64,000 nt of DNA from Caenorhabditis elegans (lineage: Eukaryota; Nematoda; Chromadorea; Rhabditida; Rhabditidae), in NCBI RefSeq assembly GCF_000002985.6, contig NC_003279.8, forward strand, positions 14,198,001-14,262,000, given 5' to 3'. A program made the position numbers and the translations under genes. Positions 1 through 64,000 of the stretch are shown piece after piece (the stretch's first letter is position 1; every line of letters begins with the position of its first letter). The notes beneath the pieces were generated by a model. It was not told the origin of the DNA. It did not search any database and saw nothing but the letters and a program-made list of their open reading frames with translations.

Positions 1-633
1 AATCTCTGAAACTTTCAGATTGAGTCTTCTACCTAATATCCTTCATTTGCCCAAACTAGATCCTCCTACTTTCTCCGGTGCGGTGCGGCCGCGTCGCGGT
101 TCAATTTTTTTCAAAATGTGTTATACTTCATGTATGTATATACTCCAGAAAAAAAGACATGGTGTGTTTGCGTTGATCTAATTAGAAAACTGGAAGAGCC
201 GGCGCAGGCGAAATTTGATTAACAGTAGAGAGAGGGGGTTTTGTGGAAAACATACAACCGGAATTCCAGGGTCCGAAATTTGTTTTTGAAAGGAAACATT
301 TTGAGTCTGTATTCTTGGAAGAGTAAATTCGCGACCGCAACGCGGAAGAATTTAAAATTTAAATACTTTAAATATGAAAGTCCTAGCTCTGTAAAATCAC
401 CTGCAAAAATTTCAGGCTTCTAGCTCAAATATGAAGCAAGTTATGGCAATTTGAAAAAATGAAACTAGCCGCGATGCGACTGCGACGCGCCCGCGACGCG
501 ACCGCTCCGCACACACCTAATTGTTAATTGCATGTTAGAATAAAATCATCGGAAGACTATGAAATTTTCGGTGCATACAAAAAAACAAACATATAAACAG
601 ACAAAATAACATTTGAGTACAAAACTTCATTTT
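1..633. other. Non-coding flank with GC-rich repeat pieces
   Basis: AT-rich sequence without a supportable gene. Two short GC-rich blocks near 80-100 and 455-515 carry the core GCGACGCGACCGC (or its complement) that recurs as a ~150 bp satellite at 16.6-18.6 kb. The short open frame at 241-423 lacks start context or splice partners. Confidence 0.5.
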
Positions 634-1007
634 CTAGCGAACTCTGAGGGCTGGGTTGTTGTACGGCTTCTCCCCACAGTACATGAATGGCTGAAATTTA
701 AAAAAAACTTTTTTTTTCTGAAAAAAATCTGAAATTTCATACCTGTTTCGCAGATCCCTTTGGAATCATACACGGCTTCACGACAAAGAGCAAAAATGCG
801 GAGAAGACTCCGAGATACCAGCAAAGAATGATCGGAGAGGCCAAATAGTCGAACCAAGCGAGCTTCTGAAAATAGAAAATTGAATTTTTGGGGGGCTTTG
901 GAGCATATTTGTAGCATTTTTAGCACATTTTTAGGTGAAAAATCAAGTTTTTCAGCTTTAAAACTGGAAATCTGAATCAAAACACTTACTTGATTGGAAT
1001 ACACCAT
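634..1007 (-). CDS. Small single-pass membrane protein, 65 aa
   Basis: I do not recognise the family. Three exons on the minus strand join in frame: 990-1007, 743-865 and 634-690. Both introns have GTAAGT/GTATGA donors and TTTCAG/TTCAG acceptors, and the last exon ends in TAG. The product starts [13 protein letters not shown], then has one hydrophobic helix at about residues 14-35 ([20 protein letters not shown]), followed by a short polar tail with two Cys, [12 protein letters not shown], ending in RVR. There is no N-terminal signal peptide, so a small integral membrane protein of an internal membrane or the surface is plausible, but this is inference. The three exons keep frame through two introns, which a random frame would not. 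The longer unspliced frame over the same bases is read-through of the introns. Confidence 0.72.
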
Positions 1008-1299
1008 GGTTTACCGGATTCGATTTTTTGCCTCGAAAAGTGAAAAATGGAAGGAATGAATGAAAAATCGATATTTGAAGTATTGATTTTTGATTGATTA
1101 ATTTGAAGAAAAACTTCCAAATTTCAAAACTTCAAAAAAGTTATCACGTAATGAAAAAATTTAAACACTTTTTTAAAATTATTTTTTTTTCAAAATTCCG
1201 TATCTTTTTCAATTGTTTAGATGTAAAGCTAATTTTAGGCTTAAAACTTGCATTAAAGCTTTAGCAATAACTGAATAAATTTTGCCATTTACTACTTAA

Positions 1300-2220
1300 A
1301 AACCTACAGTATCCCATGGGTTTTCGTGGCGGGACTCGAAAAATATTTAAAAAATTCTTGAAAATGTTTGAAATTACATTGCATTTGTAGTTTTTTAGAT
1401 TTTTGAGAGATTTTAAGTTCAAAATGGGTAGAAAATCATTGTTAATTTGATACAGAATTTTTTAAAATTAAATCTCAAAAATCTACAGTACCCCATGAGT
1501 TTTCGTGGCGGGACCCAACATTTTTTTTTGAAAATGTTTGAAATTGTATAACTGTTTAAAGTTTTTTATATTTTAAAGAGATTTTTAGTTCAAAATGTTT
1601 AGAAAATTATTGTTAATTTGTTGCAAAATTTTAAAAATCAAACCTATAAAATCTACAGTACCCCATGAGTTTTCGTGGCGGAACGCAAGTTTTCAATATT
1701 TGCAAAATTTCAAAAATTAAAAGCTTCATAATTTTGTCAATTTTCAAGTTTTTGGACTGATTTTGTTTTACAGTATGTTTCAAATACTGATTAGCATATT
1801 TGTAAAATATGATCCGCATATGTGCAATACCTACAGTACCCCATGAGTTTTCGTGGCGGGACCCACAATTTTCCAAAAAATAAAAACTCGATTTTCACGC
1901 GAAATTTCAAATTTCAAAAAAATTTTAAGTTTTAAATTTTAAAACTTTCCACGTGAGTTTATTTTTATATTTGGAACTTTTGACGTTGCAAACTTTGAAA
2001 AACGTTTTAAAATCGATAAATCAAACATTCCTCAACTAACCTTTCTGTTGGAAAATGTGAGTTTAGCGGCTGTCAACTTTAAAGGCGCATACCTTAGAAA
2101 CTGGAAGAGATATCAAAAAGTTGTCAACTAGCAAAATGTAAAACAAATAATTTGCTACATTTTATTAATTGACAACTTTTTGATATCTCAATTTTTGGCA
2201 AAGTTACCGCTCTTTTTCAG
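1300..2220. repeat. Tandem repeat of about 175 bp, then a foldback unit
   Basis: Four copies of a near-invariant core (CTACAGTACCCCATGAG followed by TTTTCGTGGCGGGAC) occur at about 1303, 1481, 1651 and 1828. AT-rich spacers share phrases such as TTTGAAATTGTA and GTTAATTTG. Period is about 170-178 bases. The first copy reads TATCCCATGGG. From about 2085 to 2215 follows one palindromic unit (CAACTAGCAAAATGTA ... TACATTTTATTAATTG) of the family that fills the bestrophin introns, ending at the acceptor of the next gene. Confidence 0.75.
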
Positions 2221-5200
2221 ATGACTGTTCCATATTATCGAGATGTTCCAACTGGAAATGCTCTACGCAATTTTTTCAAAGTAGGTTAACAGTTTTAGAC
2301 AAAAATGTTATTAATGTTTACTTAAAGTTTAAAAAATTCAGATTATGCTCAAAAGGAAAGGAAATTTATTTACAGCGATTTTTAAAGAGTTATGTTTGTT
2401 TCTTGGCTTGTATTTTTTATTTATGGTGATCTATCGACTTGTTTTACCAAAGAGCGGAGGTCAACGGTAAGTGATTTCGCTGGAAAAACTCTTTAAAATG
2501 TAGCTTTTTTTCAGTGAAATCAGAAAAATTGTCGAAAACTTGCTGTCCCATCAGGAATTTACGATACCCTTGGAGTTTTTGCTTGGTTTCTTCGTTTCTA
2601 GTGTGGTGGATCGGTGGAGAAAGTCGCTGGACAGTTTAGCATATATTGAGAGGTAAATTGCGGCATTCTTGAAACCTTTGTAATTCCACTGAAAGCTAAG
2701 TTACTAAAAAGTTGTCAACTTGTGAAATGTAGAGCGAACAATTTTCTACGTTTTGTCAGTTGATAACTTTTTGTATCCTTTCTGCGCGGAGTTATTGGGG
2801 TTTAAAGATGGAACACTCTCCAGCACACAGTGATATTGCGGTTTAACTTCAAGCCTCCATAACTTTGCAGTGAATAGTAATATCAAAAAGTTGTTAACTA
2901 ACAAAATGTAGAGCGGAAAATTTTCTACATTTTGTCAGTTGATAACTTTTTGGTATTTTTATTCTACGCGGAGTTATTAGGGTTTGAAAAAAGAGTACAC
3001 TCCTGCCCACTGTGATGTCCACAGTGATATTGCGGCTCAACTTTAAACCTTCATAACTCTGCACTGAATGACATTATCAAAAATTGTTAATTATTAAAAT
3101 GTAGAGCGTAAAATTGTCTACATTTTGTTAGTTAGTAACTTTTTAATATCTACATTTTGCGCGGAGTTATTGGGGTTTGAGAATAGGGCACACTTCTGCC
3201 CACTGTGATGAATACTGAGAATGAGTTTAAACTTCCAACCTCCATATCTTTGCAGTAAATAGTAATATCAAAAAATTGATAATTAACACAATGTAGAACG
3301 TAAAATTTGCTACATTAAATTAGTTGGTAACTTTTTGATATCTTCTTTTGCGCGGAGTTGTTGAGGTTCGAAGATTGGACACTATCCTGCTCATCGTGAT
3401 GGCCACGGTTCAACTTCAAACCTCCATAACTTTGCAGTGAATATCATTGCTAGAAAATTAATTGCTAGCAAATTGTAGAGCGTAAAATGCTCTACATTGT
3501 GTTAGTTAACAACTTGTTTCTAACTGTACTCCGGACAAAGTTACAGGTGTTTAAAACTGGCTCCCTCCACCGGTGATGAATTTAGTGTGGTGGCGGGAGA
3601 ATGCGCTTCATCTCCCCCTTTTCTACACTCGGGCTGTCCCAATACAATTTGATCTATAAAAATCGCGGGAATTTTTCTCCCAGAAAAATGTGACGTCAGC
3701 GCACTCTTACAAGGGAAGTCTTTGAGGGGGTCCGTAGATTTGGGGTTCTCATGCTAAAATTCCTACAGAAGAGTGTTAGTTATGATTTCTCCAAAAAAAT
3801 TTAGCTGCCTGATAAGATTTAAGCTTTGGTTCGATTCCTTCTATTTTTGAAATATTTTTGTAAGTTGAATAAAGTTGTAAAACAACTCATTCAAACATTG
3901 TTGATCAAGAAATTTTGAGCAAAAATGAAAAAAATAAAAATTTCCAAAAGTGCGGACAATGATTCTAGGTTCCCGAATAAGAATAAAATCACTTTAAAAA
4001 TGCGCAAAAATGTTTGAATGAGTTGTTTTACAACTTTATTCAACTTACAAAAATATTTCAAAAATGGAAGGAATCGAACCAAAGCTTAAATCTTATCAGA
4101 CGCGCGCACTCCCAACTCGGCCACCGAGGACATTTTACAACTCAATGTGGTGGGTGTCACATTTTCGGTGGTCACGCAAGCTGAGATTTGCGTGGATTGC
4201 ATGGTAAGACAGTGGATTTCAATGGTGTTTTTAACTGAAATTTCAAAACGTCATAACTTTGCTGAAACTTGACTTGGGCAGCTAAATTTTTTGGAGAAAT
4301 CATAACTAACACTCTTCTGTAGGAATTTTAGCATGAGAACCCCAAATCTACGGACCCCCTCAAAGACTTCCCTTGTTAGCCATGCAAAATCAGTTGAGAA
4401 GTCTGCGTCTAAATTCCCGCAATTATCGTAGATCAAAACAAAATGGGACACTCTGGCATCCACGTGCACTCTTACTTCTATCTTTCAGTTGTGCCCACGC
4501 CGTTGTCATAGGTTTTCCACCCAATTCCAATGGCTCCGACAAAAACTTACTGATCCGCCGTACGATCATCAGATACCTAGTGGTCTCCCAGATCTTGTTG
4601 TACCGTGAGATCTCGCTGAAAGTGAGGAGGAGATTCAAGAAGTTGACGATACTGGGAAAAGCTAGTAGGTTTTTTTTTCAATTTCGAAAGTCTCAATGAT
4701 CTACAATTTCAGAACTTCTGAATCAGAATGAGATTGATAAACTGAATAAGTTGGAGTGTAAGCACTATGACATCTACTTTCTGCCAATCAGTTGGGCTCT
4801 TTCCCTTATCGAGGACAAAGTAAGTTAGCCTTAATCAGAATTTTTATATTCATATTCATTTTCAGATTGATAAAGAGAATCTGGCGAACGAGTTCACAAT
4901 CCTGTGGGGTCAAATCAAGGAGTGGCAGACAAAGCTCTCACTTTTGCGGAACTGCGACTACATCCCGATTCCGTTGGCGTACCCGCAGGCTGTGTTCCTA
5001 GCCGTTCGTTGTTACTTTGCAGTGTGTGTGTTCACAAGACAGCACTTGGATAGATATGATTCGAAGATGGTTAGTCACTGTTAAAAAACTACCAAAAATG
5101 TGTGAAAAACTATCAAAATGTAGATCAAAAAAATAGTCTACATTTTATTAGTTGACCACTTTTTGATAGGTAGTTGCTCCGCAGAGTTTCTGGGGTTTGA

Positions 5201-6643
5201 AGTTGCAAGTGTCACGCCACTGCATTCCTTCCTCTCCCAACTTCAAACCCCTGTAACTCTGCAGTGGGTGAAGATAGCAAAAAATTGCCAACTATCAAAA
5301 TGAAAAACAAAAAATTTGCTACATTTTGTTAGTTGAAAACTTTTCGATATCTCTTCTCTTCGCAGAGTTGCAGGGGTTTGAAGTTGGAAGTGTCACCCCA
5401 CTGCATTCCTTTACCTCTCAACTTCAAACCCCTGTAACTCTGCAGTGAGTGAAGCTATCAAAAATAAAATGTAGAGAAAATTTTTTCTCTACATGTTATC
5501 AATTGACAATATTTTTCTAATCTAACTCTCCGCAGAGTTGCAAGAGTTTAAAGTTGAAACAACCCAGATTCTGCACACTCCCTCTCCCATTTCTCCCCTC
5601 TCCAAACTTTAAACCCCTGTAACTTTGCAGTGAGTAAAGATATTAACAAATTGCCAACTAACAAAATGAAAAACAAAAAATTGTCTACATTTTGTTAGTT
5701 GAAAATTTTTTGATAGCTCACTTTTCCGCAGAGCGCCAGGGGTTTGAAGCGGAAAAGGTCCCACACAAAAGAAAAAAGAAAGAGTTTAGGGGAGTGGAAA
5801 CGGCAGACATAGCCTGCGTCTCTTTCATTCTCTTTCTACTTTTTTTTCTATTCCTTATTTTAGTATCGGTTCTCGCTATCAGTCAAAAATGTTAGAGATC
5901 GTGTGGTGAGGGGAGACGCAGCGCACTCTCCTCGTCTGCGCCCTCTCCTGCCACCACATTCTCTCCTCTCTCAACTTTAAACCCCTGTAGCTTTGCAGTG
6001 AGCAAAGCTATCAAAAAAATTGTCAACTACTGAAATATAGAGAGAAACGTGTTCTACATATTTATAGTTGACAATTTTTTCTAACCCGACTCTCCGCAGA
6101 GATATTTAAGTTTTTTATAGCACACCTGGATAACTTTCTTCCCAGTGCTCACAACATTCCAATACATTTTCATGATGGGCTGGATGAAGGTCGCCGAAAT
6201 CCTGCTCAACCCAATGGGAGAAGACGAAGACGATTTTGAGCTGAACTTTATCATTGATAACAATCTTAAAGTGAGTAATTTTTTTCGTTTCAGAAAAAAT
6301 TATACAAATTTACAGAATGGATTGGATATTGTGAGTGGATTATGTGGAAACCATAGGAAACTTGCAGAACATGAAATTGAAAATGATTGTCGTCCATATT
6401 ATCAAACCAATGAACAAGATCGTAAAAAGAATCGTGCACCGCCGGAATCCTTGAAGAACGTGGAGTAAGCGTATTACCCGTTAAAATTCTAGATTTTATA
6501 TTAAAAAAATTTCCAGGTTCAAATCATTCACAATGGAAAAGGCTTCTAAGGACTCGCCAATGGTTGTGAAATCGGAATCTGTTTGTTGCCTACGCCGGAG
6601 ATTCAATAGCAGTGCAAAAAAGCACCATGATTCAAAAGTCTAG
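2221..6643 (+). CDS. Bestrophin-family anion channel, copy 1 (411 aa)
   Basis: Bestrophins are pentameric, often Ca2+-gated chloride channels of the plasma membrane. Nine exons join in frame: 2221-2280, 2342-2466, 2515-2652, 4489-4664, 4713-4819, 4866-5069, 6121-6270, 6316-6464, 6517-6643. The protein starts MTVPYYRDV. The pore-neck segment [19 protein letters not shown] keeps the Ile/Phe/Phe trio (I79, F83, F87). [14 protein letters not shown] and [20 protein letters not shown] are typical of the family. The calcium clasp reads [11 protein letters not shown], with acidic residues 304-308. The family's RFP motif is R156-F157-K158, so Pro is replaced. The short cytosolic tail has CC and many Lys/Ser. 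TTTTTCAG lies directly before the ATG, consistent with spliced-leader trans-splicing. An AATAAA at 6669-6674 is the likely poly(A) signal. Introns 3 and 6 are large and made of repeats. Confidence 0.93.
2690..3560. repeat. Five tandem palindromic units in bestrophin-1 intron 3
   Basis: About 185 bp units begin near 2700, 2885, 3065, 3260 and 3455. Each contains a stem such as TAACAAAATGTAGAGCG paired with CTACATTTTGTCAGTTG, flanked by CATAACTTTGCAGTGAATA and GCGCGGAGTTATTGGGG-type arms and a spacer ending in CCCACTGTGATG. The inner stems can fold into hairpins in the pre-mRNA. Confidence 0.8.
3643..4466. mobile_element. Composite foldback element with tRNA-like core, intron 3
   Basis: The outer ends match the CACGTGG/CCACGTG foldback family seen elsewhere in the window (CAATACAATTTGATCTATAA on the left, GTAGATCAAAACAAAATGGG and CACGTG on the right). 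Inside, 3710-3808 is complementary to about 4277-4376. A tighter hairpin pairs 3809-3899 with 4009-4099 over 91 bases with one mismatch seen. At 4066-4131, minus strand, a tRNA-like stretch has GGTGGCCGAGTTGGGAG (A-box-like) and GGTTCGATTCC (B box). No full cloverleaf can be drawn, so it is a tRNA-derived fragment and not a functional tRNA. The 5' half of the palindrome lacks the A-box part. Confidence 0.7.
5080..6115. repeat. Palindromic repeat array in bestrophin-1 intron 6
   Basis: Units near 5100, 5285, 5455, 5640 and 6005 carry inverted arms of the CAACTAACAAAATG / CATTTTGTTAGTTG type. They are separated by ACTTCAAACCCCTGTAACTC and CGCAGAGTTGCAGGGGTTTG blocks. One unit also holds a purine/pyrimidine-rich block (GGGGAGACGCAGCGCACTCT) that recurs at 10.9, 19.5, 21.1, 22.4, 26.3, 27.5 and 29.3 kb. 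Confidence 0.78.
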
Positions 6644-6829
6644 ATTTTACTTGTTTTCGGTTTAAGTAAATAAAGTGTTTTATGGAGGCCTGAAATGGAC
6701 AAAAAAACGTATTCTAGATGTGTTATCTAAACTTTGATCTATGCGGCATGTCTGCAGATACAGTGTGTCCTACGTTCTTCCCGCTTGCTCGGTTGTACTC
6801 CCTGTGAAGGAGGTGGTTGTAAATGAGAA

Positions 6830-7740
6830 CGTATGTGAAAGAAAAAATTTTTTCAACTAATGAAATGTAGGAAATGTCCTGCTTAACATTTTGTTAGTTT
6901 ACAACTTTTTTCTAGCCAGATTCCCCGCTAAGTTACATGGGCTTGAAGTTAGGGTAGTGAGTCTCCCTCTCTAGGGCTTGCAAACTTTGAACCCGCATAT
7001 CTCTACGGGGAGCAAGATAGAAAAATTATTAAAACTATAAAAATGTAGGAAATTTTATGCTTAATATTTTGGTGATGCTCAACTTTTTCCTAGTCAGATT
7101 CCCCGCAAAGTTAAATGAGCTTGAAGTTAGGGTAGTGTGTCTCCCGCTACTGCCACATTCTCTAGAGCTCCAAAACTTTAAAGGCTTATATCTTTGCTAG
7201 CAAGCAGGCTAGAACAAATTTTTCAACTACAAAAATGTAGGAAATTTTTTGCTTAACATTTTGATAATGCTCAACTTTTTTCTAGCCCCATTCCCTGCCG
7301 AGATACATAGGCTTGAAGTTGAGTGCGGAGAAATTTTCAATTTTTTGAAATTTTTCTTTTCACGTTTCTTCACTAATTTTTTCTTAATTCAGAGAAGTTT
7401 TTCAAAGAAATCACTACACGTGAATCCGTGGCACTCGTGGCAAATAAAGCATCAATAAAGGAGTTGGCATATTGGTAAATCAATTATTCCTCAGTTTTGT
7501 GTAACGTTCAAAAAGTGAGTTTTGGCTTTTCAGTGCTTTTTCGGGAGATCTCTCCGTGGGGGTTTGTAGCTGGAGAGCATTAACTTCAAACCCCTATAAC
7601 TCTGAAACTAGTATAGCTAGAAAGAAGTTGTAAACTCAAAAAATATTCTTTGTGAAATTTTACACATTATATTAGTTTAAAACTTTTTTCTAGCTCTTCT
7701 CTCTGCGGAGTTATAAATGCACAAAGTACATATAATATAT
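6830..7740. repeat. Palindromic repeats between bestrophin copies 1 and 2
   Basis: Several related foldback units (TCAACTAATGAAATGTAGG ... AACATTTTGTTAGTTTACAA; TTTTTTCTAGCC spacers) occupy the intergenic interval. This variant differs from the intron 3 and 6 arrays in its CCCCGCTAAGTTACATGGGC and CTAGCC flanks. No gene is seen here. Confidence 0.72.
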
Positions 7741-7755
7741 TCAAGAATTTTTCAG

Positions 7756-10581
7756 ATGACAGTAACATATAATCGTGCAGTGTCAACAGAGTCGATTCAC
7801 AATTTTGTATCGGTATGTGATTTCAGAAAAAAAAATAGTGAAATAATGGTTATTCGCAGATTATGAGCTATTGGCATGGATCGCTCGTGAAATCAATTTG
7901 GAAAGAATACGCTATTTGGATTGTTCTATATCATTTGATACTTTTCATATACAGAGTTGTGATGCCAATATTTGGTTGGGCCGAGTAAGCGATTTGTCGT
8001 TATATCAATATAAAAATACCGCATTTTTTGCAGTTATTGCAAAAAAGTTATTGAGAATTGGACGCCTCATCAGGACATGACTATTCCATTGGAGTTCCTG
8101 CTCGGTTTCTTCGTTACCACTGTCATCGATCGGTGGAGGAAGGCGTTCCAGAATATTCCGTACATTGAAATGTAAGTTATATGGTAATAGAAAACGTAAT
8201 GTTCAGAAAGTTTGCTACATTCGGTTAGTTTTCAACTTTTTGATAGCTCTACTCACTGCAGAGTTACAGAGATTTGAAGTTGAGAAAGTAGAGAGCATGG
8301 TGGTGTGGAGAGTGAGCTGCGTCTCCAACTATAACTCTTCAGGTAGTTGAGCTATCAAAAACTGGCCACCTAACAAAATGTTGCACATTTTCTGTAGATC
8401 ACTTTGCTAGTAGACAATTTTCTGCTAGCTCATCCAGTTTTTGAAATATTTGTGATTTTCCAGCTGTGCTTTCGCCGTCGCAGCAGCTATTCCGGGACGC
8501 ATAAGAATTATCAACAAAAAGCAAAACGAAGTGAGAGCCCCAGGAGGACAAGATCTCCGAGATGTTCCCGCCGTTGAAGTAAATCATCCGGTGCAAAGAG
8601 GCCCAGAAGCTCCCGCAGCAGCTCTTCCGATGCCCGGAGCTCCAGAGCGTCCTGCTGTAGCTCTTCCGATGCCCGGAGCTCCAGAGGGTCCTGCAGCAAT
8701 ACAACAACCCTCAGTGGATGTCAAGCTCACAGCCCGACGTACAATCATCAGATACCTCGTTCTCTCGCAAATTTTGCTGTTCCGCGAGATTTCGACCAAA
8801 GTGAAGAAAAGATTCGTCGATTTGAAGTGCCTTGTGGATTCCAGTAAGTTTGAAAAAAAAAATTACGTTATCGTAAATTGGTTTTTCAGAATTTCTAACC
8901 GATGAGGAGTTGAAAATTCTATCAAAAGAGGTGAAGTGTGATCACTATGACAGCTACTTCTTGCCGATCAACTGGGCTTTTTCGATTCTTCAGGAGCACG
9001 TGAGTTTGCATGCCTGCCTGCCTGCCTACATGGACTATTTCATTTTCAGAAAGTGAAGTCAAACCCTGAATTTATAAATGCATGGAATGTGATCAGAGAT
9101 TGGCAAGTGAAGCTGTCACTTTTGCGAAACGGGGACTTCATTCCGATTCCACTGGCATACCCGCAAGCCGTGTTTCTAGCTATCCGATTCTACTTCCTGG
9201 TCTGTCTGTTCACAAGACAGCACCTCGATATGGATGATAAAAAATCGGTTGGTTTTTTTTTTAAGTTTTGGCAAATTGCCAAGAGTAGGGCTCCCATGAG
9301 GCGCGAAATGCGGGCCTCACGCCGATGCCGCGCGCTGCTCTGCTTGTGCAATGAAGTGCGAAGAGGTAGCTATTTGGAGCGGCCGACACGTTCGGGGTTC
9401 CGCAGCTTGGCGTGAAATGAGTAGCTTGGTGTGTGCGCAACGTAGTGCGAAGAGGCACGTGGTGTCAGATTGTCCGATTACGGCTTGATCTAAAAAATGC
9501 GGGAATTTTTCCCCTCCGCATTTTTTTGTAGATCTACGTAGATCAAGCCGAAATGAGACACTCTGGCACCACGTGAAGAGGTAATTGTTTGGAAGCGGCC
9601 GACACGTTCGGGGTTCTGCGCCGAACTATATATTCGGATACATGCGGCTTGAGTGAAACCTTGAGGCCGGCGCGGCGACCTCATGGGTGCCCTAGCCAAC
9701 AGACAGTATAATTTTCTGCTTCAGATTGATTACTATTTCCCACTGATGACGTCATTGCAATTCATCTTCATTGTGGGATGGATGAAAGTCGCCGAAATCC
9801 TGCTGAATCCGATGGGTGAAGATGACGATGATTTTGAGTTGAACAACATTATCGATAAGAATCTCTACGTAAGAGTTTTGTGTTTTCTCACATGAATATG
9901 AAAATTGTTCAGATTGGACTGGCGATTGTGGATACAGAGTGTGGAAAACATCCGGAAATTGTGAAGGATACAATTGGCAAAGACTGCCTTCCATTCTATC
10001 CACAAAACGATGATGATAATGAGAGGAATCGCGCACTTGTCGGCTCGACGAAGAATATCAAGTGAGTTTGATACTTCTATGAAAGTTTGAAAGTTTGAAA
10101 GTCTCGATTTAGTTTGTCTGGACGATCTGACACCCCAGCCGCTTCACCTTCGGTGTTCTATGTCAATATCAATGTCAAGGTCGAGAACCCTACCCCAGTC
10201 ATTGTCGATGGCGCCCGACCTCCTCCATCTCCACCAGCTCTTCCGCCAGCGCTTCCAAATCCAAATGAACCACCTCCACCTCCACCTCCGGCTGAAGCTC
10301 TCCGTGCTGACCAACCTCGTCATTCTCTGATTCATGAAGTGGGCGCCCAAGCTGATCCGGCCGAGGCTAATGGTGCCCAAGCTCTCTCACCCGTGCTTCC
10401 AAATCCAAATGAACGTGCTGACGAACATGGTCATTCTCCGGTCATTGACAATGAGGCCCAACCTAGTCCACCTCCGGCCGAGGCCAATCGTGCTCCGATT
10501 CCAAATCAACAACCCCAGGTCAATGGTAACGCCGCCCCAGCTTCTCCACGTCAGGCCAAGGTTCCTGACGACCCACATTAA
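7756..10581 (+). CDS. Bestrophin-family channel with Pro-rich insert and tail, copy 2 (589 aa)
   Basis: Nine exons: 7756-7812, 7860-7984, 8034-8171, 8464-8843, 8890-8999, 9050-9247, 9725-9868, 9913-10061, 10113-10581. The channel core is complete: [14 protein letters not shown] start, neck [20 protein letters not shown] (I78, F82, F86), [15 protein letters not shown] aperture segment, and calcium clasp [11 protein letters not shown] with acidic residues 368-372. The RFP motif reads R-F-V (about 223-225). Two features set it apart. Exon 4 is 204 bases longer than in copy 1, adding about 68 residues before ARRTIIRY that are rich in Ala/Pro and hold two repeats of ALPMPGAPE. The last exon encodes a ~156-residue Pro/Ala/Asn tail with PPPPPPP and repeated LPNPNE. 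TTTTTCAG abuts the ATG. An AATAAA lies at 10704-10709. The tail suggests protein-protein contacts; that is inference. Confidence 0.92.
9286..9698. mobile_element. Inverted-repeat element in bestrophin-2 intron 6
   Basis: Ends are TAGGGCTCCCATGAGG and CCTCATGGGTGCCCTA, which are inverted repeats. The interior carries the phrase GCGGCCGACACGTTCGGGGT twice with GTGCGAAGAGGTA. The same interior sequence is tandemly repeated in the complementary sense at 58.1-58.45 kb and appears in part at 11.87-11.96 kb. A second element (9456-9575) is nested inside it. Confidence 0.7.
9456..9575. mobile_element. CACGTGGTGTC-ended foldback element, short copy
   Basis: It begins CACGTGGTGTCAGA and ends TCTGGCACCACGTG. 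The arms GGCTTGATCTAAAAAATGCG and CGCATTTTTTTGTAGATCTA pair to give a hairpin. It is nested in the larger element of bestrophin-2 intron 6. Family copies also lie at 15933-16117, 18180-18342, 24016-24090 (partial), 49568-50002 and 61625-61809. Confidence 0.75.
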
Positions 10582-10749
10582 CAACCTGTCTTTCCAAATC
10601 CCTAGAACCGTTCGGCTACAAAATCTACTCCTGCGTCCAATCTATCAACTTCTACTTGCACTTTCAAAAAATAAACCATTTTTATTAATCACAAGCTGTA
10701 GTAAATAAAGTTTTATGTTTGTTTAACCTTTTTGAATAAAAAATTCTCA

Positions 10750-11160
10750 GTTAGCATCGCAAACTTCAGAAAATTTGCTACATTTTGTCAGTTGTAAACT
10801 TTTTTCTATCTCTCCTCCCCGCAGACTTATAGAAGTTGTTCACCCCTGAAGTTGAGCCACCCTGGCAAGACAGAGGAAGTGTGGCGGCGGGGAGAGTGTA
10901 GAGAGAGAGAGTGCGCTGCGTCTCCCCCTCTCACATGCTCTCTTGCGCGAATAGTTTCAAAGGCTTGTAACTCGCTAGGCAGAGGAGCTAGAAAAAAGTT
11001 GAAAACTGAAAAAATGTAGGAAATTTTTAGTAGAATAATTTGAAAAGTGTAAAAACCGCTATGCTTCAACTTCAAACCCCTGTAACTTTGCCGAGAGAAA
11101 TGCTAGAAAAAATTGAAAAATGTGAAAATGTAGCAAACATCGTGTAGTTTGATAAAACAT
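10750..11160. repeat. Foldback repeats between convergent bestrophin copies 2 and 3
   Basis: Two units of the intron palindrome family (GAAAATTTGCTACATTTTGT; AGAAAAAGTTGAAAACTG-type arms) plus the GAGAGAGTGCGCTGCGTCTC block fill the space between the two 3' ends. No gene is seen. Confidence 0.65.
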
Positions 11161-11214
11161 TTTATTTACTATGATGATTAATATTTTGTGAAAGTACTAG
11201 TAGAAGTTGATAGC

Positions 11215-14200
11215 CTATGCGGCCAAGTCGTCAGCAAAATCCTCCTGACTTCCTTCCAAGATACTCGAAGTGTCCGAATGATTCTCATTGTAATCACGCC
11301 AGTTATCGTCCACAACCTGGATAGAATTTTCCTCAACTTTATCCATCACTCCTTGATTCGGCCTAAATCACAATTTTCAGATTTCCATCAAAATCATCCA
11401 CTTACATAGTATTCTTTGTAGACCCCACAAGTGCTCGATTTTTGATCGCATCCTCTTCACAATCCTTTCGATAAAATGGAAGACAGTCTTCACCAATTTT
11501 ATCCGGAATCTCATCATTTTCCGTAAGCTCGATATCCTTGGAATCCACGATTGTCATTCCAATCTGAACTTGAAGTTAGGTAAAAAACTTGAAAAAGGTT
11601 ATTCTTACGTAGAAATTCTTATCGATGACGTAGTTCAACTCGAAATCATCGTCGTCCTCTCCCATCGGATTCAGCAGGATTTCGGCGACTTTCATCCATC
11701 CCACAATGAAGATGAATTGAAATGAGGTCAGCAGTGGGAAGAAGTAATCAATCTGAAACAGAAAATTTTCTAATATTTAGATCAAAAAATATGTGTCGGG
11801 AGGGAACAGTTTGAGGATTTACATCTGCACACCGTAGTTTATTCTACGCTATTTTGCTCAACATGGTGCGAAGTGGCAGTTATTTGGAAGCAGCCGACAC
11901 ATTCGAGGTTCTGCGTCGCACTATCCATGCGGATGCATAGCGGTGTTAGTGTCGGCTGAATCCGATTCCGATATTAGTTTCTCATGAAAAAGCTCGTCTC
12001 ATATCAGTTGGGCGCAATGTAGGAAAAAAGATTAAAACTTAAAAAAAAAAATAACACACCGCATGGTGATCACTCAAATCGAGGTGTTGCCTTGTGAACA
12101 GACAGACCAGGAAGTAGAATCGAACAGCAAGAAACACAGCCTGAGGGTACGCCAATGGAATCGGAATGAAGTCTCCGTTTCGCAAAAGTGTCAGTTTCAC
12201 TTGCCAATCGTTGATCACATTCCATGCATTCATGAATTGAGGGTTTGAATTCAATTTCTGAAATTAAAAAGATAATCAAGGTAGGCAGGCATTCAGGCAG
12301 TAAACCTCACCTCAGTCCGAAGAATCGAAAAAGCCCAGTTAATCGGCAAAATGTAACTGTCATAACGCTTAGTTTTAAGCTCCTCTGATAGCTCTGTTAA
12401 CTCATTCTCAGTCAGAAATTCTGGAAAAAAAACCAATCTATACAATAACGTAATAATGTTCTCAAACTTACTGGAATCTACCAGGCTCCTCAAATCGACG
12501 AATCGTTTCTTCACTTTTACCGAAAACTCGCGGAATAGCAAGATCTGCGATAAGACTAGGTATCTGATGATTGTACGTCGAGCTGTGAGTTTGGTATCCA
12601 TTCCAGCGGCGGAAACCTCTAGGGCTCCGTGCCCCGGAAGAGCCGCTGAGACGGCAAAAGCACAGCTGGAAAATCACAAATATTTCAAAAACTGGATGAG
12701 CTAGCAGAAAATGTTCTACTAGCAAAGTGATCTACAGAAAATTTGCTAGATTTTGTTAGTTGAAAACTTTTTGATAGCTCAACTATTTGAAGAGTTGTAG
12801 TTGTTTGAAGTTGGAGGCGCATAGATCACCAGCAGGGCTGGGAATTTTTTGGTTTTTTTTTGTTTTTTGGTTTATTGGGACCAAAAAAACCAAAAAATTC
12901 AACAAAAAAAATTTTTGCCGTGTCTAGTCTCGACTCGAGACTATTCTGTATTAAAATACATTAAAACATGTATTTTAACACAGTTGTGACGTCATAAATG
13001 TATTTTAATACATTTTGCAACTTACTTGAATAACCCCATTAGAAATCAACTTAAGCATCAAAAATGTTTTGGTTTTTTTGTGGTTTTTTTGGTTTTTCGA
13101 AACTTTCAATTTTTTTGTTTTTTGGTTTTTTTGGTTTTTCAAAACTTCAATTTTTTGTTTTTTGTTTTTTGGTCCAAAATTTTTTTTTGGTCCCAGCCCT
13201 GATCACGAGGTGCCGGAAGGAGGGAGTGTAGCGGATGGGAGACGGCAGACACACCGCGTAGTCTGCGTCTCTTACTGTCTTATACTATCTCACAGCCCGA
13301 AAAGTGGTACCTGTACGCAATGTGTTTACCGTACAGTGCGTTTTTGTTCCACTTCTACGACTTTAAAGGGGGGGGGGGCGCATTTATGCGCGATGGTCCC
13401 GGCATTGGTCTCGCCACGCACCCCAAAAATCAATGGGTAGTGCGTGTCGAGACCATCGCGCGTAAATGCGCTCCCCTTTAAAGTCGTAGAAGTGGAAAAA
13501 AAAGCACTGCAAAAACGGGTGGTCCAACATTTTTGTGATGCATATAAAAAAAAAGTCCGAAAATAAATTCTGAACTTTTTTTGGACCAAAGCAATTTTCC
13601 TTAAAACGCGCCCAAACCTTGCTAATCTCAAATTATCAGTAGAGCGCACTTTTATGGATGTACCACTGGTGTCAGGTTTTTATGGGCTCTATAGAGCCTC
13701 CCCACCACCACGTTATCTCCTCTCTCAACTTGAAACCCATGTAACTCTGCAGTGGGTAGAGCTAAAAATATGAAAACTAACGAAATGTAGCAAATTTTCT
13801 GTAGATTACGATTCCTGCAAAAATTTGTTTTTACCTTTCAATGTACGGAATGTTCTGGAAGGACTTTCTCCACCGATCAATGACAGTGGTGACAAAGAAA
13901 CCAAGCATAAATTCCAACGGAATATACATATCCTGATGTGTCGACAATATCTCAACGAATTTTTTAAACTGACTGCAAAATTAGGTATTTTTTATGTTGA
14001 TCTAACGACAAATCGCTTACTCGTCCCATCCAATTATCGGCAGGACACATCTGTACACGGCGCAAACTACATAGTAGGGAAAAAGCCAAAACAAGAATTC
14101 CTGCCAAACAGATTTCGCGAGCGATCCATGCCAATGTCTTATAATCTGAAAAAAATTTTTTTTTTTTGGGTTTTCATTCCAAAATCCACGTACCTTTAGA

Positions 14201-14250
14201 AAGTTGGAAATCGACTCAGTCGACACAGCACGATAATATGTTATTGTCAT
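11215..14250 (-). CDS. Bestrophin-family anion channel, copy 3 (423 aa)
   Basis: Nine minus-strand exons in transcript order: 14194-14250, 14021-14145, 13835-13972, 12472-12665, 12311-12420, 12060-12257, 11609-11752, 11406-11563, 11215-11362. Exons 1-7 have the same lengths and phases as copy 2 except exon 4, so the pair duplicated as an inverted, convergent set. The start is [14 protein letters not shown]; the neck [20 protein letters not shown] has I78, F82 and F86. The clasp [11 protein letters not shown] is intact and the RFP motif reads R-F-V. Exon 4 lacks most of the Pro-rich insert of copy 2, leaving only [15 protein letters not shown]. The tail is short, acidic and Asn/Ser-rich, ending [17 protein letters not shown] acceptor abuts the ATG. 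TTTATT at 11161-11166 is the complementary poly(A) signal. The intron after exon 3 holds two foldback elements. Confidence 0.92.
12833..13201. mobile_element. Foldback element with T/G simple-sequence interior
   Basis: Ends CAGGGCTGGGAATTTTTT and GGTCCCAGCCCTG are inverted. The interior is TTTTTTGGTTT-type simple sequence on both flanks with a short unique centre (about 12,915-13,050) that itself contains ATGTATTTTAATACA palindromes. It lies in intron 3 of bestrophin copy 3. Confidence 0.7.
13341..13497. repeat. Hairpin with G11 run in bestrophin-3 intron
   Basis: CACTTCTACGACTTTAAAGG near 13350 pairs with CTTTAAAGTCGTAGAAGTG near 13477. Between them are GCGCATTTATGCGCGATGG and its partner CCATCGCGCGTAAATGCGC. 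The left arm contains a run of 11 G at 13368-13378; the right arm has only CCCC there, so the G run looks like a later expansion. Confidence 0.7.
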
Positions 14251-15742
14251 CTGAAAAATCTTTATAATGTTTTGTACACTTTGAGCTTTTATAACTACAC
14301 AGGCAGCAGAGCTAGAAAAAAGTTTTCAACTAACGAAATGTGTAAAACTTCCCAAAGAATATTTTATTAGTTGACAACTTTTCTCTAGCTATGCTAGTTT
14401 CAGAGTTATAAAAGTTTGAAGTTAAAGCGCTCCAAATTGCGGAAAAGTGCTCTGAAAATCCCAGAAACTCACTTTTTGAATGCCTCAAAAAATTGAGAAA
14501 TAATTGATTTATCGATTTTCCTACTCATTATTTTGTTGATGTTCTATTTGCCAGTTATGCCACGGATTTGCGTGTAATATTGTTTTTTAACAAAACTTTT
14601 TTGTTCTGAATTTTCAAATTCGACGTGAAGAGAAACTTTTCGAAATTGGAAATTTCTCCACTCTCAGCTTCAAACATATGTAACTCTTCGAGGAGAAAAG
14701 CTAGAAAAAAGTTATTAACTTGCAAAATGTTAAGTAGAAAATTTCCTACATTTTGTTAGTTTAAAACTTTATTCTAGCTTAGATATTCTCAGAGCTAAAA
14801 TTTGCTATTTTTTTGGGTAGGACATTTTTTGTCTGCACAAATATAAGGACCCAAAAACAATTTCCAAGTTTTTAATAATAGTAGCATATTGGAAAATAAT
14901 CTTTTTTCGGGTTTTTTGAAATGAATATCGTAGCTACAAAAGTGGTCATACATTAATTTGAAAATACAACATTTTTTTGCTTGCCTCCTGGCAGTGATAT
15001 AATAATTTAAAGTGTTGAACCTTTTGTAGCGGAGGGGGACTATCCCTACCAGGGGACTATCCCTACCATTCGCCGAGCACGGCAAATTACGAAAGCACAC
15101 ATAAAAAATTTGACAGTACAATTCTGACCAAAACTATTGATTTTTTCGCCAAAAATGTAGTAAAATTACACAAAATTAAGTTATTTTGATGCTTTAACAA
15201 ACATACTATACGGAACTTATTCGGAAACCAGATGTTTGTTCAGAGTTAAGTAGTTTTGGTGCTCGAAAAAGCATCAAAAAGTATCAAATTTTTTGGAGTT
15301 TGTTAAGCACGGCAAATTCTTTGAATTTGCTGTGCTTGGCAAATATTGATAAAAAAGATTTGCCGAATTTGCCGAGCTCGGCAAATTTTAAGATTTGCCG
15401 CACACCCCTGACCAACTTCCAGCCTCAGTAGCTCGGCGGCAAATGAAAAAAAAAGTTGTCAACTAAGAAAATGTTAAGCAAAAAATTTACTACATTTTGT
15501 TAGTTGACTACTTTTCTCTAATTTAGATATTCTCAGAGTTACAAAGCTTTGAAGTTAGATGGGTCTTATCCAGAAATTCCAAAAATCACCAGAAACCCAT
15601 TTCCTCCATGATATCACATACAATTTCGGTTTCCATGTCAACCAATCAATTTCAAGAACATGCAACATGTCTCACTTTTCACCTGACTTCTCCCCCACTC
15701 ATTTTCAGCTGGAATTTTTGAGGAGACCCGTTTTTAAAAGTG
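14251..15742. repeat. Intergenic repeats, no gene seen
   Basis: Foldback units of the intron palindrome family lie at about 14300-14420, 14690-14780 and 15430-15560. From about 15060 to 15410 there is a GCCGAGCACGGCAAAT / ATTTGCCGAGCTCGGCAAAT repeat ending in CACACCCCTGACC. The interval 14800-15050 includes ACTATCCCTACCAGGGG repeated twice. Open frames in this interval have no splice or coding support. Confidence 0.6.
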
Positions 15743-17790
15743 ATGGTGGCTCCACCACTTGAAGCCGGCTACTGGATATTTTGGCTGGCGGCGTTTTGCG
15801 TGATTTTGGTCTTAATTGAAATTGGAGCTGTAAGTTTTTTTGATTGGACTGATAGCGTTTTTAGTTATGTTTTTAGCTACAAAAAATTTTCAACTAATAA
15901 GATCAGTTGACAACTTTTTGTTAGCTCTTTTACACGTGGTATCCAAGTGCCTCATTTTGGTTTGATCTTCGAGAAATGCGGGAGAAAAGACGCAGACTTT
16001 TCAACTGATTTTGCAAGGTTAAGAGTGTGCTGACGTCACATTTTCCTGGGAGAAAAATTCCCGCTTTTTTGTTTTGTTGTAGATCAAACCGCAATGAGGC
16101 AGCCTGTCGCCACATGGCTCCTATATGTAGTTTCAAGGATTTAAAAGTTTATTTCCAGGAATACTGTTCGAAAAAAAAGTTCGAGCAAAAAATGGATCAG
16201 AAGCGTGAAGCTCTCGTTGGTCCAATCACAAGTTCTCCAGCTTCAATTCTAGAACTTTCAATTTTCTATGAATTCCTAAAAGCCCAGTGGTGCGCCTTTA
16301 CAATCGGCTCATCGGAGCCCCCAATCTCACCGAGACAGCTTAACCTTCTCTCCTTACTAATAGGACCCTCTAACAGTGATCAGGAGATTCCACGTGACAC
16401 GGTTGCTGTTTCCTGGGTTTATGTAGGATTCGAGTTTGGGGAGAGCTGTGAGCAATTTGGAGCAACTGATGAGCAGCTGAGAGGTCATTTTGAGTATCAA
16501 ATGATTTGCACAAATGTTCAATGTATTTATTTTGTGGAGGATGGGAAGAAGCGACGGATGGCAGGTGTTACTTGGTATCTTAGAAATGGTGAGTAGTCTG
16601 AAAAAAAAACCGCTTGACCGCGACGCGACCGCAACGCACCCAAACCCTTAGTTTTGGTCTAACACTTCGAAATTTTGAAAATAGGTAGCTAAAAATTACA
16701 AAAGTTTGCACATGAAATTTCCGGGAAATTATGCAGTTTTGAGCCAAGTTACGTACTTTAACACTTGGCCGCGACGCGACCGCAACGCATTCAAATTTTT
16801 AATTTTGTTTGAGCATCTCAAAATGTCGAAAACTGGTAGCTAGAAATAACGAAATCTTGCATTCGAAATTAACAATTTTGAGCCAAGTTACGCGACAATT
16901 CGATGAAGACTTAACCGCGACGCGACCGCAGGGCATCATTTTTTAACTCTAGAACCTCAGCATTCTTGAAATAGGTAGCTAGAAATTACAAAAGTTTGCT
17001 CGCAAACTTTTACGCAAAATTAACAGTTTTGAGCCAAGTCAAGCAACGTATAGGTTCACCGGTTGACCGCGACGCGACCGCAACGCATCGAAACTTTAAA
17101 TTTTTCTAAAACCTCAATATTTTAAAAGTAGGATACTAGCAACTAGAACAGTTTGCAGATAAAATTTTAGGAGAATTGGGCAGCTTTTAACCAAGTTACG
17201 TAACTTCTTGACAGACCATGTGACCGCGACGCGACCGCAACGCACCTAAATTGACAATTTCATTCTAGATTTACAGAACTTTATAAGAATATAGCCAGAT
17301 ACTTCATAAATTCAGAGACAAAATGTTGAGGCGATTGGCTAAAAATCAACCTAGTAATAACGCATCGGAAAATACAAAAAACCGCGACGCGACCGCGACG
17401 CGCCCCATTTTTTTTTTGAAAAACCACCAATTACAAAAATTTTCAGATGAAAAATCAAAAAATCACGAGGATTACAACATGATTGCTATCTACGAAACAA
17501 TAAGAGAGAAGAGATTTGAAGAAGTGCAGAAAATCAGAAAATTAGAAAAAGAAGAAGCTCTCCGCCGAGGTGGATGGCTCGGGGAGCCCACTGACGAGTA
17601 CACCTCTACAATATTCTCACATTTGAAGCTTCTCACTCTGAAAGACGGAAGATTGGCAGTTTTTGCCTGTAATGCTGATGGCGAGGAGGAAAAATTTGCG
17701 TTTAACGAGCGAACGGAGAGGTATGAAGTTTTAGAAGATGTTGTAGAAGTTGAAGATCGACCCAGTAATTATTTATTAAGGATTATATAG
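15743..17790 (+). CDS. Unrecognised membrane-anchored protein, 286 aa
   Basis: I do not recognise the family. Three exons join in frame: 15743-15829, 16159-16588, 17447-17790, with GTAAGT and GTGAGT donors and TTTCCAG/TTTTCAG acceptors, ending in TAG. Exon 1 is MVAPPLEAGYWIFWLAAFCV then ILVLIEIGA, a hydrophobic segment at about residues 10-29 that can be a signal anchor. A basic stretch EYCSKKKFEQKMDQKRE follows, which argues for a type II or N-terminally anchored topology. The middle (QWCAFTIGSSEPP ... VAVSWVYVGFEFGESCEQFG) is a folded domain of mixed character with several Cys. The C-terminal part has a charged helix (REKRFEEVQKIRKLEKEEAL) and a beta-rich end (HLKLLTLKDGRLAVFACN ... YLLRII). 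Intron 2 is a GC-rich satellite. The gene sits between inverted bestrophin copies and shares no motif with them. Confidence 0.8.
15933..16117. mobile_element. CACGTGG-family foldback element in intron 1
   Basis: The left end CACGTGGTATCCAAGTGCCT and right end AGGCAGCCTGTCGCCACATGG are diverged inverted termini. Inner arms GATCTTCGAGAAATGCGGGAG and TCCCGCTTTTTTG lie around a GTGACGTCAGC-type centre (here in the reverse sense GCTGACGTCAC). The AAGACGCAGACTTTTCAACTG segment is the family's asymmetric internal part. Confidence 0.7.
16600..17420. repeat. About 150 bp GC-cored satellite in intron 2
   Basis: Six copies of ACCGCGACGCGACCGCAACG occur near 16617, 16769, 16916, 17067, 17223 and 17380. 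The AT-rich spacers share TTTTGAGCCAAGTTACG and TAGCTAGAAATTAC phrases. Spacing is about 147-157 bases. The GC core contrasts sharply with the AT-rich spacers. Confidence 0.85.
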
Positions 17791-17799
17791 TTTTGACTT

Positions 17800-18600
17800 G
17801 AATTTTAGATTTTTTGAGTAATTTTATTTAATAAATTTTTGCATTTCCCATGTATTTATCAATTTTCAGACGTTTAGGCCAAGTTTAGACACAGTTATGA
17901 CCTATTGAACATTTGAGCACGCGGCGCGGTCGCGTCGCGGTCAGAGCCAAATTTTTCTTATGCAATGTTTACGGTACCTGGATTTCTTTTCATATATCAA
18001 CTTTCAGACGTGTATCATAGTTTTCCATTGAGTCATGACCAATTAAAGATTTGAAGATTTTGTGTTGCGGTGCGGTCGCGTCGCGGTCGCACTACGGTTA
18101 ATTTTATAGTTTTCTGTGTAATGTATTTTAATGCATGATGCCTTTTTATATTTCAATTTTCAGAAGTCTAGCATCATTTCACGTCCCATTACGGTTTGAT
18201 CTACAAAAAATGCGGAACTTTTTTCCCATAAAAAATGTGACGTCAGCGAAAAAAAGTCAGTTGAAAACTCTGCTTCTCTTCTCCCGCATTTTTTGTAGAT
18301 CAACGTAGGTCAATCCAAAATGAGACAATCTGACACCACGTGTCAATTTAAACAGTTATGACCTTTTGAATATTCGGGCACGCGGCGCGGTCGCGTCGCG
18401 GCCACTCGTTTTTTTCTTCTTGTGGCTCCAGATTGTCTCTTGATTGTCAGATCTTTTGAAAATTTTATATACAAATCATGGGGCATTTCAGCTTTCCTGT
18501 GTCAAAGTTTAAGGTGGTACTATCAATTTGAAATTTTGAGGAGCGGCGCGGTCGCGCAGCGGTTTTACAAAAAGCGCGCTACGTCTCCCCGCAGGGAGAT
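17800..18600. repeat. Same GC-cored satellite in inverted orientation, with nested foldback
   Basis: GCGGCGCGGTCGCGTCGCGG cores near 17921, 18070, 18383 and 18543 are the reverse complement of those in the preceding intron, so the terminal exon of the 15.7 kb gene is bracketed by inverted satellite copies. A CACGTG-ended foldback element (18180-18342) interrupts the series. No gene is seen. Confidence 0.8.
18180..18342. mobile_element. CACGTGG-family foldback element nested in satellite
   Basis: It starts CACGTCCCATTACGGTTTGA and ends TCTGACACCACGTG. It holds AATGTGACGTCAGC and the TTGAAAACTCTGCTTCTCTT segment, and the arms ATGCGG / CCGCAT and GATCTACAAAAAATGC / GCATTTTTTGTAGATC pair. It disrupts the ~150 bp period of the surrounding satellite, so it arrived later. 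Confidence 0.75.
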
Positions 18601-18755
18601 GAGCTAGAAAAAAGTTCTCAACTAGCAAAATGTAGGGAATTTTACGAGGAATATTTTGTTAGTAAAAATTTTGTGGAAAACTATTTAGTTTTTAAGATAT
18701 TTTGAACAATTCAAAAATAATTTTATTTAAAAACGGTAAAAATCGAGTAAACCAG

Positions 18756-21700
18756 CTACTGTGGCTGTACATGCAAAACAACAGCTCCCGGTGATGCTAC
18801 AATTGCTGCTTCTGGCTCCTCTGCTGACGTGTTAGGCTCTTTCAAGGTCAAGTTGCAACTCAAACATGTGCCGACGCGCTTCTTTTTTCCTTGGACCTGT
18901 TGTGCATCTAGCGGAAGCTTGCTCATTGCTTTATGTGGGAATCTAAATTAATAATATTTAAAATTAATTTTTTGATTTTTTAAAACTCACGGGACATGTT
19001 TATAAGACCCCACATACGCCTTATTCTTTCCATCAAATTTGTCTCCATATTTCGGATAATACGGTCGGTTATCTATATCAATAATGTTCCTGCCATCCAG
19101 ATCCGGGTGTGTTTTTGCCGGATTCTCTTTAACCCATCCCACAATTTCCATTCCAACCTGTAAATAGTTTGTCATCAAAATCTAAATCTATCTGAAAATC
19201 CCTTACAAATAAATTTCTATCAAAAACATAATTGCACTCGTAATTGTCATCGTCCTCTCCCATTGGGTTGATCAAGACCGACGAAACCTTCATACATCCC
19301 ACCATGAAAATGAACTGCATGATGGTGAGGAGTGGGAACAGGGAGAAAACCAGTTCCTGAAAAAAAAAATTCTATGAAAAATTTGCTACATTTTGTTAGT
19401 TGGCAACTTTCTTCTAGCTCTTTTCCCTGCGGAGTTATAAGGGCTTAAAGTTGAGGGCAGAAATAGTGTGGCGGCGGAGAGAGTATGCTCTCGCCGTCTG
19501 CACTCTCCCCTCTGCACACTCTATTGGGCTTCACTTTAAACCCTCATAACTTTGCAGTTAGGAAAGCTAAAAAAAAGTTGTCAACTAACAAAATAAATTA
19601 CATGAAATTCTCTACATTTTGTTAGTTGATAACTTTTTTTTTATCACACTTCTCCGTGGAGTTATAAGGGTTTGAAGTTGAGGCAAGAAATAGTGTGGCG
19701 GCGGGGGAGAGTTCAGCGTACTCTCGCCGTCTGCACTCTCCCCTCTGCACACTCTTTTGGGCTTCAAAACTTTTAACCCTCATAACTTTGCAGTTAGGAA
19801 AGCTAGAAAAAAGTTGTCAACTAACAAAATAAATTACATGAAATTTTTTGTTAGTTGATAACTTTTTTCTAGCTTTTTTTTCCGCGGAGTTATAGGGGTT
19901 TAAAGTCAAAACACTGGCAAGAGAGAGTGCAGCGTACTCTCGCCGTCTGCACTCTCCCCCTGCGCAGCACACTCTCTCTGGGCTTGATGATTTCAAACCC
20001 TCATAACTTTGCAGTTAGGGAAGTTAGAAAAAAGTTTTCAACTGACATAATAAACTACATGAAATTTTCTACAATAATTTTACACAATATGTTAGTTGAC
20101 AACTTTTTTCTATCTCTCTTCCTAGCGGAGTTATAAACGTTTGAAGTTGAAAGAAGAAATAGTGTGGCGGCGCTGGAGAGTGCAGAGGGGGAGAGTGTGC
20201 TGCGTCTCCCCCTCCTCCACACTCTCTTGGCTATCAAATCTTTAAACGGCTCTATCTTCTCAGGGAACAGAGCTAGAAAAAAGTTGTCAACTAACAAACT
20301 GTAGGAAATTTTGTGCTCAACAAGTTACAAGTCAACATTTTTTTTTAATACTTCTTATAGAAAAAAGATAACATACCAGATAAGTGTCATCCATATCCAA
20401 ATGTTGTCTTGTGAACAGACAAATAAAGAAGTACAATCTGACCGAAAAGATGACAATCTGCGAGTATGCCAGGGGAATCGGAGTGGTGTCATAGGTGGAA
20501 AGAGTCGCTGTTTTTTCATGAAACTCCGTAATCTCTGCGTACACAGTGTCATATACACCAGTCCCACCAAATTCCTCCTGAAAAGTTAAATTTCAAAAAG
20601 TCTACTTTTCGGTAAGCTTACCCTGGGATTGTCCGCCTTGAACGTCCTCTCCTCTGCCTCTTCATATTTCTGCAGTATTTTCAGCGCCCAGATGATTGGA
20701 ACAAACGACTCCGCGTACACCGCACATGGCACTTTTTCCAGTTTTTTCCGCTCGGTTTCATGCAAAAGTCCGGCGGTGACCAGCGCATCATTATTCGGGA
20801 ATCGCTTCTTCACCAGTGCAGATATTTGTCGGATGCCGAGAATTTGCGATAAAACCATATAACGAATGATGTTACGCCGGTTATGAATGTTCACAACTCC
20901 CGGGATGAAGGCGGCAACTGATAGAGCAACTCTGAAAAATTACCAAAAAGGTTATTTTCAGTTCAAGCTTGATAACTTTGCTGAAAATAGTCGTATCAAA
21001 AAATTTTCAACTAACAATTTGTAGGAAATTTCATTTTACACATCTTGTTGGTTTACAACTTTTTTCTATCTCTCCTCTCCGCAGAGATACAAAGCTTTAA
21101 ATTCGAGATGACGAGAGTGTGTGAAGGAGAGGGAGACGCAGCGCGCTCTCGTCGTCTCTCCCCTCCCCTCCCTCCACGCTCTTTTGCGCGCTAACTTCAA
21201 ACGCTTGTAACTCCGCGCACATAGGAGCTATTGAAAATTTTTCAACTAACAAAATAAAGTACATAAAATTTCCTACAATTTATTAGTAATAACTTTTTGA
21301 TAACGTTACTCTCTACAAAGTTATGGAGGTTTGAGCTTCCCTCTATTTAGAGCCAAAAATCTGGGGTTTTCGTAATAAAAAAGCTTAAATTTTTCCTTTA
21401 AATTTTAACTTGGTTAGTCAAATTTTATTAAATAGCGTTTTTCAAGCAAACATTCTAAAAAATACTGACAGAAAAAATTTCAACTTCAAAGCTATATAAC
21501 TCCGCCGAGATAAAAGATAGAAAAAAAAAATTTTGACTGACAAATTGTAGAAAATTTCATTTTACACATTTTGTTAGTTTACAAATTTTTTCTATCTCTC
21601 CTCTCCGCAGAGATACAGAGATTTAAAGTCTAGATTACGATAGAGAGAGAGAGCGTGGAGGAGGGGGAGACGCAGCGCTATGTAACTTTGCGGAGAGGTG

Positions 21701-22178
21701 AGCTAGAAAAAAGTTGTCAACTAACAAAATGTAGAGAATTTTGCGTGGAACTCACTTCTCAATATAGCTAACATTTTCGAACGACTCTCCCCACCGCTCG
21801 CCAACCATTCCGATAAAGTATCCGAGCATGAATTGCATTGGAACGCAGACATTATGTTTATCCTGTAGATCTCTGATAAATGAGGAGAAAATTCTGGAAA
21901 TTAGAAATTAATTGTCGTAAGTTATCGTTCTCTCCTTACTCTTGTTGTTCCGCCGACAAATAAAATCTATAGATGCCTGCGATGCATAAATAAATTAGAT
22001 ACCAAGTGCCAACTTCATCGAGAATAATTTTCCAAATCGATCCTTTCCAGAAAGCGAAAACAATCTGAAATTACATTATATTAGTATTTTGTAGATTAAA
22101 AAATATTTGAAAAATATTTACCATGAAAGAATTCCATATAGCGATCTTATTGAGTCTTGCATAATAAGCAATTGTCAT
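18756..22178 (-). CDS. Divergent bestrophin-family channel, copy 4 (444 aa)
   Basis: Eight minus-strand exons: 22122-22178, 21940-22064, 21756-21893, 20622-20931, 20377-20577, 19207-19356, 18991-19157, 18756-18942. Exons 4 and 5 of the other copies are one exon here. The protein starts [15 protein letters not shown]. The neck reads [19 protein letters not shown], so the pore trio is V78, F82, Y86 instead of Ile/Phe/Phe. The canonical KKRFPNND motif (RFP at 150-152) is present, unlike copies 1-3. [18 protein letters not shown] matches the aperture segment. In the calcium clasp [11 protein letters not shown] the last Asp is Asn (N315), and the preceding GW of the family is GC. The tail ends in a Cys-containing, Ala/Pro-rich stretch, HVQPQ. 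AATTTCAG abuts the ATG. The gene is probably still a channel, but gating by calcium may differ. Confidence 0.92.
19380..20310. repeat. Palindromic repeat array in bestrophin-4 intron
   Basis: Four successive units (about 200-240 bp) carry GTTGTCAACTAACAAAAT arms with CATTTTGTTAGTTG partners. Each also carries a GTGTGGCGGCGGGGGAGAGT and CTCGCCGTCTGCACTCTCCC block. Copies at 19440, 19680, 19880 and 20130 are highly alike, suggesting recent tandem amplification. Confidence 0.8.
20940..21740. repeat. Palindromic repeats in the next bestrophin-4 intron
   Basis: Units near 21000, 21240 and 21530 belong to the same foldback family, with GGGAGACGCAGCGCGCTCTC and CTCCCCTCCCCTCCCTCCA blocks that are mutually complementary in part. 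A similar unit lies upstream of the gene at about 22200-22520. Confidence 0.72.
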
Positions 22179-22872
22179 CTGAAATTGTGAAGTAGAGTAA
22201 CTTTGCAGTGGGTGTTTCTATCAAAAATTTGTCAACTAACAAAATATAGGAAATTTTATGTACTTTATTTTGTTAGTTGAAAATTTTTCAATAACTCCAC
22301 TACGCGCGGAGTTACAAGCGTTTGAAGTTAGCGCGCGAAAGAGCGTGGAGGGAGGGGAGAGGAGAGACGACGAGAGCGCGCTGCGTCTCCCCCTTCTCCA
22401 CGCTCTCTCTTCACCCCGATTTTGAACACCTGTATCTCTGCGGGGAGGACAGATAGAAAAAAGTTTCCAACTAACGAAATGTCCGAAATTTTATGCTCTT
22501 TTCTGTACTTTTAGTAGTTTTCAAGCTGCAAAAACTTAAAATTATAACTCACATTTTTACGCTTGCAGTCGAAAAATTGAAAAATAGTTAATTTTTCAAT
22601 TTTCCAACTCAAAACTTCTAAATTAAGCTCCACGTGGAATGACAACGCAATAAATTTTAAATTTATAGTTAATAAATTAAAAGTTCACGCAATTTTTTTT
22701 TTTTTTTTTAATTTTTTGAATTTTTAAAAGTGGAATTCAAAAAATTGGCTTCATTCACAAAGAATAATACAAAAAATAAATAGAAGATCTGAATAAATAC
22801 AAATACTGGAACAAGGTAAAACTATCAATTGACCCGAAAATTGTTTTAAATTGTTAATTGAAGATATTGGAA

Positions 22873-25800
22873 TTATCCGCCCAACAAAAAGTTGTCCAGA
22901 GCACTGTAAAGCTTGTCGAGGTCCGTATTGGAGTTGAGTGGCCATACGGGAATGTTAAGCTGCAAAATAAAATTTTTTAGTGAAAAAAAACCAGGAATTT
23001 GTATTATTTTGTTGGTAGACGCATTTTTTCATAGCTGCATTATTACAAAAGTTGTAAGTGCACAGGGGTGGGAATTTCGGGCAAATTGGCAATTTGCCGG
23101 AATTAAAAATTTCCGGCAAATTGGCGAATTTCCGGTATTAAAAATTTCCAGCGAATTGACAAATTGCCGGAATTGAAAATTTCTGGCAAATTAGCAAATT
23201 GCCGGAAATAAAAATTTCCGGCAAACCGGCATATTGCCTGAATTAAGAATTTCCAGCAGACTGGCAAATTGCCGGAATTAAAATTTTCCGGCAAATTTTT
23301 AAGTTTTAAGTGTTTCTGTCTTATAAAAAAATCCCTCTAAACGATTCCGGCAAATTGATATCCTGCAAACGGCAAATCGGCAATTTGCCGGAATTAAAAT
23401 TTTCCGGCAAATTGAAAAATTGCCGGAATTAAAAATTTTCGGCAAATCGAAAAACCGGCAGTTTGTGGACTTGCCAAATTTGTAGACAAAAAACAATTTT
23501 CGAAACTGCCGCCGACCCTTGAGGTGCACAATAAATTTTGAACCTTCATAAGTCAACAGGTAATAGAGCAATCAAAAAATTATTAACAGACGAAATGTAG
23601 CAAATTTTGTCTACAATGTTTTGAATGTTAACAACTTTTTGATAACTCCGATATATTTGAAGTTACAGGCCTTTAAAGTTAGGCGGCTCATGTTATAAGT
23701 CCACAGGTAGTTGAGCTATCAAAAAGTTGCTCCGAAACAAATTGTAGTGAATTTTTTGTAGACAGTTTTGTCAATTTGAAATTTTTTAAGAAACCTATTT
23801 TCAGCAAAGTTTTAGGGTTTGAGCTTTGAGCTTGAAAAATTGAGCTTTGAAGATTGGAAAACCTTTCGAAAATTGGAATAACTCGGCAGATAATTAAACT
23901 ATCGAAAACTTGATACAAGACAAATTGTAGAAAAATTATTGCAGATTATATTTTTAATTAGTAGTTTTTTGATAACTTTAACAATTCCAGAGATATAAGG
24001 GGTTAAAGTACACATACAGAGAGCACTTTTTTGGGAAAAAAATTCCCGCATTTTCTGTAGATCAAACCATTATGGGACAACCGGACACCACATAAAAAGG
24101 TGAAATGGCTCACTTTAAACCCCTATAACTTTGCGGGAAGGTGAGTTATAAAAATTTGGTAAACTGACAAAATGAAGCAAATTTCTTGGAGTTTGATTTT
24201 GTAATTAACATTTTTTTAATAACAATAACAGTTCTCAAGCTAAAGAGGTTCAAAGTTTCAGATTAACTTTAAATACAAATATGTATAAATCTACGTAGTA
24301 AAAAGATATCAAAAACTTGTGAACCAACTAATTATAGCAAATTTCTCCAGCTATTCAAAAAAAAACCAACCCTCTTAGCAGAATTTGCCGTATCCCCAGA
24401 AGTAATGCATATAAAACTGCACTTCTTCCCGAATCTCGACTGAATCTTCTCGAAAACCGACTCCTTCCCCTGTTTCGATATCGAGTAGATATTCTCCACA
24501 GGCACCGAAGAGTTGAGCCCTGAGATCATCAGTTGAGCAGCTCCGAGCACAAGTCCGTCGTTGGAGAGCACTACATTCGCGTATTTTTCAGCTGAGAGCT
24601 TCGACTTTTCCACTACAAGGTCCATACAACGCTGAGCACATGGCCAGCGTTGACCGAAATTGGGGAGGGTCTGGAGCTGGATTGCAGACTGGTAGAGCTC
24701 TGTGGCCTCACGGGCTCCAAATCCGACGCGTTCCAGGAGCTCTGAAATTTTCAAATATTTTTTTTTGGATTTTTTTTGAATATTTATTTATTTTTTTTTA
24801 ATTTAAAAAAGTTACCAAAATTAAATCCATTCTGCTCCTGCTTAAACCCAGCCACGTCATTTTTTGTCGAATTTTCTGTGTAAAATTGCCGGAAAGCTGA
24901 ATATTTTGGTGCGACACGTCGCATAACGTCAAGTCCACGTAGATTATCGATTGGTCCCGAGTCCATGGTGGTTTCATCCACGACGGCGTCCTCGATATTG
25001 GTGATGTCACCTTCTAGGAACTGAAACATGAGGAAGATGAGATTTTGAAGGCGTTTCAGTGAGAAATTCGAAAAGAGCAAGAAATTTGTAGCATTTTGAG
25101 CTAAAAAAATTGATTTTTAAAAGTTCAAAAATAAATTTGAAAAAAAAATTTTCGAAAAAAATTGATTTTTTCAAACTTCTGAAAAATTTTTCATTTTTGA
25201 TATTTTTTGCTGATTTTTGGCTCAAAATGCTCCAAATTTTTGGAATTTTTATTAAAAACTTTGTTATATATTTTATGTGCGCCAAAAACATAATAAAAGA
25301 TTTTTAAAACTTCAAAATTTAAATTTAAAAAAAAAAAAATTTTTCAAGATTTTGTAAAGTTGCTCATTTTTGATATTTTTTGCTGATTTTTGGCTCAAAT
25401 TGCTCCAAATTTTTCACATTTTTAGAAAACTTTATATTTTCGCGTTTCAGCATACATATAAAATTTTAAAAAAAACTTGAATTATCCAAAAAAAAAATCG
25501 AAAATTTCAAGTATTCTTAAAAATTTTTTTTGACATTTAAATTAATATTTATAGGTATTTTTTGTTTAAAAAATTTAACTTTAATTAAAAAACTTAAAAT
25601 AAATTTATTTTAATTTAAAATTTTACAAATAAAAAATTTCGAACCTAAAAAATCACAAAAAACTCACTTAAAAAATTTTTTAAAAACATTTCTCAATTTT
25701 CTTAATTTTTATCAATTTCTATCAATTTTTAGCTCAAAATGCTCCAAATTTCATGATCTACACGATTTTCAGTATGATTTTCCATTTTCTCTACTCACAA

Positions 25801-28800
25801 ACCTCATTAACATCTGCAAAATTGTTCAAAGCGATTCTCTCCATCAAATGTGAGACACTATTCGCGGCTCTTGCATAAAATTCATTAGTATGAGTAACAG
25901 ATGCCAGGTAGTTCCGGGAAATCACCGCAATATCGTCAATATCCCAAATAAAGACTCTCGCGTAGGTCTCATCGCCTGGGGAGCAGGAGCCCGTCTTCTT
26001 TTTCTTGGAGACCTTCGGTTTTTTCTCCTTTAGGCTGAAGCTTGTGACTGTTGACGGGACACCTGTCGAGCCATCTGATGAAGTTCCGAGGTTGACGGCA
26101 TCTGTTCCCAAGACCGAGCTGGCTACACTCTAAAAATTTTAAATTTAACTTTAAAGCTAATTATCTTAAAAACTAGCCAAGCTATCAAAAAGTTGCCAAC
26201 TAACAAAATATTCATCACAAAATTTCAAACATTTTTGTAGTTAAAAATTTTTTGATAGCTTTAACCGCTGCAGAGTTACAAAGGTTTGAAGTTGGTGGTG
26301 CAGAAATAGTGTGGCGGCGGGGAGAGTGCGGAGGGGGAGAGTGCGCTGCGTCTCCCCCTTCTCCACACTCTCTCCGCCTCGAGGAAGGGCGCCAACTTTA
26401 AAACCGGGTAACTTTGAAACCAGCATAGCTAGAGAAAAGTTGTCAAATGCAAAAATGTAGCAAATTTTCTGCTCAACAATTTTTAGTTAACAAAATTTAT
26501 CGGAAAGCTTTTAGTTTTGGAGATATGAGAGCCTAAAAGTTGTAAACCTCAAATTTTCAGGGGCAAAACACTACTTTTATATTTTTTATATTATCATATT
26601 TCCTGTACGTTCTCTACACTTTAAAATTTAACCCGAAAAATTGAAAAAAAAATCAATAGTTTACAATTTCCCCAAGTGGCTCAATGCGATTTCGGACGGC
26701 TGCCAATCAGAAGACCGGGGTTCGAGTCCGCACGGTGGCTAAATATTTTGTTTTGGTGTTTTTAGATTAATTTGGGTATGAAAATTTTGAATTTCTACAT
26801 TACAAGGCATGAAAACGCTGTTTTTTTAAACCCTGAAAACTTTAAAACTAGAATAGCTAGAAAAAAATTTCGACTGAGAAAATGTAGGAAATTTTTTTTT
26901 CTTAACAATTTGTTAGTTCCCAAGTTTAACTAAAAACCTTAATTTCAAAAAAAAAACGAACCGCATAAGCAGCTGCCGTTGTCGCATTCAGCGGGTTGTA
27001 GTACGGAGCAGCGGTGCCTCCACGGAGATTTGTGTAGTAGGGGTTCTGATATGCCGCCGCCGCCGATGTGTAATCTACCGGATAACTTCCTGAAAACTCG
27101 TATATTAGTATGAAGGTCTATTCATTTGACCTACCGTAATACGAGGGCGTTGTCAGCGAGTATGGGAAGGCTGTGGTGCCGGCACGCAGGTTTGCAGTCA
27201 CCTGCTGATAGTAGTTGGCAGGATTTGCAGAGGTGTACATTGCGTATTGAGGATAGGAGTTGTATTGGTATTGAGATGTTACTGATGATGTAAGGGAGGT
27301 TGTGGAAGAGGTGGAACCTGGAAAATAAAAAATATAAATGAATATTAAAGGATGTTTTAGAAAAGTGAACATAACTTTTTTTCGAATTGAGATATCAAAA
27401 AATTGACAAATTGCAAATTGTTCCTTACAAAATTTTAAACATTTTGTTAGCTGAACACTTTTTTTAGCTCTATTAGTTCCAGAGTTACAGGTGTTCAAAG
27501 ATCGCGCGCCTGAGAGAGCGTGTGGTGGAAGGAGACGCAGTGTGCTATAGCTGTCTGCCACCTCCTCCCGCACACACTATTTCTCCTGCCTAACTTTGAA
27601 AGCTTGTAACTCTAAAACCACAACAGCTACGGAAAAGTTTTCAACTAACGAAATACTCAAAATTTTGTGAGGAATGTTTTGTTAGTTGACAACTTTTTTC
27701 TAGCTTTTCTAGTTTTGGAAATACAGGCTTAGAAAGGGGGGGATGTCTCCTGAACCATAAACGCTAAGGAAAAGTTGTCAACTGACAGAATACTCGAAAT
27801 TTTGTGAGGAATATTTTGTTAGTTGACAACTTTTTTCTAGCTTTTTTAGTTTCGGAAATACGGGGATTGAAAGATAATAGGCCGGCCAAAAATCGCAAGG
27901 GGTTAAGCATAGAAAAACATTTATAACTCCTGATCTATAATAGGTATCAAAAAGTTGGTGACTAACAAAGTACTCAAATTTTTGTGAGGAATATTTTGTT
28001 AGTTGAAAACTTTTCGCTAGCTTATCTAGTTCTAGAGTTACAGGCCCGAAAAGGCTTTGGGCCTAAAAGAGCGCGAGGCGAATACCTCAGTAACTCCTGA
28101 ACTATAAGAGATTTTAAAAAGTTTTCAACTAACAAAAAGCTCAAAAACAGATGAAAAAAATGTAATTTTAAATTACACAATCTGATAAAAAACCCCAATA
28201 TAAAAAAACCGGAAGTTTAACCCTAAAAAATCCCATAAACCCTTCAAAAAAAAGTGTTCAAAGAAGACATATGTCTCGTCAATCTAACAACAAGAAATGG
28301 TGGTATGAATAGGGTGTGTGTGTGTATGCTCACAGAGCACACACACACACACACAGGAGGCGGTACTCAACGTACGGTTGTCAGGTCAAGGGACTAGAGA
28401 GCATTGGAAACAGGGAGAGGCGAGAGAAAACCAGATGCGTTACGTAATTGTTATAGGGATTTGCATGGAGGTCAATTAGTCGCTCACACGTGTGCAATTG
28501 TTATTTTTCTGGTGGCAGGAGTTTAGGCCTGAACTCTCAAGGCTTGAAATCTTTAGGTTGGCAGTAAATTGGGGCTTCAGATTAGGCTGGGCTTAGGCTT
28601 AGGCTTAGGCTTAAGTTTAGGCTTCGGCCTATTCTTAGGTCTAATTTCAAGCTTAAGCTTAGCCTTAGGTTCAGGCTTAAGCCTAGGCCTAATTTCAAGC
28701 TTAGGCTTAGGCTTAGACTTAGGCTTACGCCTAGGCTTAGGCATAGGCATAGGCATAAGCTTAGGCTCAGGATTATGCTTAGACTTGAGCTTGGGCTTGG

Positions 28801-31800
28801 GCTTAGGCTTAGGCTTAGGCTTAGGCTTAATCTTAGACCTAGTTTTATACTTAGGCTTAGGTTTAGGCTTTGACTTTTTCACAGGCTTAGGCTTAGGCTT
28901 AGGCCTATTTTCAAGCTTAGGATCAGGCCTAGACTTAAGCTTGGGCTTCGGCTTAGGCTTTGACCCCTCTTCGAAATCCCAACTCACCGTAGGCCTCGGA
29001 AATAGCTGCAAGATCAACTGTAGGGATATCCTTATCACCTGGCTGGCTAGCCGGTAGGGCCGTCCAAATCGTGGAGGAATCTGATGTGGTGGCCATTCTG
29101 AAGATCAAATTTAAGGCGCGAAGGGTGCTAAAAACTCACGAGAAATTCGAATTCCCGGTTGGGTCAAGCGAGGGATCCAATGTCGTCCCGGTGCCCAGCA
29201 GGAAGGTTTTTAGTTTTTGACCCTGAAATTAGAAAGTATAAAAAATTTGCAACATTTTGAAAATTTACAACTTTTTTCTATCTAGCCTAGTTTAAGAGTT
29301 ATAAGGTGATAAAGTTTCCCTAAATTTTTTTGACATGAGAGAGCGTGGAGTAGGGGGAGACGCAGCACGCTCTCGTCGTCTCTCCCCTCCCCTCCCTCCA
29401 TGCTCTTTCTTCACTTAATCTTCAAACCCCTGTAACTTTGCAGGGGAACGAGCTATAAAAAAGTTGTCAACTAACAAAATGTAGGAAATTTTAAACCGAA
29501 TAATTTGTTAATTGACAACTTTTCTTTAGCTACTCCAGATTTCGAGTTATAAGGGTTTGAAGTTGTTCCGCGAAAAAAAATTGTGTCAAAAATTTCAAGT
29601 AGGGCTATTTTCATCATAATCTTGTTAAAATCCACCATCACTAATTATTCAATCTAACAAGCATTTAAGTAGGGAGATACACACATCTGCTAGCTAAGTG
29701 CACACCTGCTGACTAATTGAGTGTCATCTATACCGCCAGCCTAATGGACCTTATAGTAGGCAAAACGGAGAAATTCTCAGTTAGTTGGTTTGGTTAAAAA
29801 AATAATTTTCCCAACATTTCATAAATTAAAAAAAAAATTGCCCGATTGGCTCAGTGTGATTTTCAGCGGCTACCAATCTCACGGCCATGGTTCGAACCCC
29901 CGCTGTGGTATATATTTTTATTTAGGTGTTTTTATACCAAAGCGGGCCTGCTGAATACAAATTTCTAGTTAGCAATATTTTAAGTTCTCGGAAATTTTGA
30001 TTTTCAGAAAAACAACTTTTTTAAAGGCTTGTATTGCACATTTAGCCTAGAGTACCCTAAAAATGAGGTGAATATACTGAAAAAAACTTATCAAAATAAT
30101 TGAAAATCAGCAAAAATTGTTTTTTTTTATTTTTCAGAAAAATTGCCCGATTGGCTCAGTGTGATTTTCAACGGCAACCAATCTCATGACCATGGTTCGA
30201 ACCCCCGCTGTGGCATATATTTTTGTTTTGGTGTTTGTATACTAAACCGGGTCTGCTGGATACAAATTTCGAGTTAGCAATATTTTAAGTTCTCGGAAAT
30301 CTTTATTTCTAGCAAAGAACATATATTTTTCTTGTAATTTGGATCAAGGGTGTCGGTTTTTCGATTTTTCCAGAAAATCGAAAAATTAAAAATTTTCGAT
30401 TTTTCGTTTTTTCAAATTCGAAAAATCGAAAATTTTTCGTTTTTCGATTTTCCGAAAAAAACGAAAAATCGAAAATCGAAAAATTTTTCGATTTTTGAAA
30501 TAAACTTACAAAACAGCTGATAATGTTTTATTTTTGAACCTTTTCGTTGTAGGAGGTTGTAAATATCTATTCAAAAAGGGTTCCCCCACAGGGAAGGATA
30601 ATCAAAACAGTAAATTTTCACTGAAAAACATCGAAAAATCGAAAAATCGAAAAAATCAAAAAAATCGAAAAATCGAAAAATGACACCCTTGATTCGGATG
30701 TACATTAAGCCTAGAATACCCTAAAAATGAGGCTAATATACTGAAAAAAAAAACTTAACAAAATAATTGAAAATCAGCAAAAATCCCTCATTTTTAAAAA
30801 TTTTCAGAAAAGTTGTCCAAATGGCTCTGTGCGATTTTCAGCGGCTACCAAAGTTACAACCAGGGCTCGAACCCCCGCTGTGGCATATATTTTTATTTAG
30901 GTGTTTTTATACTAAACCGGGGAATTTTTTATCAAATCTTGAAATGCTCACTGAGCCCAGGATATTTTAAAAACCAGCTCAAAATTTGGAGAAATTGCCT
31001 ACAAACCAACAAAAACCCTCGATTTTCAAAATTTTCAAAAAAATTGACCGTATGGCTCAGTGGGATTCTCGGCGTCTACCAATCTCACGGCCCGGGTTCG
31101 AACCCCCGCTGTGGCATATATTTTTTCTTTTTCTTTTTCAATGCTTTTACAGACTTCTGAACCCCATCAGGACCCCTCCAAAGCTTGCGAATTTCCGTTC
31201 TCAGGAATAATGACGAAACCCGAGCCACCACTCCATTTACATACAGCTCTCAGCTTCTTCTTCCCTCACTACTTTCAAGGCGTCGGACGGGGTGCTTCAC
31301 AAACAATGCCATCTGTATTTGTTTGCTCGGCGAGCAGTAGCACAGGAGCTTTACATATGTCGCTGTTGTTCAAATACACGGTAGTGGAGGTGATAACTAG
31401 GCCGGGGGGCAGTGAAGTAATGAGTGAAAAAATTAAAATTTTGATAAAAACCGGCCAAAAAAATTTGACTTGAATCAATCCCGGAGGGTTCCCCAAAAGC
31501 CCTAAAACTTAGTAAGAGCCCGGTGCGGAAAAAAGGTATAAGGGTATCTAGTTTCAAGTGACCGCCGGCGAACAGGTAAGAAAAGAGCCGCGGGAGTTTT
31601 CTCAGAGCTCCCCGCCACCAAACAGGTGTTGCGATTTCTACCATAACTCGGTGGAGAGCATAGTTCGAGGAAAGTTGTCAACTAGCAAAATATTACTTGG
31701 AAAATTTCCTACAATTTTGTGGTTGGAAACTTTTTTCTTGCTATTCTAGTTTTAAAGTTACGAGGGTTTTAAAAATTTAAAAATAAGCGCCAGGAAATTT

Positions 31801-33242
31801 TCAAACTCATCTCTTATGCTCATTGAGCCATTTTCTGACTCGTGACTAAAATTTTCGACATGCCTATACCCAAATTAGTCTAAAACACCAAAAAAAAAAA
31901 ATTAAGCCACAGCGCGGACTCGAACCCGGTCTTCTGCTTGGAAGCCCACCAAAATCCCACTGAGCCACTTGCACCAAATTTTCGAAATTTTATTTTTGGA
32001 TTTTTTACTGCTTTGCCACAGAAATTGTGCATCGAAGAGCCCCAAGACCTCTGAATTCGATCCCGTCACCACAGGGGGTCCCCCCAACTGTTGCAAGTTG
32101 GCTAATGATGGCTATATAATGATGTAATATGGTTGCGTGAGGGGGTATCTAGACTCAACTGGGTATTGGAAAAAGACTAAGGGGTGCCTAAAATCAACTA
32201 GTCGCATAAATTGACCAAAAAAAAAATCCAAAATTTACAATAGGGATGTACATCATAATTTTTGATAATTTTTCTGATTAATGTCAGTTTAAAAGGCGAT
32301 TCGGAGCAAGTTCCTAGTTAAAAATGTATCTTTTTGGAAAAATAGTGAAAATCAAAAATAAGTGTGCTCATTGAGCACCAGGTGACCCAGACATTTGTTT
32401 ACGTGGATTATAAACTTCGCTAATTATTGATTTGTTTATTTTTCCGAGTTGCAACAAAGTTCGGAATTTTCTACTAAAAAACTTCAACCTAGAAGTTTAA
32501 AAGATAGAAATTTGAACTCAGCGCACTCAAATTAATCTAGAAACAGTAAAATGAAAAAATTGTGCCACAGTGCGGACTCGAACCCCGGTCGTCAGATTGG
32601 AAGTCATCCGAAATCCCACTGCGCCACTTGGACCAAATTTTCGAAATTGCGAAAAATGAAGAGTAAAAGCTCTGAAAAAAGTTTATTTCAGCTTAAAAAT
32701 CTACATTTTTATCTGAAACCCCAACCCCGTACCATTAAAATTCGCAGTTCTACTCGTTTTGAGCTCCGAGAGCTTTTTTTCTGGGTTACAAGGAAATTAA
32801 AGCCAAGAATCATTTATATAGCTCATCCACACAAAAACAAAAATAAATGCTACAGCGGGGACTCGAACCCCGGGCTTCTGCTCGGAAGCTGTCCAAAAAC
32901 CCACTGCGCCATTCAGGAACATTTTTAAGATTAGAAATATCGATTTTTCGAGTTTTTTAAATTAAAGTTCACGGTTTAGAAAACTCACAAAATACAGAGA
33001 ACATTGTAGGAGAGGTTAGCTAGAACTGTCTAGGTACTGAATGGGGAAAGGAGGTACATGGAGGGGGGGGGGGGGGGGGGGGGGGGGGTGTCTTGGAAGA
33101 GCTCATCTTACAGACAGACCCTTCTCGCAGAACTTTCTCCAGTTTCATCACCATGCCGATATTTGATACTTTTGGGATGGGGTACCGGGCGCCCGGGGGC
33201 GCCCTGAAGCGACATATAACTCACCTCAGAATCTGGAAGCAT
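22873..33242 (-). CDS. eya-1: Eyes absent homolog (transcription cofactor / Asp-based phosphatase), 503 aa
   Basis: Eyes absent proteins pair with Six homeodomain factors in the nucleus and carry a HAD-type protein tyrosine phosphatase domain. Nine exons join in frame: 33225-33242, 29140-29222, 28988-29097, 27135-27317, 26962-27089, 25803-26129, 24816-25020, 24371-24741, 22873-22959. The tiny first exon encodes MLPDSE followed by GTGAGT. Residues to about 200 are rich in Tyr/Ser/Thr/Ala (QYQYNSYPQYAMYT), the usual transactivation region. A basic patch KEKKPKVSKKKK precedes the domain. Motif I is VFIWDIDD, keeping the nucleophile and second Asp (about D237, D239) where vertebrate proteins have WDLDET. 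Later family motifs are VPVENIYSISKQGKESVFE, RFG and ITSGD (about D467). The end NTDLDKLYSALDNFLL matches the family C terminus. The intron after SAKR uses a GTTGGT donor. The 3.9 kb intron 1 and most others are repeat-filled. The symbol is from family recognition; the 5' exon is the least certain part. Confidence 0.93.
23064..23525. repeat. AATTGCCGGAATT / GGCAAATT array in eya-1 last intron
   Basis: A ~30 bp degenerate repeat of the form AAATTGCCGGAATTAAAAAT then TTCCGGC occurs about 13 times. The block starts AGGGGTGGGAATTTCGGGCA and ends CTGCCGCCGACCCTTGAGG, so its borders resemble those of the foldback elements at 12.8 and 30.3 kb. Confidence 0.75.
23530..24330. repeat. Degenerate foldback units and partial CACGTGG element in eya-1 intron
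   Basis: Weakly conserved units (TAACAGACGAAATGTAGCAA; ATCAAAAAGTTGCTCC; GTAACTTTTGATAACTTT-like arms) fill the intron. A truncated foldback copy at 24016-24090 has TTTTTGGGAAAAAAATTCCC, GTAGATCAAACCATTATGGG and the terminal CGGACACCACAT. No coding signal is seen. Confidence 0.55.
25021..25800. other. AT-rich eya-1 intron
   Basis: It holds a loose repeat of TTTTTGATATTTTTTGCTGA and TTTTTGGCTCAAAATGCTCC (about 25190, 25365 and 25720). Nothing else is recognised. Confidence 0.5.
26155..26510. repeat. Palindromic repeat unit in eya-1 intron 5
   Basis: TAGCCAAGCTATCAAAAAGT arms with a GTGGCGGCGGGGAGAGTGCG / CTGCGTCTCCCCCTTCTCCA block, the same family as in the bestrophin introns. Confidence 0.7.
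26670..26740 (+). repeat. tRNA-derived repeat, copy 1
   Basis: AAGTGGCTCAATGCGATTTC gives an A-box-like segment and GGGGTTCGAGTCCGC a B box. The acceptor ends do not pair, so it is not a functional tRNA. It is the first of 27 related copies between here and 47.9 kb, inside eya-1 intron 5. Confidence 0.75.
27350..28150. repeat. Palindromic repeat array in eya-1 intron
   Basis: Four units near 27400, 27620, 27790 and 27960 share CAACTAACGAAATACTC and TGTGAGGAATATTTTGTTAG. This subfamily is distinct from the bestrophin intron units (TGTAGG replaced by ACTC). One unit includes GGAGACGCAGTGTGCTATAG. Confidence 0.75.
28308..28356. repeat. GT/CA microsatellite pair
   Basis: GGTGTGTGTGTGTATG is separated by TCACAGAG from a run of ACACACACACACACACAC, so the two halves can form a hairpin. 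Confidence 0.85.
28584..28972 (+). repeat. Degenerate TTAGGC (telomere-type) interstitial array
   Basis: About 390 bases are built on the hexamer TTAGGC, the C. elegans telomere unit. Runs of perfect units such as CTTAGGCTTAGGCTTAGGCT occur at several points, among single-base variants (TTAAGC, TTCGGC, CTAGGC, TTAGGT). It lies in the eya-1 intron between exons 3 and 4, beginning about 16 bases past the splice donor. Long open frames on both strands here are just the translation of a 6-base repeat. Confidence 0.93.
29225..29570. repeat. Palindromic repeat unit in eya-1 intron 1
   Basis: GAGAGCGTGGAGTAGGGGGA, ACGCAGCACGCTCTCGTCGT and GTTGTCAACTAACAAAATGT arms place it in the bestrophin-intron family. 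The next ~270 bases to 29840 show no recognised feature. Confidence 0.68.
29840..31116 (+). repeat. tRNA-derived repeats, copies 2-5 (four, plus strand)
   Basis: Copies at 29840-29909, 30145-30215, 30815-30885 and 31046-31116. They share TTGGCTCAGTGTGATTTTC-type A boxes and GGTTCGAACCCCCGCTGTGG B boxes. This 5' subgroup has GAACCCCC where later copies have GAGTCCGC. Each is followed by ATATATTTTT and, in several, by a GTGTTTTTATAC phrase, showing that flanking sequence moved with the tRNA part. Confidence 0.8.
30344..30684. mobile_element. Foldback element with TCGATTTTT simple-sequence interior
   Basis: Termini TCAAGGGTGTCGGTTTTTCG and AAAATGACACCCTTGA are inverted repeats. The arms are runs of AAAATCGAAAAATTT and complements; the centre (about 30,500-30,620) is unique-looking. 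It lies between tRNA-derived copies 3 and 4 in eya-1 intron 1. Confidence 0.75.
31117..31905. other. Unique stretch within eya-1 intron 1
   Basis: From about 31,140 to 31,560 the sequence is less AT-rich and free of the local repeat families (for example CGTCGGACGGGGTGCTTCAC). No exon with proper borders could be built on either strand. A regulatory role for eya-1 is possible but unproven. A single palindromic repeat unit follows at 31,665-31,760. Confidence 0.4.
31906..32920 (-). repeat. tRNA-derived repeats, copies 6-8 (three, minus strand)
   Basis: Copies at 31906-31975, 32564-32634 and 32849-32920, all reading GCCACAGYGCGGACTCGAAC (or GCTACAGCGGGG) on the plus strand and ending in the complement of the A box, CCCACTGAGCCA or CCCACTGCGCCA. 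The ~590 bases between copies 6 and 7 hold no recognised feature. Confidence 0.8.
33063..33088 (+). repeat. Poly-G tract, 26 G
   Basis: An uninterrupted run of 26 guanines, upstream-proximal in eya-1 intron 1. Long G runs are known to be unstable in worms lacking the DOG-1 helicase. Confidence 0.95.
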
Positions 33243-33530
33243 TTTTTTTTTGATTCAGGAATTGCGAACAATTTCAGATATATAGATTTGGAAATTGTTG
33301 AGCAAAAATTTGAGCAACTGGCACGCAGAAGCAGGGAGAGACTGACTCTGATGTATTTGTGTGTGTGTGTGTGCTCTCGTTTTCTCTGCCGGCTCTCTGA
33401 GCTCTCGGAGCTCTCACCCCTGAGCTACCGTATGTCTGAGCCAGTCGGCTGTCTGCTCGGAGCTCCGCCTTTTGGTGGAAAATCGCATTATTTTCGGATT
33501 CTGAAAAATTAATTTTGAAAAAAAAGTTTT
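33243..33530 (-). promoter_or_regulatory. eya-1: Putative eya-1 5' UTR and proximal promoter
   Basis: Immediately upstream of the MLPDSE start, read on the minus strand, lies a non-repetitive, GC-richer block. It has CACACACACAAATACATCAG, CTCTCTCCCTGCTTCTGCG, and direct repeats of GAGCTC. The base composition differs from the AT-rich intron below and the tRNA-derived repeat above. No TATA box was identified. Confidence 0.45.
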
Positions 33531-34372
33531 GTACGAGTGACTCAGTGGGATTTTGGAGGGCTACCAATCTGACGACCGGGGTTCGACTCCGCACTGTGGC
33601 ATAATTTTTTTTCTTTGTTGGTTCGACTATATAAGCCCTGCTGAACACGAATTTTTAACATACAAATTTTTAACTTTTTATTGAAAATAAACTATCAAGC
33701 TTAAATTTTAATAGCTCATTGCACCTAGCACACATGAGACATATGCTGAACAGTCCCAAAAAATGCTCAAAATTTTTAAAAATCAGCTCAAACCTCGATT
33801 TTCTGAAAATTTGCTCGAATGGCTCAGTGGGATTTTGGAGGGCTTCCAATCTGACAACCGGGGTTCGAGTCCGCACTGTGTCATAAATTTTTTTATTTAT
33901 TGGTTTGACTATACAAGCCCTGCTGAACACGGATTTCTGACTTATATACTATTTGTAATAACATTTTCAACATTTTGGGGATATATATATATCCCTTCGA
34001 AGCTTGGTCTCCAATAGCTTGAACAACTTTAAAACAAGTTCAAAATTGGAAAAAAAAAATATATCGAAATTGCTGAAAAATCAGCTCAAACCGTAATTTT
34101 CAAGTTTTTCTGAAAATTTGGCCGAATGGCTCAGTGGGATTTTGGCCGGCTACCAATCTTACGACCGGGGTTCGAGTCCGCACTGTGGCATGAATTTTTG
34201 TTTTGCTGTTCTCAGAATAATACAAATCTCCTGAATTCGAATTTTCAACTCTCAAAACCAGAAAGACTTGCTAGGTCGGCTCAAACTTAATTTCTTTTTG
34301 TGTACGAGTGGCTCAGTGGGATTCTAGCCAGCTACCAATCTGAGGTCCGGGGTTCGAGTCCGCGATGTGGCA
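33531..34372 (+). repeat. tRNA-derived repeats, copies 9-12 (four, plus strand)
   Basis: Copies at 33531-33601, 33813-33883, 34120-34190 and 34302-34372. All have GGCTCAGTGGGATTTTGG-type A boxes (copy 12 GGGATTCTAG), GGGGTTCGAGTCCGC B boxes (copy 9 GACTCC) and a TGTGGCATAA or equivalent end. Confidence 0.82.
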
Positions 34373-34775
34373 TAATTTTTTTTTTGGTGTTATTCTACTA
34401 AATTTCGACTTTCCGAGTTCGAATTCGGTCAAAAATTAGACATTTCCACACTGCTTTGTGATTTTTTCGAACTTTTATACCTTCTCAAAAAATCGATATT
34501 ATTTGTTGATTTTACCCCCTTCCCTTATTTTCCTCTCATTTCTGAGAGTATAGGGAGATGGGGAGCGTGCGAAAGCGGCGAAGCGATCATATTTCAGTTT
34601 TCGGGAGCACAGAGTCGAGACGCTGACTTCAATTTTAGTAGTATATGGGACGAGGGACGATTTTGCAATGGAATATTGATTTTGGAGGAAACCCATTGAG
34701 TTTTAAGGCATGGGACCTTGAAATTCGGATTCAGAATGTCGATATTAGCCAAATAACACTAAAACAAAAAAATAT

Positions 34776-34845
34776 GCCAAGGCGCGGACTCGAACCCAGG
34801 TGGTGAAATTGGTAGTCACCCAAAATCCCACTGAGCCAGTCGGAC
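34776..34845 (-). repeat. tRNA-derived repeat, copy 13
   Basis: GCCAAGGCGCGGACTCGAAC to CCCACTGAGCCAGTCGGAC on the plus strand. The interval 34,373-34,775 has no recognised feature apart from AT-rich sequence and a small GC-richer block near 34,560. Confidence 0.78.
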
Positions 34846-35034
34846 AAAAAGTTGAAAAGTTCTAGAAAATATGAAATTTGAATAGCAAAATAAAATTAGA
34901 AGTCTTAATAAGAAGTTTTCAATAATTCAGGTACTGCTTTCAAAAATTAGCAGGTCGAATTCGGAAACTCTCGAGAAAAATGCTTCTGTGGGCTTCTCGA
35001 ACAGTTTATGAACCTGGAAGTTTGAAAAATAAAA

Positions 35035-37966
35035 TTAAAATGTTGAATTTAGACTAGTGGGCTTCACTCCGCAGACGTATCCTTTGTAGCATATATTTGT
35101 GGGTACCAGCCCTGCGGTTGACATGTTGCATCTAAAAAATTCGAATATTTGGAAAAAATTGGATTTTTTAAATAAAAAAATTCACAAAAAATGGTCCAAC
35201 TGGCGCATAGTGAAAGTGTTATATTCCTTCCCTTTCCCAAAAATGTCAATTTTTCGAGAAAAAACATTAAAGCTCAAGTTTCCATAGCTATGTGAGCTTA
35301 GAAGAGCGTCAGAGTATGCTGAAAAGCCGCAAAAATATCAAAAATTGTTGAAAGTTAGAAAAAACCACGTTTTCCAATAATTTTCAGAAACATGTCCAAA
35401 TGGCGCAGTGGGATTTTGGCGGGCTTCCAATCAAACGACCGGGGTTCGAGTCCGCTTTGGCAAAAAAAATTTTGTTTTTGAGTTACTGGACTAATTAAAC
35501 TGTGCTGAGTTCAAATTTCTAGGTTTTTTTACATGTAAAACGGCAGTAATAGTATAGAAAATTCAAAATTTCAAACTTCAGTTAAAAAACCTACCCATTA
35601 TCATCGATTCCAACTAGAACAGTATTCCCAATCAACAAATTTAAGCATTTTGCAAATTGATCTTGAGTTGTAAGACCATCTGGCTGGTCAGGCGGTGCAA
35701 ATTGATAGCCAGCATATGCACTGAGCAGCGGATCCGTGTAGGAAAATTCCTGAAAAGTTTTGAGATTCTATGTGACATATGGAGTCTAGTTTACTCACAT
35801 TTGTACTATTACATGATGCACTTTTCTTAGCTGGAGGCATACAAGATGATTTTCGCTCTCCGTTCACCCAATACCCATATCTATAGTACCCGGAGTCCTT
35901 TTTCAGAAGTGGCTGGCCAATACCTGCAAAACATTATTTTTTTTGAACGGAAATAATAAAATTCGGGTTCAGCGGGTTCAAATTAGGAAAATAACACTAA
36001 AACAAATTTTATGCCACAGCGCGGACTCGAACCCCGGTCGTCAGACTGGTTGTTTTCCAAAATCCCACTGAGCCATTCGGACAATTTTTTGAAAAATGCT
36101 CGAAATTTGGAAACTTGGTTGGAAATTGAAAATTAGGAATTTTTCTACTAGTTAAATGCTCGAAATTGGATTGAAACACGGCAAAGTGTTTTTTTTTCTC
36201 ACGATTTAACAAGATTGGTCATTTTAAATGAAAATTAGAGATTTCAAACTTGAAAAATCGAACTCAAATGTTCCAATTTAGTCTAAAAACAGAAAACAAA
36301 AAAATTATGCCACAGTGCGGACTCGAACCCCGGTCGTCAGATTGGTAGCTCTCCAGAATCCCATTGAGCCATTCGGACAAAAATTCCAAAACATCGTTTT
36401 ATAGGTAATTCGAGGTACTGATCTCATTTTTCTAAGTTTTAAAACACAATATCATCATATTTTGCTTGAAATCTTACCATAAACATAATTAGTCTCCTCC
36501 ATACTCTGAAGTCCGCTCAAAATAGCACTAGGTTCTGAAGCTTTGCATTTTGCCACACTATCCACTTGAGTTATGCATTGATTTACTGATGTTACCTGTA
36601 ACAAAACATATCAAATTTTGTTGACAATCGGCAACTCACCCCAATACACCAAAATCCTTTCGGTCTTTTGAAAAGTCGGTAACCGACCGGACAGTTCAGA
36701 GTAATTGTCGTTGTAAAAATCCATTGACTTTCTGAATTTACGGTCATTGTATACTCCAAATAGCTTGTGTCAGTTGCCACGGAGTTCTGAAAACGCGAAT
36801 TTCGATTTTTGTCCGAATGGCTCAGTAGGATTTTGGAGGACTGCCAAGCAGAAGGCCTGGGTTCGAGTCCGCACAGTGGCATTAATTTTTCTTTTTGTGT
36901 TTTTAGACTAAATCAATGACGCTGAGTTCAAAATTCAACATTTCAACTCTTATATTTTGTCGAGAAGCCTAAAATCACTGTAAATTATCAAAAATTTTAC
37001 TTTTTTCTTGAAAGTGCAAGTTTGGGCACGAAATTTGTCTTAAAATAGCTACAGCCAAAACTAGACTAAGTTCGTCTTAAAATTCAACATTTTTAGCATT
37101 TTTAAAGCAAATGTCCGAATGGCTCAGTTGGATTTTGGAGGGCCTCCAATCACACGACCGGGGTTCGAGTCCGCACTGTGGTCTAATTTTTTGTTTTGGG
37201 TATATTGAACTAATTCGAAGCTTTTGAGTTTAAATTTTGACCCTTTTCACAATTCGGGGCCAGACTGAGTGTTTTATGCCCAATTTTTGAAACTGACCTT
37301 CATAGTATTTGCTGTTGCTGTTTTTGAGCACGTATTTGCGGTAAACTCCATTTTTACAGCGATTTTGAGCTCAGTACTGCTTTCTCTTTCTCTCAGCCTT
37401 TTTAATTGCCCCAAACTGAACACCTGGCAGTTTTTAGAGCCCTTTTCCACGTAGACAGCCTGAAAATTGGAAGATTAGCCAAAATTCCTGATAAAAACCC
37501 AAAGTTATGGCATAATTTAAGTTAAAATATGGTGGGAACACATAAATTAAGTTAATTACACCAAAATAAAAATATGTGCCACAGTGCGGACTCGAACCCA
37601 GGTCGTGAGATTGGTGGTCGGCGAAAATTCCACTGAGCCATTTGGACATTTTTTTCGAAAATTTTGAAAAATTTGGTTCTTATGGAAAAATTCTGCTGGA
37701 AATTATTTTTGATGTTAAAATATGCATAAAATTACATAATATCTCCAAAATCCAGTTTTTTTCAAAAATTCTCGGAAAATTTTTTTTTCGATTTTTTTAT
37801 TAAATTTTTTGTATTTTTAGATTTATATTTTTAGGTAACTTACTACACAAGTATCCATACTAAAACAATAACCACTACAAAAAGAAATTGTTGCAGTTCG
37901 GTTACTGTAGTTCGGTGAGACCACTGGTTGTCCAAAGATCAGCACCATTTTGTATAAGGATTCTAC
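35035..37966 (-). CDS. PAN_3 (CW) / C-type-lectin-like protein A, 5' end not found
   Basis: Paralog of the three plus-strand genes at 48-56 kb; such nematode proteins are usually secreted. Seven minus-strand exons join in frame: 37844-37966, 37298-37459, 36640-36786, 36478-36595, 35799-35923, 35595-35749, 35035-35131. The first exon reads VESLYKMVLIFGQPVV, matching the mature start of the paralogs; the next has a PAN_3-like Cys pattern. Later exons hold NCPVGYRLFKRPKGFWCIG, QCITQ...AILSGLQ, RYGYWVNGERKSSCM and the final CNMS...CYKGYVCGVKP, equivalent to the paralogs' ending FVCGTRP. A signal-peptide exon expected upstream is not evident before 39.3 kb; translation could begin at the internal Met (37946-37948), which would give 302 aa without a signal. 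tRNA-derived repeats occupy several introns. Confidence 0.85.
35394..35462 (+). repeat. tRNA-derived repeat, copy 14
   Basis: GTCCAAATGGCGCAGTGGGA to GGGGTTCGAGTCCGC, in the last intron of the minus-strand PAN_3 gene A. The 3' end is shortened to TTTGGCA. Confidence 0.8.
36013..36378 (-). repeat. tRNA-derived repeats, copies 15-16
   Basis: Copies at 36013-36082 and 36309-36378, both reading GCGGACTCGAACCCCGGTCG on the plus strand, in the same intron of gene A and in the transcript sense of that gene. Confidence 0.82.
36811..37183 (+). repeat. tRNA-derived repeats, copies 17-18
   Basis: Copies at 36811-36881 and 37113-37183, beginning GTCCGAATGGCTCAG and ending in the B box GGTTCGAGTCCGCAC. 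They lie in an intron of gene A in the opposite sense to it. Confidence 0.82.
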
Positions 37967-38120
37967 CTAAAATTTTTTTTTTTGAAGAATTGTAATAATT
38001 TTGGTTACAGCATGTCCGATTGTCTATAGTTGCACTGAAACACAATTTTCTGCGGCAGGCCGGACTCGAACCCCGGACCCCGATTGGTAGCCCTGCAAAA
38101 TCCCACTGCGCCATTCGGAC
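37578..38120 (-). repeat. tRNA-derived repeats, copies 19-20
   Basis: Copies at 37578-37647 and 38052-38120. Copy 20 is the most diverged of this group (GCGGCAGGCCGGACTCGAAC). Confidence 0.78.
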
Positions 38121-38389
38121 ATTTTAGTTTAATGTGAAGGATTTTGCAAAAAAAGTTATAATATATTTTCAGTTTGTTTTTCAGAAATTCAGTTTCACTG
38201 TTGAAAATAAATTTTTCCAGAATAATTCCTTATACCCGTTCAGCCTAGGAAAAGTGCATGAAGAAGCCTACATTGAAGAAGATTTCAATCTTTTTTGCAT
38301 GTTATGAAGAGTGCCAAAGGTATCGGAGATTATGATCTTTTGAATTGGAGAAATTATTTTCCAAACTGCACACATGGGCAACATAACCT

Positions 38390-39228
38390 GTACAGTATCC
38401 TTACAGTAAGCCTACAGTAAGCCTACAGTAAGCCTACAGTAAGTCTACAGTAAGCCTAGAGTAACCCTACAATATCACTGTACTCCTACTGCACCCCGCC
38501 ACTACTCCTACAATACTTCTACAGTGTCCATACAAACTTGCTACACTAACCTACAGTACTCCCACAGTACCCTTACAGTACTCCTACAGTAACCCTACAG
38601 TACTTAAACACTATTCCCCTAGTACCCCCTACCATACTCCCACAATTCCTCTACTGTATTCTCACATTAAGGAAAGCAATACTCCTACAGTACTCCTACA
38701 GTACGCCCCCAATACCCTCACAGTACTCTTACAGCACCACTGTACTCATACAGTACTGCTACAGTATCAATACAAAATCGCTACAAAAACCTACAGCACT
38801 CCCCGAGTACCCCCTACAATACTCCTACAGTAACTGTACAGTACCCTACCATAATCCCACACTACCTCCATAGTACTCTCACATTAAGGAAAACAATATT
38901 CCCACAGTACTTCTACAGTACGACCCCAGTACCCATACAGTACTCACCCAGCATTCTTACAGTTATTCTACAGTAACCTTACACTTCTCCTTCACTTTCC
39001 CCACACTACCCCAACAGTACCCTTAAAGTACTCCTACAGTACCTCTACACCTTTCCTACATTTCCCCTACACTACGCCTACAGTTTACATACACTCTTCC
39101 CCCAGTACCCCTACACTATTTCCCCAGTACTCTCACAGTAATCCTACAGTAACCCTACAGCACTCAAACATTATTTCCCCAGTACCCCTACAGTACCCCT
39201 ACAGTACCCCTACAGTCCGCCAAAGAAA
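38390..39228 (+). repeat. CCTACAGTAC minisatellite, about 840 bp
   Basis: A ~10-base unit (CTACAGTACT/CTACAGTAAG) is repeated with many variants, beginning with near-perfect CCTACAGTAAGCCTACAGTA copies. It has inexact higher-order repeats, such as CTCACATTAAGGAAA seen twice (about 38,660 and 38,880). It fills the space between divergent gene A and the glycosyltransferase. The complementary unit recurs in the glycosyltransferase's intron 6. Confidence 0.9.
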
Positions 39229-39398
39229 GATCAAAAATACATACCCGATATGTTTCACTTTCGAAAAGTACGTGACGAAATGAATATCTAGATTAAAATC
39301 CTCGATTTCAAAATTCATACGATCGCTTTATTCATACGAATCGTTCAAAAGTTCATTCAAAAGACGATTTTTATAGATTTCTGGCCTATAGTCTTAAG

Positions 39399-42300
39399 AT
39401 GAAACGGTTCACAAGCAAAAAACAGTGTATGTTTATAATTGTGATATTCAACTTGGTTCTATTACTGTTTTACTCGATAAGTATTATTTTCAAAAATGAA
39501 AGCAGAATTTCGCCAGAAAAGTTTCCAGTTTCTCATGCTTTCATAAATTCTGTCTATTATTATCCAACTTCCAAATCGTGAGTATTTTTCATTCAATACG
39601 GTTATATAATAGTATTATTCCCCTACTACAGTCTTGGTAAGAATGCATTAGCCTTCACAATGGCTTTAGATCAATACAGTCACAGTATGAAAAACCACAA
39701 GTTTACGGTTCTCGGCTACAACTCGACACATTCAACGGAATCCATTGCAACTTCACAAACAGAAGGAATTCGAATATGTCGATATGTTACATTGATGGCG
39801 AGGACTAATACAGTAGATAATTTGGAGAAAATTAAAATTGAGTCAAATGGGGTTTCGGTTGAGGTAAGGGGCCCCACTCTTCAACAATCTTTAAAAAAAA
39901 TTTTTTTTTTAAGATTCCGTTCAAAATCGCGCGATATACTGCACCGAAGCCTGTCATCATATGTATCTCTCCACAGTTTGCAGCGGAGCAGTGGCAAATG
40001 TTTCTAATGCATGTTCATGTGGCTAACAGGTAAAAAGTAGCAGGGCTCTATGCAGTGTCGTGTTGCGACTAAAAGCTAGATATGGTCAATTCAAAACTAG
40101 CTCGAATGGGCTTAAACTGGCTTAAAACAAGGCCAAGACTAGTTTAAACTAGTCTAGGCTAGACAAAACCAGCTCAAAATTGTTCAAATTAAATTAAACA
40201 AGTTCAAAGTCTAAACCAACTGAAAACTAGCTCAATATAGTTTTAACTAGCTCAAAGAGCTTTATCTATTCACAGGTAAAACAGACTAGCTTAAACTGGT
40301 CAAGACTGGCTAAAAAGTTCAAACTAATTCAAAACAGCTCAAACTAGTCTTTTTTCTATAATCTAAAAAACTAGCTCTTAGCTAGCTCAAAACTAGCTCC
40401 AACTAGTCTAAACCAGCTGAAAACTAGCTCAACCTAGTCTTAACTCTAGCTCAAAGAGCTCAAAGTATTCACTATTAGCTCAGACTAGCTTAAACTACTC
40501 AAGACTGGCCGAAAAAGTTCAAACTATTATAATTCAAAATAGCTTACACTAGTCTACACTAGCAAAAAACCAGCTCAAACTAGTCTAAAATAGCTTAAAA
40601 CTAGCTCAAACCTAGGCCAACACTAGTTCAAACTAGTGTAAACCAGCTGAAAACTAGCTCAACCTAATCTCAACTAGCTCAAAAAGCTGAAACTATTCAA
40701 AATTAGTTCAGACCAGCTCAAAAAGTTTAAACTATTTCAAAATATCTTACACTAATTTACACTAGCTGAAAACCAGCTTAAACTAGTCTGAACTAGCTAA
40801 AAACTAGCTCAAAGCTAGTTTAAACTAGTCTAGGCTATCCAAAACCAGCTCAAAATAGTTCAAACTAAGTCATAGCAAGCTCAAACTAGCCTAGATCCGC
40901 TCAAAACTTACTCAGAACTGGTTCAAACTAGCTCAAAACTAGCTTAAACTAGCGCAAACTAGTCTGAACTAGTTGAGAACGAGCTCTAACTAGTTTAAAC
41001 TAGTCTGAACTAGCTCAAGCCTAGCTCAAACTAGTTCCACGTTATACTAGTTGCAGTCCGAATTATTATGATCCATACTGTACAGATTCGGAGGTCATCT
41101 CCACATCTATCTCACATCAATCATCGAATCATATTTCAAGCTAATGAAGGAATATGAACGTCAAGGCTACATAACTCTAGACTACTGGCTGCGTATGAAG
41201 TTCTCGGACCCTAAAACTCCATACATTGAGCCGAATGAAAATGTTGAGTGGAGACATCAAGCGGGTGCACAAACGGATTGTCTACTTCAATACAAGGAAG
41301 CCGCAGAATACATTGCGTTTTTTGATATGGATGATATCTTGTTCCCGAAGGAGTACCCGATCTATCTGGAAGAGTTCAACTCGGTACTTGCAGCACACCC
41401 CGGCACCAATTACTTGTTTTATGGGAGAAGGGAGCATGAATTTGTTAAAGGTATGGGTATGGGTATATGGGGGTGTTAAAACATAGGTACCCACTTAATT
41501 CGCTCAATTTCAGCCTCAACTCTGTCCGACTTCAGTTTTACCGACCTTGTCAAAAGTCTCCGTTCATCTCAAACCATAAAAAATGGAAAAGTCGTTGTAA
41601 GACCCGATGCATACAATTCCACGTGGATCCACAATAGCCAGCATGTCAGTTTCGATACGAGGTGCTATATACGACTTAACAGTTCAAACTTAACAGTAGT
41701 CTTGTTTCAGTGTTAAAGTGAAAAGTCCATCATTGGTACATGTGCAGCTGCCGGTTGATAAAAATGGGAAAAGGAATCATTCTAGGGATTTGTGGAAGAT
41801 TGAGTTTGGATCATTGAATGAGACAATTCGAGAGGAAGATGTCAGAGCAATCGAGGAGGACATCAATAGGTAAACTTTGCAGAGTAGATGGTAGCAGGGG
41901 GGTACTGTAGGGATACTGTAGGAGTAGTGTGTGGGTACAGGGATACTGTAGAGGTACTGTAGGATTACTGTAGGATTACTGTAGTTTTGAAATAATTGAT
42001 TTTTTGTCATTTGAAGGGATATTGGTTGTGGTTAGTGGAAAGATATGGGCGGGATACTGTAGCAGTACTGTATGGGTTTGTAGGGGTACTGTAGGATAAC
42101 TGTAGTTTTAGAAAAATTGATTTTTCTCTCTTTTGAAGGGCTATTGCTTTGGGGTTAGTGAGGGGTTAGTGGGGGGATATGGTCGGGGTACTGTGGCAGT
42201 ACTGTATGGGTTTGTAGGGGTACTGTAGAATAACTGTAGTTTTAGAAACATTGATTTTTCTGTCTTTTGAAGGGACATGGGTTTGGGGTTAGTGAGGGGT

Positions 42301-43175
42301 TAGTAGGGGGATATGGCCGGGGTACCGTAAGTACTGTAAGGGTTACTGTAGAACTATGGTAGGATTACTGTAGTTTGGGAAAAATTGACTTTTCGTCTTT
42401 TGAAGAGATATTGGTTTGGGGTTAGTGGGGGGAGGGAATATGGTCGGGGTACTGTGGCAGTACTGTATGGGTTTGTAGGGGTACTGTAGGATAACTGTAG
42501 TTTTAGAAAAATTGATTTTTCTGTCTTTTAAGGGCTTATGGGTTTGGGGTTAGTGGGGGATAGGGTCGGGGTACTGTAGCAATGCTGTAGAGGCACTGTA
42601 GGACTACGGTGGGATTACTGTAGTTGTGGAAAAATTAATTGTTTTTGTATTTTGAAGGGATATAGGTTTGGGGTTAGTTAGGGGTTAGGGGGCAAGGATA
42701 TGGTACTGTATGAGTACTGTAGGATTACTGTAGTTTGGGAAAAATTGACTTTTCAGCTTTTTAAGAGATATTGGTTTGGGGTTAGTGGGGGATATGGTCG
42801 GAGTACTGTAGCAGTACTGTAGGGGTTCTGTAGGAGTACTATAGAAGTACTGTTGATGTACTGTATTACTCAATTTTTTCCAGAATGAAGAATTCAACAG
42901 TTATCTCCACACTAGCACTACTCCTCCCAAACTCTGATTTCTACTTGCCAATCGTTTTTAAATGTTACTTTGACGCTTTTTACAAAGCCGCATTCGTGGC
43001 TCGAACCGGTGTTCCGAGATGCCCAAACGCGGATATTTGTGATCTACCACAACGAGAAGACTATAAGTGTATTCATTCAGATGCTCAATACATTTCTGGA
43101 CCCGACATGCGTCCTGTTACTTATCATTTTTCAACTAGTACCTTTTGGTCGAAAGATATTGGGTGTTATCAGTAA
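39399..43175 (+). CDS. Glycosyltransferase family 92 (DUF23) type II membrane protein, 496 aa
   Basis: Family 92 enzymes are Golgi type II membrane glycosyltransferases; the C. elegans founder is a galactosyltransferase acting on N-glycan core fucose. Seven exons: 39399-39577, 39632-39863, 39914-40029, 41086-41450, 41514-41661, 41711-41869, 42884-43175, ending in TAA. Residues 9-31 ([20 protein letters not shown]) form the signal anchor. Family landmarks are [31 protein letters not shown], and the metal-binding [10 protein letters not shown] with Asp residues at 256, 258 and 259, preceded by QTDCLLQY. The C-terminal exon has five Cys ([20 protein letters not shown]). Introns 3 and 6 are entirely minisatellite. 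Acceptor substrate is unknown; whether this copy is active cannot be told from sequence alone. Confidence 0.92.
40060..41060 (+). repeat. CTAGCTCAAA minisatellite filling glycosyltransferase intron 3
   Basis: About 1 kb of imperfect repeats of ACTAGCTCAAA, ACTAGTCTAAAC and AACCAGCTCAAA, with a loose ~60-180 base higher-order pattern (AACTAGCTCAACCTAGTCT recurs). It begins a few bases past the GTAAAA donor and stops about 25 bases before the acceptor. Confidence 0.9.
41890..42875 (+). repeat. TACTGTAG minisatellite with ~120 bp higher-order units, intron 6
   Basis: The small unit GTACTGTAGG or GGGTACTGTAG sits inside larger repeats: GGTTTGGGGTTAGTG, GATATGGTCGGGGTACTGT, TTTTAGAAAAATTGATTTTT. 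Higher-order copies start near 42,010, 42,130, 42,265, 42,400, 42,530, 42,660 and 42,765. The small unit is the reverse complement of CTACAGTA at 38.4-39.2 kb. Confidence 0.88.
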
Positions 43176-43305
43176 AAGTTTTTGCGGCTTTGTATGTGTT
43201 TGAGCTCTAAAAAACAAGGCTCTGCGTGATTTTTGAGATTTTGATACTATAAATTTTGAAGTTTGCAAGTCAGATTTAGTCTAAAATCACCTTTAAAAAA
43301 TTAAT

Positions 43306-43375
43306 GCCACAGTGCGGACTCGAACCCCGGTCGTGTGATTGGAAGCCCTTCAAAATCCCACTGAGCCATTTGGAC
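43306..43375 (-). repeat. tRNA-derived repeat, copy 21
   Basis: GCCACAGTGCGGACTCGAAC to CCCACTGAGCCATTTGGAC on the plus strand, between the convergent glycosyltransferase and four-pass membrane genes. The 43.4-44.05 kb interval is otherwise AT-rich without recognised features. Confidence 0.8.
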
Positions 43376-44048
43376 ATTTTTCTTAAAATTGGTCAAAATT
43401 ATCCAAAACTTTGAGAAACCAACTTTTGGTTAGTTTTCTAATTTTTTTGTATTTCATTTTATTCTCTCCTCATGGCAAACTATAAACCCGGAAACTAAAA
43501 AAAATCTGGCTCACTTTCGAAAATATCGCATAGCACAAAATCAGTCGACCAAGAAAGAGCATGTTTGAAGCGGAAATATGCAAAAAATGAAGTCATTTTT
43601 TTCCCTGAATTTTTGGAAATCGCCGAGACATTGTTTCCATGGGCTCCCAAACGGCTATTATTTTGGGGGAGCATTTGCAAATGGGATTTTTTTTTGTCTG
43701 AATATTGTTCTCTGTCGGACTGGGAAAAAGAAAAATTTGCGAAATACGGGGAAGAATAGACAATATTTGGGCCAAGTGAATTTGGTCTTCAACAAAAATC
43801 TGAAAATCAAACAAAAAATAAATTTTGGAAAAAAATTGCATTTTTTAATTTTTTTTAATTTTTGATTTATAGCTAATAATATTATTAATTGCATAATATT
43901 GCCAAAATAATATTTTATTGGTTTACAAAGTAAAATAAAAAATCATAAAAATATCGATTTTTCCGAAAAAATTTTTTTGAATTTTTTGAAATTTTTTTTT
44001 TCAAAAATCGTCACTTTTTTTCCAAAAAACTTGAAATATTATCAATTT

Positions 44049-46432
44049 TTACAAATATCTCTGTCCATTATTTGCATCATTTCTTCTCTCATCTCCATAT
44101 GGATACTGATCTCCCATGGCTACGGAGCCATGCTTATTATCCTTGGGGAAGTCGTTGACCACTTGCCAATTGACTCGATTCTCATTATCGATTGATTCGT
44201 AGTGGCAGAGATGTCTGAAAATGTGTTGAATTGCAAAAAATAAAAATAAAATACGTTTTTAAATTTTTTGAAAAAAAACATTTTTTTTTTGAAAAATTTC
44301 CAAAAAAAAATTTTCAAAAATTTTTCAAACTCAATTTTGTACTATAATTTTCAATTTTAACAGTATTCTGAGTTAAAACTCACTTATACAGACGATAAAC
44401 AATGTAAAGGAAGAAAATCTCAAGAAGTGCCACCAGGAGGTAGATAACGATAATCATGATGCCGAGCAGGAAGGTTGCTGTAATAAAAACATGATATAAC
44501 TTGTTAACTGACTACTTTTTTGAGAATTTCTGATATGCATGTTGAAGCTGACAATTTTTGCTTCTCTTTGCTAATTGACAACTTTTCACTGGCATTTTTA
44601 GTTTTAGAGATATACCCTCTTGTCCAATTTTCCTAAACTTTCAGAAAACTAAGCTCGAAGAGCTGTTCCTGGCTTTGGAACTTAAACTTTTGAAATCACC
44701 ATGTTTAAATTAGTCTAATTACACAAAAACAAAAAATTATGCCACTGTGCGGACTCGAACCCCGGACGTCTGATTGGTGGTCGGCCAAAATTCCACTGAG
44801 CCACTTGAACCCTTTTTTTTTGAAAATTAAAAAAAAACATTTGGGATCCTATTTTTTGTGTAATTTTTCTATTTAAATAGTGTTTCTTGCTGAAAAGTAC
44901 AATTTTATGTAAAAACTCTTATTTTCTAAATCTTTTTCAGCACTTCTGTGCTCCGTGAGCTTTTTTTTCAGTTTTTTGGTAAAAAATTTAGACTCATCTA
45001 GTCAAAGTTGATATACTCACACAAAAATAAAAATTTACGCCACAGTGCGGACTCGAACCCCGGACGTGTGATTGGTGTTCGTCCAAAATCTCACTGCGCC
45101 ATTCGGACATTTTTTTTTTGCGAAATTCAGCTTATAGGTTTTTAATTCACTGAATTTGATTTTCTGAGTCTTTTTTTGAATAATTTCTTCAATTTTTTCT
45201 TGAGAATTTGAAAAAACCAAGTTTTTTCGGGCTAAAACAAAAAAAACTCACAGTCATCACTCATATAATAGTTGCTCACTCCAAGAAGATTTCGAATTCC
45301 ACGATAAGCGCCAAAAAGCATCAGAATCGCTACAATAACTGCGACCAAAATCAGGAAAATCACCAAAAAGATCTGCGCCGACAAATGTGGAATTAGCCAG
45401 CGAGCATTTTCCGATTTGATTGCGTAGACGAAAAGAGCAATTGCGATTAAAATAATAAACACTGAAATAATGCCAAGAAGGAACCAAATAAAGTAGTTTG
45501 AGCCAAATAAGTGGAAATTCCGGAACAATCCATATACAGCCAAGGCGCAGAGGAATAGCTCCACTACTGCGACAACAAGCCCGGCGGTCTGTAGGAAAAT
45601 CGACTTTTGGGAGGGTAGGAGCTGAGATATAAAAAAGTTGTCACGTTTGAAATTGTAGCTCACATTGTTAGCTATATTTTATTAGTTGGAAATTTTTTGA
45701 TAGCTCTTTCAGTTTTCGAGATATAAAGGTTTAAAAATTGCTTATTTAAAAATTTGATTTTTTAATTCAAATTTCATATTTGTGGGTTCCGAGAGCTGTT
45801 TAATCTGCAAAATGTGAAAATTTGATCTTAAAAACTACGAATTCCTCAAATAGCAACAAAAAAAAATTTATGCCAGAGCGCGGACTCGAACCCTGGTCGT
45901 GTGATCTGTAGCCCACCAAAATCCCACTGAGCCATTCGGACATTTTTCTTGATTATTTGTTAAAAAAAAAAACTTCTTTGAAGTGGAATTCCATTTTAAA
46001 TATGTATAAATTGGCATATTAGATGTTGTGGAAAAGTTAAAATTACAGCTGTTTGAGAGGGATTTTTTTTTCGAATTTTAGAAAATTTTTGGGCTCCGCG
46101 ATCATTTTCAGCTTAAAGTCTAAGGAATTCTAGCTCAGAATTAACAATTTAGTCAATACACAACAAAACAAAAAATGTATGCCAGAGCGTGGACTCGAAC
46201 TGGTCGTGAGATTGGCGACCCTATGAAATCCCACTGAGCCATTCGGACATTTTTCTTGATTTTCAGTTTTTCTAATTTTTTTTTGAAATACATGTTTTAA
46301 AACGCTCTAAATTTGATTTTCAAGTTTATACATTTAAAAATTCAAGTTGAAAAGTCGAAATTTTGATTTTTAAAGTAACTAAATGACAAATCTCACCTTC
46401 AGATTGGAACAAGGCACATAGGATTTTGCCAT
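44049..46432 (-). CDS. Four-pass membrane protein, 210 aa
   Basis: Family not firmly recognised; the layout resembles LAPTM/tetraspan-type small endosomal proteins, which is only a suggestion. Four exons join in frame: 46397-46432, 45252-45588, 44384-44477, 44049-44214. The first encodes MAKSYVPCSNLK. Four hydrophobic helices lie at about residues 14-35 (GLVVAVVELFLCALAVYGLF), 44-68, 83-108 (IFLVIFLILVAVIVAILMLF) and 124-150 (FLLGIMIIVIYLLVALLEIF). No signal peptide precedes the first, so both ends are probably cytosolic. The tail of about 55 residues is hydrophilic and has HYESID and QYPYGDERR; YESI fits a YxxF-type (tyrosine plus bulky hydrophobic) sorting motif. Introns carry four tRNA-derived repeats. 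Confidence 0.85.
44741..45108 (-). repeat. tRNA-derived repeats, copies 22-23
   Basis: Copies at 44741-44810 and 45039-45108, in intron 2 of the four-pass membrane protein gene and in its transcript sense. Each is preceded on the plus strand by ACACAAAAAC/TAAAA, the complement of the family's conserved TTTTGTTTTGGTGT 3' flank. Confidence 0.82.
45872..46248 (-). repeat. tRNA-derived repeats, copies 24-25
   Basis: Copies at 45872-45941 (GCCAGAGCGCGGACTCGAAC) and 46181-46248 (GCCAGAGCGTGGACTCGAAC, with a few bases lost before GGTCGTGAG), in intron 1 of the four-pass gene. The two share the GCCAGAG variant, so one may derive from the other. Confidence 0.8.
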
Positions 46433-47495
46433 GATTTCCTGGTAGAATATACCTAAAAATTGGAGTTTTACAGTGAAAAAAGAAGTATATTACAAATTGT
46501 GACGTCATTCGCGTGGGGTGAGAGGGTAGGGGGGAAAGATGATAGGAAAATGTGTGAAAAGGGGATATAAAACAGGGGAAAAGGAAAAATAATAGAAAAG
46601 AAAAATAGTAAAAGCTGATATAATTGAATTAACAATTAAATTAATTTCGGGAGAATTTTTTAGGTTGAAAAAATTGAAAAAAAAACTGCTGAACTCAACT
46701 GGCTTATTCAAACCTTCATAACTTAGCAGAGCACAAAGATATCTAAAAATTGTCAACTAACAAATTGTAGCAAATTTTATGAAGATCAATTTTTATGAAG
46801 ATCATTTTGTTAGTTGACAACTTTTTAATAACTCGATTTGCCGCGGAGTTACAAGAGTTTTAAGCTGGGGGGTTGTGCACCGATACCCCCCCCCCCCCCC
46901 CCCCGGCGGGAGGGGTCATGTCAGGGGCCCTAATGGGGAAGGTGTTCTATAGACACCCCGTGTCAATACCTATATTATGTTTGATTTCTCGCATTACCTG
47001 AGCAAACTTTTCAATTTTCGGAGTAGTCTAACCTACAGAGGCTCTACATACATCCTAAACTTCCAAAATTTTCACCCTAAAATTCTGAAATTTAACTTAA
47101 AAATTTAAACTTCTATTTCAAAAATCAAAAACCCCAAAAATCGTAGGTGGGTAGCGGTGTGGGAACAAAGAGAAAGAAGAAGAAGAAGCCGGAGAAAAGT
47201 GTAACCGATCATTTCGAGAGCTGCGAGAGAGTGAGAGAGACGCAGAGAAAGAGAGCGGGTGTTAGGATGTGTAAACGGGGCTCCCGGGAAGATCACGACA
47301 TGTGCTCTCTCCATCATCGCTGAGGGAGATGAAGAGAATACCAAAATATCTCTTCTTTTTATCTTTTCCAGAGCAGATAAATCAGAAGGCACATGGAAAA
47401 AGTCAGCTGAAAACATGAAGCATTTGATCTAAAATTTTTTTAAAAATTGGGATTTTCGAGAAAATTTGAAGGTTTTCTAGATTTTGAAAATTTTT
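46433..47495. other. Upstream region of the four-pass gene with poly-C and foldback unit
   Basis: It contains one palindromic repeat unit (about 46,715-46,865), a run of 19 C at 46886-46904, and a purine-rich block (about 47,160-47,260, AGAAGAAGAAGAAG and GAGAGAGTGAGAGAGACGC). The last is likely promoter or 5' leader for the minus-strand gene. No gene was accepted here. Confidence 0.5.
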
Positions 47496-47883
47496 GTCCA
47501 AGTGGCGCAGTGGGATTTTTAAGGGCTTCCAATCTGACGTCCGTGGTTCGAGTCCGCAGTGTGGCATACATTTTTGTTTTGGTGTTCTTATACTATTTTG
47601 GGTGTTTGAAATTCAAATTGTCAAGTTTTAAAGTCGGAAATTGCTTGTGGGGCTCAAAAAATAAATCAATAAAACAACGGCGGATACTGCGAATTCTGCA
47701 TTAAAATGCAAATTTCAAATTGTGAAAATATGAGAAATCAGTTAAAATATTTGAAAATCTTGTTTTCCAGCATTTTAATTCAATTTCCCCCATTTTTAAA
47801 ACATTTATTTTTGTCCACGTGGCGCAGTTGGATTTTGGAGGGCTTCCAATCTGACGTCCGGGGTTCGAGTCCGCGCTGTGGCA
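47496..47883 (+). repeat. tRNA-derived repeats, copies 26-27 (last)
   Basis: Copies at 47496-47566 and 47813-47883, with GTCCAAGTGGCGCAGTGGGA and GTCCACGTGGCGCAG starts. They share GGCTTCCAATCTGACGTCCG and are each followed by a TTTTTGTTTTGGTGTT- or TTTTTGTCTCGGTGTT-type flank. None is seen beyond this point. Confidence 0.82.
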
Positions 47884-48227
47884 TAAATTTTTGTCTCGGT
47901 GTTATTAGACTAATTAAAACCTGCCGAGTTCAAAATGTTTAGTTTCCACAGCAGAAAAATGATTTCTCCACGTGCCTGACACCCAAAAGCCTCAGAGGTC
48001 TATAACATTCCAGAGATCCGGGAGGTTTCTTGGGTCTTCTAAGTCCCAGGGGCTCTTGAGTTACAATTTGTTTGACCGAATCTCCAAAAATATGGAATTT
48101 TTGGGATTTTTGGCGGAGTCGGCAATAAAATTTGTTGTTCCTCCGGGCTGTTACTATGGAAATTTGGTCCAAAAAAAAAATTGTCTGCTCCTTCCAAAAA
48201 AAAAATCATTTTCTCATATTTGAAACT

Positions 48228-49423
48228 ATGAACACTCAGCTTTACCTTTTCGTTCTTGGCATTCTGACAAAACTCGCATTTTCAGTAAGCATATCCTAAA
48301 CAGATTCACTTTAAGATATTAATTTAGAACCAGACCCCACAGAAAATGATATTGATCCACGGCGCGCCAATGATCTACTTCAACTTCACCGAGAAAACTG
48401 CCACCTGGGAAACTTGCATCACTACCTGCTACAGTAGCCCGGGCTGTATCGTAGCAGGATTTGAGGATGGAATCTGTAAACTGTTTGAGATTGGTAGTAT
48501 CTCAACAATCAAGAGATTGGATGCGAATTCCGGGAAGCAGGTGGCAGTGAAGGTAAGAAAAACGCTTGATGGGGTTTCGTTTTAGGATCTGTCGGATCTA
48601 TGTGGATTCAGATCATCTCCAACTTGACCAGCTGCGCCTCTACCGCAGCTGGAAACTCCTTGCAAAGTCTGATAGAACCTGATCAACCCTACAACATCAC
48701 CATATCTCTGGACACCTGGACTATCCGGCAGCCTCCCAAGTGCCCGGAGAACTTCCAAATCTTTGAGAGACCGTTAGGGTCATGGTGCATCGGGGTAGGC
48801 TTAACAGAAATAATGTTGCCTATTGTTAATGTTCAGGTAATCACTCAACAAAAAGCCACTCAGCCAGAAGGCACCAGGTACTGCCGGGAGGTGTACAATG
48901 GAGTTCTTAGTGGATTCGATAATAACACGGAGAAGGAATTTGTTGTCAGTAAGTATCACTTTCTAAGGTTAACAATGAATTATCGGGTTCCAGAGAGCAC
49001 AAAGGGTACGGTAGCCAGTGGAAATGGGTACCAAGGCGATGCATATTGGGTGAATGGGGAGCGGAAGAGCAGTTGTATGTGGAAAAATCAAACTGGGCCG
49101 GACTGTGAGGGAGTTAAGGTAATATGTCATTGATCTTCTAGAAGCAAAATTTTCATTCCAGGCCTTCACAATAACCGACCCACTAATCTCCACGATCTCC
49201 TACAATTGGGGTGATTATGAGCCAAGTGGGATGATTGATAACCAGGGTACGAGCAATTGTATAGTGTTTCGAGTTGGTAGAACAGTTGGAAGAGGGACTG
49301 ATGATGCACCGTAAGGTTCTAGTTCTGTTTAAAATTCTCTAATGATGGTTTAGGTGTGATTGGACGGAATACGCAGGGGTCGATAGGTACATGGGATTTG
49401 TGTGCGGGACGAGGCCGGTTTGA
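48228..49423 (+). CDS. Secreted PAN_3 (CW) / C-type-lectin-like protein B, 306 aa
   Basis: Seven exons: 48228-48284, 48328-48552, 48612-48794, 48837-48948, 48994-49118, 49162-49310, 49354-49423. The 19-residue first exon is a signal peptide (MNTQLYLFVLGILTKLAFS). Exons 2-3 form a PAN_3 domain (KMILIHGAPM ... ETCITTCYSSPGCIVAGFED ... ICKLFEIG). Exons 3-7 form a C-type-lectin-like fold: CPENFQIFERPLGSWCIG, YCREVYNGVLSGFDN, YWVNGERKSSCM, NWGDYEPSGMIDNQG with NCIVFRVG, and CDWTEYAG ... GFVCGTRPV. The EPS-G triplet sits where classic lectins have EPN/QPD, but a full calcium site is not evident. Several N-glycosylation sequons occur. Worm proteins of this kind are often induced by pathogens; that is family knowledge only. 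Confidence 0.9.
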
Positions 49424-49567
49424 AGAATCATTGCTAACCATGTTCCATGTTAACATGAATATATTTTGTTGAAATGAATATATTTCGATATAATTCATAT
49501 TTTTATAGCGATGTTCATTTTCAGTCCTCACAATAGTGCTAATACTATTATTTATTAGTGAGAATAG

Positions 49568-50002
49568 CACGTGGTGTCAGACTGTCTCATTGCGGTTTGA
49601 TCTATAAAAAATGCGGGATTTTTTCCTCCAGAAAAATGTGACGTCAGCACGCTCTTAACCGTGCGAAACCAGTTAAGATATCTCAAAGGATTAAAAAGGA
49701 TTAAAGGACGATCCGTTCTTCAAGTGCTATGCACTGCGGATCTGGGATTCAGGTACACTGCCTGGTGGTGATCCCTCTGGCATGTAATTTAAGCCACGTC
49801 CTAGTCGGGGACTGTGGCCGATAATCCAGTCGTGGATTGCTCCACTTCCCAATAGAGGCTGGGTGAACCTAGGGGGGTGAGGCCGGACTTGAACTCGTGA
49901 CCTCCAGACTGCTAGCGGCCACCACGACCGACTGAGCTATCTGCCCCACTCTCCCGCATTTTTTGAAGATCAAAGGGAAGTGGGACTTTCTGACTCCACG
50001 TG
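49568..50002. mobile_element. CACGTGG-family foldback element carrying a nested SINE-like insert
   Basis: It starts CACGTGGTGTCAGACTGTCT and ends TTTCTGACTCCACGTG. The left arm has GGTTTGATCTATAAAAAATG and AATGTGACGTCAGCACGCTC; the right arm resumes at CTCTCCCGCATTTTTTGAAG. Compared with the copy at 61.6 kb, the AGTTGAGAAGCCTGCGTCTC segment is broken by about 270 inserted bases. Confidence 0.8.
49678..49950 (-). mobile_element. tRNA-headed SINE-like element
   Basis: Read on the minus strand it begins GGGGCAGATAGCTCAGTCGG (A box) and continues to CACGAGTTCAAGTCCGGCCT (B box), a tRNA-like head of about 80 bases. Then comes a ~190-base body unrelated to tRNA (CAGCCTCTATTGGGAAG; TGGATTATCGGCCACAGTCC), ending in a TTTAATCC-repeat tail. 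That is the architecture of a SINE, and it is a different tRNA lineage from the 27 copies further left. It is inserted in a foldback transposon whose intact relatives are in the window. Confidence 0.75.
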
Positions 50003-50158
50003 GGATAGAGTAGTGAATATCGCGAATATGGTCAGACATTGTAAACACAATTACTCTAATTTACAATCATTTACAACCCTTCACAATGCGCGTCACAAAA
50101 TACCGACAAAAAGGCCGAACTAGAGAAGACCACTTAATGGCCGCTCTGTGTCTTGGCA

Positions 50159-52480
50159 TTTTATTTATTTATTCATCATGGAAACAAAAAGAATATGATA
50201 AGAAAACATAACCGGTTATGATATTTACACGTGTAGATGAATAAATTAAAATAAACTCGGCCCGACAGAGCGCGAGTTTAAGTGAGAGGGAAAGAGATCA
50301 GAATTTAGATATTTGACAATCAAGAAGCAAAAGGAATTGTGATGGGGAGAGGAAAAAGCTAGAGTTGCGTACAATGCTATTCCATATTGGCACTACTTGG
50401 GAGAAAAAGCTACGACATTTGGGATTTTTAATTTTAATGAGCATCGGACGACGAGACGAGTTAGCAAGCGTAACAAAGTCACTGCTTTTTGGGAAGTGCG
50501 CTGCGCCGGTAAGAATTTTGTATAGAAGCAATAGTTGGGCTCTTAGGCGGAGAGAGCGGGCTGATGAAATTCCTAGAATTTTTAGTCGGTTTTCGTAGGA
50601 TTTGGAGAAAGCATTGTGTGTTTGTGGAGCATTTTTTATTTTGTATTTAAAATTGCAGCGCTGTAGGACCCGTTTAGAAAAGTATTTGAGAAGAGATTCT
50701 AGTGTGCTTGATAAATTAGATGTTGGTGGAGGGGAGTATATGACTGATCCGTATTCAAGGATAGGGGAAACGTAGGTCTTGTACATATTTATATAGAATT
50801 TAGGGGAAGAAGAGGAGAAACATTTGAGGATTTGTTTAGCGCGTAAGAGGGCAAGAGAAGTGGCTCTGTTTATATGAGGTTTAAACGTTAACTTGGAGTC
50901 AGTGTAGAGACCAAGGTCGCGCACTGAGTTGGTGGGGGAAACTGTGATGTTGTCAACGGTGTAAACATTTTTAGAATTCTTTTTGCCTAACTGAAGAAGG
51001 GCGGTTTTGGCAGGGGCAAGCGGGAGTTGGTTATCTTTTGACCAATTAGCAATTAAATCTATGGCTGCTTGTAATTCAGAAGGGCTGTGACCAAATAATT
51101 TAATATCGTCCGCAAAACATGAGAAATGGACGGTAGGAGGGATTGAGTGTAGTAGATCATTGATGAACAGGATAAAAAGAAGTGGACCCGATACAGTTCC
51201 CTGGGGAACGCCAGAGGGTACAGAGTATTTTTGGGTTGAGGTTATACTGTTCACTTTAAGGGAAAATGATCTGTTTGTGAGAAAGGATTCAAACCATCTA
51301 GTGTAGTTACTGTGGATACCTATATGTTCTAGTTTTTCGATCAATTTAATGTGGGATACTTGATCAAACGCCTTGGAGAAATCGAAGAACAGGACGTCTA
51401 GGGAATTGTGCTGTTTTAAGATCTCATGATAAAGTGAGGTTGAGCGAGTGAGAGATGTGGTGCAACTCCGATAGTCTAGAAAACCGTGCTGGTGTGGGGA
51501 GATTAGATGCCTATAATCAATTCTAATTCGGGAGCAGATTACTTTTTCCATAACTCTAGCTATATGATCAGTTAAGCTTATTGGACGGTAATTTGAGGGA
51601 ATGGCTGGGTTACCTTTTTTCGGGATGGGTAGGACTGTAGCGTGTTTCCACGCGTCAGGAAGTATTGCTTCCTCGAAGGATTGGGTGAAAATTAAGGATA
51701 ATGGAAGTGCAAGGGGAGTGGCGCAATGTTTCAAAATATAAAAGTTAACATAGTTAAGGGAGAAACCTATTTTTGGAGTAAGTTTTCTAAGAATTTGCTT
51801 AACTATGTAGGGTTCGAAAAGATACTTGCACGCATTTGGGTTATTAGCTGAGCTTGGTGAAACCACGGATTGTTGGGGGGATGTGGAAACTTGAGGAGAC
51901 GAGAAGTTATCCATAAAGGTTTGGGAGAATATGGAGCATTTTTCGGAGTCGTCAAGAATTGTTGAATTATTGTGTATAAGTGGGGGGATACCTTTTAGAC
52001 ATTTCATTCTTTTTCGAATCAGTTTACGAATGGAAGACAGATTTTTGCTAGTGGTTGTTTTAGTCTCATTGGGTTTCAGGAAGTATCGGTAACTACGCAT
52101 AAGCTTTTTCAGTTTTTTGGAGAGAGTAGGGCTAGGACTTTTACTGAGCCTTTTTTGCGTTCTGTGGATTTTTTTGAGGATATTGGGGGTTTTATTGGGT
52201 GGAGTGGTTTGGACAGTAACTGGGCAATGCTTTTTGATAAGGGTGTTTAAGATATTCAGAAAATAAGAATATTTCTGAGAAAGAGTTGGTAGTGTGGAAA
52301 AAACCAGATTCCAATCAATAATTGCTAAGTCGAAATTAAGCGCTGCTAAATTACATTTATAATAATTAAGTTTTGACTGAGGGGTGATAGTATTAGCTCC
52401 GGAGTTCACCCCCTTGGTCCAAGAGTTGCTCTCATTACAATCACCTCCTATGCAGGGGGTCTTACACAGGGAAAACTACA
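50159..52480 (-). mobile_element. 5'-truncated LINE (non-LTR retrotransposon)
   Basis: A minus-strand element ending at its 3' side in a short ATGAATAAATAAATAAAA tail (plus-strand 50,159-50,178). It contains a long reverse transcriptase frame. In frame upstream of the listed start, LCKTPCIGGDCNESNSW resembles the endonuclease GGDFN motif with F changed to C, directly after a TAG; so the element appears cut within its endonuclease domain. It resembles the CR1/LINE2-like families of nematodes (Sam/Frodo type), by protein motifs only. No target-site duplication was identified. Confidence 0.85.
50298..52409 (-). CDS. LINE reverse transcriptase ORF, 703 codons, open
   Basis: An uninterrupted frame without introns. 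Reverse transcriptase blocks in order: SNYRPISL (about residues 273-280), HQHGFLDYRSCTTSL (307-320), FFDFSKAFDQV (about 341-351, catalytic Asp), SGVPQGTVSGPLLFILFIND (399-418) and the active site CFADDIKLF (432-435 is FADD). The C-terminal 200 residues hold the family's thumb and a Cys/Arg-rich tail (FSKRVLQRCN). The frame has no stop across more than 2 kb, so the copy is young or recently mobile. The first residue is a GTG in mid-frame, not a true start: the N-terminal part of the polyprotein is missing. It is autonomous only if trans-complemented. Confidence 0.88.
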   Translation of the reverse strand: MNSGANTITPQSKLNYYKCNLAALNFDLAIIDWNLVFSTLPTLSQKYSYFLNILNTLIKKHCPVTVQTTPPNKTPNILKKIHRTQKRLSKSPSPTLSKKLKKLMRSYRYFLKPNETKTTTSKNLSSIRKLIRKRMKCLKGIPPLIHNNSTILDDSEKCSIFSQTFMDNFSSPQVSTSPQQSVVSPSSANNPNACKYLFEPYIVKQILRKLTPKIGFSLNYVNFYILKHCATPLALPLSLIFTQSFEEAILPDAWKHATVLPIPKKGNPAIPSNYRPISLTDHIARVMEKVICSRIRIDYRHLISPHQHGFLDYRSCTTSLTRSTSLYHEILKQHNSLDVLFFDFSKAFDQVSHIKLIEKLEHIGIHSNYTRWFESFLTNRSFSLKVNSITSTQKYSVPSGVPQGTVSGPLLFILFINDLLHSIPPTVHFSCFADDIKLFGHSPSELQAAIDLIANWSKDNQLPLAPAKTALLQLGKKNSKNVYTVDNITVSPTNSVRDLGLYTDSKLTFKPHINRATSLALLRAKQILKCFSSSSPKFYINMYKTYVSPILEYGSVIYSPPPTSNLSSTLESLLKYFSKRVLQRCNFKYKIKNAPQTHNAFSKSYENRLKILGISSARSLRLRAQLLLLYKILTGAAHFPKSSDFVTLANSSRRPMLIKIKNPKCRSFFSQVVPIWNSIVRNSSFFLSPSQFLLLLDCQISKF

Positions 52481-52930
52481 AGCAAGCGTGGAGAAGATAG
52501 GTTACGATAGACCGCCAAACAGACCGCGTAGATCAAACTATAGATAGCACATGCACAGGACCACAAGCAAAATAGGCATCAGAATTGTGATGTAGTGGGA
52601 TACTTTGATATATACATTTGAGTTCATAGACTTGTGCAGACTTCTGTGGATATTACTGAGACAACACTTACATCTACAATATGTCTACAATAAAAAACCG
52701 GACACCTTTCGCGTCGAAACCAGGCGTCGGCTAAGTCTGCAAACAAAATACTGCCCCGGCTCTGCGGGATTCCAATATTTACGGAGCTTTAATTTTGGCA
52801 CGACAATGGTATCAGTAAAATAATTAAAACTAATCCGAAAGTTTTAGTTTAGCTGATTATTGAATAAAAGCTGAAACTGGTATACTTTGTCGAAACAGCA
52901 TTATGTTGTACAATATCGGTTCAGGCTTCC
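52481..52930. other. Spacer, no feature recognised
   Basis: AT-rich sequence between the LINE and the duplicated promoter block. The short open frame at 52605-52823 has no support. Confidence 0.45.
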
Positions 52931-52934
52931 TAAT

Positions 52935-53148
52935 ACCTCCAACAATTTTTTAGTTTGTAGTCCTGGTCCCAAAAGATCAGAATTCTGTCGAGTACTTATG
53001 AGCAAAGAAAATCGAAAATTCCTCTAAAAGTGTATGTACATAAAAGTTGTAACTATAGAGATGTGTCCTCAAAAAAAGTTTTATGTGTTGGCTACTCCAC
53101 TTCATGTTATACTTCTTTTTGTCTTTTTTCCGAAATTTTGAAGAAATC
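52935..53148 (+). promoter_or_regulatory. Promoter block of PAN_3 gene C, duplicated before gene D
   Basis: The last ~115 bases (AACTATAGAGATGTGTCCTC ... CTTTTTGTCTTTTTTCCGAA) align base for base with the block before gene D, and weaker similarity extends to about 52,940. Shared sequence includes TTTTATGTGTTGGCTACTCC (gene D: TTTTATATGTTGTCTACTAA). Conservation beyond the coding region points to recent tandem duplication and probably to shared regulation. Confidence 0.65.
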
Positions 53149-54362
53149 ATGAAACTTTACATCCTGTTTCTTATTTTTCCGCTGATATTTGCAATTATAG
53201 TAAGAATTCCTTAATCCTTAGCGATTTTAACTAAATCATTCAGAGCCAGCGCACCCAGATTATGGTTTTAATGCACGGCGAGGTGTTAACTCACGGCGGG
53301 GGTTTGTCCGACTTCACCAAAAAGCCTGTGAACTGGTCTACTTGCGTAACAAATTGCCACTCAAAAGTGAACTGTATTGTAGCGGGATTTGAATATGAAA
53401 CCTGTACACATATTGAGTTAGGCAGAGTTTTCACGATTAAGAGGTTGAATGCCTACTCCGAGAAGATGGTGGCAGTTAAGGTGAGAGCTAGAACTTGAGC
53501 CTATACTAATGTTTTTGTCCTAGACCGTGACCAATTTGACCAGTTGTGGCTATGGAAATGGATTGCAAGGGTTTATAGGCTCTAATGAATCCTATAAAGT
53601 AATAATATCTCAGGGTACTTGGACTATTCAGGAGCTCAAGTGTTCTGAGGGTTTCCGAATGTTTCACCGACATAAGGGATCATGGTGCATTAAGGTTAGT
53701 TTAAAATCTACTTGTATATGTAAGTTTTAAATTCAGGTTGTTACACGACCCGGAACATCTCAAGCTGAAGGTGCCAATTTTTGCTATACGCAGCATAATG
53801 GAGTGCTCAGTAGTTTTGATAGCGAAGAGGAGAAGAATTTTGTACTGAGTACGTGATGCATCAAAATTACTACACCGAGATTGATTTTCAGATGAAACAA
53901 TGAGGTTTGTAGAAAAATATCAGATACATGCTGGGTATCAAGGCGATGCATATTGGATGAATGGGGAGCGGAAGAACAGTTGCATGCACCAATACCAAGA
54001 AGGGTCGGATTGCGATGGAATAAAGGTATCTTTCTGAATTATTCATTTCTACGGGATTCACAATTAGTTATCAAAACCTCCCAGGCCTTCAACATAACGG
54101 ATCCCTTGATATCTGAAGTTTTTGAAAACTGGGCCGACAACCAACCGAGTGGCATGCGTGACAACAAGGGAGCTGGTGGTTGCATAGTCTTCCGAGTTGG
54201 AACAAAAGAAGGTAGATCAACCGATGACGTCCCGTGAGTTTCCTACTGAGACTTCTGAATTAATCACTATAATAAAGCTTCAGGTGTGATTGGGGGAATT
54301 TTCCTCTCGGAACCTTTCAATACCTGATAAAAGGATTCATCTGTGGGACACGGCCGGGTTGA
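53149..54362 (+). CDS. Secreted PAN_3 (CW) / C-type-lectin-like protein C, 310 aa
   Basis: Seven exons: 53149-53199, 53244-53480, 53524-53694, 53737-53848, 53892-54025, 54085-54233, 54284-54362. Signal peptide MKLYILFLIFPLIFAII. PAN_3: QIMVLMHGEVLTHGGG ... STCVTNCHSKVNCIVAGFE ... IELGRVFTIKRLN. Lectin-like part: KCSEGFRMFHRHKGSWCIK, FCYTQHNGVLSSFDS, YWMNGERKNSCM, WADNQPSGMRDNKG with GCIVFRVG, CDWGNFPLGTFQY and GFICGTRPG. Compared with gene B the PAN_3 loop after the first strand is longer by four residues, and NQPSG replaces EPSG. The exon phases match genes A, B and D. An AATAAA lies near 54,395. Confidence 0.9.
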
Positions 54363-54830
54363 TTGTTCGAACGTTTTCATTTTTGGAACATATTGAAATA
54401 AAATGTGAATGTGTTGTTTCTGATGTAAAGACCTTAAAAATTACACTACTGTAGTTTCGGGATGCTATTTACTAATACACCAATTTCTTGAATTACAATT
54501 TTTGAGCCAAGACTCCTTCCTGGGAAGGGGATAGCTTTGAGACCCGTCTGAAAATTTTCTGTGCACAAGAAATTTAAATACCAGAATTGTGATCTGAATG
54601 GAGATATTCATAGATTTTTGGAATTTTCTACAATTTTCTGCTACACTGATCAATTGAGAGGTTTGTAGCGAGTATAATAGGCGATGATGTCTGCCGCTAT
54701 CTATCTTTGACTATTTTGGCTGAATTGGAAAAATGCTTTTGAAGCAACTGCACCTCAGTGGAACTAGTCGCCTTTTTCTGTTAGACACCTGCATTAAGTT
54801 CCATAATATTGCTTGCCTCAGAACTCTACC

Positions 54831-55028
54831 AATTTTCTAGTTTGAAGCCTCTATCATTGATGAATCGAACTCTCAAGTACTTCTAAGCAAATATTTTTAC
54901 AAAGCGCACTAAAATTGTACATTAAAGCCGTCACTATAGAGATTTGTCCTCGAAAAATGTTTTATATGTTGTCTACTAAACTTCATGCTATACTTTTTTT
55001 GTCTTTTTTCCAAACTTTTGAAGACATT
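54831..55028 (+). promoter_or_regulatory. Promoter block of PAN_3 gene D, paralogous to that of gene C
   Basis: CACTATAGAGATTTGTCCTC, TTCATGCTATACTTTTTT and CTTTTTTCCAAACTTTTGAAG are the counterparts of the gene C block at the same distance from the ATG. Further upstream, AGTACTTCTAAGCAAA matches AGTACTTATGAGCAAA. Confidence 0.65.
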
Positions 55029-56513
55029 ATGAAAATTCATATCCTTTTTCTTAGTTTCCCACTGATATTTGATTTTACAGTAAGCATCCCAAATTCTCTA
55101 ACACTGCCAACTAAATTATTTAGAGCCCGAGCACCCATATTATGGTATTACTCCACGGTGAGCTAACAAACTTCCTAAACTTCACCGAGAAAACTGTGAA
55201 TTGGTCTAGTTGCGTAACAAACTGCCACAATAAACTGGACTGTATTGTGGCAGGGTTTGAAAATGGAACTTGTAAACTTTTTGAGATCGGTAAACTTTCC
55301 ACGATTAAAAGATTGAATTCCCACTACGGGAAGATGGTGGCAGTTAAGGTGAGAGCTAGAATCTAATAGTAAGCATCTACCAAGTTTTTTGTGTCAGACA
55401 GTCACCAACTTGACCAGTTGTGACTATTCCACCAATGGCAACGTGTTGCAAGGATTTATAAACCATGATCAGCCATACAATGTAACGATATCTCAGAACA
55501 CTTGGATCATCCAGAAACCTCCCAAGTGCCCGGAGAACTTTGAAATGTTTCATAGACTTAAAGGATTATGGTGCATCGGGGTTTGTTTAAAATAAGAATC
55601 ATTGTTCATGATATGTATAAGTTTAGGTAATTAACAAAACTTTGACATCTCAAGAGGAAAGTTCCGATTTTTGCAAATCGGAGTACAATGGAGTGCTGAA
55701 TGCATTTGATAACGAAACTGAAAGGGATTTTGTATTCAGTACGTGAAGCAGGAACTCTACTTTAAAAAAAATATTAGTGTTCAGGAAGAACGAATGGTTC
55801 GGTGTCTCCTTTGAATGAACATGGCGATGCATACTGGGTGAATGGGGTGAGGAAGGAGAGTTGCAGAAACAATGATAAAATAGGATCAGATTGTGATGGA
55901 ATTAAGGTACTAATGGGGTTACTCAAGTAATGTCGCGAAATGTATTTAAATTAGGGCCTGCTCCGAACCGGACGCACATGCATCCGGTTTTGAAAACTTT
56001 GAAATTTTTCCGAGGTGTAGGTTTTCATGGCAGCCGACAATTTACGAGTTTAGCCACTCATTAATAAATTATATGATTAAGTATACTGAGTGGCCAAACT
56101 CGGAAATTGTCGGCCGTCGTGAAAGCCTCTACCCCTCGGAAAATTGTCAAAGTTCTAAAAAGCGAACGGCCGAACGCCAAATATGCCAGACCTAACTCAA
56201 ATACATTTTGCGACATTTCACGGCATTATTTAACCTCCAGTTTTCTGTACTAGTTATCAAATCCTCTTAGGCTTTCAACATAACGGACCCACTGATCACT
56301 GAAGTCTACAACAACTGGGTTGAAGACCAAGTGATTGGCACGCTGGACAACTGTCTTGTTTACCGGGTTGCAGCAACCCAAGGAAAATCAACCGTTGCCG
56401 TTCCGTGAGTTTCTAGTTTAGACACGTTTAATTTTTAAAGTTGTAGGTGTGACTGGGTGGTGGCCTACGCGTACCGGTTGAAGGGATTTGTATGTGGGAC
56501 GCGGCCGGTTTAA
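55029..56513 (+). CDS. Secreted PAN_3 (CW) / C-type-lectin-like protein D, 297 aa
   Basis: Seven exons: 55029-55079, 55124-55348, 55398-55580, 55627-55738, 55785-55906, 56271-56404, 56447-56513. Signal peptide MKIHILFLSFPLIFDFT. PAN_3: HIMVLLHGELTNFLNFTEKT ... SCVTNCHNKLDCIVAGFENG ... LFEIGKLSTIKRLN. Lectin-like part: CPENFEMFHRLKGLWCIG, FCKSEYNGVLNAFDNE, YWVNGVRKESC, NNWVEDQVIGTLDNCLVYRV, CDWVVAYAYRLKGFVCGTRPV. It is closest to B in the PAN_3 part and to C in signal peptide and promoter. The lectin loop has lost the E/Q-P-S-G segment present in B and C (here EDQVIG). Intron 5 carries a foldback transposon. Confidence 0.9.
55930..56217. mobile_element. About 288 bp foldback transposon in gene D intron 5
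   Basis: The outer arms TGTCGCGAAATGTATTTAAA and ACTCAAATACATTTTGCGACA are inverted. Inner arms GAGGTGTAGGTTTTCATGGC with CGACAATTTACGAG, and their partners AATTGTCGGCCGTCGTGAAA with CCTCTACCCCTCG, pair across a ~30 base loop. Intron 5 in the paralogs is only 43-59 bases, so the insertion post-dates the gene duplication. Confidence 0.82.
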
Positions 56514-56779
56514 AGATTCTAACGTTTTTTTTTTTGGAAAATGTGAACATTCGAATAAAGTGTGAATGTGTTATTTCTGGTGTGAGAACTTTAAAAAAAA
56601 GACTACTTACTATAAGACCCCATTGAGTCAGGACTCATTCTGAAGAAGGGGATTGCTTCGAGACCCACATTTTTATATCAACCGCTGACGCTTCAGAACC
56701 TAGTCCTCCGAGGTTCTAACTCAACTGTTCGGAGGTCGATTGCTCCGAGATCCGTATCTTCAATGTCAACATCTGAAAG

Positions 56780-57135
56780 ACTAGCATACTTTTATTGTTT
56801 TTTCTGGTATATTCAATCATGTAGAACAGTTTTATGAAATAAAAAAGAATCGCTCCATATGTTTTCACCGTACTATTGAATTTTGGAAAAAAAACAGCTT
56901 TTGCTTAATTTCTGAATTTTTTAAAATAACTTTCCGTACAAGCTAGCATACTTTGATTGGTATTTTCTGGTATATTCAATCATGTAGAACAGTTTTATGA
57001 AATAAAAAAGAATCGCTCCATGTGTTTTTACCGTACTATTGAATTTTGGAAAAAAAAACAGCTTTTGCTTAATTTCTGAATTTTTAAAAATAACCTTCCG
57101 TACAAGCTAGTATACTTTGATTGGTATTTTCTGTA
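56780..57135 (+). repeat. 161 bp tandem duplication downstream of gene D
   Basis: Two nearly identical copies (about 56,782-56,942 and 56,943-57,105) share AGCATACTTTGATTGG, TATATTCAATCATGTAGAAC and GAATCGCTCCATRTGTTTT; a third starts at 57,109 and breaks off after TTTTCTG. Few differences are visible, so the duplication is recent. Confidence 0.88.
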
Positions 57136-57740
57136 GTTTCAAAAATCGATATTTCGATTCTTGTTCTTGCGCACAAATTGGAACGAAATAGAGTTAAAAC
57201 TGAACAATTAGGACTGAAAAAACATGATATTCGTCAGTACAAAGAATATATCAATTTTGCTATATGCCTAAAAACCCACACGAAAGAGCACCCCACCTAT
57301 TCCAGTCGCAATCCCCTTAATTATGACGATACTGGGACAGGCTTCTGTGAGCTAATGGAACAAAGTGCGCGCAAAAGCTTCAACTCTGAGTCAAGATATT
57401 GGGCCGGCCCAAAATAGCGTCACAGGATTGGCCACAGAACATGCCCTTATTTTCAGACACATAGCGTCAAAACTCAATGCTGGGGAGTTCGTCGCTCTGA
57501 AACCCTTTGAAAACCTTTAAGATACTTTTTCTTCTTTAGGATCATAGCTTCTAGACCCGCTGCTGAAATTTTTTGTAGTCCCATACCGTAACTCTATGAA
57601 TCATCAATTTTATAGTTCCCAAGAAAAAGCCGCCCGCTCAAACCACCGCGTTTCCATCACATAAAAATCACAAATTTCCGATCATGGGAAACCGCTTCCC
57701 ACTCTGTTCGGAACAATCATTTCATTCCTCCTCCAACACC

Positions 57741-58970
57741 ATGAAGCACATTTTTCTTCTCCTATGTTTTACTATTCCAATCGTGGCTCAGGATCCTGTC
57801 CAGGACGCCCTTATCTCAGCAGACACCAACTCCACTGCTCCTGTTAACTCAGACGCCCAGCCGGTGCCACCAAGCCAGATGGATAGTGTGGCCGCCAAAG
57901 GGCAGATCATTGCTCATGACGTCACTGGGGAAGTGGTGCCGATGAGGGCGATTTCAAAGGCGTCAGCCGCAGAGCCATCATTGGGATTGCATGGGATCAC
58001 CGAGCAGCAGTTGAACTTGAGATATTATAATTTTATCTGCTCGTCGCATTTTCATTTGGATTGTAAGGTAAGGGACGTGTCTTGCTTTCAAATTCTAGAA
58101 GCATAAGTACTAGGACTCCCATGAGGTCGCCGTATGGAAGGTGCGGCGCGAAACCCCGAACTTGTCGGCTGCTTCCAAATAACTACTTTTTCGCACTACA
58201 TTGCGCGTACGGAAAGCTGCGGAACCCCTTACGTGTCGGCTGCGCTCAAATAACTACTTTTTTGCACTACGCTGCGCAGACACCAAGCTGCGGAACTCCG
58301 AACCTGTCGGCTGCTTCCAAATAACAACCTTTTCGCACTAAGTTGCGCACACAGGAAGCTGCGGAACCCCTAACGTGTCGGCTGCTTCCAAATCGTGAGG
58401 CCAGCCGGCGTGAGGCAGCATTTTGCGCCTCACTCAACTGGGAGCCCTAATAAGTACTATATTTGAAGTTTTAAAAGTTTCTCAGGCCCTTTTTGTCTGG
58501 AAACTAAAACTTTTCAGGAATTTATAGTGTCCCTTTTTTTTTAGTCTCCAAACCCCGATTCCTCGCTATATTCCAGCTCACCGAGACCCTCCAAATTTGC
58601 ATGACAGACCGCTACGTCGCCGTGCTCGGGCTCCCGCTGGCCTTTGACACCGACTCCCAGGACCTGACGTTTTTGACGAAGTGGATGAGACAATGCGATC
58701 AGAATGATCAGGATCAAAATCAGGAGGCGATGAGGCTGATCAGGAAACGGATCCACTTTCAGAATGAGAATAATTGGTGGGTTTAGAGAATTGGAACTTT
58801 TTATATAAGTTCAATTATCGGGGGTATTTGGCTTTACCGCAGAAATATCTCTAAACTTTCGATGCACCATGTCTATTTTTTTCAGGGAAGGAGTCTTCAA
58901 ATCGGCCTCTGGAATTGGCTCCCTTGCCACTGGAATCCTCCTGCTTGCCATCAAATTTCTGATTCTCTAA
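57741..58970 (+). CDS. Small secreted or GPI-anchored protein, 203 aa
   Basis: Family not recognised. Three exons join in frame: 57741-58067, 58577-58776, 58886-58970, ending in TAA, with AATAAA near 58,990. The start at 57741 is chosen because MKHIFLLLCFTIPIVAQ is a good signal peptide; an in-frame Met 19 codons earlier would bury it. The first exon continues with a Pro/Ser/Ala-rich linker (QPVPPSQMDSVAAKGQ). The body has four Cys: SSHFHLDCK and FIC in exon 1, and TLQICMTDRY and MRQCDQND in exon 2. A Gln/Asp-rich stretch follows. The last exon is a small-residue stretch then a hydrophobic end, LATGILLLAIKFLIL, fitting a GPI signal or a C-terminal membrane anchor. Intron 1 carries a repeat element. 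Confidence 0.82.
58112..58446. mobile_element. Element with 64-66 bp tandem repeats in intron 1 of the small secreted gene
   Basis: It begins TAGGACTCCCATGAGGTCGC and ends ACTGGGAGCCCTA, echoing the termini of 9286-9698. Inside, about four units carry TGTCGGCTGCTTCCAAATAA, CTACTTTTTCGCACTAC and AGCTGCGGAAC, starting near 58,160, 58,225, 58,290 and 58,370. Confidence 0.75.
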
Positions 58971-59457
58971 TACCTCTCCATCTGCCCCCAATAAACCATT
59001 TGCTTTGTTGAAACCTCGGCTTTCACCGCTCAAAATGTTTATAAACCGCCTGTCTATTTGCAAATGGGCTTTTAGTTGGGGCATAGAAAAAATGAAAGAA
59101 AATCGAAAATTCGCGTTATTCTTCTATTTTTTGAGAGTTTTGTAAAAGGTTTAAAATGCATAAAAACCAATTAATTTCGACTCGAAACATTTGAAAAAAG
59201 GCCGCCGCAAAGTGGTTTTGCATTTAAAATGAGCTGCTCTGTGCTCAGAGAGAGAGAGCATTTTGCTGTCCTTCAGAAATAGAATTTATTTCATTTCATT
59301 TATTATATTTTGACGGCGGGGACGCCCAGATAAGCAGAGCTTAGCCGAGGGCAGTGTGTATAGATTTTTGGAGCATTTTTGGAGTTTTTTCCCGTTGTCC
59401 AGGTTTTTCTAGAAGTTTATAGATGTTTCTCAAAAGTTCCAGATTTTTCTGAAAAGC
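58971..59457. other. Spacer, no gene seen
   Basis: It follows the poly(A) signal of the small secreted gene. An AGAGAGAGAGAG run lies at about 59,248-59,260. From 59,400 on the TTCTAGAAGTTT-type degenerate repeats leading into the satellite begin. Confidence 0.45.
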
Positions 59458-60780
59458 TCTACAAGTTTCCAGATTTTTCTAGGAAATTCCAGACTTTTCT
59501 AGAAGTTTTAAGACTTTTCTAGACGGTCAAAAAAGTTTCCAGATTATTCTAGAAACTTCTAGAGGTTCAAAAATTTGAATTTCCGACCAAAAAGTTTTCT
59601 CAAAAAATTTGAATGTCCGGCCAAATTTTTTTTTTCGGAAAATTTGAATTCCCGCCGAAAAGCTTTCTCAGAAAATTTGAATTTCCCGCCAAAAAGTTTT
59701 ATCGGATAAATTTGAATTTCCCGCCAAAAAGTTTTATCGGAAAATTTGAATTTCCCGCCTAAAAATTTTATCGGAAAATTTGAGTTTCCCGCCAAAAAAT
59801 TCTCACAGAAAATTTGAATTTCCCGCCAAAATTCGTTTTCTCAGAAAATTTGAATTTTCCGCCAAAAAGTATTCTCAGAAAGTTTGAATTTCCCGCCAAT
59901 AAGTTTTATCGGAAAATTTGAGTTTCCCGCCAAAAAATTCTCACAGAAAATTTGAATTTCCCGCCAAAATTCGTTTTCTCAGAAAATTTGAATTTTCCGC
60001 CAAAAAGTATTCTCAGAAAGTTTGAATTTCCCGCCTAAAAATTTTATCGGAAAATTTGAGTTTTTTTGGAAAATTTAAGCTCTACAAGTTTCCAGATTTT
60101 TCTAGGAAATTCCAGACTTTTATAGAAGTTTTAAGACTTTTCTAGACGGTCAAAAAAGTTTCCAGATTATTCTAGAAACTTCTAGAGGTTCAAAAATTTG
60201 AATTTCCGACCAAAAAGTTTTCTCAAAAAATTTGAATGTCCGGCCAAATTTTTTTTTTCGGAAAATTTGAATTCCCGCCGAAAAGCTTTCTCAGAAAATT
60301 TGAATTTCCCGCCAAAAAGTTTTATCGGATAAATTTGAATTTCCCGCCTAAAAATTTTATCGGAAAATTTGAGTTTCCCGCCAAAAAATTCTCACAGAAA
60401 ATTTGAATTTCCCGCCAAAATTCGTTTTCTCAGAAAATTTGAATTTTCCGCCAAAAAGTATTCTCAGAAAGTTTGAATTTCCCGCCAATAAGTTTTATCG
60501 GAAAATTTGAGTTTCCCGCCATAAAAATTTCTCTCAGAAAATTTAAATTTCCAGCCAAAAAGTTATCTCAGAAAATTTAAATTTCCCGCCAAAAAAATTT
60601 CTCAGAAAATTTAAATTTCCCGCCAAACTTTTTTCTCAGAAAATTTGAATTTCCCGCCAAAAAGTATTCTCGGAATATTTGAATTTCCAGCCAAAACCTT
60701 TTTCGCGGAAAATTAGAATTTTCCGCCAAAAAATTTTCCCAGAAAATTTGAATTTCCCGCCAAAATTGGTTGGGTTCGCC
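59458..60780 (+). repeat. TTTCCCGCCAAAAAG satellite with a ~620 bp internal duplication
   Basis: The unit of about 33-35 bases (AAATTTGAATTTCCCGCC, AAAAAGTTTTCTCAG or TATCGG) is repeated more than 30 times. A longer block beginning CTCTACAAGTTTCCAGATTT at about 59,459, running through TTCTAGAAACTTCTAGAGG, recurs at about 60,086 with the same order of variants (for example TGTCCGGCC, then CCCGCCGAAAAGC). Confidence 0.9.
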
Positions 60781-61624
60781 ACAATTGGTCTCGACACGAT
60801 GGGTCTCGCCACGAAGGGAGAGGCTCCGCTTATTGATGACGTAGTCTATAGACTTAAAATTAAAAAAATATATATTAGGAATAATACCAGCACAGGGAAA
60901 GGTTTCAAGTTTTTCTCGATTTTTTGAGTAAAAGCTTCAATTTTCAAGATTTTCAGCAATTTTTGATCCATTTTTTTCAAGTCAAAAATTGTAAGTAAAT
61001 TTCAAAATTTCAAAATTTCAAAATTTCAACCGGTTCCCCCTTTTTTAAAGAAATTTGATATTCCCATTGATATTTGCTGCTTGACGACTCAGTGAGACAC
61101 CCCTGTAATAATAATGTTGCTTTTTGTATTTGTTTGCACTGTGACGAAAAAAGTGCACAGTGAATCGGAGCATCGGCGGTGAGACAAGAAGAAGGTGTAC
61201 AGTGTTTGGTTTTTACTGCTTTTCTCCTGTTTCGAAAAGCGTTTAACTAGCTTTTGGCCTCGAAATCTAGATGATAATTACTTAAACCAGTATTATTAAG
61301 TTTTTTCATGAAATTTACATCAAATTTGTGCCACATGTTGAAGCCGCCCTCTCTAGAGACCTCATTGGCGAGCATTATGGCTTTATTGGATATTGATACT
61401 TAATGCGTCATGTGTTAGATTTAATATGATATTTTGCGGAAAACCAATATTGAAGCAGTATTAGACTTTAGCTCAGGAGAGCCTTTTAGCTCAATAAGCT
61501 GTGAAACTGCCCTAACTAGGATAATACCCCTGGAGGATTTCTACTAAGCTAATAGAACTGTAAATTACTGAGGGACTTGTCTGCTAACAAGGTCTAAAAA
61601 CTGACGGACTAGGATGCTACGGAC
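60781..61624. other. Spacer, no gene seen
   Basis: It includes GGTCTCGACACGATGGG and GGTCTCGCCACGAAGGG, a common worm repeat phrase, and three direct copies of TTTCAAAA near 61,000-61,026. No supported coding region. Confidence 0.45.
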
Positions 61625-61809
61625 CACGTGGTGCCAGGCTGTCCTCTTACGGTTTGATCTACAAAAATGCGGCAATTTTTTGCCGAAAAATATGTGACGT
61701 CAGCACGTTCTTAACCATGCGAAATCAGTTGAGAAGCCTGCGTCTCTTCTCCCGCATTTTTTTTGATCAACGTAGATCAAGCTGAAATAAGACACTCCGA
61801 CACCACGTG
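61625..61809. mobile_element. CACGTGG-family foldback element, uninterrupted copy
   Basis: It runs from CACGTGGTGCCAGGCTGTCC to GACACTCCGACACCACGTG. The order is GGTTTGATCTACAAAAATGC, ATATGTGACGTCAGCACG, TTAACCATGCGAAATCAGTT, GAGAAGCCTGCGTCTCTTCT, GATCAACGTAGATCAAGC. At 185 bp it is the reference for dissecting the nested copies at 3.6 and 49.6 kb. Confidence 0.82.
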
Positions 61810-64000
61810 ACGGATTAGAAAGCTACTACCAAAGTATCAATCTACTAGGCTACTTAGGGACTGATCTACCAAGGTTCTAAACTACTAGAGCCTTTATTAC
61901 TAGTAGGTGTTAAAACAACACTGCCTCTACTGTAATATATCTCTAGTTCAACCCATACAATCCTATGTAGGAACTTCACAGAAATTTAACAATATCAAGT
62001 TTCTTGTCAAAAAAATAATATAATTTCCCGTTTTTTATATAGCCCCCGGCCCCGTTTATGATAGTCCTTCTTTAGGCCACTTTCCTAATTTTGCAAACTT
62101 TTCTAGGCCATAAAAAATATGTAATAATGCACAAGAAATTGAAGTTATTTCCCCCCTACCCACGTTCTTAATGGCATGTGTCTTATCAGCGATTATTACA
62201 TTTGTTGTCGAGTGCGTAAAAACCTCACCTCGCGGGGGCTCATTTCAGAACTTTCAATTTTTCTTTAAGGCTCTATGTTTCTTTATATACTGCTTTATAA
62301 ACCGTTAATATATGTACTGTTAATATACCGTATGTACCTTTATGCACATTTATATACCATTATATACTTTTGTATACCTTTATGCGTTTATATTCCTTTA
62401 TTATACCTTTATATACCTTTATATACCGTTAATAGCGTAATTTTGGAACACCAAATTTCAAACTAGAAATTCACAAAAGAAGACCTTCGGAGCATACTTT
62501 GATATACAAAATTTCATAACGCTATTGTTTTTGGGAAATGAGCCTTCAGCTGTGACAACACATAAAGAAAAACTACGGCTAATTTCCAATGAAACTTTTT
62601 CCCCTTCTCTTTCTCTCTCTCTCTTTCTCCTGTTTCTCCCCCATATCGGTTGTCACTGCTTCTAATTCAGTCGTCTTCTTCTCAATGTCTGCGCCTCTTA
62701 CGGCTAACTATCACACATTCTCGCAGTGTTTTTGGAGGTTTTTTCTCAAAAAGGATTAGGAAAGTTTCCCCCCGTCTTGGGAACCTGGGAACCGTTATGA
62801 TATTTCTTCATGTGGGACTTTTTTCTTGGTTTTTTTTGTGGTTTGGATTTGGTTGTGTAAAAATTAGTTTTATATACAGTCTTAAATTTTTAGAAATTTC
62901 CATTTTCCGTAGCAGTTTCTCAGTCCAGATAACGTTTTCTCGAGATTTCAAAATTTTCAAATCTGGTCAAATTTTGGTTTTTGAGACTTCCCTCTTCAGG
63001 GCCTGCATTGCATATTAATATTATTAGCTTATTTTTCTTGGCCGCAGGTTTTTTTTTTGCTTTGAATGCCATGGTAACGGTGCTCCCCAACCGGGAATTT
63101 TTTGTTTTGTTTTTAGCTTAGATTCCTTATTCCTCATTTAGAGCTTCAAATTCACCAACAAAACGAATTTGGTTATTGAAATTTTTTAATTGAAAACTTG
63201 AAAACTCTAGTAGGGTTTTGATCCTAAATTTGAAGGAAGTTGGCTAGTACCAGGCTTTAGGAATTTTTGCAAAATTTTTGAAATCCTATTGCAACCTTTT
63301 AACTCTCACCAAAAAATGCAGAAAATTTAAAGTTTCACTTAATTTTGAAGTTATCTAGCCTAGGCCTATATCAAATATCTAGGTCTAAATAGGTCTAATA
63401 AGGTAAAAAATTAAGGCTTTTGACCTTAATTTAAAGCTAGCTAGGCCTAGGGCCTTGGGAGTTTTTCAAAAGAAAATTATGTCAAAAACAAAAATGGTGC
63501 AAGACTTTCTAATACTCTTGTAAGCCCTGAACTCACATTTGAAACCGAAAAATTTTGAATTTTTTTTTAAATTGAGGTTATACCTAACTTTTAGTTAGGT
63601 TAACTTTTACTATATAAATACATAAAAATTAGAAATCGAAAATTTTTGGGCCAAAAATTGAATAATAAATTATTAAATTTTTTAGCCTAAATTTGAAGCT
63701 AGCTAGGCCCAGGGTCATGGAATTTTCTCAAAAAAATAGGTCAAAAATGGTGCAAAACTTTCGGACTACTCTTATGAGACCTGAAAATTTTCAGATTCAG
63801 GTAAAAATTAGTGAAAAATACAGCTGACCGCAGCATTTCCAGGGCCAAAATTACCAAAAAAAAAAATCATTTACTAGCCTTTCTACAGTCCAAAACCTGC
63901 AAAATTCTTAGATTTTAAAATTTTCCTCAGAAATTCAATTTTCGGTTCCAAAACTATTCCATCTGTATTTTGTTCGATCAAAAACTTCCCATAATTACCT
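61810..64000. other. Terminal region without a supported gene
   Basis: At 62,275-62,440 there is a TTTATATACC/TTATATAC tandem repeat. At 62,590-62,700 a CT-rich block (CTCTTTCTCTCTCTCTCTTT) is followed by ATGTCTGCGCCTCTTACGGC at 62,685, which might be the first exon of a gene running off the right edge, but its donor (GTTTTTTC) is poor. From 63,190 to 63,790 three degenerate copies share AGCTAGCTAGGCC, AAAATGGTGCAA and GACTTTC phrases. Confidence 0.4.

What the first reader, a model, noticed from the sequence alone, without database searches (positions are those of the whole stretch)
29840..47883. Regional burst of a tRNA-derived repeat family: 27 copies between 26.7 and 47.9 kb, none outside
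I count 27 ~70 bp copies with A box (GGCTCAGTGGGATTTTGG) and B box (GGGGTTCGAGTCCGC). They occur in both orientations in introns and spacers of eya-1, PAN_3 gene A, the four-pass gene and flanks. The first 26 kb and the last 16 kb have none. Many copies share a short 3' flank (TTTTTGTTTTGGTGTTTTTA then GACTAA), so the moving unit is longer than the tRNA part. Acceptor-stem pairing is lost. This looks like a SINE-like, Pol III-promoted family with strong local insertion preference or segmental spread. Density, orientation switching and the flank are seen; mobility is inference.
Basis: partly seen in the sequence, partly recalled or inferred. Interest (0 to 1): 0.75.

Follow-up and report, generated by a model that had tools for sequence, protein, structure and literature searches.

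The report
Clustered tRNA-gene fossils kept as docking sites
This stretch of worm DNA holds 27 old copies of a broken tRNA gene whose two protein-docking boxes have been kept while much of the rest decayed, and the copies tend to sit at regular distances that nothing so far explains.

Summary
In detail: a profile of the repeat finds exactly 27 copies at 26,665-47,894, both strands, none elsewhere in the window. The assembly matches C. elegans, chromosome I right arm. The cluster is not unique: 294 copies lie in the stretches I read on all five autosomes. It fits the published extra-TFIIIC sites/CeRep3 repeats (PMC6950938), so the kind is known. A recent SINE burst is not supported: copies are old, end repeats are only weakly above control, and the shared unit runs past a terminator-like T run. 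Two things were not in what I read of that paper. First, single copies keep the specified box A and box B positions four to six times better than middle and acceptor parts; no box-blind hit lacked both boxes. Second, neighbour spacing is quantised (about 143-153, 305, 460, 610 bp), also where the DNA between copies is unrelated. Best reading: tRNA-gene fossils retained as TFIIIC docking sites, multiplied locally by DNA duplication or conversion. Nucleosome-length spacing is a bold, unproven extension. TFIIIC binding at these 27 copies could not be tested here.

The parts
26665..26752 (+). copy 1, tRNA-like core with box A and box B
   Evidence: nhmmer hit
29834..29921 (+). copy 2
   Evidence: 90% identical over 179 nt to copy 3
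30140..30226 (+). copy 3, 305 bp from copy 2
   Evidence: spacing
30810..30896 (+). copy 4
31040..31126 (+). copy 5
31894..31978 (-). copy 6
32553..32638 (-). copy 7
32837..32923 (-). copy 8, 285 bp from copy 7
   Evidence: spacing
33528..33612 (+). copy 9
33808..33893 (+). copy 10, 282 bp from copy 9
   Evidence: spacing
34114..34201 (+). copy 11, 307 bp from copy 10
   Evidence: spacing
34300..34383 (+). copy 12, 182 bp from copy 11
   Evidence: spacing
34764..34848 (-). copy 13
35389..35475 (+). copy 14
36002..36087 (-). copy 15
36298..36382 (-). copy 16, 296 bp from copy 15
   Evidence: spacing
36807..36892 (+). copy 17
37109..37194 (+). copy 18, 302 bp from copy 17
   Evidence: spacing
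37566..37652 (-). copy 19
38040..38125 (-). copy 20
   Evidence: weakest hit, E 3.6e-20
43295..43380 (-). copy 21
   Evidence: best hit, E 1.1e-27
44728..44815 (-). copy 22
45027..45113 (-). copy 23, 298 bp from copy 22
   Evidence: spacing
45860..45946 (-). copy 24
46170..46253 (-). copy 25, 307 bp from copy 24
   Evidence: spacing
47493..47577 (+). copy 26
47809..47894 (+). copy 27, 317 bp from copy 26
   Evidence: spacing

Best explanation
The 27 repeats are fossils of a tRNA-type Pol III gene (head, box A, middle, box B, T-run terminator, about 60 bp of tail) that no longer score as tRNA and are kept as DNA docking sites for TFIIIC. They are one cluster of the C. elegans extra-TFIIIC/CeRep3 class, which favours one arm of each autosome. 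New copies within a cluster arise by DNA-level tandem and inverted duplication and probably by gene conversion between cores, which gives each cluster its own subfamily. Each copy is then held by purifying selection at the bases TFIIIC reads. Shown here: copy number, clustering, subfamilies, box-specific constraint on individual copies, homologous linkers in a subset, quantised spacing. Inferred: TFIIIC binding of these 27 copies, absence of Pol III, gene conversion, and a role at chromatin borders or the nuclear periphery.
For: 27 hits in the window; 245, then 294 copies in the stretches examined. Pattern box A-N20..30-box B: 61+123=184 in the genome, reversed control 0, 18 of them in this window; most listed places lie in arm clusters (one search lists only its first places). 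Substitutions on terminal branches per site: box A specified 4.3, box B specified 4.8, middle 20.2, acceptor halves 20.6 and 27.1, degenerate box positions 24.2; box specified against middle p=2.8e-7. Whole boxes with their degenerate positions: 11.5 and 11.5 changes per site against 32.7 in the middle (my sums). A box-blind profile gave 194 hits, all also found by the full profile (293); 180 carry box A and 186 box B within one mismatch, 172 both, so none lacks both. Cluster labels change 64 times on the core tree against 179.5 in 100 shuffles (min 172). Linkers are homologous in arrays (13 neighbouring pairs, mean excess 74.4; other same-cluster pairs 20.2; same chromosome 8.7; different chromosomes 5.1). 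Literature: PMC6950938 (abstract, Results part 1, sections 8, 9 and 11, passages) reports 504 TFIIIC sites without Pol III, 90% with box A and 87% with box B, 214 over CeRep3, over-represented on I right, II left, III left, IV left, V right.
Against: No ChIP data could be read for these coordinates, so some of the 27 may bind Pol III or nothing. A T>=5 run follows box B in 214 of 233 copies against 857 of 4306 random 30-mers, which would suit copies that are, or recently were, transcribed. The split into specified and degenerate box positions rests on the recalled TFIIIC consensus and was made after I had seen the per-site rates. Other sites are also well kept: CC before box B, GATTTT after box A, the T run. 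The tree has 110 columns, its support values were not examined, and gene conversion among cores would disturb it. The box-blind profile was trained on copies found with boxes and searched only stretches chosen for box hits. No CeRep3 consensus was at hand. Of 60 pairs in the 305-bp peak, 32 show no spacer homology, so tandem duplication is not the whole account.
Confidence: 0.64

Rival explanations
1. A tRNA-derived SINE with strong local insertion preference: a Pol III transcript of the element is reverse transcribed and inserted near its source. (Raised from 0.15 to 0.18, and the main reading lowered from 0.66 to 0.64, on re-reading the >=7 nt row.)
For: tRNA-like head, box A/B, T run, shared tail, presence on all autosomes. 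Some pairs with 85-95% non-box core identity share no detectable flanking DNA, as if a discrete unit had been inserted. Of 26 isolated copies, 92.3% have a direct repeat of >=7 nt between the flanks against 67.1% in permuted flanks.
Against: At longer lengths the excess is small (>=9 nt: 15.4% of 26 isolated against 11.2%; 20.7% of 241 against 16.4%). The shared tail lies beyond a T>=5 run; five Ts are given as the usual terminator of C. elegans type II Pol III genes (PMC12157501, passage read). Neighbouring linkers are homologous in part of the pairs.
Confidence: 0.18
2. A degenerate satellite: tandem arrays of ~153- or ~305-bp monomers whose tRNA-like part alone stayed recognisable.
For: 61 of 162 same-strand neighbours at 270-330 bp and 31 at 130-160, against 1 of 52 opposite-strand neighbours at 270-330. 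Strong linker homology at V 19.19 Mb, V 19.16 Mb and II 2.436 Mb. Homology was called in 28 of 60 pairs of the 305 peak (four blocks, each at its 95% limit, so some of these are chance).
Against: No decayed core in the middle of 305-bp linkers (sense better than antisense in 29 of 61). Inner linkers of different chromosomes are hardly alike (excess 3.3, antisense 2.3). Head-to-head pairs are periodic too, which tandem duplication alone does not make. The chromosome IV cluster has no 305-bp pair.
Confidence: 0.14
3. Independent decay of many ordinary tRNA genes, with no shared history beyond tRNA.
For: CeRep3 is called suspected tRNA pseudogenes in PMC6950938. Some subfamilies differ strongly, e.g. 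the chromosome III cluster with another 5' half.
Against: Shared GATTTT after box A, shared 5' flank and tail, and cluster subfamilies. No tRNA reported in the window.
Confidence: 0.04

Closest known systems
C. elegans extra-TFIIIC sites (Stutzman et al. 2020, PMC6950938)
   Same: Box A and box B together, dense clusters, favoured arm of each autosome, largely repeat-derived
   Different: The paper gives a median interval of 1207 bp; the words 'period' and 'spacing' do not occur in its main text (its figures were not seen). Here single elements are resolved and their spacing is quantised. TFIIIC occupancy of this cluster was not seen.
CeRep3 interspersed repeats
   Same: Suspected tRNA pseudogenes overlapping 214 extra-TFIIIC sites (PMC6950938)
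tRNA-derived SINEs
   Same: tRNA-like head with Pol III boxes and a non-tRNA tail
   Different: Tail lies past a terminator-like T run; weak evidence of target-site duplications; local multiplication together with flanking DNA in part of the pairs
mir-1829 Pol III units (PMC12157501, abstract and passages read)
   Same: Intronic units with box A, box B and a 5T terminator in C. elegans
   Different: Those are Pol III-transcribed and make small RNAs; no sequence comparison was made here
Nucleosome-length satellite DNA (recalled, no call)
   Same: Period near 153-160 bp or twice that
   Different: Here about half of the 305-bp spacers tested show no homology to their neighbours

Membership tests
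extra-TFIIIC site cluster | box A and box B both present | tested here: met
   all 27 window copies align over both boxes; 172 of 194 box-blind hits carry both within one mismatch
extra-TFIIIC site cluster | clustered on the favoured autosome arms | tested here: met
   most listed places on I 11-14.6 Mb, II 0.8-3.3 Mb, III 3.1 Mb, IV 1.6-2.4 Mb, V 17.7-20.5 Mb; exceptions such as III 11.25, II 14.97 and X 1.53 Mb (searches list only their first places)
extra-TFIIIC site cluster | TFIIIC bound without Pol III and TBP | not testable with these tools
extra-TFIIIC site cluster | near H3K9me3 regions, in lamina-associated domains | not testable with these tools
   no chromatin data held
CeRep3 | match to the CeRep3 consensus | not testable with these tools
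   no repeat library held; one paper in the library names CeRep3
tRNA-derived SINE | tRNA-related head with box A/B | tested here: met
tRNA-derived SINE | target-site duplications | tested here: inconclusive
   excess at >=7 nt in 26 isolated copies, little at >=8 or >=9 nt; copies are old
tRNA-derived SINE | mobile unit lies within the Pol III transcript | tested here: inconclusive
   T>=5 run after box B in 214 of 233 copies and a tail beyond it that is weakly shared between chromosomes (sense excess 2.07, antisense 0.63) speak against it; termination itself was not tested
functional tRNA gene | reported as tRNA by ARAGORN or Rfam | tested here: not met
   0 in the window; mean 3.0 of 5 T-stem pairs and 3.7 of 7 acceptor pairs in the 27 copies
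satellite array | neighbouring monomers homologous over the full period | tested here: not met
   32 of 60 pairs in the 305 peak show no spacer homology, 28 do in at least one block

The most novel reading that the evidence does not exclude
The elements form a ruler: each TFIIIC-bound element occupies about 150 bp and the DNA between neighbours is close to a whole number (0, 1, 2, 3...) of nucleosome-length steps of about 153-160 bp, in head-to-tail and head-to-head pairs, on several chromosomes, often with unrelated sequence in between. Selection or fixed-distance insertion would keep or make this, so the clusters would be nucleosome-phased TFIIIC barrier arrays on autosome arms.
Probability: 0.25. 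Interest if true: 0.82.

Novelty: new variant of a known kind. Interest (0 to 1): 0.55.

Why it matters
What extra-TFIIIC sites do is open, and C. elegans lacks CTCF (PMC6950938, Discussion). Box-specific constraint on individual copies suggests that something reads these sites after duplication, not only in their past. A spacing rule, if confirmed with nucleosome maps, would turn clusters of pseudogenes into a measurable chromatin structure, and published MNase and TFTC-3 ChIP data could test it directly.

Tried and rejected
Internal TTTT after box A as a Pol III stop: 171 of 233 copies have T>=4 there, but a paper gives five Ts as the usual C. elegans terminator (PMC12157501, passage), so I do not claim it.

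Decayed middle copy inside 305-bp linkers: not found. Cross-chromosome homology of inner linkers: close to the antisense baseline. Plain tandem duplication as the whole cause of spacing: rejected, because 64 of 105 same-strand pairs at 210-1000 bp with all flanks available show no spacer homology and are still periodic (power 29.3 at 157 bp, 0 of 2000 jittered sets as high).

Results against the ruler reading: tail-to-tail pairs are not significantly periodic (n=35, p=0.77 with period search; 0.06-0.12 at 157 bp in three sets). The 12 pairs with spacer homology beyond 335 bp are not periodic either (p=0.47). Closure of the three phases is 1.5-15 bp in all data (periods 150-163), 4-13 bp without the added loci, but 10-19 bp in the collapsed set and 15-25 bp in the added loci; the tail-to-tail phase in it is itself not significant. 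Seven of the eight head-to-head spacings in the added loci come from two neighbouring chromosome II sites and may be copies of one another. The 157-bp test period was chosen on data that include those tested. Spacings of 170-205 bp (13 of 162) fit no step, and the chromosome IV cluster has no 305-bp pair.

One search failed on a division by zero and was rerun, corrected. Counts that need a located box B use 233 of 245 copies (12 dropped); trees use 241 of 245. Papers seen as listings only: those apart from the ones named; PMC2888827 was seen in passages and not used.

Full report
Where it is. The window is G000:C1:14198001-14262000 of a 100,286,401-base assembly in seven contigs.

The observation. 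A profile of the 27 copies finds those 27 and nothing else at E<=10. The consensus is TGTCCGAATGGCTCAGTGGGATTTTGGAnGGCTACCAATCTGACGACCGGGGTTCGAGTCCGCnCTGTGGCATAA. Ungapped column identity is high from about -20 to +80 relative to box A, weak to about +130, and near background beyond. The copies are old: mean pairwise identity in the window is 0.94 at specified box A sites, 0.98 at specified box B sites, 0.66 in the middle and 0.73 in the acceptor halves.

Genome context. The box A 18-mer with up to two mismatches occurs 188 times in the genome against 2 for the reversed control. A stricter two-box pattern occurs 61+123 times against 0, 18 of them in this window. Most listed places are in clusters on autosome arms; a few stand alone, one of them on X. 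I read about 265 kb of such stretches besides the window, chosen because they had hits, so they are not a random sample. With the window they hold 245 copies, later 294 with six more loci. Each cluster has its own middle sequence, and cluster labels change 64 times on the core tree of 241 copies against a mean of 179.5 in 100 shuffles. Multiplication, or homogenisation by conversion, was therefore mostly local.

Comparison with print. Stutzman et al. 2020 (PMC6950938; abstract, Results part 1, the sections on clustering and H3K9me3, Discussion, and passages) describe 504 TFIIIC-bound sites without Pol III, with both boxes. Of these, 214 overlap CeRep3, suspected tRNA pseudogenes. The sites are clustered, over-represented on I right, II left, III left, IV left and V right, over-represented in introns, and near but not in H3K9me3 regions. 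The present cluster very probably belongs to this class, although occupancy and the CeRep3 match could not be tested here. In the held library only that paper names CeRep3. 'extra-TFIIIC' with 'elegans' from 2020 on adds one paper on human and mouse SMARCAD1. 'tRNA pseudogenes' with 'chromosome arms' gives that paper alone. A SINE query gave ten papers, none with a title on this family. The library lacks most subscription papers.

Selection on the boxes. On the core tree, terminal-branch changes per site are 4.3 and 4.8 at specified box A and box B sites. They are 20.2 in the middle, 20.6 and 27.1 in the acceptor halves, and 24.2 at the degenerate box positions. The split into specified and degenerate positions uses the recalled consensus and was made; with whole boxes the figures are 11.5 and 11.5 changes per site against 32.7 in the middle (my sums). 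The CC before box B, the GATTTT after box A and the T run are also kept better than the middle. Because the counts are from terminal branches, the constraint acts on individual copies and not only on master copies. To check for bias from searching with boxes, I scrambled the box columns and searched again: 194 hits, every one also a full-model hit, 172 with both boxes within one mismatch and none lacking both. That profile was still trained on box-bearing copies and run on stretches chosen for them. T-stem pairing, by contrast, is poor in the window (mean 3.0 of 5). This looks like a protein-binding constraint on DNA more than like RNA function.

How copies multiply. Linkers of neighbouring pairs in arrays are homologous (13 pairs, mean excess score 74.4), most clearly at V 19.19 Mb. 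But several pairs with 85-95% non-box core identity have no detectably related flanks. Copies 2 and 3 in the window are 90% identical over 179 nt, from -15 to +163, with no clear homology outside. That points to conversion of cores or insertion of discrete units besides tandem duplication. Direct repeats between the flanks are slightly above control at >=9 nt, and clearly so only at >=7 nt in the 26 isolated copies (92.3% against 67.1%). A T>=5 run separates the core from the shared tail in 214 of 233 copies, so a Pol III transcript that stopped there would not carry the tail.

Spacing. Of 162 same-strand neighbours under 2 kb, 61 lie 270-330 bp apart, 31 at 130-160 and 13 at 170-205; of 52 opposite-strand neighbours one lies at 270-330. 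Further peaks stand at 440-500 (15), 595-625 (9) and 756-800 (5), with 3 at 206-269, 2 at 336-439, 4 at 501-594 and 5 at 626-755. The best period is about 160 bp (n=153, power 74.7 against a 99.7% jitter limit of 13.1). The same holds in the added loci alone (n=14, 0 of 400 jittered sets as high). The 305 peak is seen in 13 clusters on chromosomes I, II, III and V with medians of 293-313; the chromosome IV cluster has none. The peak stands where no spacer homology is found (32 pairs, mean 304.0, sd 11.8) as well as where it is found (28 pairs, mean 305.1, sd 6.9). The longer no-homology spacings are periodic too (n=30, power 10.5, p<0.001 of 2000 jitters), the 12 longer ones with homology are not (p=0.47). 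Head-to-head pairs are periodic (n=21 without the added loci, p=0.010; n=25 after collapsing near-equal spacings per cluster, 0 of 400). Tail-to-tail pairs are not. If each element covers a fixed footprint and spacers are whole steps, the three phases should close. They do so within 1.5-15 bp in all data, less well in the collapsed set and the added loci (10-25 bp); chance would average about 39 bp.

Judgement. Shown: the cluster, its genome-wide class, local subfamilies, box constraint and quantised spacing. Inferred: TFIIIC docking at these copies and a chromatin role. Speculative: nucleosomes as the ruler.

Noticed in passing
L026 (chromosome III, 3.10 Mb): Cluster whose copies share the 3' half and T run of the family but have another 5' half (GGCCTAGTGGTTAACACG type box A), perhaps an older form or a separate tRNA parent; its 305-class spacings have a median of 293 bp.
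   Followed up: partly
window 38378 to at least 39166: Long degenerate array of an 11-bp CTACAGTA-type unit next to the cluster (family D2).
   Followed up: no
window 28540-29008: Imperfect array of 6/12-bp units overlapping a Lys-Pro-rich open frame on the minus strand, about 4 kb from the EYA match.
   Followed up: no
window 41990-42800: Seven copies of a 62-nt block at 108-134 bp spacing, in part a 134-bp tandem repeat, downstream of the glycosyltransferase 92 match (families D15 and D12).
   Followed up: no
window 26462, 27660, 27797, 27977, 29238, 29486, 44549, 45660, 46788: Another dispersed ~65-bp repeat (GTTAGTTGACAACTTTTTTCTAGC type) shares this stretch of the window (family D11, identity 60-95%).
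   Followed up: no
about +130 to +150 after several copies, e.g. near 32775, 44965 and 45800 (estimated): A short palindrome of the type AGCTC-N3-GAGCT follows several copies; not counted.
   Followed up: no
L014/L015 (chromosome I, 12,628,204 and 12,639,523): Two copies with the same box A to box B sequence in opposite orientation 11.3 kb apart, like arms of a large inverted duplication.
   Followed up: no
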